Positions 1 to 64,000 of a stretch of 64,000 nt of DNA are shown piece after piece. Made by a program: the position numbers and the translations under genes. Source of the stretch: Lucifuga dentata (lineage: Eukaryota > Chordata > Actinopteri > Ophidiiformes > Bythitidae); NCBI GenBank assembly GCA_014773175.1, contig VXCM01000067.1, forward strand, positions 250,524-314,523, written 5' to 3'. Under the pieces are notes generated by a model. That model worked only from the letters and a program-made list of their open reading frames with translations, was not told the DNA's origin and ran no database searches. Each line of letters begins with the position of its first letter. Within the stretch, counting starts at the first letter, position 1.

Positions 1-699
1 CCCAAATAAACTGGACTTATGGGGAAACACTCCAGAGTCTGAAACAAATGGTCAAAACCAACCAGGTGTGAAAATGTCCTTTACAGATTCTGTCTCCCAT
101 TTCTGTCTTTACCCCATGTAAAACACTGATTTGGTATGTTCTTATTCGTATCATCCCCAAAATACACACATATAAGTAAATCTCAGATCTAATGCAAAAT
201 TACATCATCAGTATGCTCGCTAATATGTCATTCACACAAATGCCGTTGAAATATGGATTTTGATACATTTATTTGATAATATTGATGATAAAAAATTTCA
301 TTTTGCTTATCTATACTGATCCAGTGTGTTAAAGGTAAGCTTCTTTTGCTTCCAACAACACTCAACAAATACAGTCTCATTACACAGCCTGTTACAGTGC
401 AAATCGCTTTCTCTCCTGCTGTGGCTCTATTCACGCTTATCAGTTTCATCCAGTGACCATATGGGCAAGAGGAAAGCGTGAGATCTGCAGCAGAGAATTC
501 ATTAGTGACCCTGCTATGTACAGTACAGTATTATTTTGCACATATTTATTGATACTCATCTATATACAGTACATTCTCTTGCTGGTTGGTTGTAAATAGA
601 TTGCATACTTATACATTTTTAATTCTTAATTTTGCTCTTGTTGCATTATACTTATTTTTTATCTTGTTTTTATTCTATCATATTTTTCATACTTAAGAA

Positions 700-1332
700 G
701 AACAGTCTGGGAACCTACAATTAAAGTTGTTGAAATTTTATGATCTGGTAGATGACAGTATTCATCAAATAATGTATAAAACTGATAACAAAACTCTACC
801 TGACAATATATGGAAAAGGTTTGAAAAAGGGAAAGTCAGTATAACTTAAAAGCAACAGAGGTTTTTAAGAAACCCAGATTCAGAACCAAATAGATGGAAC
901 GTTGCGTCTCAGTGAAAGGAATCAATTTATGGAACAACCTTGAGAGGGAAATCAAAGTGTGTAAAACAAGCGTTATATTTAAAAGAACGAATAAAGCTAA
1001 TATGTTGAATAAGTACAGTGAACTGAGCTAATTCTGTTCTGTTGGGACTTGTGAATATTAGACATGAATTTTTTTTTGTAATTCTCCTTTGAATTGTAAT
1101 TAAACTTTATGATGTAATGGAAATCCAAGAAATCTATCTGGTTGAAATGTAATTAGCTGTTTATGCCAATAGCACTTTTATTTTTTAAGTATTTTGTGAA
1201 AAAGGGGTTAGGTTACATAATACCTATCTTCTTTCTGTTCCTTTTCATTCAAGATTATGAGATTTTGTGTTTGAATGGGAAAAAAATGTTGAATTAATAA
1301 ATGAAATAAATGTATATTTAAAAAAAAAAACC
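700..1332 (+). mobile_element. degraded non-LTR retrotransposon (LINE) 3' end
   Basis: Around 835-1030 the plus strand encodes, with stops, YNLKATEVFKKPRFRTK then ERCVSVKGINLWNNLEREIK and SVIFKRTNKANMLNKY. This is the familiar C-terminal pattern of fish LINE reverse transcriptase (a VKGINLWNSL-type motif followed by FK). A 3' UTR of about 280 bp ends in a poly(A) run at 1321-1330. The frame is broken, so the copy is dead. The clade is not assigned. Confidence 0.65.
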
Positions 1333-1344
1333 CATTTCACTGTT

Positions 1345-1397
1345 GTTTTCTAGTATGGCTGCACGTGACAAATAAAACTTTGAAACTTGAAACTTGA
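1345..1397 (+). mobile_element. short retroelement-like 3' tail
   Basis: The sequence TGGCTGCACGTGACAAATAAA followed by ACTTTGAAACTTGAAACTTGAG looks like the 3' end of L2-type elements, which end in tandem short repeats after an AATAAA-like word. Only about 50 bp remains. The class is inferred from the tail alone. Confidence 0.45.
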
Positions 1398-2286
1398 GTT
1401 GCATCGCACCATCGTCCCTCTGTTTCTTTGAGGTAGTTGATGAATTCAGGCTAGTGGGCAGCCTGAGGCAATGACACCACTACTTGCAGCAGGACACCAG
1501 TAATTGGACGGTGTGTCAGATAAATCCGGGTTATAACAAGCCATTCAGCACAGTTTTGCCTCAGCCCTGATGGGAAACCACGGTTTAGCCACTCTGCTGA
1601 GCTAGTGCTCGCAGATTCTCAGAGGAGAACCTGAAGCTGCTGCAGGTCACTTTTCTCTCTAAATTACCTACAGTAGCTTTATGAAGAGAAGTCAGGGCTA
1701 AGGGCTCTGTGCAGAAAATATGTTGACTATATGTAAGAGGCCAAACGTTGCTTTGATAGATTAGAAAACTGCACAAAGCAGAAAGTATAAAGTGTGTTAA
1801 TGGTTTATATGATCAAATAGAAAATATACCAATCTTCAGCTGTGAACTGAAGCATGGCAAGCTATCATAAATTTCTTGATTCAGTAAATGACATTAGATA
1901 ATGATATGGCAATTAAACAGCAAATGAAACCCCACAGAAAAATGCATACATGTACAACAGTAAATTGCTAAAAAGAATGGAAAAAAAAGTGGATTAATAC
2001 AACCGTAGACATATTGTGGAAAAGAATAGCCAGACTCTCTCATTTCTGCAAGTCAAATGACAGAACCAACATTCAATTATGCTTTATTAATACACTGTAC
2101 ATACAATTGAGGTGAATGTGTGTTTGCTTATCGTAGATAAAAAATAAAAAATAATCCTCAAGTGCGTTTGTATTCACTGCATGTACAATATGTACATATT
2201 TATACAAGCCAGTTAATCTAGGCAGGAGTATTTTTCTGTTTTTCATATAACAGATAAGGAACCTGCTGTAAAGTTAAAATTACTCT

Positions 2287-2966
2287 TTAAAGGACCATAC
2301 CAGCCATTTTGCATAATTGAGCCTAATATATTCAATTTTCATACACATAACGTTACTGACAATCATTTCCCAAAGCATGCTACTGGAACGGTGAATTTAA
2401 AACATAAATTTCCTACCTTCCAGACTGCCATTGATTTCAGTTCATTCTGATACACTATTAAAATCAATTTGTTGATACTTGAAACATTCTTGGGATATGT
2501 AATCCATCATCGTGAACAAGATGTGTAGTCAGGTTTTTTTTAGAAGTTATGTAATGTTAGCGTTTAAGCGCAATAAAAAGCGCGGAGTGATCTGAAAATG
2601 CTTCCTAGTGGTGCATTCAAGTGCTGCAGTGAAGAACTGACAACAGGAAGCATTTGCAGATCACTCTGTGCTTTTTATTGCACTTAAACACTAAAATTAC
2701 TTAACTTCGAAAAAAAAAACCTTCAATATATGTCTTGTTCGCGATGATGGATTACCTATCCCAAGAACATATCAAGTATCAACAAGTTGATTTTAATAGT
2801 GTACCAGAATGAATTGAAACCGATGGCAATCTGGAAGGTAGGAAAAAAAATGTGTAATTCACTGTTCTAGTAGTATGCTTTCGGAAATGATTATCAGTAA
2901 TGTTTAATGTATGAAAATTGAATATATTAGGCTCAAACATGCAAAATGATTGGTATGGTCCTTTAA
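2287..2966. mobile_element. fold-back TTAA element, copy A (680 bp)
   Basis: TTAA at 2287-2290 is followed by AGGACCATACCAGCCATTTTGC. The other end reads in inverted form GGTATGGTCCT then TTAA at 2963-2966. The two halves are near-perfect inverted copies across their whole length (about 330 bp per arm), meeting near 2610-2650. No transposase is encoded, so it is a non-autonomous element. The TTAA duplication fits a piggyBac- or Kolobok-type mobiliser. Confidence 0.8.
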
Positions 2967-3769
2967 AGCAACAGGGGGCACTCAAACATATTAATCATTT
3001 GTTTGGTTTTTTTGTATTAAATTGTCCTGTTCAAAATGCCAACTACAGTATTTCCAAAGTCTAAGTAAGGTGTCAGCATGCTTGTTTTTGTTTTGTTTAA
3101 GCAACATATTATATAGATTTCCATGTTCTTGTTTTCATTTATGACCTATTTTGAAACCTTTTGAAACCTTAATATGCAAAAACTCATTGGTCCACTTCTA
3201 CTCGCCCTTGCTGCACCACTGCTGTGCACACTGAATGAAAACAGGCTGTTTAGGTGCTGCCTCTCTTTTTAAAAATAAATAAAGAAATATAAAAATTCTC
3301 TGTTCTGATTGGTCAGCTGCATCAACCCTGAGCTGGTTAACACGGATTCTGGCCAACAATTTGATAGCTAGCGTCATACATTGTGGGTAGGTGGGTAAAA
3401 TCAAATGTGTTACATGTTACCATAAATATGTTACAGAAGCAAAAGACTAATCAAAAATGAAGTTTTCAGGCCTGTTTAGGACCAATGTTTTTCTTTCTAG
3501 CTGCAGCATGACTTCAAGTTTTGCAAACTCACTACTATATTATGCTGCAAAACTTAACCTTATATGTCCCCATTAAAACCACAATAACAGGGTGGGACAT
3601 TAATTCCCTTTAGCAGACAAAGTCTTGTCTTTAACTGTGGCTGGAATGATTCACTTTGGCAGGTAATAAGCCAGTTTTATCTCTATCAATTTGGCCAGTA
3701 AATATGAAAAGTGGCTGTTGAATGTTGGAATGTGGCCAGTCAGTGAAAAAACGTTTGCACATTACTTTT

Positions 3770-3886
3770 TCATGTTTTCCGCTTCACTGGTGAGATCTTG
3801 ACGTCTTTTCGTCCACCTGCAGTCCGTCTGTGTAACGTAATGTCCTCGTCTTCTCCTGATCGTTGCTTGGCAAAGTTAACAAACAC
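3770..3886 (-). CDS. abca4: abca4 exon 49: VFVNF tail and stop codon
   Basis: The last coding exon follows a 744-bp intron that contains a fold-back element. The acceptor is TTGAGCAG, and the exon begins VFVNFAKQ, the C-terminal motif shared by ABCA1, ABCA4 and ABCA7 that is needed for folding and function. It runs 38 codons, ending in a basic tail (GGRKDVKISPVKRKT), then TGA at 3770-3772. The length is close to that of mammalian ABCA4 but the far tail is not conserved. It is easily missed because a 590-bp repeat separates it from exon 48. Confidence 0.9.
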   Translation of the reverse strand: MFVNFAKQRSGEDEDITLHRRTAGGRKDVKISPVKRKT

Positions 3887-3975
3887 CTGCTCAACAGAAA
3901 TACAGACGTGGTTAGATGGTCTAGTTGAAGCCACGTTAGACAAAAACACATTTCATGTTTTTAAAAAAAATGCTT

Positions 3976-4565
3976 TTAAAAGACCATACCACCCATTTTG
4001 CATGTTTGTATGTTATATTCAATTTTCATACACATAAGGTTACTGACAAGCATTTTCCACATGATAAAACCATATTTCAGCTTTCCTGATATTTTGCAAA
4101 ATCTCAAAATATTCATACAAAAAAAATCATACAAAATCAAATATTGTAGCGATACACCCACCTTAAAAATCAATGTTTCGCCTGCTAATAGTTATGTAAA
4201 ATTATGAAGTCAAGGTTGTTAAAATTTTTCCATAAACGCTGGTCTCCTTTTGGGACTATATTCCCCGGCGGAGACATACATTCACTCCGCTCTTTTTATT
4301 GCGCTTAAACGCTAAAATTACAAAACTTCGAAAAAACCCGAATATACATGTTGTCGACGATAATAGATTATCTATCCCAAGAACATTTCAAGTATCAACA
4401 AGTTGATTTTAATAGCGTACCAGAATGAACTGAAACCAATGGCGGTCTATTTTTAACTCACCGTTCCAGTAGTATGCTTTGGGAAATGATTGTCATTAAT
4501 CTTACGTGTATGAAAATTAAATATATTCGGCTCAAACATGCAAAATGGGTGGTATGGTCCTTTAA
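3976..4565. mobile_element. fold-back TTAA element, copy B, in the last abca4 intron
   Basis: TTAA at 3976-3979, then AAGACCATACCACCCATTTTGC. The right end is GGTGGTATGGTCCT with TTAA at 4562-4565. The right half closely matches copy A. The left half carries a different inner segment shared with copy C (aaaatcaatgtttcgcc, acacccacctt). It fills most of the intron between exons 48 and 49. Confidence 0.8.
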
Positions 4566-4630
4566 GTAAGCAAACATGTATAAGTTGCAAAGCCTTTCTG
4601 GTGGTGACTGGTGGTTCATACACACGGTAC

Positions 4631-7600
4631 CTGATCGAGTGTTGTCTGGGAAACTGAGTAGTCTTCTATGCTGAGCCGGTCTTTATTCGCCACCACCAGC
4701 TGGAAGATCCTGGCTAGGGAGGAGGAGGCGATCTCATACTGCAGCGTGTTGTAGTGCTTCTCCCTCTGAACACAGCTGGGGAAGGAGCTTTCCATGAAGC
4801 TCTCCACAGGTTCCAGATCTGGGGACAAGCCAGCTTTAGCTGCCTTGATTTTCATGGTCACGACATACCCATCACCAAATCTGGATGAGAGAAACACAGA
4901 AACAATTCTCTTATATTTCTATCCAAATCACATGTCTTGTACTTAGTTGCTTCCTTGTGGGACAAAAACTGCTTTAATCCCCCAAATCTTTTATATCTTC
5001 ATATTGTTGCGAAAGTCGGGCTCTTCATTTATATTGATGTTACTCCAACACAAAGCTTGAATCATTTTTCAATCAGAAATTTTAAAGCTTATGAACCTTC
5101 TTTACCAGGATACCAAGAAGTTTTGCTAACTGCACTTTAGGGGTTCATACAGTAGATAGTACATGCACCAAAGTTCTATATACAGAAAGCACCTTACTTG
5201 TATTTCAAATGCTGGATGGTGCCCAAACACTTGAAGGTCCCATTGACCATGATGGCCAGTCGAGTGCAGAGGGCCTCACATTCCTCCATGCTGGTGAAAA
5301 ACAATAATCCATCTTTATTTTTTAGTGCTGCTATTTCATACCTCCGGGAAATACATCATATTTTAATGGCTCACTATGGTAAAATCAAGCAATTTACAGT
5401 CTAGTCATGATATTATTAACAGCTTGGCTCAACAGTTAATTGTGTTGCAGCAGACGTGTGGTGGATTCATTTATTTATTAGGAGTTGAACCTGTGTGACG
5501 TTAGCACCACAGCCCTGCCGTCCTGAATGACACTCATGATGGCGTTCCACAGAAACCGCCTAGAGTGAGGGTCCATTCCTGTGGTAGGCTCATCCTAAAC
5601 ACATACAGGCACTAATAAAAACTTGATTCTCCCAAACCATAATTCTGTATGAACAGAAACCAAATCCTTATCTGTATCAGCATATGGCATAGATCTCAGA
5701 TTTATGCCAGATTTGAACTGAACTCTGCAGTTGCTTGCCAAAGTATGAAAGATTTGATGCCAGGCTTGACTGGCCCCATATGGCTTCCCATCTGGATCCA
5801 TAGACCATTTCATTGACAAATTTCTGCATAAAACCCAAAAACCCAAACAATGAGCTCATGAGGATGCTGTCGCCATTGGATAACTCACCAGCAGCACCAG
5901 AGCTGGGCAACCAATCATCGCAATAGCTGTGGAGAGTTTGCGTTTGTTGCCTCCACTGTAGGTTCCTGCACAGCGGCTGGCATACTCTGTCAGACCGAGC
6001 TTCTGGATGCCCCACTCTGCCACCTAGAGGAGAAAGAGGACAAATTCCATTAGGTGGTATGGTAATTGAATCCTTTGTAGCATCATTACAGTAGAGTACA
6101 CCAAAAATTAAAAGGACAAAACAAATAATCAGTAACAGTAAAGAGATGACATAAAAACAAACAAAAAACAAACAGTAATTTCACTGTTGCAATATCATAA
6201 AACACATATCACAATGTAAAGAAGCTGGAGTTCTACTCACTCTGGGAATCTCTGACTCAGGTATGCCTCTGAGCCGTGCATAGAGGTAAAGATGCTCCCT
6301 GCCCGTTAGGAGATCATCAATGGCATCAAACTGAGGGCAGTAGCCCATGTTCTGGTGCACATCCAGAATCTCTGACAATATACTGCAAAACAAGCCACAA
6401 GGTGCAACCCCAGCAATAACGTGGAACAATTAAACATTAAACAATTCTAGGTCATGTTTGACTAATTTAATTTGTTAAAACATTGCTGAAAAGATGGCGA
6501 CTTCATTGAAGTAAAACCTTGATTATTTTAATGAATATTTAATGGAAAATGTAGTAATCCAATTTTAGCGATTTATCCCACTGCTTCTTGCCATTGACAA
6601 ATTTTCATTATTCTAACTTAGACTCTTTCAACACGGAAAGGTCACCATAGATATATACTTTTTTTTTTTTTTTTTTTTTAAGCGAATATGAAAGCAGAGC
6701 AAATTATGAGTTATATCAGGCTGGGAGTCAAAAGTCTCTTTTCTGCCCTTTCGGATTTTCCTGATATGCACCTGTAACCAGCCACAGTCGCCTCTCCAGA
6801 GCTGACATCAGTGTCACCGGTCAGCATTTTGAAGGTTGTCGTCTTACCAGCTCCATTCACACCCAAAAGACCAAAACACTAACAGGACAACAAGATAAGG
6901 ATAAAGATAAGGATATAGAATAGCTTTATTGTCATTATACGTAACATATAATGAAATTACATTATATATAAAGATAAAGAAAAAGATAAAGATAAATATA
7001 GGATTTTTATGTGAACACATTCCTCAGCAACTTTTAATATCTCTGTTGAAGTCTCATTTTATATTCTATTTAGACTCAGTTTCATATAATGAATTCAAAC
7101 AGAGGTCATATTATTTGCAGTATGTCTTTCCCAGTCTGGATGAAAGCTTATGTCAGCAGCTGTACATGTTTACTACACAAAAATGAAAAATGTGACTATT
7201 GGAAATAAAAATAGCGTCATAGCATCTATTTAATAAATTCAGTGACTTTACCTCTCCGGCAGGGACGCCCACACAAATCCGGTCCACAGCTGCCCTCTTC
7301 CTGCCCACATATGTCTGTGCACAGAAGAATGGAATTTAAAAAAAAATTATAGATGCACTCTGTAGATCTTTTTATATGAATAACTTGCATTTCTTTTATG
7401 CTGTAAATTTACAGGCTTGCTTTTCTTCACATTGTAATATATGCTACAGGTTGTTATGCAGTATATTTCATATCATTGTGCTGTAGGAGTCCTGTATTTT
7501 TTCTTTTCCCAATAAGATTAATAAAATCATACTGCTATTTCAGACCACCTAGTTAAGCTACAAAACCCAGGTTTTCATACTTTCAGTCATTTCATTTTAC

Positions 7601-7924
7601 TATTAATAGAGCAACACAGCAATAAAGCAAGTGAATGCAACAAAAAATATAAATAAAATAGACAGTAACAAGTAATTAAAGCCTGATGACAGAAAGTCAG
7701 GAAATCCAAACAGCTCACCTTTAACAGTACATCTAATTATAGAATAACTTATAATATGTAATTGAGATAATATACAGGTATATAAAATCAAAGCAAAAAG
7801 TACCTTGGAGAGGTCTCTGATCAGCAAGATGTCTGACTTGCTTCCTCCATCATAAATCCTCTGCTTCTCTTCTGCCACATCATTGTCTTCATCATTTATT
7901 GCAGGCAGCTTGTGGTCTGATAAC
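4631..7924 (-). CDS. abca4: abca4 exons 41-48: nucleotide-binding domain 2
   Basis: Exons at 7804-7924, 7252-7314, 6772-6878, 6241-6382, 5889-6023, 5491-5594, 5198-5290 and 4631-4880 encode about residues 1945-2283. Motifs are Walker [12 protein letters not shown] (Lys2018), Q-loop YCPQFDAID (Gln2059), signature [11 protein letters not shown] (about 2110-2120), Walker [14 protein letters not shown] across the exon 45/46 border (Asp2135, Glu2136) and H-loop VVLTSHSMEECE (His2168). Exon 48 adds the C-terminal regulatory block [12 protein letters not shown] with [16 protein letters not shown] and QTTLDQ. Everything expected for a working ATPase site is present. Confidence 0.95.
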
Positions 7925-8263
7925 CTGAAGGACAAAAGAAAAACTTCTGAGATGATATGTCTGAAACAACAGAGTTTCCCACTTCTTGCCATTCGTCAGT
8001 GTGAGATACCATTCTGACCCTTTGGCAAAAAATTTCACTTTTCTTTGTTTCCATGCAGACTTATAATACACAGTATTAAAGTATGTTAAAGTTGCACTTT
8101 TAAAGACTTCAAAAGTCTACTTTTTATGTAAAGCTTCAAGATTTTGCAGGTTTTTTCACTAATTCTGGCGCTTTAACCAGAGAGGAGAAACTCATTAATA
8201 ACATGAGCTGCTGTAATACTTGGTTAAAGGACCGAGAGTTATCTGTGTGAGCCAGACTCTTAC

Positions 8264-10957
8264 CAGTGGTTTAAGAAGAAATGGTACTGGATCAGAAGGT
8301 TTAGAATAAAGTAGATGAAGCCTTCCACTGCCATGAAAGCAACATTTTTCCCTACAAAGTCCCATCGGAAAGGGTCCACTGTGTGCTTTTCACCTGGAAA
8401 CAGAGATGAAGTCTGTGCAATGGCTTCTAAAAATCCACTGCATGTTCAGGCAGTAAAAAGAAAACCCCATGGTGTTTTATTTTATACTTTCTGCAGGCTT
8501 ATAGGCATCATTTTCCACTGAGATGAATGAGGTAATCTAAGTTTTCATAAAAGTTACTACTTAATTCAATTTCTAGGCTGATTATGTTTAATTATGTTAT
8601 TAATTGTTATTAATTGTTAAATCATTTCTTACTCACAAAGCTGATATGAGTTTGGTTGGGTTTTTCACATCTATCAACAATGTGAAATGTAAAACTCTTT
8701 TACTGTATAATTGTTTTAAATTTGATTTCCATATGTACTATTTTTAATTGTAGAATTATAATCAAATAAAGTTTGCAGATTCAAGTAAAATCCCCACTGG
8801 GAAATGTCTGTATATCCTAAGTGATGACTACCAAGCTGAAGCAAGGCATGATACATTTTAAACAGCTTCTTACTAAAATATTTATAAGCTATTTGAAAAT
8901 AAATTTTGACACCTGTTAGTCATGGAAAATTGACTTTACCATAATCCAGCGCTTACCAAATCTGGCATAGACATCAGTGACAGCCTGGTTCATGGCCATG
9001 TCTATAAGACCCCGTCCAAGGCAGAAGTGAGGGAACACCAGCAGACCTTTTTTCAGCCACTTGTTGAATGTCAGCAAAGACTGATAACACACACACAACA
9101 CACACAAGCACGTATGGTTCACAATTCTCAAAAAGAAAGGTTTTGGTCAGTGAAGCAGCTCTAAGTATATAATTCCAGATTTACAGTCAGTGAAGCAGCT
9201 CTAAGTCTAGTCTACTGGAGATATTACCACAACAACCAGAACAAAATCAACCCCTTCACAGGTTCTCTCATGATATATCTATTTTAGGAGGAAACCGTGA
9301 GACCTGTGACCATGAGTAGAAACATCTGGAAAAAAGCCTCACACATTTCAGAGAGGTAATTAAGGTCACTAGTAGCCAATATGGTGTCATCTGCACCCTT
9401 TTCCTTTTCTTTTCCTCTGTCTCGTCCTGCCCCAAGTGTAATTTTCAGAGCCAGTCATTCCTCACCCGTCCACTAGGTGCCCTCAGTGTGCCCTGCACAC
9501 TTGTGGCATCTTCACCTTGCATTAAAGCTTCCAAACATTCTATCATCAGTCATAAACATGCTTCAAATATTGTTTTGATCTCAATTATTCCAAAATATCA
9601 AACTCTAAGATGCTACCAGTGGGTCCAGCTTCACAAACTCTTCTTATGCAGCCAAATATAGTTCAAACCCATATAGTTTTAATCTTAAACTCTAGCAGAG
9701 ATCCCAAAAAATTTATAAAGATAGCACATATGTCATTCTGAATGTTGAGGAAATCTGTTTAAAAATCATGTAGCATTTGAGTGTTTCCCCTCAGGTTGCT
9801 GGATTATTCAATGCCTTACTGACTGAATTATTTCACCTATGTGTTGAAATGTGACTTTTTACACTTCGCATAAGCCCTTACTCGATTGTTTTCAAAAAGC
9901 TCCAGGATGAAGGTGATGGCACTGCTGTTGATGCCGATGAACAGGTTGATGCAGGAAAGAGAGACATATGCAGTACTTGGAATGTTGAATACGTAGGACA
10001 TGGGATACATCATGGGAGTCACTGACCACCTGTTAAAAAAAAAAGCCAGAAAATACTTTAGAATGACCCCCTATTGTCTCATTAAGGTATGAATAATAAC
10101 TCCTTTGAATGCATTTAAAATATCTCATTATTCCCCCTCCAAAATAGTTTCCTTTTGTGTTTTATCATATTGATCTTTTTAAATTTCAGTGGAGAACAAA
10201 TGTGAACCCAATGAAACTGCACCTTACCCGTATAACAGAAGTAGTGTTATTAGCGCAGGCAGGTTGGATGGTGATGTATAACACTTTTTGTCAAAAGCCA
10301 CGAAAATGCCAACCACCATTGCAGTGCTGAGAGAGTAATTCATCTAGAAATACAGTATTCATGTGGGATGAGGAGGAGAAAATCTATTATTGCACAGAAA
10401 TAACATCCATTCTCAACTGTCTGTGTTCTTTTGCCCATTTTCTTCTTGTTTGCCAGTTTCAGATAGCCAGCATCCAGGAGTCACCTTTTCACTGTTGCAG
10501 ATGACACTGGAATTTGTGCTATTTAATGCTATATATTTATCAATTTAATGCCACCTTGGTGAATAAAAGTATTAATTCCTATCTAAAACAAGAAAAAAAA
10601 TTCTGGATGATTCCAAACTTTTGCACACTAATATAAACAATGGCTGCATACTGTAGCATAGTACACTAAGGCTAATAACAGATAATGTAAATATGCATTC
10701 TGTGCTGGGTAGATTTATATAATGAAAAGTTAATAAATAGAGGATTTAGTAATAATTTTTTGCTCCTAGCCTTGCTCACCATGTCCCAGAAGAAGTTGGC
10801 CACCCAGTAGACCACTGGGCTGACCCCACTAACAAACTGCAGGTGTTTAGCTTTAGTCACACGCTCCTGGATGAGGTAGAGGACAAAGCTGGCAGGGATG
10901 AAGGACATGGCAAAAATAACACAGATTGCCACCACTGCATCTACTGAAGTGGTCAAC
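8264..10957 (-). CDS. abca4: abca4 exons 36-40: transmembrane helices 8-12
   Basis: Exons at 10780-10957, 10228-10343, 9882-10029, 8957-9080 and 8264-8393 encode about residues 1713-1945. They carry the second membrane domain: [69 protein letters not shown], and [20 protein letters not shown] with the coupling region [10 protein letters not shown]. The spacing and lengths (178, 116, 148, 124 and 130 nt) equal those I recall for the human exons. All five exons are open and have consensus splice sites. Confidence 0.95.
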
Positions 10958-11413
10958 CTGAAAAGACAACAAAGAGTCGGTATATAACACACAGGGTGAA
11001 TAATAATTGGACAGAAGATATTTCTGCCTGAGTAATTAGAGCAAAGATCTTGCCTATCTGTCTTGGTAAAAAGCAGTCTCATATGTCTCTGTTCTACCTG
11101 ATTTGTGGTTTTGACCTTTTAGAAAATTCCTCAAAATTAATCAGCTAAGATGCATTTTCACAAAGTACTGAGTGAAACCACAAAAGGAAATTAAACATGG
11201 CTATAAATAAAACTAAGAAGTGGTGTATGTTAAGAAAATGATTAGAAAATGATTAGAAAATGATTCTAATCATTTTCTTTTTTAATAACTTTTAATAATA
11301 GAAATGTGTTAAAATGGTGTTAAAATATCCATGCAATACAAAAAGCTGTTTCACTGTGGCTGCAGGAGGCTACATAAAATTTAAAAAATAAACTAAACTA
11401 AAATAACACTCAC

Positions 11414-13879
11414 ACGGTGACCTCAGAGAGCTGCTCTTTGGTGAGGTTTAGCGGGTGGTTGATGGCAGTGATGCCAAACTCGACAGGTTTAGCTGTGTGA
11501 GGTAGAAAGGCTCGCAGAATGGCATTATTGGCCACATTCATGAAAGCCACCATGGCATGCCAGCCTTTGTTGTTATACCAGACCTGACAGAAGAGAACAG
11601 AGTTAATTGAACACCTTGAACAACTATCTGACTTGCTAATTACAGACTTGTACATCACTGATCTATGATGGAGGGATTTGCAAGCCAATCTTCCATGGAC
11701 AAAACATTCATTATGTACTTTAATTGGGTAGCAAAGCTATTAAACCAAGTACTTAGAGCCATTAGTCAAAGCCCTGGTAATATGACAAACTTTATAAAGT
11801 GAAAAGAGTATGAGCTGAGGTACTCTGTGCAGGGCTGCTTTATCCACAAGGGTAACATATATTTAGTCAAAATAATTTAGACAAACTTAGAAACAATTTC
11901 TGCCACTCACTTAATTGCCATATGTAGAAAATTCCATATATCACCTGGACATAATAATACATTCTACACCTGCCTACCTTTACATTGAATTCACTTTCCA
12001 TGTATCGCAAGAAAGGACCAATCTCCTTCAGTGCAAGTCCAGAATAGTACCCCTGTGAACAACAATACTCATTATGATCTGACATGATGAATTTCATATT
12101 ACTCTCATATATATATATGTAGTAAACAGGAAAACAGTAAATACCCCTGTGATGTTGAGCATCTGTCCCGTTTGATGGAAAACATTCTGGATGTCTGCAG
12201 GGTGGACATCCAGGACAGGAAGCTGTCCTCCAACTGACAGACCGCCATATCTGAAACATCAACATGTCTTGGAAGGCTTGTAGCATATTATCTCCACAAG
12301 AGGGAGACAGACTATGTGACAGATATGCAAATGCAACTTATGTCAACAAGGAGAAAATTATTACCTTTGTTCATTCACCCAGTATTTGCTCTTCAGACTG
12401 TGAAATGAAAATTCAAAGTGATCTCAACAAATGCAGAGCTGTCGTAATTGAATGTGTTAAATAAATGCCTAAACATAATAATTAATTCAATGCATTTTGA
12501 GCCTTGTGAAGAAAATCTCACTTTCCCGCTACATTCTAACCGACCTGGTTCTGATGAGACTGGGGTAGGTTTTGACCAGATAGTCAGAGATGTTCCGGTC
12601 TGTTAGATCCAGCATCGTGTCTCCTGAAGTCTCAATCCGTTGGCGTGGGGGCAGACCCCCTGCTCCGATTGGACAGATGGGCATCATGGTCAGCTTCTTA
12701 CTGGAGCTGCACTGGCAGGAAGGGGAGGGGTTTCTCTGGTTCCACTCAGGACTCAGTAAGATGTTGCTGACCACAGGGGAGTCAGGCTCCTCCCACCCTG
12801 AGGTGCTGTTTCTACAGGGCATCCTGGATGGAGATGAGAAGAGACATCCGAAAATCTGAAATCAGTCAGCATCCAGATGCTCAATATGCATCAGCATGGT
12901 GCTTTTTTTATACCTCTGCCAAGGAGGTCATGTGATCACCAGTGCTTCTCTGTTTCAACATAAAATTTAAGGGACAGATAAATAATATCGAGAGGAGGAA
13001 GTGATTAAATTTTGAAGTTGATCTGGATCGCATTCTGGGTCCAGGATCCAGAAGAAGTTTTTAGGCTATACAATCAATGATAATGGTCTGATTTCAAGAA
13101 GATTCAGAGGTTTTTTTTTTGCTGTTTTTTTTTTTTAATTGGGAATTTTGTTGTCCAAATGAAATTTTTAGCCTATAAAATCCTTGGTGGAGGTATGCAC
13201 TCTCAGTGTCTTCTTGTTTGGGTCCTGCATTTGCATTTGTAGTTACTGTAAGTTGCTATAGTTAAATTATACGTGAGTATTGTGTGTCTCTGCACTGATT
13301 ACGAATTCATTGTTCATTCATTATTCAATGAATAAACAGATTTTTATCAGACTGATTGAAGTCATGAATTGTAAGTGCGTTAATAGCTGTTATGGATGTG
13401 TCATGGCATGTATTACGCTTTGACTCTATATCTTTTTAATGACACAGAATGTCTGTACCTGTAATTTTAAGTGCTAGAAATAATAACTACATGTGTAATA
13501 TTTGTATATTTTGTATTAAATAGTGACACTCACCCTAGTGGCTCTCCCTGCATGCAGCGTGTCCCCAGGCCTGGTTGGTTTAACAAACGCTTCATGAATC
13601 CTTTCATTTTTGGGTCAAATGGTTGCTCATTACTTCATCGCAAAAAGAGGAAAAAAAGAGGAAAACTGGGTTGAACAACCTGACTGAAGAAAAAATATAT
13701 ATAATTCTTGCAGGTTCTAGCCATTGTGCTCATCTGTGAGTCATGAGGTCTGACCTGAAGAAGATGGATTGTTCTCCGTACATCCAAGGGGACAGAGTCA
13801 GACTGGGATACTCTCCAAACGGAGGGACGATCATGGTGAAGAGCAGAGCTATCAGGACAAAACTGGCAGGTAGGACAAT
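11414..13879 (-). CDS. abca4: abca4 exons 28-35: TM7 and extracellular domain 2
   Basis: Exons at 13755-13879, 13534-13632, 12545-12823, 12365-12397, 12145-12250, 11978-12052 and 11414-11583 encode about residues 1418-1713. The first gives TM7 and the [19 protein letters not shown] block. Then come the Cys-rich luminal domain ([27 protein letters not shown]), the [19 protein letters not shown] block, the short 33-nt exon [11 protein letters not shown], and [20 protein letters not shown] with [16 protein letters not shown]. The 279-nt exon at 12545-12823 equals two adjacent human exons, so an intron is absent here. There are no stops or frameshifts. Confidence 0.94.
12925..13210. repeat. dispersed fish repeat remnant in abca4 intron
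   Basis: The sequence gatcaccagtgcttctc through ttgatctggatcgcattctg to ccttggtggaggtatgcact resembles a repeat seen widely in teleost introns. A related piece (ttaaattttggtgtggatct) occurs at about 29118-29205. No coding capacity; the family is not named. Confidence 0.5.
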
Positions 13880-14030
13880 CTGGAAAAATAAGTCACACCA
13901 CTCTAGTACAGTGGTTCTCAAACTGTGATACATGTACTACCATTGGTACTTGAAGTGCCCCCCTGGTGGTACAACAGATGACCTCTGGCTTTCTGTTATT
14001 GTGGCAAAATATTGACAATTATACAAGATA

Positions 14031-14077
14031 TAAGCTAAGCTAAGCTAAGCTAAGCTAAGCTAAGATAAGATAAGATA
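14031..14077. repeat. (TAAGC)n / (TAAGA)n pentanucleotide repeat
   Basis: About six TAAGC units followed by three TAAGA units, in the abca4 intron between exon 28 and the exon at 14220. Confidence 0.95.
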
Positions 14078-14219
14078 AAAGAGTTATTTACAAAGCCACA
14101 GTCTGCAGTCAGTCTACTGATCCCATAATCCACCTTTCTACCTTTCCTGTCCACACTAACCCATCCACCCATCCCTTTATCGCTTCATTCCCACCATTCG
14201 TTATTTTCTAGTCCAGTAC

Positions 14220-16049
14220 CTGCGCCAGGAAGTCCTTATGGCTCCGTGTGGCATGGTGGAGCCTCTTCACCAGCAGTGCATGGAACTGTTTCAGGATCAG
14301 CTTGACCCCTTTCACCTGCCTGGAGCCCCTCCCTGCATTGCTGTCTGAGGCACCACGGGTGTTGCTGTTTTTCTCCATCCCCCCATTACGGTCTGTAAAC
14401 AAGCGCATGACCTATTAATATTGTAGATGCATAAAATATCAATAAGGGTATAAAGGCGAAGTTGAAGCAAGTTGGAGAGGAAGGCACCCCTTCAAGGTAC
14501 CACTGAGCAAGGCACCTAACCTACAGCCACTATTGTAGAGTGGAGGGCTGCGGGGCTTGTAGCTCAGATATAAATGTGAGCAAATATATGAATATGAAGC
14601 AGGACTGTGCTGGAAAGGAACATGCAAATAGACCCTTGTGTTGTTGAAACAAGCATTAACACCCAGCATGCTCCCTGCTTTCTTGTTAACTGTGCAAGCA
14701 GAGCATCAGCTCTAGATTCCAGACCTGGGTCCATTACAAGTGGTTTGAGTGCCAGATGGGTGAGGTTTAATCTATTTGGCAATTATTGCACTATTATGCA
14801 TAGTTTCTGACCTTCATTAACCTCTACACCAACTTTGCTGCCATTTTTCCTTCGCTTCAACATCCACTGTTCTAGAGGTGGGAGTGTAAAGGTGATACAC
14901 AAGACACGACACACACAAACTATGGCGCAAAACTGATAAATGATGTTATATATATCAAGACTCCACAACAATCTACTGTTCACCTGATAATGATATAGAT
15001 TTGTTATGAAATATACAGTAATAGCAGGAGAGTAAAAACAGATTAACAAGAAGACAAAGAGACAAGGAACATGGGTTAGAAATTCAATTCCAGGGAAAGG
15101 CCATGGAAAATTGATGGTATATATTTACCAGGAGTCGTGGCATTATTCACTGCCTCTCCATCTGCAGTAACCTTTATGAAAATCTGAAAAAGAAAAACAA
15201 CTTTCTAACTTTTTAAAGATTCCGCACATTAAATATAAGTTATTCCTTTACCTTTAAAAGCTATAAGATTTAAGTTTTTCCCCTTTTCTTAATTGCAGCT
15301 TGAAGGCCAGCTTGAAGCTTTTATCTGCTATATTTCCCCAAAAAAATGTAAATGCAGCATTAAAGCAGGAACCTGTGATGTAATAAGGAGACAAAGATGT
15401 CCCTACCTCCTCTAGCGATGTGTCAGAGATGCCAAAGCTGCTGAGGCCCATTTCAGAAAGCATGTCCTCCAGCTCCCTAAACAGGCTGGCATAGGCACGA
15501 TGCTTGAACCCCTTACTGGGAAGTAGATAGGTCAACTCCTGGCCAATCGTCTCGATCAATTTGGCTTCAGGGACATGGTGGTGGATGAGGCTGGTGATGC
15601 TGTCTACATCCCCTGGAAAGGAGATGAAAAATGAAATCAGGAGGGGGCAGTGAATGGTAAAATGGGTACATTTATGCTTTAAAAACTTTATAACAGTGCA
15701 GTGCATCTTGATTATCCTCAGGCAGGATCAGGAGGAGAAAGCACATGGGTCTGTATCACCACTCACACTGCAAATGTGTGCAATGTGTGCATCTGAATCT
15801 GTTTCTGAAAAAGGAAGACTGGGTCAGCCATGTGATTGTCAAGCATTGCACACACACACACACAACACACACACACATACACAAAGGAATTGCTCCTGAG
15901 GATGCCAAAAACAAACAAACGAAAAAACAAAACAGAAACTTACCATCCAGAACTCTGTCTGGATGCTGGGACTGGATTTGGGACTGATCTTTGTGCCTGG
16001 TACAGATGGAGCAGGAACAGGAACAATCTGACGCACAGTCGCAATCATT
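14220..16049 (-). CDS. abca4: abca4 exons 24-27b: regulatory region after NBD1
   Basis: Exons at 15944-16049, 15407-15612, 15129-15183, 14812-14871 and 14220-14392 encode about residues 1218-1417. Exon 24 is cysteine-rich ([20 protein letters not shown]), like the Cys-rich stretch of mammalian ABCA4. Exon 25 holds the conserved [16 protein letters not shown] and [13 protein letters not shown] blocks typical of the ABCA regulatory domain. Two small exons (14812-14871 and 14220-14392) replace what I recall as one 266-nt exon in human. The last ends in [16 protein letters not shown], the cytoplasmic lead into TM7. The 60-nt exon is the least certain call: it encodes [22 protein letters not shown] sequence, keeps phase and has good splice sites. 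Confidence 0.88.
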
Positions 16050-16169
16050 CTGACAGAAACAGCAAAAAAACAAAACAAACAAAAAAAACAGCAGCTTTAA
16101 CAGTGAGAACAAAAAACACTCTGGACGTAGAAATAAAATACGCTAATCCAGTTGAGTGTTAAACCTCAC

Positions 16170-17924
16170 CTCTTTCCTCCTGAGATCCTTAATGCGGCGT
16201 ACTAGTGTCAGATAGAAACCCACTCCAAAACAGTTCTTGAGAAAGAGTGGGGAGCCGCAGCAGTGCAGCTGTCCTTTAGAGATGATGGCAATGCGGTCAC
16301 TCAGCAGGTCAGCCTCGTCCATGTGATGAGTGGACAAGATCACTGTACGGCCTGCACAACCATCAAACTTTAGAAAAGCTGATATTGGTTGATATTTAAG
16401 AGATAAAACATTGAGTAACAATATATCATCCAATATTTCCTTTTTACATGACTTATCCTTTCTTTACTTTCATTAAAGAAATTACTGAGCTGAAGGAATC
16501 TCGCTGATTATTTTTTATCTTAAATGTACATTAAGGAGGCAAAATGTGCATGTAATCTAGCTAAGGGATTCAAATGTGGACCTAAAGAGGTTAAATGTGA
16601 ACCTGCAGCAGTAGCATTCTTACCAGATCTGTATTTCAGAAGGAGATCCCAAATGGATCTCCTGGAATAGGGGTCCACCCCTGAGGTGGGCTCATCCAGG
16701 ATCACAACCTGTGACCCTCCAACAAACGCCATGGCAACAGATAGTTTCCTCTGCATACCACCTGTAATGTGTTAGAGAGAGAGTCATTCAGAGAAAACAC
16801 TACAAGGCATGTTATTGTTCTCTATCTGAGAAATCAATGATCCACCTGAGAGGTTCTGGGCCTCGTTGTCTCTCTCGTGCGGCAGCCCGAGGTCTTCCAA
16901 CATGTCCTCAACCTCCCTCTCCGCCTCTGCCTGATTCCGACCCTTCAGCAGAGAATAGAACAAGATGTGCTCCTCCACTGTAAGACTAGGAAGAAAGGGC
17001 AGGAATAGTAGCCAGAAGGTTATAGAAGAAGAAAAGTGCCTGTAATTGTAAAATTATTGGTTTGAATGTTGCTTGTGGTTAAAAAGATGGGAACGGGAGA
17101 AGTGAATGAGTAACTCTGGATTTCAAAATATGTCAAAACAGCCTGCTTTCTGAAGAATAAAAGAAGCTATTGAAGAAGCTCTGAAGCTATTGATTGATTA
17201 CACAACAAAATGTATGTCACTTTGTCACAGCTGGAGGCATTCTAAACTTTCAAAGACTGACAACTTTTTAACAAAAAGTCATTTGAATTTGCTTTTTCAG
17301 CATAAAATGTTCATTCTTCACTGTCACAAAGAATGAAATGCAGAAACCATTTATCACTTTCATTGATGTGTTAGCCTAATAGAGGTCTAAAAACCACCTC
17401 TATTGTTGAAGTAGTACAGCATAATCCAAAGCATCTGCAGGTGATGATTTCACAATGAACAAACCCTGTGTCTGAAATCAAACTCACTGTTTGAAGAGGA
17501 TGTTGTACTGAGGGCACATGCCCATAGAGGTACGAACGATATCCATGTCTGTCCTAACGTCTCGTCCATTAATGTAGGCGGTGCCAGATGTCGGATGGTA
17601 CAAGCCAGTCAGGATAGACCTGCAGGAAGCAGAAGTACATGGTGTATAATTACCATGACACAGGGTTTAACTTGGGCTGATACAAATTTCTAAACCTTTA
17701 TTGCAATTAATAATTAAAGTGATTCTTAAATTGTTCTTAAGCTTACAAAGTTGTGGTTTTTCCAGCCCCATTGTGTCCCAAGAAGGAAGTGATCTGGCCT
17801 TCAAAGAAATTTAAGTTGAGACAGTTGACTGCTGGACGACAACTTCCCTCATACACCTTCACCAGGTCCTGGATCTGCACTCCCATGGGCAGGCCCACTG
17901 GATCGGGTTCAAAGAACAACTGGT
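16170..17924 (-). CDS. abca4: abca4 exons 19-23: nucleotide-binding domain 1
   Basis: Exons at 17747-17924, 17488-17619, 16846-16985, 16624-16761 and 16170-16351 encode about residues 961-1217. All ATPase motifs are present and unaltered: Walker [10 protein letters not shown] (about 1010-1018, Lys1016), Q-loop MCPQYN (Gln near 1057), ABC signature LSGGMQRK across the exon 21/22 border, Walker [11 protein letters not shown] (Asp1133, Glu1134), and D- and H-loops in [10 protein letters not shown] and [11 protein letters not shown]. In the mammalian protein this domain and NBD2 drive lipid flipping. Intact motifs downstream of two stops argue that the stops are recent or artefactual. Confidence 0.95.
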
Positions 17925-18323
17925 CTGCAGGGGGAAAAAGAGACAAAATGTTTGAAAGGTTAAAAATTAAACAGGAGATTATGAGTTTTGAGGAGCTAGT
18001 ATAAAAGAATCATTCATTGGAGGAACACAGCATTTGGGAGTTTATTTTCATTTTGTCACATAACTAGAACAAAACATGCCATTAAATCCTCCTGTCCTTT
18101 TATTTTCCTAACTGACAAGTTTAGTACATTATGATAAACAGCATGTTGGAGAGCTGAATAATTTCTAAGATTTCCCTCTGAGAAATAAAGTTGATCGTAG
18201 AAACTTGTTAAAAAAAACATATACCATACAATTTTTACATGCAGAACAAAATTCACAATGTGGTCCTATGAACTGGACTCATTTGTTGTCTCCTGAGCCT
18301 GAATTTTCTATTTGGGTCCTCAC

Positions 18324-18527
18324 CTGTCTTTCCTGAGTCCTGACACTCCTCCTGATTTGGCATTTCCTCTTGTTGTCTCAGCATCTCCTTCTCTCTCTCC
18401 ATTCGATCCCTTTTACTCTGGTGCTTGCAGGCTGTCCTGCATGCAGAACCATTACAGCTGTTTGTCTCTGGAGTCTTCCTGCTCTCAACATCTTTCTCCA
18501 CATTCTCTGGTCTGGGTTTTTCAAGAT
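18324..18527 (-). CDS. abca4: abca4 exon 18: charged cytoplasmic linker before NBD1
   Basis: This 204-nt exon (68 codons, phase-neutral) encodes about residues 893-961. It is rich in Glu, Lys, Arg and Gln (for example KRDRMEREKEMLRQQEEM) and contains four Cys. It joins the last helix of the first membrane domain to NBD1. The matching human stretch is also acidic but clearly shorter (90 nt as I recall). The sequence is low in complexity and probably disordered. The acceptor (TTCCAG) and donor (GTGAGG) are good and both phases fit the neighbours. Identity rests on position and frame, since the linker itself is poorly conserved. Confidence 0.85.
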
Positions 18528-18785
18528 CTGGAAGATTTAGATGGTAGAACAATTCCGCTTATCATTGTCCTATTATATGGAACTTCATTTCCATTCTCAT
18601 CCTAACATCATTATGTGCAGACCCCGTCTAATACAGCCACAGTGTTTCATGAGACATTAAGCATCTTATGCAGGAGCAACTGGTTAATGAATTGAAGAAG
18701 TGTGTGCATTCACTTTCCCAAACCCTCCAGTCACAGACTTGTGTCTATAAGGCATATGAGGATTATTACAGCAAGTGATTCTAAC

Positions 18786-19909
18786 CTTGATCAACCACAT
18801 CTGGATGCGAGGGTGCAGGTCTGCACCAGTATGAAGGCTGGAAGGGGAAATAAAATGGCCGACCAACACCATATTGCCCTGTGGAGTAGAAATTTAATAT
18901 AATTCACGGTATATAAAGTTTTAGTACCTATAAAGTGTTGAACAACCCTATGACATAAAGCATATATTAGCAAAAAGCAACAAGAGCCAAACCTGGGAAG
19001 ACGTTATCCAGATACCAGGCCAGGACAGCACAGAGGACAGCATTGAGCATCATCATGCCGATGGAGGTGAGGAAGGAGTAGGAGTCTCTTTCTAAGGGGC
19101 TGGTTTGGATGTTGTCCCACTGCAGACCCAAACCTTGCTCCTCATACCGTGACAGGTACTCTGTCCCAAAGCCAAAGGCCACTGGTGACAACAAGCTCTA
19201 CAGCAGTAGAGGGATGCAGAAAGAATGACTTAATTTAATTGGTGGTACGGAATTTTTTTTTTTTTTTATAAACAAGCGAGCCTGCTATCACTCTCCAAGT
19301 TTTGCCTTTAAGAGACACACATACAGCAGCTAACTTCATGTTCTTGGTGATGCGATCCTGCCAGGCAAAGCAGAGGATGTGGGGCAGGTAGAGGGTGAAG
19401 TAAATGATGCCACTGCAGGCAGCTGCCAGGTTGGCTTTGTTGAAGAACACACTCATCAGGAAACACTGCATGATGGTGGTGACAGTGAACGTCAGCAGAA
19501 AAAAGAAGACGAGGACAGGATCGCTGTAATTAAGCACCTTCCCACCCTGAGAGAAAAAGGATACAGGGTATTATGAAGTTCAATGCAACACTATGTCTGC
19601 ACTATGTATGAATCATCCACTAGAGGGCACTATTACATTCTACAAAAGATTAAACATGCAAACTTGCAAATAAAACTTGTTCTCACCATGATGATGGAGG
19701 TGAGCAGTGCTGTGTTGGCCGTCATCATGATGAAGCTGTCAATGAACCACGTGTACCAAATGACTCCGTTGCTGACCCCCATGGCTTTCAGGGTCTCTTT
19801 GAGGCGCAGCTCCTTCTCTAGCACAATGCTTTTCACAGTCATGGATACAGACTAGATCCAGGCCAGCACCATGAAGATAGGGAAGCAGCGGTTCAGTGTG
19901 ATCATGAAG
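18786..19909 (-). CDS. abca4: abca4 exons 14-17: transmembrane helices 2-6
   Basis: Exons at 19687-19909, 19325-19546, 18993-19197 and 18786-18878 encode about residues 645-893. Exon 14 begins TM2 ([13 protein letters not shown]) and then reads TAG at codon 664, where ABCA4 has Tyr before [20 protein letters not shown]. After the stop the coupling-helix motif [17 protein letters not shown] is intact, followed by the TM helices of exon 15 ([20 protein letters not shown]) and exon 16 ([12 protein letters not shown]). Exon 17 (93 nt) gives the [13 protein letters not shown] segment that leads into the linker. It resembles the ABCA1-like form and is longer than the 66-nt exon I recall in human. 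The exon 16 donor, GTTTGG, is weak. All other borders are ordinary. Confidence 0.93.
19852..19854 (-). other. abca4: in-frame TAG stop, abca4 codon 664 (exon 14)
   Basis: The plus strand reads cta, so the minus-strand codon is TAG, between ATC and TCT in AWI-stop-SVSMTVK. Exon 14 keeps its 223-nt length and both splice sites. ABCA4 has a Tyr here, so one change at the third base (TAC or TAT to TAG) explains it. Confidence 0.9.
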
Positions 19910-20362
19910 CTAGAGGAGAGGAGAGGAGAGGAGAGGAAAGGAAGGTGAATTAGAATGATTTCATTGGCAGGTTAGAAAAAAACTCCAAAAATAGTTCCAT
20001 TTCTGCTCATTTTTTTTGGAAGAAGATTGTAAAGATTGTGGAAAGATTGTGTCGCTGGAAACATGTTTTGGATAGGGCAGGTTCGACGTAGCAAATTTAA
20101 TGTGTGAACTTGGCCAAATTGCCTAATAACTTTTCTGTGATGATGGGTCAGAGGTTTGTCAGGGTGGAGGGGGAAATCACTTGTGCTGTTTCGATTTTGG
20201 GAATTTGAATCCTTATTATTATGCGTTATAGCAGATTTAACATTGCCAGAATTTGTGCTTTCTTTGGGGTTGCCTGTACTAAAAGTGTATGCAATCTTCC
20301 AAGGTAGTAAACTCTGGATAAAGCATCCACCATGTATGACATCAAGTGACTGGGCTACTCAC

Positions 20363-23300
20363 AGGTCATCTACGTAACATGGATAGGGCATCTGTTGAAC
20401 ATACACTCCAAGTGGCCAGTCATTTCCTGTGTGTATCTTGATGATGCCATGCTCAATCATGTCCTGTAGATAGGCAAAGCCTCCCCAAATATACCTCTGG
20501 TCCTCCATGGGGTCTGCTCTAGGACCTGGGTCCCAGTATCTGGGAAAGGATACAAGTCTTATTTCAGCAGAAAAATGGTTAAGGAAATTATTTATTTAAG
20601 CATTATGTTGTATCAAATAATCCAATTCAAAACATTGTAATAATCAACCAACCAAGCCAAAGTCTCTGAAGCCACACCTAAACAGACCACATGTACACTA
20701 CTTTTGCTTAAGCAGATAAGTCAGATGCAAATCCCTCTTACAATCCCTCTTACAATAGTATAGAGGGAGGACTCCCACTGAGTCCATTAGAGTCTATTGG
20801 TGCACTATAAACAGCTGAAAATGTTTGCTCAGCCCTGCGGCTTTTGACACACAGTGCGGTTGTGAATGGGAGATCAAAGATTAGAAAAAAAATGCTTCTA
20901 AGAGCATCATGGAGAGGATGAAAGATCAGGTATTGAGTTATATTGAACAGGTAGTCCTGAGTGTTTTTTCCTTTCTTCCTTTGAGGATGAGGACGATGAT
21001 GAAGAAACATCCCTGATTAGCTGTCTAACTGACCTGTCTTTGATCTTGTTGGTGCGCTCCACTGCATCAATATCCATGCGGATCTTGTACTTGACATGTG
21101 CGGGTACACTTGTGGTCCAGGGATACATGTCCAAGAAGACCACACCAGCCCAAAACGTATTCTCCTCTAGCAGGTACAAGGCCTGGTGGATCATTTGGGA
21201 TTCATCTGTGTAGGCCACAAACTTATCCAGATTGATGCACTACAATCAAGGAAAAGGAGGAAAGAGAAGAGACAACTGGATGGGAAAAAAACTAAATATA
21301 ATACTAACTAATAGCCACTATTATTTAGTATATATAAATACTAAATAATAGTGGGCATGTGAATCCAAATTAAACACTTGATTTGTTTGAGTGCCCTGTG
21401 CTTGATAGTTTACAGATTGTAAAGTACTAAAATTATATTTTCAGTATGGAAAGATATACAAATTTGTAGGTTTTAGATATTAATACTTCACACCAATGAT
21501 TTAACTCCAAAATATATGTTCTTTACAATTGAGTGTTTTAAGTTTTTCATTTAAGTGCATTTTCACTTAAATGCACTTTTAATTTGAATTTTTTTAATTT
21601 TTTTTTTTTTTTTTTAATTTTTTTCAATTTTAATTTTGAATTTGAATAAATATAAACCAGCTTTGCTTCACGACAGAACCTTCCTTCACTGATGTGATCT
21701 GGTGACATGGGAAAATCTGAGCTGGCACATTCAATCTGCAAGGATGGACACACACACACACACACAATTGTAGGAAACAAAAATGCAGGATGAGCAGAAA
21801 TGCAGGACATGCAGAAATGACACAACATTTGAATCTCCATAACTCCATATATGTACTTACACATTTGCACAAACTTATACAAATACATATACAAATGGTT
21901 TTACACACACACATGCACACACACACAGAGAATTGACTAATGACCCAACCATTTCGCTGTCACCCTTGATTCTCTCTCTGTGAAACATGCACACACACAC
22001 ACACACACACACACCACCACTACCACCACGTAAACCGTGTCTAATGTCTCCATTCACATTACTGTACAATACGCTCAGAGCACTCAAAGAAAGGGGAGAA
22101 GCCGCTTCCCATTCATCTTTATGAGACCATACATGGACAACATAATAATGCCCACTCAGAGACGGGATGAGAAAAAGACCCTCACTGATACACATGTTCC
22201 AATGGGCTTTCAGTGTGAGAAACATACCCCTGACAGTGTGAAAGGACCTGTGCTAACTGCAGCAGTTATCCCATAGCTAAATGCTAGCTGACAGCTATAT
22301 CTAATTAGCTAAATCGTCTGGGTTTGTTTGTGGGGCTCCGGAGGGTTCCACTCTTAACCGGGAGACAAAGGACAGATTGAGATGCCTGCACTGATAGGGC
22401 ACTCTCCAAAACCACAACTCCTGTCCCAGCACACCCCACATAGCTGGGATAGGCAGAATATAGGGAGGAGGGAAAAGGGAAGGAGAGAAAATGGAGAGAG
22501 TGATTTGCTTCCATTTATTCCACAAGCACAGGGGTCTGTTTCAATGTGGGGCCATACACTAAAACAGCATTGAGCTCACAAGGGGCGACTCACTCCCACC
22601 CACTCTCCACTTTATCACCGGCTCCACAATGGAAGCCAGGGAGGGGGATGACAGCAGGCTTGTTCTTCCTACCTTTCAGCATACTGGATGGGGGAGCAGC
22701 TCTATAGATCTGCTAAGTGGCCTGTTCTGTTTCAAAGAGGCCTGAGTGCAATCTCCTGGGAGCAGACATGGAAGACTGATGCTTCTGTCTGGAAAACTGA
22801 AGGCTGATCCTACAAAAAGGCTGAACACCTAGTACTGGGAATGTGCAGCATTTAGCAAATAGCAAATTGAGCAAACAAGAAAACCCAGAAGGAAATGTTC
22901 TTCATCATCCTCACAGTCAGATAGGAGAACAGATATATGTCATCATTCTAACTTGTGTTTCTTACCTCTCCATACTGGTTGAACATGCGTATCGTCTGGT
23001 CCGTGAGGTTGAAGATGTTCCTCCAATCAAAGTTGGGCATGCCCTCCTCCCTGTGCTCCTCTGAGCCGCTGTACAGAAAGTTAAGAATGTCTTTGGTGGA
23101 AAACGCAGTGTCCTTTAGGCTGTTGTCCAGGAAGTGCATCACTGTAGGATTTCTCAAGGTGTCCTGCAGAGATTGAGACAAGTATGGAGACATGGATATT
23201 GTATATTCAAAGATGGGAAATGAACAACAAAACTTTTACCTACGTTTCCCGTTTTTGTTGAAGAAAAGCTGTTATCACAATCACGTTTGAGTGAAAAATG

Positions 23301-26300
23301 AGATCTTATATGTCCCTTTCCCCTCTGAATTATATCCCTTGAAATCTTAAATTAAAAGCATCCCTTGTACCCTGTTACATTTTACAAGCCAATGATCATT
23401 CAATGGTCACAGGAATGTTGCTATGTTTTTACATTCTTTACTACCAGCATTGGGAATAAGAAATGACAGTCCGATTCTCCACCTGACCACCAGCTCTCAC
23501 CGCCTAGTTTCCCTTACTTCACCTAACTGTGTCACCCGCTCCCAATTTCCTAATTAGCTGTATGTTTACATATACCAGCCAGTTTCTTTTAGTCCCAATT
23601 AGATTGTCTTGGAAGCATATAGCTCAAGTGTTCAGCCATTTACCTGCCTGTGAATCGTGATCTGACAATGACACTCAAATCCGAAGTTCTTAAAACCTCA
23701 AACACAGTGTCAACTCATAAGCAAGTCATAACGTGTTGTTTACTAACTTTATTCCATTTCAAATTAGCATAAAGTGTGTTTAAGAGCAGTCTAGTGATTG
23801 TGTAGCCATTATTTCTTGTAATCTCTCATCCTGATTGGACATATCACCAGATATGTGCAGCATATAAGCACAAATGGTACATGGTTCTTACCCTGATCAT
23901 GTTCATCTGGACACTGTTGTGAAAGAAAGCCCATAGCTGAGGTCCCACCTCCTCCCAGGCTTTGGCCATGTTCTGGAGCCTCTCCAGCTCTTCGAATGTT
24001 GTATTGGCCTGAACGCACACACGATTTCAATTCAATGCACACAGTGTAAAGTCGTCACAATAGACCAGCAGATTTAAAGAGAGAGGCTTTCCATGAATGT
24101 CTATCTACAAGCCATTTTCAGAGCTATATCAACTAAAGTGGAATCCATTTGAGTGTCATCCTAGCCAGATAATAGAAATACTGAAGTGTTCAGGTAAAAA
24201 AGAAAACCTGCCCTGTTCACCTGATGACTTTCTCAAATAAAACAAGACAGAGATAGAATGCTGGTTTGGATTGTCTCATTTTACTTTGTTCAAGATCTCT
24301 CTCATCAGATCATGTGAAAATAGCGTCAGGTAGTTAACACCAGCAGGATCAGAGAAACCCAACATTCCATTTATCCAAAGTCTCAACTACCTTCACTTCA
24401 AACCATATCAATGCTCAACAAGCGCACACTTACATCAGAATCATTTTCTGTCCCTGAGTAAATCGGCTTTCTCCTGAGACTGTTTTGTCTCAGTAACAAT
24501 AAGTGAGACATGGAAGACTGCACCTATATATTCAGTTTAGCATCCAATTCTCCCCTCTGCTTCCCTTCCCTCCCACTGCAGTAAACAGTCCCATATCCCT
24601 CCACCTTCCTGTGCTTCGATAGTCAGCTCATTCCTGAGTAGGGTGGGGAGGATTATCACAAACAGATACTGAAAGCATCGAAGGAAAAGTGTGGGTAGAG
24701 ACATAGCGAGAATCTAAGAGAGGAGACAGACAGAGAGGTGAGGGGTCGGGCTGGAGGTGGTCTCTCTTACGCTCTTTAATATCTTGCGGATGGCAGGGGA
24801 GTCTGGGGTGTACAAGATCTTTCCCATCAGCAGGGGTTTGACTGAATTCCACACAATTTTTGTGACAGGGTTTGACTCCAGGCTTTCCATCAGGGCATTG
24901 CAGAAAGGAGCTATGGGAGGAGAATGAGGAAAAGCTACAAAAACTGCAGAAAGGCATTATCTTCTGATTGGTGCAGAGTACACACAAGTATTTTCTTACA
25001 TCCTCCAGATCTGGGCCTAAGATAGATTGTGCACACATGCTTGTGTTTAAATTGTTCATTTGTCATTTACAAGGACAAAAACTAAACACGGTTTTTCACT
25101 TACTGGCATTGTTGTCGTAGGCATAGTTGTGGTTCTTGGTGCTGTTGACCCCCAAAAACACCTTGTAGTTGTTGTCCTCATACCAGTTGAAGGACAGAAC
25201 CCTGGAGCCGCCTCCCTCTGGGTAACCGCAGAAGAGACTGGATACACTGGACATTAACTGGGTGAAAGAGGAGGGACCCCCAGCTTGGAACAGAGAGTAG
25301 ACCACTTTAAGGAGATCTTTGGAGCTTTCCCGCTCCATCAGCTATGAAAGCTATTAAAAAAACAACAACACAGATTTAGGAGAGTAAAAATTGGGAGTTT
25401 TGGGTCAGAGTTTAACAATTCTAGGTGTGATACGCATAAGTATCATAAGCAAGAAATTACATGAGCTCTACATTTACATGGCAAACATATCTCAAATTGT
25501 AAACAATATTTAGCTATTTATAGCAATTGTGCATGTGACAGGCAAATTAAAAACTATATGAAGAGTTTGTCCAAAACTAGCGTGTGTGAGTGTGAGAGTG
25601 TGTGTGAGTGTGAGGGAGAGTGAAGAGAAAGGGAGAGTGGGAGAGGGAGAGAAAGTGTGAGAATGAGTGTGAGAGTGAGTGGAAGACAGAAAGGTACATG
25701 GATTTGACCCATGTCTGGTTTTCTGCAGTAATTATATACAACATAGTGGTGTTTCTATTTGTCATATTCATTCATACCATGTGAATTTTATAATATAAAC
25801 TCTCGCTATAAAACAATAGCTTGAAAGACAAGCAAACATGGAAGAATGCCTCTCCTCACGAGACAAGGACAGTCTGAGGGTGGAATAAATATCCTCCCAT
25901 TGATAGAACCAAAATAGCCTCATCAGACTGCATTTCTCCGCTGTATGTATCATTTCCTCTGAGATGAAATGGCGGGGAGGTTGACTTTTGGTTTTGTTCG
26001 TTTAAAAACAACATATCTGGGATGAATTTCACAGTTTTAAATAATGAAAAAGTAAGTAAGTGGAACAAAAATAGAGGAATTTTATTAAGCATGTTTGAAC
26101 CCATTAAATACAACCCAGATACACGTTATCTGGGTTACATTACATTACTGTCAATCATTTTTTAAGGGAATATAAATATTAAAATTGTTTTTCCTACCTT
26201 CCAGACTGCCATTGGTTTCAGTTCATTCCAGTACGCTATAAAAATCAACTTGCAAAGACTTGAAATGTGCTTAGATACATAATCCATCACAGTAAAGCAT

Positions 26301-26899
26301 GTTTTAATTTTTTTGTCAGTTACTCCATAGAAGAAAATGTATAGTCTTAACATAATGTCTATGCTGGTCGTATTTATTGGGCTCAAACATGCAAAATCAC
26401 GAGTATGGTCCTTTACATCAAATAAAAATATCCTCAATTCCTAGAACTGAGTGTTTGAAAAGTCAACTTGATCTCTGGAGGGGATCATTTTTATCTGGAA
26501 TTCAGTCCTTCCTGGCAATTTGTTCAGAGGCCTTGACTTTATTATCATAGTTTTATAATCCCACTACTCCAACATGCAGACTGTGTCAGACAGTACTGAA
26601 ACAGCTTTGAAAGGTCTGTGATTAAAGTGACTCATCACTCTACTATGTCCCTCTACTCTGCAGACAGACTTAATGCATGTACATGCATATGGACACACAC
26701 ACAAACACACAGACAACGCACACCCTCAATTTCTCTCTCTCTCTCACTCCCTTTTCTTCCCTTTTCTTATTGATTTGACACACATCACACACAGGCTAAA
26801 TTAAAGGAAAGAGATGTGGGTAATGAGAGTAGTTGGCTCGACTTTCTGTCACCACGGTGATATGAAGGTCCCACCTACAGGCTATGTCAGCTCCAAGGA

Positions 26900-26958
<59 letters not shown>

Positions 26959-29598
26959 CCATGACAAAGATGATGATGGGAAACACTCCCCCATGGGATG
27001 TACAGTGAACGTGCTGAAACACACAACAGTCTGTGTGTGTGTTCAAGTAGGCAGTGTAAGAAGGAAAAACGTGCAAATACAGCTCTATTCTATTCTATTT
27101 TATTCTATTCTGTTCTACAAATTATGCAAGTATTATAGTCCCTTATATTGCAAAGTTAATATATATGCACTGAATTAAGCAGTGCATGCAAAAACACACA
27201 CACATACACACATAAGTAATCATATAGATTTAAATCCAAAAGTGCACACATATAAGCATCTACACACATGCATATATGTATGTGTGTACTCAATTGTACA
27301 CACACATACATACTGTACATGTATGCCCAGACACACATACATGCATACAGCACATTGCTGAACCCATCACTCAGAACTCCTCTGTGAGCTTTTCTCAGAG
27401 GAAGAGGTGAGTTTCCCACGAGCTAAAAATACTGAGGCCTCTGATCCTACAGCCTGAAAAGAAGAGCGTAGAGGGCAGGAGTGGAAGGGATTGATGGACT
27501 TCAGAACACTTACAACTTGGATCTTCTCTGATGCTGCCTTAAGAACCCGACCCCAGAAGTGCAGGTCAAGACCTTCAGAGCTGGGATTCATAACCCGGGG
27601 CATCTGGGGGGGAAAAGGTCATAAATGTAATTCTGGATTCTGGAGACAGTAAAGTGAAATATTCATACAATTACAACCACAGCCTGATCTAGTGACCCCT
27701 TGCTGTCTGTGTATTCTGTTTTCAGTGGTGCTGTGTGAAGGACTCAGACAGCTACACACATTCACAAGAAGCCAGTTAAACAATTTCAGGGATTGGAACC
27801 AACACCCTTCTATGTAAAACCCCATTACAGAAAACATTTAGCCTTCTTTTCTGGCAATAAGATTGGGTCTGGCCTATACGTGGAATATCGCAGAACCGAG
27901 AACCTTTTGTGAACCTGTAATAGACTTCATGCTTAATGATATTCACTAAACTTCCCTCAGCGACTTGTATTTTTTACTACTTTAGGCAGAATCCATTAGC
28001 ATGAGGTGTTAGAGAGCGCCTGGTCAGGGCAGAGCGCTGAAGGCTACGGAAACACTGAATGCCAAGACAAACAACCACATGAGATATCCTTCCTTTCACA
28101 TTCCTCTCACCTACATTTCAATGAATGAAGGAAGGAGGGAGGCTGTGAAGGGGAAAGAGAAAGCGAGTGAATAGGAAGGGAGGGCGTCAATAGGTTGATG
28201 GGAGAAGGGTGTGAGGAGTATGACGGGAAAAGGAAAGGGGTAAGTGGGTCGTACTGGGCTTTAAGCCTAATAAATGTGTTAAATATAAGGATTGCCATCG
28301 AGATGTTGTACTAATACAAACCAAGGAAAACACTGACTCAAGATGGTTTTCTGATATTCACTGAATGTCACCATAACTGGAACACCTTACAGTATATTGC
28401 AATTCAGTATGTCACATGGATCCTTACAGTAAACTGGATTTATTTAAGGTGTTCCTGTTGTTTTGTCCACTTCCTGTACGTACTGTATGCTAACAGAATT
28501 TAAAGAAACCCATATTATGTAAGGCAAAAGTGTACAACCGACATATTGAGCAATGAACTTGCCTTGGTTTGCATATGATTTCATCAAAGTCTTAAATAAT
28601 TGGAAAGTTTACTGGTAAGCAAAATATAGAGCAGCATGATTTCATCCACAGAACTGAACATGATCAGTTGGTGAAGTAAAGCAACAAACTTTTTGTCTTC
28701 CTGAAAGACATAAGTAAAGGCTTTTTCAACTCCATCCTCCCTGCTCCAACCGTTCAAGTCCCGTTTGGGTGCTATAGCCAGACACTGTACCAACCAGACA
28801 GCACGATGTACTGCCTCTTACATTGACTGAGCTCTACAGATTGGTACGTTAGTAATGTATGTATACTAGATGCTGCACCATGTCTTCAAGACTACCTTAC
28901 AGGCTGTGGGCGGGGCTTAGCTAAGCCCATTACAGAAATAGGCCAAGGGATAATGCCATGCCAACCTCCTGAGCCAGTCATCTGACTCACACCGGCTGAA
29001 CCCAAACATGCAGTATAGTGAGGAACTGATGTGCCATGAAGAGAAATAGTTTAACTACCGTTGTATCTAAGTTGTGAGATAGGTGTTTTCCTTCAAAACA
29101 GTTATAAACCAATTTTATCAAAGCTTGATGGAGGGTGGGGTATGACCTGGGGAAGAACCCATTAAATTTTGGTGTGGATCTGGATTCAGGGTTGGATCCA
29201 AGAAGGGCAATCAGTCCTGTAAAGACAGCTAAAGCCTTCAGGGATCTCATTGGTAGCAAGGACTGCACAACAATGAAAACAACCCCTTCTTCCAAAATGA
29301 GAATCTTTATCAGAGACGTAACCCTATTCTTAAGTGAAGGAGAACCAAAAACCAATGGTATAATCACAGGGAGCAACAGGATGCAATGGGAATTACTGAC
29401 CAGTTTGAAGATTTTGAAGAAGTCCAGATTAGCGTAGAGAATGTCCTCTATCTTCTGCAGCTTTTGCTGGCTGAGGGCACACATGATGTTGCGCACTACA
29501 TGCGGGCCTCTACGACTGGGAAATATGATGAAGTGCTCCAGCAGGGCCTGGCTGCAGGCAATATCTTTAAGCTGCAGATCTGGGATGCCAAAGGCAAA
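20363..29598 (-). CDS. abca4: abca4 exons 6-13: extracellular domain 1
   Basis: Exons at 29401-29598, 27514-27603, 25104-25341, 24771-24910, 23892-24008, 22966-23163, 21034-21239 and 20363-20539. They encode about residues 191-645, the bulk of the large exocytoplasmic domain that receives the retinoid-lipid substrate. Conserved blocks are [20 protein letters not shown] in the form [20 protein letters not shown] (exon 8), [14 protein letters not shown] (exon 9), WEEVGPQLW (exon 10), [12 protein letters not shown] (exon 11), [20 protein letters not shown] (exon 12) and [12 protein letters not shown] (exon 13). Several N-x-S/T sequons are visible. No stop or frameshift is present in these eight exons. 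Introns here are the longest of the gene (up to 2.2 kb) and carry most of its microsatellites. Confidence 0.94.
21240..22965. other. abca4 intron 11 (1.7 kb), microsatellites, no gene
   Basis: Contains (CA)n at about 21748-21766 and 21990-22014, a T/A-rich block near 21580-21650, and otherwise unique sequence. No conserved coding block was recognised on either strand. Confidence 0.7.
26100..26416. mobile_element. fold-back element, degraded copy D, in abca4 intron 7
   Basis: The right end ggctcaaacatgcaaaatca with agtatggtccttta (26380-26414) and the inner block ctaccttccagactgccatt with ggtttcagttcattcc (26200-26229) match copy A. The left terminus is lost or decayed. It is the oldest-looking of the four copies. 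Confidence 0.65.
26902..26958. repeat. compound (TC)n(AC)n microsatellite
   Basis: About 41 bp of TC repeats run directly into about 16 bp of CA repeats, in the abca4 intron between exons 7 and 8. Confidence 0.95.
29118..29205. repeat. second copy of the dispersed 'gatctggatc' repeat
   Basis: Plus strand gggaagaacccattaaattt then tggtgtggatctggattcag parallels the segment near 13000-13035 (gtgattaaattttgaagttg then atctggatc). It is a short fragment in the intron between abca4 exons 6 and 7. Confidence 0.45.
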
Positions 29599-29834
29599 CT
29601 AGAGAAGATGAAAAGGAAAAGGTGCAATGTCATGTCGAGTCAGAGAAGATAATTAAAGTCAAGATTCTGTTATGTCACTTTTTTGTCTGTGGGGTATGTC
29701 TGACTTTTACTCACTTTAAATCACTGGAAATTATATTAAGTTTTTCAGTATTGTTTTACAAATTCAGGATGCGTCGTCATCCTTTACCATTAGCAGGGAA
29801 GAACCCAAGACTCATTTATAACTTCATGCTGTAC

Positions 29835-32158
29835 CTGTTCTAGTCGTATTTGTGCATTGAGGAGCTGGTAGACCACAGAACTGGAGAAGCCTACGTCTCA
29901 CAACAGGAAGGCTGTGAAAACCTTGTCATCCTTCAGAATGTCTTTTACTTTCAGTCCTTGTCCTACATGAAAAGTCAGGAGTTAGTGTAAGAAACAGAGA
30001 TTATCACGCAAACAATTCTGTTTCTCTAGCTTGTCCAGAAAGAAACATCTGAGTCCATGAGACTTTTTCTGTTCTCATTATAGAGTTAAACAGGGCCTGC
30101 TCTCTGGACCACACAGCATCTCTCACACTTTCACTTATACCTGCAACCACAGACGGGTTGTTGCGTAATGTTTCCATAAAGTCTGAGAAGGAGGACATTT
30201 CTTGCCAAAGCTGACCAAACTGCTGGACCTCCGTCTCCTTTAGCAGAAGCTCCTGGATGTCAGCATAGAATCGTGCCAGTCTAGAACACAGAGCCAACCA
30301 AAACAAATTAGTCAGCTAATTTATTATCTAGTGATAACAGTGTGGAATGTAAAGCATTATTATCTCATTTAATTTAATTCTCTCATCGTTCATCCATTTT
30401 CTATACCCACTTAGCCTAATTGGGGTTGGAGGAAATGATTCCAGCATTCACTGGGCAAGAAAAGAGTAATAATATATCATTAAATCAGTCATTGAATCTG
30501 GTCTTTTTTAATCATCTACAGCCAGAGATAATTGTGAAACAATTTTTTTCTTAATGATTATGTACACTAGACAAAACTTGAAGAAACAGTACAACAAAAA
30601 GACAATCAGAGGTCTGAATCAAAGGCCAGCTAATGTTTGGTTTTAATGAGCAAAAAAAAAAAAACCCCTACAGGGTTAGAGGTTTGATTCTGTGCTTCTT
30701 GGAATAAGACAACAAACTTACAGTATTTCTGCTCAATCTGAATAAAGGAGTCAGGAGTTATACGGTACCATCCTTATCAGCACTCGTGAACAAAACAAAG
30801 ACACTGTATATATAGCAGTTTGGTCCAGGGATTGGTACTAGAAAATAATTTTTCTGCAGTAGTTCTTGTGTCTGAAGCACAAGCATAGTGTGTTTTCAAG
30901 AGGTTTCAAGGTTGAACTTGAAATGAAATAAAGAAAGATAAAAGTTTTCTGTCGCAGCAGCAGCAGCAGCAGCAGCAGCAAACTTCAGTGTGTTTTGCTT
31001 TTAGGCTTACACAGAGTTGTTATAGTTGGACACGACCCCTGGAGACTCTCCTCTGGTTGGATATCTGAAGCAGGGGTTGTTGGCGTTGCAGAAGATGCCC
31101 TGGATCCAGGGTAGGATCCCTGCTGAGGGCATGGCCTTGTTGGGGAAATGACCTGGATGAAGAGATGACACAATGGAAGGCATGTGAGTGTTGTGATGCA
31201 ACTTTAAAAGAACTGCCAAAGGCTTAACATGTGCTGAACTTTCTGATAAAACTCCAACAAATACTGAGACAGGAAATGCTTGTCCGAGGATAAGAACATT
31301 CGCTTTTCTTCCTGATATTTAAAGAAAGCCCATTTTAACCAACAAATATTTTGTTTGTTAGTTATTTCTTACACTCATGTTGTTGGTACAGTGGGTTGGC
31401 CTTCCTCAGCCACACCAGACCAATAAATAACAACACTGGCCAGAAGATCTCAACCAGGAAGCGGATCTGAATAAAGACAGGTGAAGTGACACTCAAACAT
31501 ATTCATATAAAAGAGATTTATTTTGTATGACATGCTTCAAATGGTAGAAGTGGATGAAGGTTAAAGGACCATACGGCCATTATGCATGTTGGAGCCTAAA
31601 TATTCAGTTTTCATACATGCAACATTACTGACAATCAGTTTTCAGGTTTTTTTCAAAGTTATGTAATTTTTAGCATTTTTGCACAATAAAAAGAGTGAAG
31701 TGAATGTATGTCTCCACCGGGGAATATAGTCCAAAAAGAAGATCCGCATTTATCGAAAAATTTAAAGGACCGTGACTATGGCTGCATAACTATTAGTAGG
31801 CAAAACATTGATTTTTAAGGTGGGTGTATCGCTTGAATATTTGATTTTGAAAGATTNAGTAGGCAAAACATTGATTTTTAAGGTGGGTGTATCGCTTGAA
31901 TATTTGATTTTGAAAGATTAAGAAATATTGCAAAATGTCAGGAAAGCTGAAATACAGTTTTATCCTTTGGGGAATGATTGTCAGTAAGGTAACATGTTTG
32001 AAAATTGAAACAAACATGCAAAATGGCCAGTATGGTCCTTTAAAAGTTACAGCATTACAGTTGAATGAGGCAGGCAGCTAAGAGAAAGTTACCTTCTGCC
32101 TCTTGCGGAGAGTCCAGTTTTTCCACAGTAACAGGCGGACTTGACTGCTTGTATTCAT
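29835..32158 (-). CDS. abca4: abca4 exons 1-5: N-terminus, TM1 and start of extracellular domain 1
   Basis: Exons at 32093-32158, 31373-31466, 31011-31152, 30141-30280 and 29835-29962. The ATG at 32156-32158 opens a 22-residue cytoplasmic start whose [14 protein letters not shown] stretch is the family signature. Exon 2 supplies TM1 (about residues 25-42). Exon 3 carries the conserved [10 protein letters not shown] and NNPCF region with the SNYNNS sequon. Exon 4 is a helical segment of the exocytoplasmic domain. Exon 5 has a normal acceptor, donor and length (128 nt), but codon 169 reads TGA in the context [16 protein letters not shown]. The usual residue there is probably Arg, so a CGA to TGA change at a CpG fits. 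Start choice: it matches the mammalian N-terminus in length and there is no better upstream ATG. Confidence 0.93.
29898..29900 (-). other. abca4: in-frame TGA stop, abca4 codon 169 (exon 5)
   Basis: The plus strand reads tca here, so the minus-strand codon is TGA. It sits between TTG and GAC in a frame fixed by exons 1-4 upstream and exon 6 downstream. The exon keeps its 128-nt length and both splice sites. Skipping it would shift the frame, so splicing cannot rescue the product. Confidence 0.9.
30954..30980. repeat. (CAG)9 trinucleotide repeat near abca4 exon 3
   Basis: Nine CAG units on the plus strand, read as CTG in the abca4 transcript, begin about 30 nt past the exon 3 donor. Confidence 0.95.
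31561..32043. mobile_element. fold-back TTAA element, copy C, in abca4 intron 1
   Basis: TTAA at 31561-31564 then AGGACCATACGGCCATTATG. The right end is GGCCAGTATGGTCCT with TTAA at 32040-32043. It shares the inner segment of copy B (caaaacattgatttttaagg, ggtgggtgtatcgc). It includes the 63-bp N-joined duplication, so its true length is about 420 bp. Confidence 0.75.
31795..31919. repeat. 63-bp duplicated block around a single N (assembly join)
   Basis: The sequence from agtaggcaaaacatt at 31795 is repeated identically after the N at 31857. It has the same form as the join at 35364. It lies inside a fold-back element in abca4 intron 1, so it does not touch coding sequence. Confidence 0.85.
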
Positions 32159-35069
32159 CGCTCTGCAGCTCAACCCCTAGAAGGGGTCATCCGACTGTGA
32201 TACACCTGCAGGAGCAGAACTCAATCAATCCTGACATTCAATTATCAACAGGTTAACGGACAAAGATTTGATATGACTTTATTTTCACAGTCTCTGACAG
32301 ACGGTAGTGAAGTAAAAAGAGAGTCCTCAACTTCAGACATTGATTTTGAAAATCAATACCCAAGCTTTCTGAACGTCCTTTGGAAAGTCTTAATTATTTT
32401 TGTATAATTGTTTGTTTTTTTTTAAATCTGATTGTAGGATGCCTTTTACCATCTGGCCAGGGGCAAGAGATGAAAACTAGCCTTCTGGGCTAACTCTGGC
32501 TCATTAACAGTTTCCTGTTTTTGCTGTTGGATCAATGAGCATTGTCTCTGACAAACTAATAAATGAATTGAAATGAAAGTCAAAATAGGCAAGTCCAAGG
32601 TCAAAAGAAGCAAGACACAGGTCAGGTCACAAGTTAAGACTGACAAGCCAAGCATCGAGATGCGGAACAATAACTTGTTCCCACCTCAGCCCTGTTGAAG
32701 TGCTCTTGAGCAAAACACTAAATCCCTACCAAGTACAAGGTTTATTGTGCTTGGAAAGGGGCACAAGAATAAATGCTGACAGGAGACCAAGTAATTATAA
32801 CATTAACTATATATTGTATATGTAATGTTCCATTCAATATAAATAATATACAGCAAGAACATAGGCTGGTACATGTGTGCATGCCTGTTTTGCAAACACA
32901 ATGTGCACCTCCTCCTCCTCCTCCTCATTCCACTATTTCAAAAGACACATTCATTTTGGTGATATTAAAAAAATCTCAAAAGCCAGTCACATTATGCAGG
33001 TTATATGCAGATATGCTCAGAGAATGTTAGACATGAAGAGTAATTTGTTCAGAGTGACATGTCCAATAGATTACTCCTGCCTGTGGAGTCTTTCCCAGAC
33101 GGAGAATGCAATGGCACAAACACCTGTCTTGAAAAACAAGAAGAGGAAGGTAAACACTATCATTATCTGTCTGACGTCTCTGAAATCAACTTATTATGCA
33201 AACGTAATTACACATGACATGAGTTCTTTGTCCAAGATTGACAGAACCATTCAGACATGCAGTGCCAAACATGTTTTACCCTTGTAAAAATTGCTGCATG
33301 TTTAAGTAAAGCATTAATCATTAGTAATTTATTTCAGAACACAAGATGCATCAACCCATCCTGGCAAAAACCTAAAAATCATCTATCAGAACCTCTTCTT
33401 TTCCTTTACATTTGTAGCCACTGGTGACAGTATTGCCTTCAGCTTTTACATGATCTTACAGCTCACATCCAATTTTTCCATCACAACAACAAAACACACC
33501 TTTTGGAGAATACACTGTATCCCGAGCCTTACCTCTTGTGGAATGATGTAAAAGTCAAACGACATCTAGAGAAGGAGCTTCACAGACGAGATGAAGTAAC
33601 AGAAAACATTAAGGTACAAGGTAGAAGTGCTCGGTGTGACTCCCAGCTGCCTACTCTCTCTCTCCTCCGCCTCCAGGTCAGCAGCCTTCCTAATCTGATT
33701 GCTCTAATCTCCCAGCTCAACATGGGTAGGCAGAAAAAAGACAAGTCGTCCATTTTGAGGCAGAATTAGGGGGATATCTGCTGGGGGAAGAAACAAATTC
33801 TGTGGGATAGAAAGATTGCATGAGGTGGGTAACAGGTTTGATCATCAAACAGCAGCGGTGTGATGCTTGTGCCTTGTCAAATTGTCCGAAAACAGGCAGC
33901 AAGCGTTCCCAGCAGTCAGGCTACAAATAAGCTTTTGGCAACACAACTAGAAAATATAAAATGTGTGTCTGACTGCAAATTTTAACAGGAAGGGAAATGA
34001 CAAAAAGCACAGACAGGAGACTTGTTGAAGTGAGTCACTGTTCTGAGAAGCTTGGCTGGGTAGAACAGGTGACGTAAGTGATTATGTTGAGAGAATTTGA
34101 AGCCTTGACAGCAGACAATAAAACCTTGAACCTGAACTACATGGATGTGCACAATAGCAAAGAAAAATACTGTACAATCTCAGCTTAAATTCTGGGCTGC
34201 CATCCTGTTCACTCAGTTTGGTAACATCACAGGGCTTCAAGAACTTTAACAAGTCCATTAAACTAGACACAATGAGACCATAACATTATTGTTTCAATTT
34301 GCTATATGTCACAAAGAACAAAAATTCAATGCAGTAGAAATAAAAGCTTAAAATACATTTTTAATCTGCAGCAAGAACTGTTGCATGTCATTTTTCCTGT
34401 ATAGTCACATGACGTGATGAGACAAATTTACTGTAACAAACATGCAGTATGAGTGTATATAAAAAAACGTAAACAGATACATAAGGTTTACATACTGACA
34501 GAGATGTACCACTACAATGGACAAACTTTAGCATAAAAATGTTTTTTTTTACAATTAAAAACTTCATGTTAAAAATACTTCATTCTATTCCTTATGGAAT
34601 AAAATATGTCGTCTAAGCAAATTTAACATTAAAGGATTTAAACCTGCATTAAGTGCATTGTGTGATTACAATTAAATATAATTTCATAGCAAATCAATTA
34701 TGGTACATAAACGGAAGTGTTCAATTAAAACAAAAACAAAAAAAAAGATAGGCTAGCAATTGTTCACAAAAAGGAAATTTTGTGGTTATAAATTTCTTTG
34801 AGAGAAAAATAATTTTCCTTCTGTTGGCATCATGTTTCCATGTGTTTGTTCCAAATGCTGGTGACAAACCAATGTCTTGACACTTTACAATTCCAACATG
34901 TAAAATAAAATATATTAGCACTTATAACACTTTCATGGTGTATTTTGACAACCTTATGCTTACACCCACTCGACTTCTCTGATAAAAAATATGTGTTTTT
35001 TTCCCCCAATATACACTATGGCATAGATACATTAATATTTACAGATACAAGCTTTTTGGCATGTTATGT
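32159..35069. other. spacer between abca4 start and arhgap29 stop
   Basis: About 2.9 kb. The end next to 35069 is AT-rich and is probably arhgap29 3' UTR (a possible ATTAAA on the minus strand at 34360-34365, and AATAAA at 33328-33333 and 32741-32746). The part above 32158 should hold the abca4 5' UTR and promoter, but I saw no convincing TATA box or photoreceptor element. A (CTC)n stretch lies near 32911-32928, and a degraded dispersed repeat (ttgagcaaaacacta) near 32700. No coding potential was recognised. Confidence 0.5.
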
Positions 35070-36310
35070 TCAGACAAAATGGGCCTCTCTGTGTTCAAGC
35101 TCTTGTAGCCGCCGAGGACGCAGTCTTTGGTAGACAGGTTTAGTCTCACTGGGGCTGAGGTCATCGGGGCTGCTTGGGGGTGGGGACTGGGGGGGTGACA
35201 GAGTAGCAGAGGTCGAGACCTCAGGGTCAGTAGAGCTGTCAACTGAATCCTGTTTCTGGAGCCGTGTCTGTGGGGGGCTTGTGTGGGCAAGGGATTTAGT
35301 GACTATCTGGGTAGGGATGGTGGAGACGAGCGGGGAGGTGGTGCTGGTGGTGGTGATGGTGGCNATTTAGTGACTACCTGGGTAGGGATGGTGGAGACGA
35401 GCGGGGAGGTGGTGCTGGTGGTGGTGATGGTGGCAACGGTAGTAGTCCAGTTTGGATGTGTCCTGGCTCTGCTTCCTACAGAAACAGGAGGCTTATAAAA
35501 GGTTCCAGGAGGAGGCTGTAGGGTCCTGGGTGCCCTGAACGTAATCGGAAGGGTTGCTGGGCTATGAGACTCACTGACTGAATTACCTGTGTTGTTTTCC
35601 CTTTTGGACATCCAGGCAGGCTTGACTGACACTGTGTAGGGGTTGTTTGGCAAGATGGTGCTAATACTGCTAGCGGTAGAGATCACAGAGGCAGTGGTGG
35701 CTGCTGGGCTGATGGTGACTGGCACCATTGCTTTCGTCGGCTGCACTCCAGAGCTGGCTGGTGGCAGGTTGGCCACTATCATGGCAGTCCTGGGTGTAAC
35801 GTCATAGTGCTTGTATTTCTTATCCCATGTTCTCCTCTGCATTGTCTGCGTGTCGATGAAAGGCGTGATGTAGTAGGCGCTGACCCTGGATGAGCCACCG
35901 AAGCGGACCTTTTCTGACTCAGCTGCCTCTTGTATAGGTTCAGCGAAGGAGTTCCGCTCAGCATAATTTGCTTCCTCGTTACCAGCAGCGTTCTGGCTGT
36001 TCCTCTCACTGACCTGGACGGGGTTGGGTAGTCGTTCCAGGGGCATGCTGATTGGTCGAGACGCAAGTCTGGAACGCTGGGTGCGGAGCTGGACCTTTGA
36101 TGCCAAAGAGGTGGAGGGAATGTTGGTGCTGGGGCGACCAAACACCAGGGTTGACCTCTGGACATCTCCACTGCTAGATGTCTGAATCCCATTGAGTCTG
36201 TCCAAGGTTGAGACCTCTCTTCTATCTGTCTCTGGCTGCACTTCTTGCACCTCATCCAAGATATGCGAGGACGGGATCATTGATGAGTATCTTTTGTATA
36301 CTTTGGCGCT
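35070..36310 (-). CDS. arhgap29: arhgap29 last exon: disordered tail with PDZ-binding C-terminus
   Basis: The exon starts after TTCCTGCAG (SAKVYKRYSSMIPSSHILDE) and ends at TGA, 35070-35072. It is rich in Pro, Ser and Thr and shares RAPRTLQP, TFYKP and RPISMPLERL blocks with the mammalian tail (RAPRTLQP, TFYKP, RPVSLPVDRL). It ends AHFV, a C-terminal Val PDZ ligand like the human QFV end that binds PTPN13. As assembled, a 71-nt block is present twice around one N (35294-35363 and 35365 onward), which shifts the frame. With a single copy the frame runs straight to the stop (1,170 nt). I regard the shift as an assembly error. Confidence 0.9.
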
Positions 36311-38200
36311 CTGCAGGAAAATAATACACAATAAGGCTACAGTTAATGAATCATTTCATTCTGATAGGGGATCTGTCATGCTTTTCTAAATCTTTACCCA
36401 CAACACAAAATCCCTCCTCACCTCTTTGATGTCCATTAGGGAGGTGGAGTGTCTGTTGAGCCTCTGCACCTTCTCTTGGGGTGTGAGTCTCGGGGAAGCC
36501 TGGCCAGCCATAGTAATGTCAGAGCCAGACAGGGGTGGTAAGTCAAATACTGTTTGGAAGTGTCGCACCAGCAGCTCCACCATCAGGGCCTGATAAGGGT
36601 AATCTACCAGGGAGGACAGAGACACCTCTGCGTCGGTCTGCCGTGGCTTGATCAGCGTGGGGCCAAAGATAATACCCAGGTTACTTGCAGTCATCTTGTT
36701 CTCCTCTGCCTGTTCAGTCACTCTGGGATAGTAAAGGAAGCATTGTGGGTTTCATTTATAGCAGACATATTTTAGATATTAATCAACTATTTTACCATGT
36801 TTATGAGGAAGACAACAGATTCAGAATCAGATTTGACTGCTTCTGGAAGCAATATTTGCCCTTCCTCCCCCTCCTCAAATTTTAAATTGGCCAGTTAGCA
36901 CTGCTCGTGGCCATATGTGGGATAGGAGCTACTGAACCTGATTCAGTGGCAGCAGTCTGAAAAACTGCAAGGAAATCTGCCTCAAGAAGCTGCTAACCAA
37001 CTCGGGAATTTTACTGTGGTGTGATGGTCTACAATTTCTTTCACTTAACAATGTAATCAATTCCCTATAATTAACAGCCTAAATCTTTTCTGGGTTTGAA
37101 AATGTCATCTCTGAATATACAGGATATCTGTATCTACAACCCATTATCCTTGACTTTGAATAGACGGTGTTTTATACTCTTTTTGCTACTTCCTCTGTGC
37201 TATATGGAAGTCTCTATTTGCCATTCTGTCTTTATGAGGAAGTTTGCAACTGACAGAAATCCTCCTCATGTGGACTAGCTCTGGGTCTTTAAAGCCCTTA
37301 CTTGTTTAGGTGTGCTATAAGGAAGCGCATGGTCCTGTAGTTGGCTGAAGGCAGCTGGCGAAGCAGGTCTCGAATCTTGAAAATGACTCTGTTGAGCTGG
37401 ACGCTCGGTCCAGTTTTCTCTTCAGTCTGGGTGCTCTGTGGTGTATCAGCCTCCTCTACTAATACTCTCTGACACTCTTTGGCAAGGCCGACAAAGTCAT
37501 TGTAGTATCGGTATCGGATCAGTGGCTCTGGCAACTGTACACACAGGAGAATCAGGGTCTTTAGCACCAAAAAATGCTGATAAAATGATGCTAAAGCAAG
37601 AATAGCAAATAAAAGTTTAATTTCAAAAGCAAAAAAAAGAGAAAGAAAGATTAATAACCAGCTCTCTGGCCCACCTGTCTCAGGTAGAGTTTGAGGACAT
37701 TGCTGATGTCATGAGGCGAGAGGTCAGACAGTTCAACCAAGTCCTTCCCATTCTCAAATGCTTGACAGAGCTTCTCAACACGGGATTTGGCACCATTCAC
37801 ACGGTAAATACCCTGCAAGGAAAAAGTACAAAATAATCTACAAGTACATAATTATTTCAGGGTTTTTTATTGTTAAAAGCAAACGACTCCAATGACAAAA
37901 AGCCTCTGTAAGACTCTTATAGTTTTACCTTGATATTGAGAGCTCGACTCTCAATCTCTGATGTGCATTTTTTGATGATAAAGGGGATACCATCTGGACT
38001 GTTCTTTGCTGCTTGGGCAAAGTCGATACCAAACAGTTGTAGTCTTCCCTGCAGCTTCTTATGCCCACACTGGATGGCAAGCGTCTCTAGACACTTCTTA
38101 TGGCAGGCCAGGGAGCACTGAAAAGGGAAAAGCAAGAGAGACAATGAAATAAATATAAATATTATGTGATTGATAATTTTTTTTTTTTTTTTTNNNNNNN

Positions 38201-38240
<40 letters not shown>

Positions 38241-39307
38241 AAATCAGCTGCTGCATCCTAAATTATTCATTCCCTATAGTGGCTGAAAAAGTTAGTTTAA
38301 TTCCCTCTTAGTTTTTTTTTTTTGTTAATTTCTTTAGCTAATTAAAGAGTATACACTTTACCTCTTCACACTCAGCTCCATGAAAAACAACCAGACTATC
38401 ACACTCCCTACACTTAGACGGGGCTCGCAGTTTTCTCAGCTTGTGGGTTTGGGCAGCTTTAGACATCTGAGCATTTCGGAAGGGACCAGGAGAATTGGCT
38501 GTCTCCGTTACCATCTCTGCAAGACCTGAAAATCAGAGTAACTGGTAAGAACATTTAGTAGAAGGTGACATCATGCTGAGCCCTTTGCTGGGATGCTGAT
38601 GTTAGATGAGAGCAGCAGAAACTGGACTATGGTCAAGTTACTATGCCAAACTTATTATTATGCAAGTATTATTAAGATACAGTTCTATACATTAACAGTC
38701 TATTTCATAAACATCAGCACTAAACTTAATAAATAATAAGGGATTAATTAATACATTAAGACAAATAGGATACAAACTGGAATGGGGCAAAGGTAAAATA
38801 ATGTAATATTGGCTGCAATTAAGGTATATCACCTGCTACACATTTTAGTATCTTATGCATAAATTCACTTCTAGTCATAACATATATTAATTTTGGAGAA
38901 AATTAGGTCAAACAAAAGAGATGGTCCTTCTGTTGCTTCAAATCACAATAAGAAAATAAACATTTATATGGACAGGGAGATGTTAAGAGTACATACAGGA
39001 AGTGCAAGTTCAGGAAATTCGCCAACACTAACATGACCCTCCCTCTCTGCAGAGGTGCCGAGTGTAAAAAAAAAAAAAAAAAAAAAAAAAATGATGTCCG
39101 TGAAATTCCTCACACAGTCAACCTTGCAGAAAAACACAAAGTACTGCAAGGTGAGCAACTGTGTGGTCTTTCACAATTTCTCCCTCACTTCCTCAACTTC
39201 CGTCTCACATGCTGACACAAAGATTACATACACCCAGTGTGGTTTGTGGGCTGTGTTACTGCAGATACAAACCAAAGCTGAGATACCTATGGAACACAGC
39301 CAGAAAA

Positions 39308-39338
<31 letters not shown>

Positions 39339-41694
39339 CCCTTACCATTGTCTGAGGGTGATGGTGGTTCTCTCTCATCTAGATCATCAGCGGAAGACAT
39401 GGTGCCAGTAGAAGGAGTTCTGGGCAGTCGTCGTTTGAAATCACCTGCAAAAATAAGAGAATAACAATAATGGAAACACCATTTACAATCAACATGCATA
39501 AAAAAAGTAAGAAATTAGTGCAGAAATGAACTACCAGTGTACACTTTCACCACTGGCACAAGGACAAGAGCACAGAGACTATACAGCAGATTTAGATACA
39601 TTTAGTCTTAAAATATAGATTTGTAGTGTGGCATATAATATGTGTTCAGCTGTAGAGGGAAGTGATGAGTTGTGCAGTGTTCAGTGTACAATGAGGAAGT
39701 TATACTGAAAAGACTACAATGAACTTCATCCTCTTTTAGTTTTGCTGTAAATATAATAACTAAGCCAGATTTATATCACCTTTTTTTTTCTTCTTGTTTA
39801 TCCAGTTGCATTTCTTGATCTCAACTACCTGCACAAATGTTTTATTCCTTGACTTTTGTTCCTATTTGTCACTATTCCATTATGAAAATATGTTCAAGAC
39901 TTACAAGCTTAGAAAAATTTGACGTAGTGGTAGTAATCTGCATACCTGGGCTGGCAGTCGGGGAGTCCATGGATCTTGACTCGCTGCTGCCTCCGGCGCT
40001 CTCCGAGTCGCTGCACATTCCCCCCTGGCTGCCCTGACTACCAGAGGCCCAGGCTCTCAGTGGGCCTTGGCTTCTCAGTCCTGCAGAAAAACATACAGAG
40101 AAATACAACCAAATAACAAATGCACATTTAGTGGTATTCTTAGTTTCTTAGGTCAGTTTTGGTTATTTTCAGAGAAGAACAAACGCACAGACATGCCAGA
40201 CTTATGATGAGTAAGCAAGGAACAACTCAAGCCATTTTGATATGGGACCTGAGCAAAATTCCATGACTCACGATGGTAGACAAGTCCCTGGGGGCAAATC
40301 CCTGAGAGACTCATAAAGCTCCAGGTATGTTTCAGACTGATCTAGTCACATATCACCTACCACTTGGAGCTGTCCAATTATTTTGGGTTTGGGGCTCACC
40401 CACTCTCAAAAACAGCACATATCAATGTTTGTAAAAATCATGACCTGAAATTAATACTTCACAGTGTAAAAATTAAGACTCATCCCATCTAGCTGACATC
40501 GTACTCAATAACTGTCATAATTAAAAATAAGAAACGACTCATTTTGAGGAGTAGATTTTCTCTAGAGTCTGTTGCACTCACGATCCTTGTGAATAAATCG
40601 GCTTCTCTTGTGTAGCATGTCATTATCACTTGAATTCAGTTGACTGGATGTACCTTGTATGTCTGTGCTGCTGTTGGACCTCCACTCGCTGATCTTCACG
40701 GGTCGGGAGTGGTGGGGACTGTCCACTTCGTCTCCGCTCATCATGTCACAGGAGGTGATGGATGCCTGTGACAGGTTGCCATGGGAGGAATGAGTGCTGC
40801 CCACTGACCTTTTGTTGAACACAAACCTGGGGAAATAAATTCAACATTACAGAATGACCAGGAAGCATACTCCTGTAGAGGTTTGACAGGGCTGTGGATC
40901 AACACCCGTGACTCAGTAATGATTTCATTAGGCACTGACATACATGTTATTACCAACACATGAGCAACCAATACAACTTAATATTAGGATAAAACAGCAA
41001 ATAACAAAACAATATTATGCATGCAGCATTTTGGAGCATGATAGCATTAACTCTTCACTACAATACCTAAACAGGAAATTCAATCATTCCTTTGATTAAA
41101 AAAAAAGCAACTTCAGTGTTTGTCTATTATTCTAACCTAAGCTGTGCTGGAGAACATACGTGGTTGTTGAAATTGCATAGCTGCAGTTTGATATGGAACC
41201 AAAAGTGAAATTAACCCAGGCAGCAGATTACTGCAACAGAAACTAACACATTAAACACCTCTGTGGCTTACAGCTTAACCCCTGAACTTCAAATTTTAAG
41301 CACGATGTCACTTCTATCACCATCAGTGCCTGTAATTTGCCATTTTACCTCATGTAACATCATCACCTTCCTACGTGAAAATCAAACATCAACATAGTGC
41401 AAAGATGGTGATTGTGACTCAGTGTGATCAGTGTGATTGGGCATAGTGTACTACTCACTATCTGAGTGGTAGTGAGTAGTACACTATGTGCAATGTGTGG
41501 GAAGCTGATTTTGACACTGCTTTGACAGTGTTACTACAATCTTAGGGACGGCTGTAAACCAGCACCAAAATCTCACGCTCACAATCTCCCCTGCTGCATT
41601 CAGCCTGCGCTGCAGATATTTCCTGAGGAAGAGCAACAAATTCAACATGCATTCTCTCTCTCCTTCACTCTCTCTCTCTCACTGTGTGTGTGTG

Positions 41695-41731
<37 letters not shown>

Positions 41732-44700
41732 TCCTCCTATCCTGACTCATTGTTACCCTTGCTGAAAGAAGAACTAGGCGCAACTATAAATTGCAAATGT
41801 CTAAATGGGCGGGAACTACTTATAGCTATTTCAAAATGCTGCTGTGTAACACTGGAATTTAAACCAAAAACACCTGAAACTTCATCTAAACAAACACAAA
41901 CACATGCCTGACCTGGAGTCAGGCATCTTCTAATATGGATAAATATGATCTGAACCTCTGCCATTAATGAATGTGATTAAACTACAGTAAACCATCTTAC
42001 AGGACAACAGCAAGCAGATTTCATAAGCTGATTGATGGAAATACTTGCTAACAAACTGTGGTTTTGGACATGTTGGTTTCCTGATTTGCAGAATTTGATA
42101 AAGCCATCTGAGTATAAATACACAAACTGTTACTGTTTCCAGAGTTTCATAGTATGCACCCACAATCCGTGGTACCTGGTATTGTCAGAGGAGATGGAGT
42201 CTGAGTGTACGCGCTCTTTAGGCAGATCTTTGGGCAGGTTGCGGACAAACTCAGCATAGCATTTGCCCGGTTCGTATAGCTTGGCACTCTCACTCAGGGT
42301 CTGGTAGTGGGCAGGAAGTGACACAGTTTGGGCCTGCTGCATCTGGAACCAGTTCACAGTCACCTGAGGAAGGACAGATAACATATATTTGAATGAGAAA
42401 TAGTGAATGAATGGATGGACAACTGCAGAAGTAAATATCTTATCAAGTGGAAAAATACTGCAAACTACAATCCCTCTGACGCTCTTTAGATGTGTTCTTA
42501 GGTGTGTTCACACTGAATTTATGGACTCACAGCTTTGAGTGTGAGGTCACATTGGAAAACCATCTCTCGGATCTGTGTGAGGATGGTGCTCTTGGCATTG
42601 GCCAGATCCATCCTCCTGATGCCTGCTTCAGCAATACAGTTCCTGTACTGGTCCTGGGCCTCCTCTGCCTGTCCAAAACAAGGGATACAAAGAACACTGT
42701 GAGGATGTGGAAGAACCACTAAATTGATAAGAACAATAAATGTGGAAGCGTTCATTTGCATTGCACTGCTGCAAACAGATATACTGACAAGTTATAGAGT
42801 TTTGGAGAGCCGAATAGCAAACAAGGACATGGGATCACATACAGCATAATGAGAAGGCCTAAAACATATTAAAGACAGCAGACCGTGCCACTATACAGAG
42901 AACCAAAAAAAGAAGAAAAAAGAAAAAAGTCACTCCTGCTGGAATTTAACAGTTGAGTAAAACATTAATGAATTCCAAATGTGAAAAACAGAAAATCTAG
43001 TTCTAATAATTCTGCTTTGCAGCTTGTTTACTTACTTACTCTGGAAGCAAACAAAGTTACTTTTATGCAAATGTGTGATGTGTGTAAACATTTGACATGA
43101 TCTGAATATGTTTTCACACTAAACTCCACATATGTAGTATTCTACTAAAAAATATTTTCCTATCATCTAACCTGCCTACCTTCTGTAGGGCCTCTTCCTC
43201 CAGCCTCCTCTTCTTCTCCAACTGTTTGTTACTAGCATTAGACAGCTCCTCCTGGGAGCGGTTAGTAGACGACTGGGCTTTCTGGTGCTCTTCTCTCCTC
43301 TGGGCCTTCAGTGCTTGCGCCTTACGCAGACTCAGCTCTGCTTCGTGCTGCCAAAAGACACACAGATCAGCCACACATGCTCATGTTATGAAAATCTGAT
43401 ATGTAGGTGTGAAAAACACGAAATATAACCTGACAGCGTGTTTTCTAAATTACCCCAGGCCATTTAGAATTGTGAAATTAACGCATAAATGTGCCAAGAG
43501 AGACAATGGCTAAGATGGAGTTAACAGAAAAAAATGCTACCTAGTAACAAAACAAAAAAATCATCCAAACTGTATTTTTGTCCAACCACTGATGACACAA
43601 ATGTATTTTATACTTTTACAAAAGCAATTTTAATTATACTGACTTGACTGCGTATCTGGTGACTTCATTTACTTTGCAAAAAAAGAGACTAAGGCTGTGT
43701 GGATTCATAAAGGTGTCAACATACCATTTTCTTTTGCTCCCTCTGCCACTGCTCCTTGATGTCTTTCCTCAGCTTGTCCAGTTCATTCTTGCGGGCTAGT
43801 AATGGCTGAGAAAAAAGGGAACGTCAACATTTACACCATTAACCTTATCACAGTTGCTAATGTCATGATCAGTACGTACTGATATGGAATATCACTGTCT
43901 TGTAAATGTCACCTCAGAAATCTCCTGAGTTAGTCAGACCTAAAGTAGCTACATTTTGAAGTTCTGTGCAAAATTTAGACAGGACCCAACTGAATCTGCG
44001 ATCTGCATCACATGCTGTATCTTCAGTCAGGCAATCAAAACACAAAACATTATTGACATGACATTCATCGTGTTGCTCACTTTTACCTGAATGAATTTAT
44101 TAGTTTGGAGAGCCATTGCAGTTTGAATCAACAGCTGATTGTATTCAATGTCATTCTTGAATGTGGAGTCGTAGATATCCCTAAATGGCATGTAGTCCTT
44201 CGACAAATGAAATTAAGAATTAGAATCTGTATCTATGAGAATAAACACTGTCAGTGAAGCCTATATATTTAAAACATGCTCTTTAATTACCTGTTGGCTT
44301 GCCAATGCCTTTGCAGACTCAGCCATTTTAGTATAACTTTTAGCATACTCAATATCTGAAAGAGAAACAACAGTAATTAACAATGAGGGATTATTGTTAT
44401 TTCTGTAGTTATCATATGTTCATAAATTTCTAAAACAGACCTGAAATATTACATTATACAGAATGTAGAATAATCTTAACCATCACTGGAACAAACATAA
44501 TTGCCTTCTTAAAGACCATATTGCCGTGACTGAATGGTCATGAACTGTGCACAAGCTGCTCTGGACCTCCTGAACTCTGACCTCAATTAACAAGATTCCA
44601 AAAGCTCAAAATGATGCTCGCATAACATTGCCTTACCCGTGGGTCAGATATTATTTACAGACAGTTTGAACTTCCTTGGAGTATCAGATGAGGTGAATTT

Positions 44701-47700
44701 TACCACAAAAGTACAATTCATCAATCACAGCTAAGATACAAAACTGACATTCTTTCCCGTGAGTGTCAACATTCTGTCAGTTACTGTCGTGCTGATCCAA
44801 TAAGCCTTTGTTATGCCAATCAGATTAAGCTCTAAAACCTACTGATCATATGCAAATATTATATGACAGATCTATTGCTCTCAGCTATCAAGTAAACTGT
44901 CAATAGTCTTAAAGCCTCACCCATAGCCAATCGTTTCTCCATCCAGGCAATAAGGTCTTTGATGTACTTGGACCAGGCCTTGGCATAGAGTAGGGCAGAC
45001 TCCACCCCACTGTCATTCTTATGCAGGGTCAGGTCTACTTCTTCCTCCCGTGACAATGCCACCTCTGGACCTGGGTAGTCAGCAGAGGAGGTACACATAT
45101 CAAAACATGTTATTACCAAATTTTCAGTGTTAAACTGATGCGTCTCAGTTCTAGAGTCTCACATGTGCGTGGGAGGTAATGAGAAAAAACGAGAGAGAAG
45201 TGGACCGTCTAGGAGGATATGAAAGTGTTGGGGATTCTCTAAAGTAGCCAGGCAGCATTTTGGCCCCTTAAAGCAAGGGGACTTTAATGCCCTATGCTAT
45301 GAGGAAGTAGCTCTGAAGTAATGTCATGATTAATGTAAAGGTGACGGTTACAACCTCTCTCACATCCACAATTTCATACACCTCTCCAAGCTGCCTGCCA
45401 TCTGATTCGACACGGGTTCCATGTGTTTCCAATCTCACATGGAACTGCTCCTAAATAGGCAAGGAATGTCAGATATGTGGCTGGAGAGGGAGAAAAGAGC
45501 AGCTTGTATGAAAAAAGCAGCAAAAATAACAGGGGTGGAAGCAGAGGTTTAGGGCGGGTCTACCTCAGGCAGTCAGAAGTCCAAGGCCTAAATCACTTAT
45601 AATTCACAAGCTGACACTCGGCCCTGGGCGACAAACCAACCACTAAATACTTTGTAAAGCAACCATTAATAGCTATTACACTTCAGAATGGATTTATTTT
45701 TCAGTTATCGCTAAGAAGTAAATGACGGAATGTGGATAACACTTACCCACGAGGTCACGTTTTTCTGTGACATATCCCTCGGGATCCACAGAGAGATTGT
45801 CAAAAGACTGTGAAAAGACAGAACACATATTTCACATTTCAAAGATGGAATAATAGATAATAGACATGCACTTAAAGTTGGGCATCAGCTGTGTGTAGTA
45901 TGTCTTGTTTTCAACACCCCATTTAAGAACAGAAAGCAATCTGAGGCTTTTTAAATGGAGGCATGGTGCAATTGCTCCTTCAAATAAACTCCTTTGAATG
46001 CTGTCATGATGGAAAGAGAAGCTTTGAAGAAAATAGCTGATATGAAAGAAGAGAGAAGAAAGAAGACTGTAAAATGGTTTCTCACCCTGCTTCTCCTGGT
46101 CTGGGGGATCCCCAACCCTGAGCCGCTGTCCACATCTCCCATAAGGAAGTCAGAAACTCTGAGGGGTAGAAAATACTTTGTATTATATGACAGGATCAAT
46201 GTCAACAGAGACATTTAATGTGGTCCAGATAATTTTATTAAACAAAGTAGAGATGCAACTGTAAAGTGCAGTGCTGTCACAATAATTCAAAGACAAAAGC
46301 AAAACTACAATTTTCAACACTGTTATAAGTAAGACTGAGGAAAAAGGGAGCCATCAATTACTTGATTTTTTTTTTTTTTTNCTTTTATTGGCTGTTAAAA
46401 AAAAAAAAATGGTGCTGAAAAGGTAAACAAGCATTTTACTCACACATTGCCGAATGTGAATGCCAAAGCATCAATGGATGCATGTATCTTGCCAAATATA
46501 GCTTTTTTGTTTTCTGGGTTCACTTCCTTGAAGTTAATGCCTGTGAAGAATGATAAACTATGTGAGAAGTTCAACCAAAATAAAACTGTTAACAGTTGAC
46601 TTGCGTACACTCAATCATTCATCTCAAGTTTTTACACAGCTGAGCCGCTATGAGGTTGACAATGAGGTATTGCATACTTTTATAATCACACACCAATAGT
46701 AGAGCAAACAAGTGAAATACAAATAAAGTCCATGGCTAACTTTAATTTTAAAACCACATGCTACTTATTATATGCAGTGTCGGGATGAATTAAGCAGACT
46801 GTCTATTTCAGTGCAACAGTTTAATTTTGGCAGTGTCCTTTGTTATTTCTGTAACTCAGCAACTGAGACATAGTGCAAGTGTTTGGCTTTAGTAAGAACG
46901 GTTTATTATCTACATACATAGGAGGGTAACAGCTATTTCAAACAGGTGCAGACATACTCTTCATACTCTTCAATATCAGACAGAAATCAAACTGCCTGAG
47001 CCTTTATGCAGCTCAACAGTGTTACAGAAAAGGTTCTAATAACAACTTACAAAACACTATGTTAAATGTAAAAGAGCTGAAGTGGTTTCAGTCAAGGACA
47101 ATTACAGTTTGTACATATTCCTACCCAACCATTAATGGCTTCTGGAAGAGCTTCAAAGACCAGAACACTAAGCAACTATGTAACATTTTCCTGTGTATTA
47201 TCCCATAAGTACTCCTCTATGTCATTCATGCACAGAAAACACGATCAGCCACAACCTCCGCTTTGAGATCTTTCGATACAATGACATCCAAGTATTTCAT
47301 ATTTCTGAGTTCACAGCTGCTTCGGAATCTTTGATTATTTAACGTGAGCAAGTACAGTGGCTTTCCTTCTCAGGAAATGGTTTACTCAGCGACAAGACAT
47401 TTGCAGAAGGCAATGAGAGGAACCCAAGACACAGGCAGTGAAATCCGACTTTGCTGAGTACTTCCTGTCTGCCCACAACAGGAAACACTCACACAGCTTG
47501 AGTTCTGTGACAAGTAAAACTATCAGGCAACCACCACATTACTTACCCTTTCTCTTTGTCACCTGTCAACCTGAAATCTTAAAAATCCAAATCAGCTGAG
47601 AAAAATACGCCCAAAAGTTAGTTTTAGATTGCATTCCAGCCAATGAAAAGCTCATCTCCTTGCTTCCATTTCCTGTTCATGAAAACAAACTCAGATAAAA

Positions 47701-50700
47701 CTAAATCCATGGCAATAGTGGTTGGAAGATTGTATTCAGACCTATGTAGAAGCACAAAGAGGTCATGCTATTTTGGGAAGTTTGGCAATCCCACGTTCCA
47801 GAAAGACCCTCGAGGACACCAAAAAAGAGGAGAAACCGTGGTGCAAGCCTCCCTCCTGTGCACCTCCCTGATCCTGAATGCTCATGTACGACTCTGAGGC
47901 CCCTAACGCAGGAGCGCTGACTTCTTCCTCAGGACATCCTGTGGGTCTCATAACAATGATTCCAGAGCGCTGCCTCCCTTGTCACTATTGAAATATGGGA
48001 ACTGCATCATTCGAGTACAGAGGCCATTGTTTTCTCACGGTGAGCCTTACCATGTAAAAAAAATGTTGAGTTTAGGCATATGTGACAATTTAGTTTTCAT
48101 TCTGTTTTGAAATGACTGGATTTCTCTGGTGTGACTGGGTTCACTCATATTACTGTGACAATTTTACAATTTTAATAGGAATGTAAAATGAAAAAAATTA
48201 ACAATTGTATTTGACTGGAGTCTAAATTATCACTAAACACATTTTTTTTTCTTAGATCTATCCCTTAAACCTAAATCAGATCACCTGAATAGGAAAGACC
48301 AGGAAAAATGTCTCTGAGACACACATACAAAGAAAGATATACTGAGTCAACAAACACACTATCAGTCACAGCATCTTCCCTAGAAAGAGAACGGAGTAAG
48401 AGTTTCAATGATTTCAGAAAGTTGACACTTTTATTGCGGTGCCCTGGAGTTTTTCAGTAGGAGGAGGAGAAAATGAACACTCACAAAACATGACTAGGAA
48501 AGAAATCTGGTCTGTGTCTGCTTTAAGCCACAGAGAGTCTGTGCAAACAACATTTCTGTGACAACATGAAAACAGAAGAGACAGTCTGGACAGTACAATA
48601 ACAGAATGAAGCTTTTTGCATATTATACAGCTCGGTGGAGTTGAAAATATTCCTCACATTTTCAGGTTTGTGTAAATGTGCCTACAGCATCAGATGAAAA
48701 CACAATAGTAGGAGACGAGTTTGAGTGGATAACATCTAAATGACATCTGAAACTGGTTGGACGGCCATGTGTTTGGAGAGGGAGGGAGGAGTTCTATATT
48801 CCTGTCATTTTGGCAACTGTCCAAACTGCATAGGTGTCACAGGCAAATCCTGCACGACGAGCAACATGAGTGAGAAAGAAAAGACAGTCTGAAGACACTG
48901 AGGCACACAAGAGCTGTCATCATCCGAACCTCTGAGGTTTCACCGCTTCATTCCTCTTTCATCCTCTTCTTTTCAGTCACCCTCTGGCTTCTGACAGTAC
49001 TGAGTTACACACTGGCCAAGAGGAATGTCCAGCCAGGGCATGCAGTGATGTAAAGTACCCCCTAGTGGACAGGCCAAATTCTGTTTCCCCTCATCCTTTA
49101 CAAATGCAACCATATGCAGCCTGTTACTAATAAATGAGGGACTTTTCTAATAGAATGGAATTATAATCATTAGTGCAGTGCCCATTCAAAACGTGCCTGT
49201 TTGGAACAGGCTGGTGTTGTGCCAAAAACTGCATCCCTGCCGAGAACTGCATCCCACTCACAGACAATGGATCATATGTGTAATCCAAGACAATATTTAC
49301 TCCTTTGATTAACTTTTATCAAACAGTGATTATGGCACTTCTTAGGGGCAATAACAATAATACCTACAGTAAGTCTGTTGGGCAGCAGCAATTCAGTCAT
49401 CCATTCTTATTTATTTGTTATTTCTGCCGAAAAATGCATCCCCTCCTTTCTCGTACCTGAGGGTTACATTCACCAAACTCACCCTGTCACACAAAAATAA
49501 CCCCAAATATGAGTTGTTAATGTCATTTCATTCTTTCATCTTCAGAAAGTTATTTATACTGGGGATACAAATCTCAGCAGAAGAATAGAAGAACGCCGAA
49601 AAATGCACCCCCTCCTTTCTCAGCCCTGAGGAGGCTCACACGCACCAAACTCACCCTGTCACATCCAAATAGCCCCAAATGTGAGCTCTTAACTTGATTT
49701 CATTCCTTCATCTTCAAAAAATTATTTATAGCAGGGATGCAAATCTCGGCAGAAGTGCAATTTTCCGCAGGGATGCAAATTTCGGCACAAAACCAGACTT
49801 TCTAGTGTGCGCCACAGCCTGCCATAATTTTGTTCTGCACATCCTTGTGAGCTAGCTTTGTTTGTCGCGCCGCGGAGCATATCCTGCCACGCAGACTATT
49901 TTTTACCGGCATAGCTCAATTCGAGAACCGCTCATCCAAACAATTTCACCTTTTTGGTCCTGAGTAATGAACCTGCTGAATTTCAACTTCATATAATGCT
50001 GGGTTCTGGTGCCACAGACAGACAGACAAAGATTTCTGCCTTTATCATTGGATGATACTTTGCTGTAGCACCATCTTTACAATTCTAATTCATACATTTT
50101 AAAATTCAATATTGGTAATACGTAACATTTTTGGATCTTCAAAACTTTTTTTTTTTTTTTTTTTNTTTTTTTTTTTTTTTTTTACCAATTGAAAAAAAAA
50201 GTAAAAGATAATATTTTCAGTCACAAATTTTATCATAGGGTCTGAAAGAGTTTCACAGGCCCTCTGGTTAGTCAAACATACACTTTAGTTAAGTGTAAAA
50301 CTTCAGATGTTATTCATCTATTCATCATGTCACTCCAGCCTGTGCTGTCGCTGGGGCTACAGTCAGTATAACGCCAACGTTTCCTCTGGATGAACTAATA
50401 ATGCATTTTTGCATTGTAAACATTTTTACCGTACAACTCACCGAACTGCAAATTAAAGACTTGCATTCTTAAGAAGTTGGCTGTAACTCAGATGTTGAGA
50501 TAAGACAGGTGAGCTGTCAGACAGCCACACACCTCGATGAGATAGGAAAGAGAATGGGGCCTCGTGGACGTGCTTGGCAGACGAGCACACAGCCAAAGGG
50601 CCTCATCTGTTGATGCAATATGGAATGCAAATTACACCCGTGGATTCCTGTGCGCAAGCCAAGTGAAGATTTGCCCTTGCAGTGGATCATATTTCTAGCA

Positions 50701-53700
50701 GATGAACTAGTGAGTTCAGATTCCTTTTCTTTGTGCTCACTCACAGCAATCTTTCCATTGCTGAAGGAATAAACACTTCTCACCCCAAGAACTTTTTAGA
50801 AACAAAAGTGGGAGCCAACTCAAACCGAGCAGATTTCGATAAAATATTCTCATTATGGTCTGAAGGCGCCTGAATCGGAGATGCTGCAATGAGACTTCAT
50901 GTCAAAATATATGAAAATCATCTGGGCTCCTGTTGTTGTATAATTGTGTGCACACTTGTGAGTAATTACTGACCTTTGACCTTAGCGATGACAGTGCCAG
51001 CAGCTCCCAGGATGTCCACGGAGTTGAGGGTCTGGTGTTTCCCTATGACATCCTTAAGTACACGTAATAACTCTCCCAAGCGTTCCTGGACCACCTGCTG
51101 GAGACCTTCCCGACTCTCTGAAAAGGCAAAGACATGACTCAGTCAGGCAGGTGAAGTCAAATGATTTCTCACAATACAGAAAAAATGTACTGACAAGAGT
51201 AACAAAGACAATATTATGTCTGGAACGCTGTTCTCATAGCGTCACAGATTGCAATCTTCCATGTTCAATCATTTACTCATAAAAGTTACAACCATCTTAT
51301 GACACATTTTGAATCACAGGTCACCAAATGTCAAGTTACATTCTTAGCATTCTCTCAGGCTTTGCCAGTCACATGACGCTTACTTTGCTAATAATGCTAT
51401 GGCATTTTGAAATTGCGAAACTTTATTGTAAATTTTTGTCTAGTCAAAACAGTTCATCTTAAATAATATATGTTCTGTTCTATCTGTGGGTAGTGAAGGC
51501 AGTCAAAGGCAGTTGAGGTTGACAATGACAAACCCATTTGTTGCATCATGAAACAACTGTGATGCAACCACTCTATTTGCAGAAAAGTTCAGTATTTTTG
51601 TAAACAGGATACATTGTCTCAGGTGACAGATGTGATGATATTTAATGGAGAAATGGTGACGTATTTTTGTGGTCTGAACCTGTAGCAGATCTCATACTTC
51701 AGATCGACTGTTCCATAACATAAAAGCCACAGATTCAGCAGCCACTGTGTTCATCGACATCGTAGAGGCAGGAGTCAGTAGTGTGTACATGCTGTTTTGA
51801 TTTGACTTTTTAACTGCTGAAATTCTGAGTAAAGCAGCGGTAGAGTTATTAAGTTACAGTTGTTAAGTAAGGTGACCTTGTATATCATAAAATTGGTAAA
51901 GCGGATACCAATAAAGGCTCTTATGCTAAATAACGATGAAGAAATAAAATTTAGGCAGCCCTTTCTTCCTCATTGTGCACCAATCAGCAAACACTGTGAG
52001 GAAAGCTGAGGAAGATCCTGCAGTTCTCTGCTTACCAGTGAAGCTTCAAAGTACACTTAAGGAGGAAAAGAATGTACAAAACACCATATACATAACTCCT
52101 CTCTACATAGTTTTCAACCATATCATGGTCTATCTGTCATTCTGCTATGAAAAGCACGTCTTTCCTGTAGAAACCAAGAAATCAGTAAAAAGAAGTCCCT
52201 CATTTTGTCTTTATTTGTTGCATGTGAAGGCAAGGGTTCTTCCTGACCATGTAAGCCCTTCTGCAGCTCTGTCCTACCCGTGCTTTACAGCAAGTTCATA
52301 TGAAAAAAATATATAATCCTCCGTGAGAGATTATAAAGCCTGCCAAATGTCTGCCAATTCCTGGCAAGATATTGCCAATACTCTGGGGTCCAAGGAAATA
52401 TTCTGGTCGCACGAAGTGGAAAAATCTAGAGACAAACTGGTTGGTCGTCATGAAAAGCATGAGAACCATGAATGCCAGGACACATGGATGGTCTGTTTCA
52501 GAGCCACATCAGTGTTATCATGCACCAGACTTAAGGCTCTTTCACTGCTGCCTCATGACCTTTCAATCCTTAGCACAAAATGGCATTAAAAAAAAAAAAA
52601 AAAANTAAAAAAAAAAAAAAAACTCCACTTCTTTAGGACTGTATTCACAGTGTTCTAGTGGGCAGCACTGTAACTTGAAGGCAAGTGCCTTGCCCAAGGA
52701 CAACTGGTAGTCTTTGCGTCTTAATGAATTCTGCCCAGGTTTTCCTCCCTATCCAGGGATTAATAGGAGTGAGTCTGAAGCCTGCCTCTTTTGTAATGTA
52801 GCAATAAACGTCACTCTTACTGAACAGTTCAACACATTTAGACTATGTTCAAAAATACTATGGACAAAATAAAAGGGAGCAAGACAACCAATGAAAAGGC
52901 AGACATGATGGCTTTTGTCCAACTGACAGGGGGAGAGTCTTTCTTCTGATCTGATGCAGTTCTAATCAGCAGAGGCTCTGGAAGTTGGCACCAGACAATA
53001 GGTGAGTTCATGTCTGTTTTGGCAGAAGAGGGCTGGAAACAGAAAAGTCATCTGTTTTTCATCAAAGCCACCCCACCAGACAGTTGGGTGACATGCAAGG
53101 CTGAATTTATTAGAAAGTTTAAAGGAATTAGAGTGGGAGTGAAATGAGAACTTTAATGTGTTTGTGCTTGAGAAGGCCTGTGCATATGAGTGTTTGCTTC
53201 TAATTCAACCCACACACACATCTTCACACATCCTACCCATCTGTTTCATACAAACACTAAGTCAGCTGAAATAAAAAGGACAGACATAAACATAATCAAG
53301 AATCAAGAATAACACCAAAAAAACAACAATCTTCAACATACTCTCCAAAAACACAAAAATTAAAGGACCTGAAAACAACAAAAAGGGTCACCTCAGTGGT
53401 CAGAAGCTGGCAAATCTCTGACCCCAGAGCCCCCAGGATTAGAGGAAACACTGTGATGTGGAGCAGAGGGCTCATCAATGCCACTGCCTCAAGGCAAGAG
53501 GCTCCTGACCCTCCAACACACACACACATACACACTTTGAAGTCCCCCTCCTTACCAACACAAACAATGGGTCTTCATTAAACACTCTCCACTTCCTTTT
53601 ATCCCTCCTTTTCAGTTGTGGTCATCAGGGTATTTCTGGTTAGCTCACTTGTGTTTGAAGCCTATTGTATGAAAGACGTGTGTGGCTCGTCTATTAGCAT

Positions 53701-54561
53701 ACAAGAGCCAAGCATAATGAGCTGCCCACCTGAGAATTTTCACTTAGAATGACAAAGGTGGAACATGACTGAAAGTGCTGAAATGGAAGGATGTCAATCA
53801 CAGCACTAATGTGGGGTAGGATGGGCCATTTCCATATTCTATTAAAGGGAAAATAATTAATTAGACTAAACTGTTGTGATTAAAAACTAAAAAGGATGCG
53901 AGGTGTGAAGATGGCTGTGATGTAGTAGGAAAATAAATAGGGGGAGATCTCCCATGGCAGATTAATTTATGGGCCATTCAGGCCTTTTTTTTTTAAATGG
54001 CTAAGTATTGAACATATAAAGCCCAATTTATAACCAATTCTTTGTGTATTGTAACCCACTGTGAGCTGATATGTTAAAACAGTGGATCCTGCTCCTAATG
54101 TGTATTGACACAAACCTAAGTAGTAGTTATCAAATTCCATTGATGATATCCTGCAAGCTTCAGAAAGCAGAGCCATTTAGGGATTTAATAATAATTTTGT
54201 GCATCTTTCAGCATCTGTCACATCTAAAGTGCTTCTATTGGTTGTAAAATACATTAAAAAAATTTTTATTTTATTCACACTAAAGACAAAGAGGGGTTAT
54301 TCAGATCACATCCAAATTTTACAGCCACAACAATTCAACACCAACACTCCTCTCTTGAAATAGTTAATCTCTTCAAATAAATCTTTACTGGAAAATATTT
54401 GACTGTAATTCATGCGAGCTTGATGCTATTTACAACAATGTAAACCATGAAATCAAAGAAAGATAAATGTTCATTCCTCCAAGTTCAGCAAATGCGTGTC
54501 ACTGCAGTCCGTGCACAATTAGGCTGGTTACATCCCGTTAATTCTTCACACTAAAAAACCA

Positions 54562-54592
<31 letters not shown>

Positions 54593-55180
54593 TCAAGCAA
54601 AAGAGGAAATAAAGTCATCAAAACAAGAACAAACTTTGCGTGACAGTTCATAGAAATCGCCACCATTGTTAATTCTTGAATAGTGGTCTGTGCAGCGTGA
54701 GACAGCTGGAAGAAGACTGGTGAAATCAGTGGTGAGTGGTTTCATTGTCATCCCACCAGGAAGTACAAAGCGTCTTTGCACTGCTGTAAATCGGTTTTTC
54801 TCACAACAATGGCATCAAAAAGCTTACTGGAAATTTGCTACTGATGGCAGGGGCCGTGCCATTGTTTTGGTAGAGATAACAGTGCTGAAGCGTAGAGCTT
54901 GGCCATATTGTTTAAAGGAAGACCCCCCTGCCAACAGCACCGTAACTCATAGAAGGATCTTTCTTTACAGTGGTGAGATGATCTGGTGTCCCAGCCACAC
55001 TTCACGCTCGGTCTGCTTCATTTGTTTTCTGCAGGATCAAGACTTCCTTCTCTTTCATGAAAAAACCAAAAAAAAACCAAAAAAAAACAAGTTTCCAAAT
55101 CAGTTGCATTTTTCTCGTAATCTTAAAACACTTAAAATGTAACAGAAGCAAAACATGGGGATGCTGCACTAAATCAATCT

Positions 55181-55243
<63 letters not shown>

Positions 55244-58200
55244 ACCAGTCATGCTGTAACAACAAAAAAATATTGCAAGATTTACTACCAGAGGATGTCC
55301 AAGGATTGCCCTTGTATTCATCCGTCTCATTTATTCTCCAGGCCTTGCATGGAAACATGCATTCTGTGACCCAAAAAATAAGCTTGGAGTGTGTTTGAGT
55401 GCACGGACCTGCTTCGCTTCACAGCACAAGCTGCTGCTGCTGTGTCACATTTAATTAACAGGACAGCATCTCTGACACAGTTATGGCTTACTTCCATTAC
55501 TCCCAGGGTAGTTTCCTGGTTAGGTGAAAGTGTTGCAGAACACTTGCTCAGCACTGACGCTGGTGCCATTAAGGATCCCAAAAAAAAAAAAAAAAANAAA
55601 AAAAAAAAAAAAATCAAATCACATGTTAGAGGGATGTCATGACATGTATCGCAGATCATATTACAACCAATTAATTAACAATAGAAAAATGTGTTGCAGC
55701 TTCTTTTCATTCAATTTCTGAAATGAATGATCTACTTGAGCTGTGGACCACTTTCACTTTACATAATTACAATTATTTTGCACAAAAAAGGTAATTTGTT
55801 AAAGTGGCAACTCGACTCCAGAAGGATTTTAAAGAACAATACTGCAGCTCAAACATTTGCAATTTAAATAATTGTTTTCCTGTCATACTGTGTGTGGAGA
55901 GATTCCATTGTGTCTGAGAATGCTCTTTGTGTGCCTGGTAAAGAGAAGACCAATCTAATCCAAATCTTCAGGTGGCCTGCCAGAGGTTGCAACCTTTTCT
56001 ACCCTGCTGATAACGTGTAATCAATTGGCCTGTCTGGACATGCAATCTGCTCAACGTGAAACAAGCCTCAGCAGCTGCGGTGACACGGTGCTGTTTAAGA
56101 AACAGCCGCAGGGCTTTCCTGAAAGACCAAGGAGGCCCCGTTTCTTCAGCAGCATCCCGCTTCTTCCCTCTGGAAGGAGGAAGATTATGAATTTACAACA
56201 ACAGCTATAGATGACTTTTAGAAAGGAAGCCATTTCCTTTTGATCTATTCTCATTCCAGGATGGCTACACATCATTCTGTCTGCTGACTCTGGGTTCACC
56301 TCCAGGTGAAAACTGCCATTCTTCATCCTTCCCATGGAGAAACCTGGACTATATGAGCTAAACGTGGATTACTATGCTTTAAAATCCACACATGGATTGC
56401 TGACTGCATCTTACTGTAGCCTCTTGGATTTCTGAGCTGCCTGAAACCTAATCTGTGACAGGTGGAATTGTTTGGTCAGGATTCCAACTCCAAACACTAA
56501 TTTCCCTCCCTTGTCCAAACAAGCATTGCTGGGTGCCTCATTGTCTTTCTCATGCCTTGTTTGGAGATGGAGCAGCTTCCAGACATTTCACAGACGGTAA
56601 ACAGCAGCACTCCATAAACAGCGACCTACTCTCGGCCCAGCGCTGAGCGGCACTTTGTGAGGTCTGGTATTCCTTCTCAGACTAATTCATTACATGTTGG
56701 GGTGACTTTACCACAGGTGCACAGCAAGACAGCATTCTTGTTGTGAATCAACATGCAAGCAAACGACTCAGACAAAGAACAATAGTCTATGAGGTGCAGA
56801 TACACAGAGGGAGGCGATACACAGTAAAAACTGCTTAAAGATTCCTGTTCAAAACAGACTGACTTACAGCAAAACAAGTCTCACCATCTACTTTTTGCTG
56901 TTTCCAATCATATGTGGCATTTTGTTTTCAGTTTTCTACAAAAACAACAGGCTGGCTCACAAACACAGCTCTGCATGCCTGAGCGTCAACACTGCGCAGA
57001 TCCACAGTTGTAAATTTCAGCAGCTCTTCTCGATTGTCAGCAGTGATGTCCCCCCGCTAGCAGCAGCTCCACCGGCCAATCCACCCCTCGCCACGACCAA
57101 TCTCCTACACCAACATTCAGAGCCCATAACCATAAATCCTACCCCAGGAAACACACCCAACCACAAGCTTGCACAAAAACATCCTTCAGCATCACAGGGG
57201 AAAGTTACTGCCCAACAAATCTCTCTTTTTTTCCTCCTAAGAGCAGCGGGCCATTAAACCATTATGTGCAAGAATTCTGCTCTTCTTTGGATTGAAGGCA
57301 CCACCCGCAATCATTTGTGAAGTGGCCACTTGAGTTGGCACGGGGGCACTTGTGTTCAACAGGAGGATATTTGTGGAAACTACTGTTGGCTATATTTTGC
57401 ACAATGTAGTGGTGGCTTTATGGCAAGTTTATAGGGTCTTCAACTGGCTGATAAGTGAAACTGATAACCAATTCTACAAGGTTAGCAGGGACAGCAGGAG
57501 TGTAAATAATAGCTGCATTTACTCTAATACCCCTCATAAAATGCACAGCCAAACATTTAAAGTGATCATAAAACTGCAATATCAATAGTTTTATGTAGAA
57601 CAGAAAACATGCAAGTTCAAAAAACCTTCTTATAATGACTAACAAGGTAAATACTCTGCTAAATGAGATCCAGTAAGTCCATAACCAAAGCGTTTCTGAA
57701 TATTTCTCTAGGTGGCACTCTTAAAGAAGAGCCTGTCCTTCAAAAACAACACAATTACAGATGGGTGCTGAACAATGCAGTTTAACTGGAGGACAGCCAG
57801 ATCTTATCTGAGTGTCATGATGACACCAAAAGTAGAAAAAAAAAACAAAAAAAAACATGGCTTCATAGTGACTCAGCTGGATAAGTTCCTCCTCATAAAA
57901 AGACATGTGTGCCTCTTTCCATATAGAACAACACTGCATGAAGAATAGATTCTCTGTAGTGTCGTGGGAGGACACACGTTCAAGAGTTGATTTGTAGTCA
58001 AACTAAATGTGCGATGCCGCTGCACATGAAGTAAGTAAACTTTCAACCTCAAGCTCCGCAACTATGCTGTGAGATGTTTCTCTTGCATGGAGTGGAACTG
58101 TAGAAGTGCTGGTGTGAAACAGTTTTGTTTTCCTTTTCCACCTGAAGTCATACAGATAATAACATGGACTTTCCTGAGCAAATAAATCCTCAAGGAAAGA

Positions 58201-59875
58201 CTTTCCTATGGTGTCTTGAAGCCTACCTGTTTTAACTTCAACAAAGGCCAACAACACATATAACTCTATCCACAACTTCCATCATACACACATTCCTAAG
58301 GTTTTTTTTTTTTTCAGCTTGATAATAAGGGCAAACCACTAAGCTACTTGTAACTATTTGGAAAATGTCCATACATTTTTTAAAAGAGGGAACATTTCAG
58401 AAATTCACAGCTGTAATGTTCCCTAGTGGTCACCAAAGTAAAAGGCAAAACAAAGATGTCAAAAGAAGTTTGACAAGTTCTTCCAAGAAACAGTTTTGTT
58501 CTTAATTTGAGGTAATGCATGATAGACATCAGTCCCAGAGAGGGGTGCGAATCCTCCCCGGGATCATGCAGAAACGTATGTATTCATAATAAGGCAGTTA
58601 TGTCAATTTGACATGTTATGTATACTGCAATCATTCCGCTGAGATATTCCTTCTGGATTCTGCAAAAACAAAGTAGAGAATGAAAGAAAAACAGAATCTC
58701 ATACTTCACATCAAGGACAATTTATATGAGCTGTAGATACGGCTACACATCTAAATAAAATTATTTTTAGTTTTCATCATCAATCTGCCTCACACCTACC
58801 ATATTGAAGGCACTATAGCTACAAGTGAACATTTGTTCTAAAGGAATGCAGAGTATGCAGGAGAGTGGGGGGATGGGAGGGGGTTGGGGTGGCAGTGGCT
58901 CGGCTGTGTGGAGAGGATTCCATTTTCATCCTGATTAAAACCATTAGCCAAGCTGTCTTCTGCAAAGAAATATCGACTTAAAAAAAAAAAATATTCTCAC
59001 AATTTATTGTTTTGCTCTTCTGCTGTATTGGCACTGAACAACTATAATTACCACTGCTGTACTATTACTATTAGATTACTGTATTATTGACGACATGGGA
59101 ATTTATGCTTATTCTACTGCTGCACTTATTGTGTGTACAAGGGTAAGAGAAGAACATAAAAAGCTAATAAAATTAACATAACAATTACACACTGATAACT
59201 AACAATCCACAGAGAGGTTTGCCTGTATTTTCTTAATGGTAATTTTGGGGGCATTTTCACTGCATGCTGTTCTCTACCATCCACTCTGCCCCTTTAAGAG
59301 CAGAATGGTGATTTGTGTTAAGCTAACTGTTGACAAAATGGCATGTTGACACTGTGTTGTAATCTTTTATGGTTAAAAATGTATTGAAATATCATAGCAG
59401 AGTATTCAAATCAACATTGCCGTGTGATGCAAATCTGAGAGAGCAGGATCCATCAAGACAACACATGGCGTGTGTTAATGGAACATGTCAATGGACAAAG
59501 ATCATCTTGGGACATGGTCAAGACTTATAGATCCCAACATTCTTTTCTCCAGTTATATTCCTTGACAGCTACGCTATTGTTGATTTTATCTAGCACCTTG
59601 ACTGAGGGCCCAATTGTGGGAAAAGGTGTAAATCCATGCCACAGTCTGATCTCGGGTCTCTACTGGTGTTAAGGTTGTGGGTGAAATGCATGTGGAGGGT
59701 CTAGTTGACTCAGGCTTATGGCCACTGTAGTTCCCCTGTGGGTTTCTGTCAGGGAAACGTGCTGCTTGTGTGCATGACCTCCAGCTAAAAGGCTGTTGGG
59801 TGCCTTGAAAGGAAAAATAAGCATCATCCCAACTGAACTCTCTACAAAGATTTCTCTGTATGAAGATAAGCTATG

Positions 59876-59930
<55 letters not shown>

Positions 59931-62573
59931 AAACCAAACCTCCCTCTCTGCAGTAGGAATACAAGCAGGCAGATCCCAGTAGGGCGCGTGACTTTCAGAA
60001 ATAAGAAAAGGATTGTGTGGGTTTCACACAGTACTTTAGTGACAGACCTGTCCAAATATGAAAAGAATAACATGAGAGTTAGCATGTGCCTCCCTCCTCC
60101 CTCACCTCCTCCCTGCCTCATTTCTGCAGATCCCAGCTTTCTCCAGCCACATGGAAGCCTGTTGCTGTCAGGCTGTTTATCCTTTCCAGCAAAAGGCTGA
60201 CGCAAGCTGCTAATCGCTGAGTAGTAACAACAATAACACTGTTGACAGTATGCTTAATAATCATGCTAAAGGGAAAAAAAAAAGTCATGTGACCTATTGC
60301 CTGTATCTTTGGACTTGCATGTCATTTGAAATTGGGCATAAAAGAATAAAGAAAGATAATATTTAATGTGATGCTTAAAGTCTATCTTTAAGAGAAAAGT
60401 GCTGGAAATTCTCCAGTGTCAGCTAGCAGGTGGATTTTGTGGTAACTAATAATACTTGGGGTTTATACGGGGTTACAGGATGTAAACATGGTTATTAGAT
60501 AGTAAAAAGTTTTAAAAATAAATGCATAAAAGCTATCAGTCGATGAAATACATATCCAGTTCATAGATGATACAATGAGTTGTTGTTACTTCCCTGATTG
60601 GTAACTTTAAGAGTGGCTGATGTTTAGTATTTTGCTCATTTTGTTGTTTTGGCTGTCTCAGATGATTTTATATGTCAAATAACACAAACATATTTTGGAG
60701 TTTAACTGAGAGCATCTTGCACCATTCTTCTCCATTTGCTGGCTTAACCCTGGTTTCAGTTTCAACCCTTCAATTTGAACTGCATACAGGAAATCAGAAA
60801 TGTATGCGTAACAAGACAAGATGAAAATCCCACACCCTCCAGGCTTAGATTTTGTTGTCTTTTTATCAAGAAAATGATGATAGATTTCAGGTTTTGACTG
60901 GACAGCCAACCGCTTTATACTGTATCTTGCATAAGGTTTCCCACCAAACTGTTTGTTTCAGTCTTTCTGAGAGGAGGCAAAAATAACAATAATAAGCTAG
61001 TAATCCAAGTTAAAGGCCTTATTGGGTCATATAGTATGATTTCATTCCCACCTGCTGAATACCAGCTGTTGTTAACAGGGAGGCAAATATCCCAAATGTT
61101 TCTGTGATGGCTCAGAGCAACACTCAGCACGAAAACGAGCCAAAGCTCACTCCAACTCCTCCAACCAGAGGAATGACTAAACAACTCACTCCCAATGCCA
61201 GATCTGAATCTGCACCTCTATGTGTGAGGGTGAATGTGTGTGTGAGTTTGTGCAGTAAAGCAGTAGTAGTAGTAGCAGCAGTGGCATGTGGAGTAGTAAT
61301 AATAGCAGCAGTATTACTTTATTGACTACACAGAAGGAAACTCCTCTGCAAGTGAAGTAACAGAGACAGAGCAAAAAGCATAATCAGCTATCGTCCAACT
61401 CTAAACTGATGTCCACGGGTTTGCTTGGCTATCGCTGGCATTCCATCGCTACAACTTCTGGGATTCTGCAACATCTGTATACATCATAACATCTGCAACA
61501 TCATAAACACCAAGCTTTCCAAAGCAAAACTCTGAAGTGTGGTGTCATACTCTTCCAATATGTTATGTGAAATTATTAACATTTAAGAAATGTTAAAGTG
61601 CCAATAAATCACTCTAAAGTGCTGTTAGAAAATGTACAATTAAGTTTACATGTATGTTAGTGTTTATGGTTTCCTGATAATGACTTGCCATACAAAGAAA
61701 TTTAATATCTCATCAAGAGTCCCTGTGCAGCCACAATGGAATTTGCTGGCATAGAATTTTGGCTAAAGCATCAACAACAAATATCAGGCTGTGGTGTTAG
61801 TTTCTCAGTTTAAAGAGCAAGGCTTTCTTTCTAAACTCACCACTTTGAATCCGTGTTTAACAATTACACATGAAGAAATCCATCATAGAAAAAACATATG
61901 GTTTTCTCCACAGATATATGTAGGTCTGTCATTAAAACTAGAATGCAAAAGACATTTCATTTTGAGTAAAGGAGTTACTCAACTATTCTTGTGTTCTTGT
62001 TATTATCATCTCTCACAAATAACAATCAGACGAATGCAATACATCCCTAGTTGTTAATCAGGTTTGTTGAAATGAGACAAAGAGAAATGTAAGAAATCAA
62101 AACTGGCATATACCACTTCATCAGAAAATAATACCTCGGATGCACTGAATACACACTTTGATGATGAGTACAAGAGTATCCAAGGGTAGCTTTCCCTTTT
62201 GAATGCAGTATGTGATCTTATGTCACTCCTCTTCCCTCACCTTCCCGAGATTCAAGCTCATCCTCAACTCACCTTTATATTGGAAAGCCTCCTTGAGATT
62301 GAGCAGCACATCAGCAAATCTCCGTACATCATTCACCAGATGCATAACATAGTCCGGATCCACTCCTGGTGTTCCCACCAGGTGGGAGGAAAGCCCTATG
62401 CTGCTCAGAGGGTTGGAGTTTTTGGCGCTGCGGCCCATATCCCAGGTCTTGGTGGATCCAGGTGACAGAGATCCTGTGTGGGGATTGGTGAAGTGTCTTG
62501 GTAGACCCTGGGTACGTTTAGTCCCACCACCACCACCACCACCACCGCTGCTGCTCCTGCTCTTCCGTAACAT
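35070..62573 (-). CDS. arhgap29: arhgap29, Rho GTPase-activating protein 29 (PARG1)
   Basis: ARHGAP29 inactivates Rho, mainly RhoA, at the cell cortex. It acts downstream of Rap1/Radil/Rasip1 in endothelial and epithelial cells and binds a PDZ domain of PTPN13 through its C-terminus. I traced 21 coding exons with canonical splice sites: F-BAR with coiled coil (about residues 45-460), Ser-rich linker, C1 zinc finger (713-757), RhoGAP (about 770-970, Arg finger Arg807) and a long Pro/Ser/Thr-rich tail ending AHFV. After removing one copy of a 71-bp assembly duplication in the last exon, the frame closes exactly (4,251 nt, 1,416 residues plus stop). Human has about 1,261 residues. It lies directly 5' of abca4 in the same orientation, as in mammals. 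Start choice is discussed under exon 1. Confidence 0.92.
35294..35435. repeat. 71-bp duplicated block around a single N (assembly join)
   Basis: The plus-strand stretch beginning atttagtgacta at 35294 recurs after the N at 35364, starting at 35365, with an offset of 71 bp. The copies differ by one base near the start (ctatctggg against ctacctggg), as expected for two alleles or a sequencing error. A one-N join of two overlapping contig ends that were not merged explains it. Confidence 0.85.
36422..37812 (-). CDS. arhgap29: arhgap29 exons 18-20: RhoGAP catalytic domain
   Basis: Exons at 37675-37812, 37302-37534 and 36422-36722 encode about residues 804-1027. The catalytic arginine finger is Arg807 in GIYRVNG. 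KLYLRQLPEPLI and ENKMTASNLGIIFGPTL are the other conserved RhoGAP motifs, with Asn941 the residue that stabilises bound GTPase. The domain speeds GTP hydrolysis on Rho, with RhoA preferred in the mammalian protein. Exon 20 continues into the low-complexity region with TPQEKVQRLNRHSTSLMDIKE. All catalytic residues are intact. Confidence 0.95.
37929..38525 (-). CDS. arhgap29: arhgap29 exons 16-17: C1 zinc finger
   Basis: Exons at 38362-38525 and 37929-38117 encode about residues 686-803. The C1 domain runs from His713 in THKLRKLRAPSKCREC to Cys757 in HKKCLETLAIQC, split across the intron. The ligands C-x2-C, C-x2-C-x4-H-x2-C-x7-C are all present. Spacing after the first His is shorter than in diacylglycerol-binding C1 domains, as in other ARHGAP29/GMIP family members, so phorbol binding is doubtful. 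Exon 17 continues into the RhoGAP start (LFGIDFAQAAKNSPDGIPFI). The intron between them contains a gap at 38194-38200. Confidence 0.92.
38179..38238. other. assembly gap: T-run, seven Ns, A-run
   Basis: A run of T (38178-38193) is followed by seven N (38194-38200) and a long A-run. The flip from T to A across Ns looks like a forced join of two homopolymer contig ends, possibly inverted. It lies in the arhgap29 intron between exons 16 and 17. Confidence 0.8.
39346..40826 (-). CDS. arhgap29: arhgap29 exons 13-15: serine-rich linker
   Basis: Exons at 40582-40826, 39946-40080 and 39346-39444 encode about residues 526-686. They link the F-BAR/coiled-coil region to the C1 finger. The sequence is rich in Ser, Asp and Glu (CSDSESAGGSSESRSMDS, RLPRTPSTGTMSSADDLDER). 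The last block is nearly identical to mammalian ARHGAP29 (KLPRTPSSGTMSSADDLDER), which makes the identification firm. Many Ser/Thr-Pro sites suggest phosphorylation, which is inference. All three exons are open with good splice sites. Confidence 0.92.
41443..41487. repeat. 18-bp perfect hairpin in arhgap29 intron 12
   Basis: The arm atagtgtactactcacta (41443-41460) is exactly complementary in reverse to 41470-41487, with a 9-nt loop. The short stem and the flanks look more like the core of a decayed fold-back element than a microRNA precursor. Confidence 0.6.
42176..51117 (-). CDS. arhgap29: arhgap29 exons 2-12: F-BAR domain and coiled coil
   Basis: Exons at 50974-51117, 46444-46540, 46086-46158, 45747-45807, 44921-45070, 44291-44355, 44087-44197, 43725-43805, 43180-43347, 42531-42668 and 42176-42363 encode about residues 101-526. 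Recognisable blocks are SIDALAFTFGNVVSDFLMGD, ALLYAKAWSKYIKDLIAWME, DIEYNQLLIQTAMALQTNKF, a long charged helix (QLEKKRRLEEEALQK) and TQIREMVFQCDLTLKAVTVN. F-BAR helices bind membrane and Rasip1/Radil-type partners in the family. Exon borders are consistent and every phase fits. These exons are short and lie among long introns, so simple open-frame scans will miss several. Confidence 0.92.
46541..50973. other. arhgap29 intron 2 (4.4 kb)
   Basis: Holds the inverted-end element at 49211-49796 and a single-N poly(T) join at 50165. The remainder is unique AT-rich sequence in which I recognise no exon or RNA gene. Confidence 0.6.
49211..49796. mobile_element. repeat element with 30-bp inverted ends and tandem inner units
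   Basis: The left end CTGGTGTTGTGCCAAAAACT (49211 on) and the right end, whose reverse complement begins CTGGTTTTGTGCCGAAATTT (ending 49796), match over 30 bp. Inside, a 169-bp unit starts at 49426 and again at 49595. A short motif like gcagggatgcaaatctcggc recurs in both orientations. No coding capacity was seen. It lies in arhgap29 intron 2. The mobiliser type is not identified. Confidence 0.6.
55182..55240. repeat. (TG)n microsatellite
   Basis: An uninterrupted TG run of 59 bp in the large first coding intron of arhgap29. Confidence 0.95.
59878..59928. repeat. (CA)n microsatellite
   Basis: An uninterrupted CA run of about 51 bp in the large first coding intron of arhgap29. Reading through it creates a spurious long minus-strand frame. 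Confidence 0.95.
62273..62573 (-). CDS. arhgap29: arhgap29 first coding exon
   Basis: The exon ends with GVDPDYVMHLVNDVRRFADVLLNLKEAFQYK, which matches the start of the mammalian F-BAR region (DPDYIKELVNDIRKF). Its donor is GTGAGT at 62272. I chose the ATG at 62571-62573 (MLRKSRSSSGGG). The frame is open further upstream to an acceptor-like TTTTAAACAG, so a start in an earlier exon is possible. The small exon ending at 63332 has an ATG that would join in frame only through an AG at CCAGAG. A run of eight Gly codons (GGT repeats, 62526-62549) follows the start. The next exon is 11 kb away. Confidence 0.75.
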
Positions 62574-63331
62574 CCCAGCGGCCTGAGCAGCTTGCACCCT
62601 TTTTGGAGGGCAGGCAGCCCAGCTAGTCCCTGAACTCACCACGGTCCCCTGGGCTCTGGATGGCTGTTTAAAAGGACAGGGGATGAGTGACAGTAAGTGG
62701 GGAGGTGTATATGCAGATTCTCTTCAAACTCATAAATATATACCTACATGACTAAAGTCTTATTACACATATCTAATACCCATTTAATCTAGAGTAGACA
62801 AGCGTATGTACTCTACATACCTACTGCACACACTCTTCTCCTAAAGAATTACTCACTTTTTTGGACAGATTTATATCCTTATGTGCCTGTGACACCAAAT
62901 GAAAATTTTACTTATCATACTTTAGTTATCTTATCATGCTTTATGGTGGTTTTGTCACCCATAAATGTTCTACAGTGTCTTTAGAACGTTTTTATGGGCT
63001 CACAAAAGGTTTTAGCTTTCATTATTGACCAACAAACCTGTAATGGTAATGGTGCTCGTGTACACACTTTACTTCAATACGTTTAAAACAATTATCATCT
63101 AATTCTTTTTCATAGACTAGCTTAAATCAACTCACGAGACTAACAAAATAGGAAAAAAGCGTGCTAACTACAAATGAAAAAAGCAGAAAATTACAGTTAC
63201 AACGCCAACTAACGAACTCAACATTTCTTTTTCCGGATATTTTACAATAAAAGATGCTGCTTTCGGTACAGTCAACCCAGTCGCAAACTGTTCTGCTGGC
63301 ACAGACGAAAAACGCAAACATATAAACTCAC

Positions 63332-63500
63332 CTGCTCGACAGTTCAATAACATAATGGCCACAATCTCCAAACAAAACTTTGCTTTTTAACGTCGTTCAA
63401 AAAACAAAGGCATTTTCGTTAAGAAAGAACTCCGTCAGAAGTTAAAAGTTGTCTGTTTAAAGCCACTGTACACGGAGAAGTAAGCTACTAGCGGTAACTC
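63332..63500 (-). other. arhgap29: possible arhgap29 5' non-coding exon
   Basis: A good donor (GTGAGTTTATA on the minus strand, intron beginning at 63331) follows a short stretch with the ATG of MLLNCRA. Joined to the most obvious acceptor upstream of exon 1 (AAACAG), this ATG is out of frame with the gene. Joined through the AG inside CCAGAG it would be in frame. I therefore call it a probable 5' UTR exon with a possible short upstream open frame. The 5' end is a guess. Confidence 0.4.
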
Positions 63501-63600
63501 TCAACTCCTATCGTAGTTTACTTGTCGGTTTGTCACGTGATGGTCTAAGCGTGCTTTCATTGGCTAGCTCCTCGCGGTGGCTAGTTCTGTGATGCCTTCA
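63480..63600 (-). promoter_or_regulatory. arhgap29: candidate arhgap29 promoter region
   Basis: Just upstream of the presumed first exon lie a palindromic E-box CACGTG (63534-63539) and a CCAAT box on the minus strand (attgg at 63559-63563). CpGs are more frequent here than in the flanks. No TATA box is clear. The transcription start is not established from sequence. Confidence 0.35.
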
Positions 63601-64000
63601 GTTGCTGATGGGCAATTGCTTTTGTGTACACAGATAACAGCTTCCTATGATGTGGATTACTTTTAATTTATCTGGCTGAACTAAACATGATATTTTGTTT
63701 CTTTGCAGACGAAACTTCAAACTGGAGGATCTTTGTGACTTTGAATTGTAGCTTTGATTTTAAAGATGTTATACTTTCCTGAATTTCTGCATGAACAGAT
63801 GTGGCACTTGTATACAGCTGTGATAGTATACAGTAAAGAATATTACATTTTGAGTAATACTCAAGTGCCTAGTTGTGATGCTTGGGGTATATAACGCATA
63901 GATATCCTGCCCACAATTTATGATAAACATCAGGGAGAGCCTATTCATTACCTCGTATAGTCAAAGCACCTCAATTGTTGCCTACCCGTTGTATTTTTCC
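63601..64000. other. upstream flank of arhgap29
   Basis: AT-rich sequence with no recognisable exon, RNA gene or repeat. It is presumed to be intergenic DNA towards the next gene, which in mammals would be abcd3. Confidence 0.4.

What the first reader, a model, noticed from the sequence alone, without database searches (positions are those of the whole stretch)
3770..32158. abca4 keeps every exon, splice site and frame, yet has two in-frame stops
All 49 coding exons join into 2,321 codons with intact Walker, signature and VFVNF motifs, but codons 169 and 664 are stops. A long-dead gene would also show indels and splice damage. Only very recent loss, redundancy with a second fish copy, relaxed vision (cave, deep-sea, burrowing or reduced-eye fish), or consensus errors fit this pattern.
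Basis: partly seen in the sequence, partly recalled or inferred. Interest (0 to 1): 0.82.

Follow-up and report, generated by a model that had tools for sequence, protein, structure and literature searches.

The report
Blind cavefish lost both abca4 genes
The window holds a retinal gene (abca4b) of an eyeless Cuban cave fish that is complete except for two stop codons that switch it off, and the fish's other copy of the gene is broken as well, so this looks like ordinary, recent decay of a vision gene that is no longer needed.

Summary
Spliced alignment finds abca4 on the minus strand, 32158-3770: 49 coding exons, 2,321 codons, no frameshift, stops at codons 169 and 664. The window is from Lucifuga dentata, the eyeless Cuban cave brotula: neighbouring ARHGAP29 is 1374/1374 identical to LDENG_00162840 of that species, and LDENG_00162820 equals abca4 codons 668-2321 exactly. 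This is the abca4b ohnolog. The only other abca4 found, abca4a on contig C261, is also broken: a stop, a 1-bp deletion and a missing exon block. So redundancy is not the explanation. Both neighbouring arhgap29 copies read open. A published decay clock for this fish's vision genes predicts about 1.9 disabling mutations for a gene of this size; two are seen, so intact exons are expected. Vision-gene loss in this species is published; abca4 is not named in that paper's text, and my searches of open-licence papers found no report of it. Reads, transcripts and other individuals could not be checked.

The parts
3770..32158 (-). abca4b (retinal phospholipid/retinoid flippase gene), 49 coding exons, 2,321 codons, two premature stops: a young pseudogene
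   Evidence: spliced alignment; fish orthologs; tree; exact match of codons 668-2321 to LDENG_00162820; best PDB match of that part: human ABCA4
29835..29962 (-). exon 5, holding the first stop
   Evidence: AG...GT intact, 128 bp
29898..29900 (-). TGA at codon 169; Arg in 77 of 79 other fish
19687..19909 (-). exon 14, holding the second stop
   Evidence: AG...GT intact, 223 bp
19852..19854 (-). TAG at codon 664; Tyr in 79 of 79 other fish
19840..19842 (-). ATG of codon 668, where the public annotation (LDENG_00162820) starts its 1,654-aa protein, just behind the second stop; probably an annotation artefact
   Evidence: position
35070..63353 (-). ARHGAP29 (arhgap29b), neighbour used as control; identical to LDENG_00162840 of Lucifuga dentata over 1374 of 1374 residues

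Best explanation
The window gene is the abca4b ohnolog of Lucifuga dentata, an eyeless cave brotula. Once the fish no longer used its eyes, purifying selection on this photoreceptor flippase stopped, and mutations created stops at codons 169 and 664. Either alone should abolish the protein: the first leaves a 168-residue fragment without a transporter core and should expose the mRNA to nonsense-mediated decay (inferred, not shown). Loss is recent, of the order of 370,000 generations or 1.3-1.5 My by the published clock, which is why every exon, splice site and reading frame is still in place. The other ohnolog, abca4a, is also disabled, so no intact abca4 was found in the assembled genome. Shown: the stops, the exon structure, the species, the state of both copies, open neighbours. 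Inferred: that the stops are real and fixed, that no protein is made, and that loss of eyes is the reason.
For: Species: ARHGAP29 next door is 1374/1374 identical to a Lucifuga dentata protein; abca4b codons 668-2321 are identical to LDENG_00162820; in an 80-row FastTree the gene is sister to the ophidiiform Genypterus, local support 100. Published background: PMC7826195 calls L. dentata eyeless and finds 19 of 76 vision genes broken, with 22 disabling mutations (16 genes with one, 3 with two), against 0, 0 and 1 broken genes in three eyed ophidiiforms. Quantity: with that paper's frameshift rate and time (u = 1e-8, 367,779 generations), and stops and splice sites counted on this CDS, 0.84 stops, 0.37 frameshifts and 0.71 splice losses are expected, 1.91 in all; two were seen, and the chance of no frameshift and no splice loss is 0.34. 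Second copy: abca4a on C261 has TAA at codon 275, a 1-bp deletion, and lacks the exons for about 230 residues; those exons were not found elsewhere in the genome (26 of 26 candidates scored). Controls: arhgap29b 0 stops and frameshifts, arhgap29a 0 over 1,338 aligned codons. Relaxed constraint: 7 singletons at columns invariant in all other fish against 2.4 expected for abca4b (Poisson P 0.012), but 2 against 1.85 for ARHGAP29.
Against: No reads, transcripts or second individual were seen, so assembly error or a heterozygous null cannot be excluded. The missense excess is weak: the counts are overdispersed (chi2/df 1.93), four other species have a higher rate, and no nucleotide outgroup was available for dN/dS. 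Both abca4b lesions are stops, of which the chance given two lesions is 0.19. The contrast with the neighbours is small in number (0 lesions in about 2,730 arhgap29 codons), and my aligner can step round a lesion by calling an intron; arhgap29a was read against a 29b guide at 64% identity. The opsin exons that I looked at (rho up to an assembly gap, exo-rhodopsin, rh2) were open. Two of the 79 comparison proteins (P0053, P0096) are labelled LOW QUALITY PROTEIN, a label that NCBI uses for models mended over stops or frameshifts (recalled), so apparent lesions in abca4 assemblies of seeing fish are not unheard of. The cause (loss of eyes) is correlational.
Confidence: 0.88

Rival explanations
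1. Redundancy: abca4b decayed because an intact ohnolog abca4a does the work.
For: Two abca4 genes are reported in zebrafish and marine medaka, and a second abca4 exists here on contig C261 next to an arhgap29 copy.
Against: That copy is itself broken: TAA at codon 275, a 1-bp deletion in the exon coding [12 protein letters not shown] with a stop within three codons, and no exons for about 230 residues on the contig or elsewhere at ABCA4-like identity. In zebrafish most Abca4 protein comes from abca4b, the copy that is dead here.
Confidence: 0.03
2. Consensus or assembly errors created the two stops in a functional gene.
For: The genome is a draft with 1-base N joins, some with duplicated flanks, and no reads could be inspected.
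Against: Neither stop lies near an N or a homopolymer; flanking genes on both contigs read open. If errors were common enough to make two stops, about 60 other substitutions would be expected in this CDS (a stop is 3.3% of random changes). Both abca4 copies are hit.
Confidence: 0.06
3. The stops are segregating null alleles caught in one individual, not fixed losses.
For: One specimen was sequenced; heterozygous disabling mutations were reported for gcap2 in the sister species L. gibarensis.
Against: Two stops in one assembled copy plus a broken abca4a make a functional gene in the population less likely (inference).
Confidence: 0.1
4. abca4 still works through stop read-through, RNA editing, exon skipping or re-initiation at Met668.
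For: Frame and splice sites are intact; the annotation proposes a 1,654-aa protein from Met668.
Against: A-to-I editing of TGA or TAG would give Trp, but the conserved residues are Arg and Tyr; exons 5 (128 bp) and 14 (223 bp) are not multiples of three, so skipping either breaks the frame; a protein from Met668 lacks the first 667 residues.
Confidence: 0.02

Closest known systems
Vision pseudogenes of Lucifuga dentata (Policarpo et al., PMC7826195; abstract, passages and sections 5, 6, 15, 27, 33 read)
   Same: Same species by protein identity; few disabling mutations per gene, mostly one; same inferred cause and age
   Different: The classes named in its methods are opsins, crystallins, RPE65, arrestins, recoverins, transducins, PDE6, CNGA3/B3, GCAPs, zGCs and GRKs; abca4 has 0 occurrences in the main text. 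The full gene list is in its figure 1 and supplements, which I could not see
ABCA4 loss in subterranean mammals (listed in PMC7671337; one passage and two reference entries seen)
   Same: Same gene, among eye genes lost mainly in subterranean mammals
   Different: Mammals have one ABCA4 (recalled); here both teleost ohnologs are broken. By the abstract of PMC7826195 several vision genes of fossorial mammals carry many disabling mutations, unlike here
abca4a;abca4b double-mutant zebrafish (PMC11744051; abstract and passages read)
   Same: Both ohnologs lost
   Different: Engineered in a seeing fish, with misshapen and elongated cone outer segments; here natural, in a fish without eyes

Membership tests
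ABCA4 (retina-specific ABCA flippase) | Closer to ABCA4 than to ABCA1/ABCA7 | tested here: met
   P0241 (codons 668-2321): human ABCA4 2299 bits, ABCA1 1938, ABCA7 1662. The 120 listed hits are mostly named ABCA4 or P-type phospholipid transporter; some are unnamed and one (P0091) bears an unrelated name
ABCA4 (retina-specific ABCA flippase) | Two ABC ATPase domains and ABC-2 type membrane domains, VFVNF end motif | tested here: met
   on P0241 (PF00005 two stretches, PF12698 two stretches, PF23321); VFVNFAK read. In the DNA only: the stops precede them
ABCA4 (retina-specific ABCA flippase) | abca4b rather than abca4a | tested here: met
   Some hits carry the label member 4b (P0090, P0097, P0109) and one neighbour protein the label 29b (P0174); the other abca4-arhgap29 pair lies on C261. 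Rests on other databases' labels; no zebrafish sequence was compared
Pseudogene (unitary, by point mutation) | Premature stop, frameshift or splice loss in an otherwise complete gene with introns | tested here: met
   Two premature stops, introns kept
Pseudogene (unitary, by point mutation) | No functional product | not testable with these tools
   No transcriptome or proteome at hand
Cavefish vision pseudogene | Species with regressed eyes | tested here: met
   Species by protein identity; eyeless by the paper
Cavefish vision pseudogene | Gene intact in eyed relatives | tested here: inconclusive
   Long ABCA4 proteins exist for the 79 fish used in the tree, including the ophidiiform Genypterus, but these are predicted proteins, two labelled LOW QUALITY (P0053, P0096), and broken genes would not appear in such a list
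Cavefish vision pseudogene | Relaxed selection on missense changes | tested here: inconclusive
   7 against 2.4 expected singletons, P 0.012, overdispersed; no dN/dS possible

The most novel reading that the evidence does not exclude
Lucifuga dentata is a vertebrate wholly without Abca4: abca4a died first, perhaps while the fish still had eyes, and the later stops in abca4b removed the last retinal flippase, so that a Stargardt-like photoreceptor decline was part of the cause of blindness and not only its aftermath.
Probability: 0.08. Interest if true: 0.7.

Novelty: new member of a known kind. Interest (0 to 1): 0.45.

Why it matters
It adds a long vision gene (6,963 bp of CDS, against a mean of 1,091 bp in the published set) to the broken genes of this cavefish, and shows that both teleost copies of the human Stargardt gene are damaged. 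Long genes collect disabling mutations in proportion to length, so abca4a and abca4b are sensitive clocks for the age of eye loss: four small lesions plus one exon-block loss are seen, against about 3.8 small lesions expected for the pair if abca4a is treated like abca4b (twice the 1.91). It also warns that public annotation can hide such a loss as a shortened hypothetical protein.

Tried and rejected
Rejected: misplaced exon borders as source of the stops (the same two stops with four guide proteins; public model identical from codon 668 on); editing (residues do not fit); redundancy (abca4a broken). A second copy or haplotig of abca4b: the hits on C56 and C261 account for all matches of 74% or more, but only part of its candidates was scored, and the DNA search meant to test it did not complete. 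Hits on C3910, C1997 and C4281 are ABCA1 (PDB comparison of a translated piece of each: ABCA1 best); pieces on C2427 and C1405 match P0001 at 53-55% and were not classified further.

Led nowhere: the ABC_tran search of the genome gave no abca4 among the eight loci fetched. The opsin search showed only open exons. The terms abca4 and Y665X found no paper. dN/dS was not possible: no fish nucleotide relatives in the collections.

The missing abca4a exons: two 1-N joins fall in the interval, so an assembly gap is possible, although the break inside the next exon is not at an N, and no such exons were found elsewhere at more than ABCA1-like identity.

Rows dropped: of 120 hits, 79 entered the tree (one per species; isoforms, fragments and some species left out); of 120 hits, 68 entered. 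In some searches clustered mismatches (more than two within six columns) were left out for every row.

Full report
What is in the window. With Stegastes and Epinephelus proteins as guides it has 49 exons and 2,321 codons, no frameshift, GT-AG introns, and two premature stops, TGA at codon 169 and TAG at codon 664. The part behind the second stop is identical, 1654 of 1654 residues, to LDENG_00162820 of Lucifuga dentata, which starts at Met668: the public annotation turned the rear of the broken gene into a shorter hypothetical protein.

Which animal. The neighbouring ARHGAP29 (63353-35070, minus) is identical over 1374 of 1374 residues to LDENG_00162840 of Lucifuga dentata. In a FastTree of 80 ABCA4 proteins the window gene is sister to the ophidiiform Genypterus blacodes with local support 100. 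Lucifuga dentata is an eyeless Cuban cave brotula (PMC7826195). The window lies at 250524-314523 of contig C56 of a 598-Mb draft. The draft has N joins; in the window there are seven runs of N, 13 bases in all, and those at 31857 and 35364 have duplicated flanks. None lies near a stop.

Which copy, and is there another. Some fish proteins of this clade are labelled member 4b and one neighbour protein 29b. A whole-genome search with the Lates protein finds one other abca4-type gene, on C261, with 68-84% identity per exon; the hits on C3910, C1997 and C4281 are ABCA1 by comparison with solved structures. The C261 gene sits next to its own arhgap29 copy, as expected of the ohnolog abca4a. It too is broken. 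First, TAA at codon 275 in exon 7; the 4b column there is variable, Arg 46, Gln 24, others 9 of 79. Second, a 1-bp deletion in the conserved [12 protein letters not shown] exon, with a stop within three codons. Third, absence of the exons for about P0001 residues 1526-1757, the gene running from GGLPPPQ into the middle of a later exon. A search of the genome with that stretch, all 26 candidates scored, returned abca4b and pieces at ABCA1-like or lower identity, none on C261. Two N joins lie in the interval, so this third lesion is less certain than the other two. The stop in exon 7 could in principle be spliced around by a cryptic donor (GG|GTATAA, removing 13 codons in frame), but the other lesions would remain. 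No abca4a proteins of other fish were at hand, so abca4a was read against abca4b and human guides; 2,056 of its 2,286 modelled codons lie outside the missing block.

Are the lesions real. arhgap29b has no stop and no frameshift over 1,392 codons; arhgap29a has none over 1,338 aligned codons, though against a 29b guide at 64% identity. The aligner can step round a lesion by calling an intron, so these controls are good but not perfect. The reliability checks in the genome paper concern its own genes, not abca4. Two stop-making errors without a burden of other errors are improbable, because only 3.3% of random changes in this CDS make a stop. Reads were not available. Two of the 79 comparison proteins are labelled LOW QUALITY PROTEIN (P0053, P0096), so apparent lesions may occur in abca4 assemblies of other fish too.

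Does the pattern fit the biology. The paper gives relative rates of 0.031 u for stops and 0.0143 u for frameshifts and a relaxation time of 367,779 generations at u = 1e-8. For this CDS I obtain 0.84 stops (0.79 with the paper's rate), 0.37 frameshifts and, counting four bases for each of 48 introns, 0.71 splice losses: 1.91 in all, with a chance of 0.85 of at least one and 0.34 of having no frameshift or splice loss. Two were observed. Intact exons with two stops are thus close to what the published age predicts. If two lesions are taken as given, the chance that both are stops is 0.19, mildly low. The answer scales with u, for which the paper cites values from 3.5e-9 to 6.6e-8.

Is constraint relaxed. 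At columns that are invariant in all other fish, abca4b has 7 changes against 2.4 expected from its branch length (Poisson P 0.012), while ARHGAP29 of the same fish has 2 against 1.85. The abca4 counts are overdispersed (1.93) and four fish have a higher rate, so this is only a hint. The terminal branch (0.06) is not long (median 0.049). The opsin exons seen were open, in line with the paper's 57 of 76 vision genes without a lesion.

How it works, or no longer works. ABCA4 moves retinoid-lipid complexes in photoreceptors (PMC4607974, passage; established knowledge). In zebrafish most of the protein comes from abca4b, and double mutants have abnormal cone outer segments. A stop at codon 169 leaves no transporter. 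In a fish without eyes the gene has no known task, and mutations accumulate freely (inference). The order of loss of the two copies is unknown; abca4a has more kinds of lesion, which may mean that it died earlier, but both counts fit the same age.

Against what is known. Vision gene decay in this species is published: 19 of 76 genes. The gene classes named in the methods do not include abca4 and the main text has no mention of it; figure 1 and the supplements, which hold the full list, were not seen. Searches of open-licence papers for abca4 with premature stop, cavefish, subterranean, gene loss and Lucifuga terms showed no report of abca4 loss in a fish in their listings. ABCA4 is listed among genes lost in subterranean mammals. 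So this is a new member of a known kind: an expected but apparently unreported loss, made more complete by the state of the second copy.

Noticed in passing
window 31795-31920 and around 35364: 1-base N joins between duplicated contig ends (63 bp at 31857; another inside the last coding part of ARHGAP29): assembler artefacts that could be mistaken for tandem duplications or exon damage.
   Followed up: yes
window 4005-4564, 26203-26415, 31668-32042: A dispersed repeat (arms up to 110 bp, 79-92% complementary) occurs near the last and first introns of abca4 in opposite orientation and once in the middle; looks like a short DNA transposon family.
   Followed up: no
L034 (G000:C261:185001-195000), about 192621: abca4a has an intron after ...GGLPPPQ where abca4b has none; human ABCA4 has it too (recalled), so the b copy probably lost an intron.
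   Followed up: no
P0241 / LDENG_00162820: The public gene model starts at the first Met behind the second stop, so a database user would see a 1,654-aa ABCA4-like protein and miss the loss.
   Followed up: yes
L012 (G000:C1539:106632 region), L010, L011: Rod opsin gene is open for about 290 codons and then runs into an assembly gap; exo-rhodopsin (L010) and rh2 (L011) exons seen are open as well (gene names by resemblance, recalled).
   Followed up: partly
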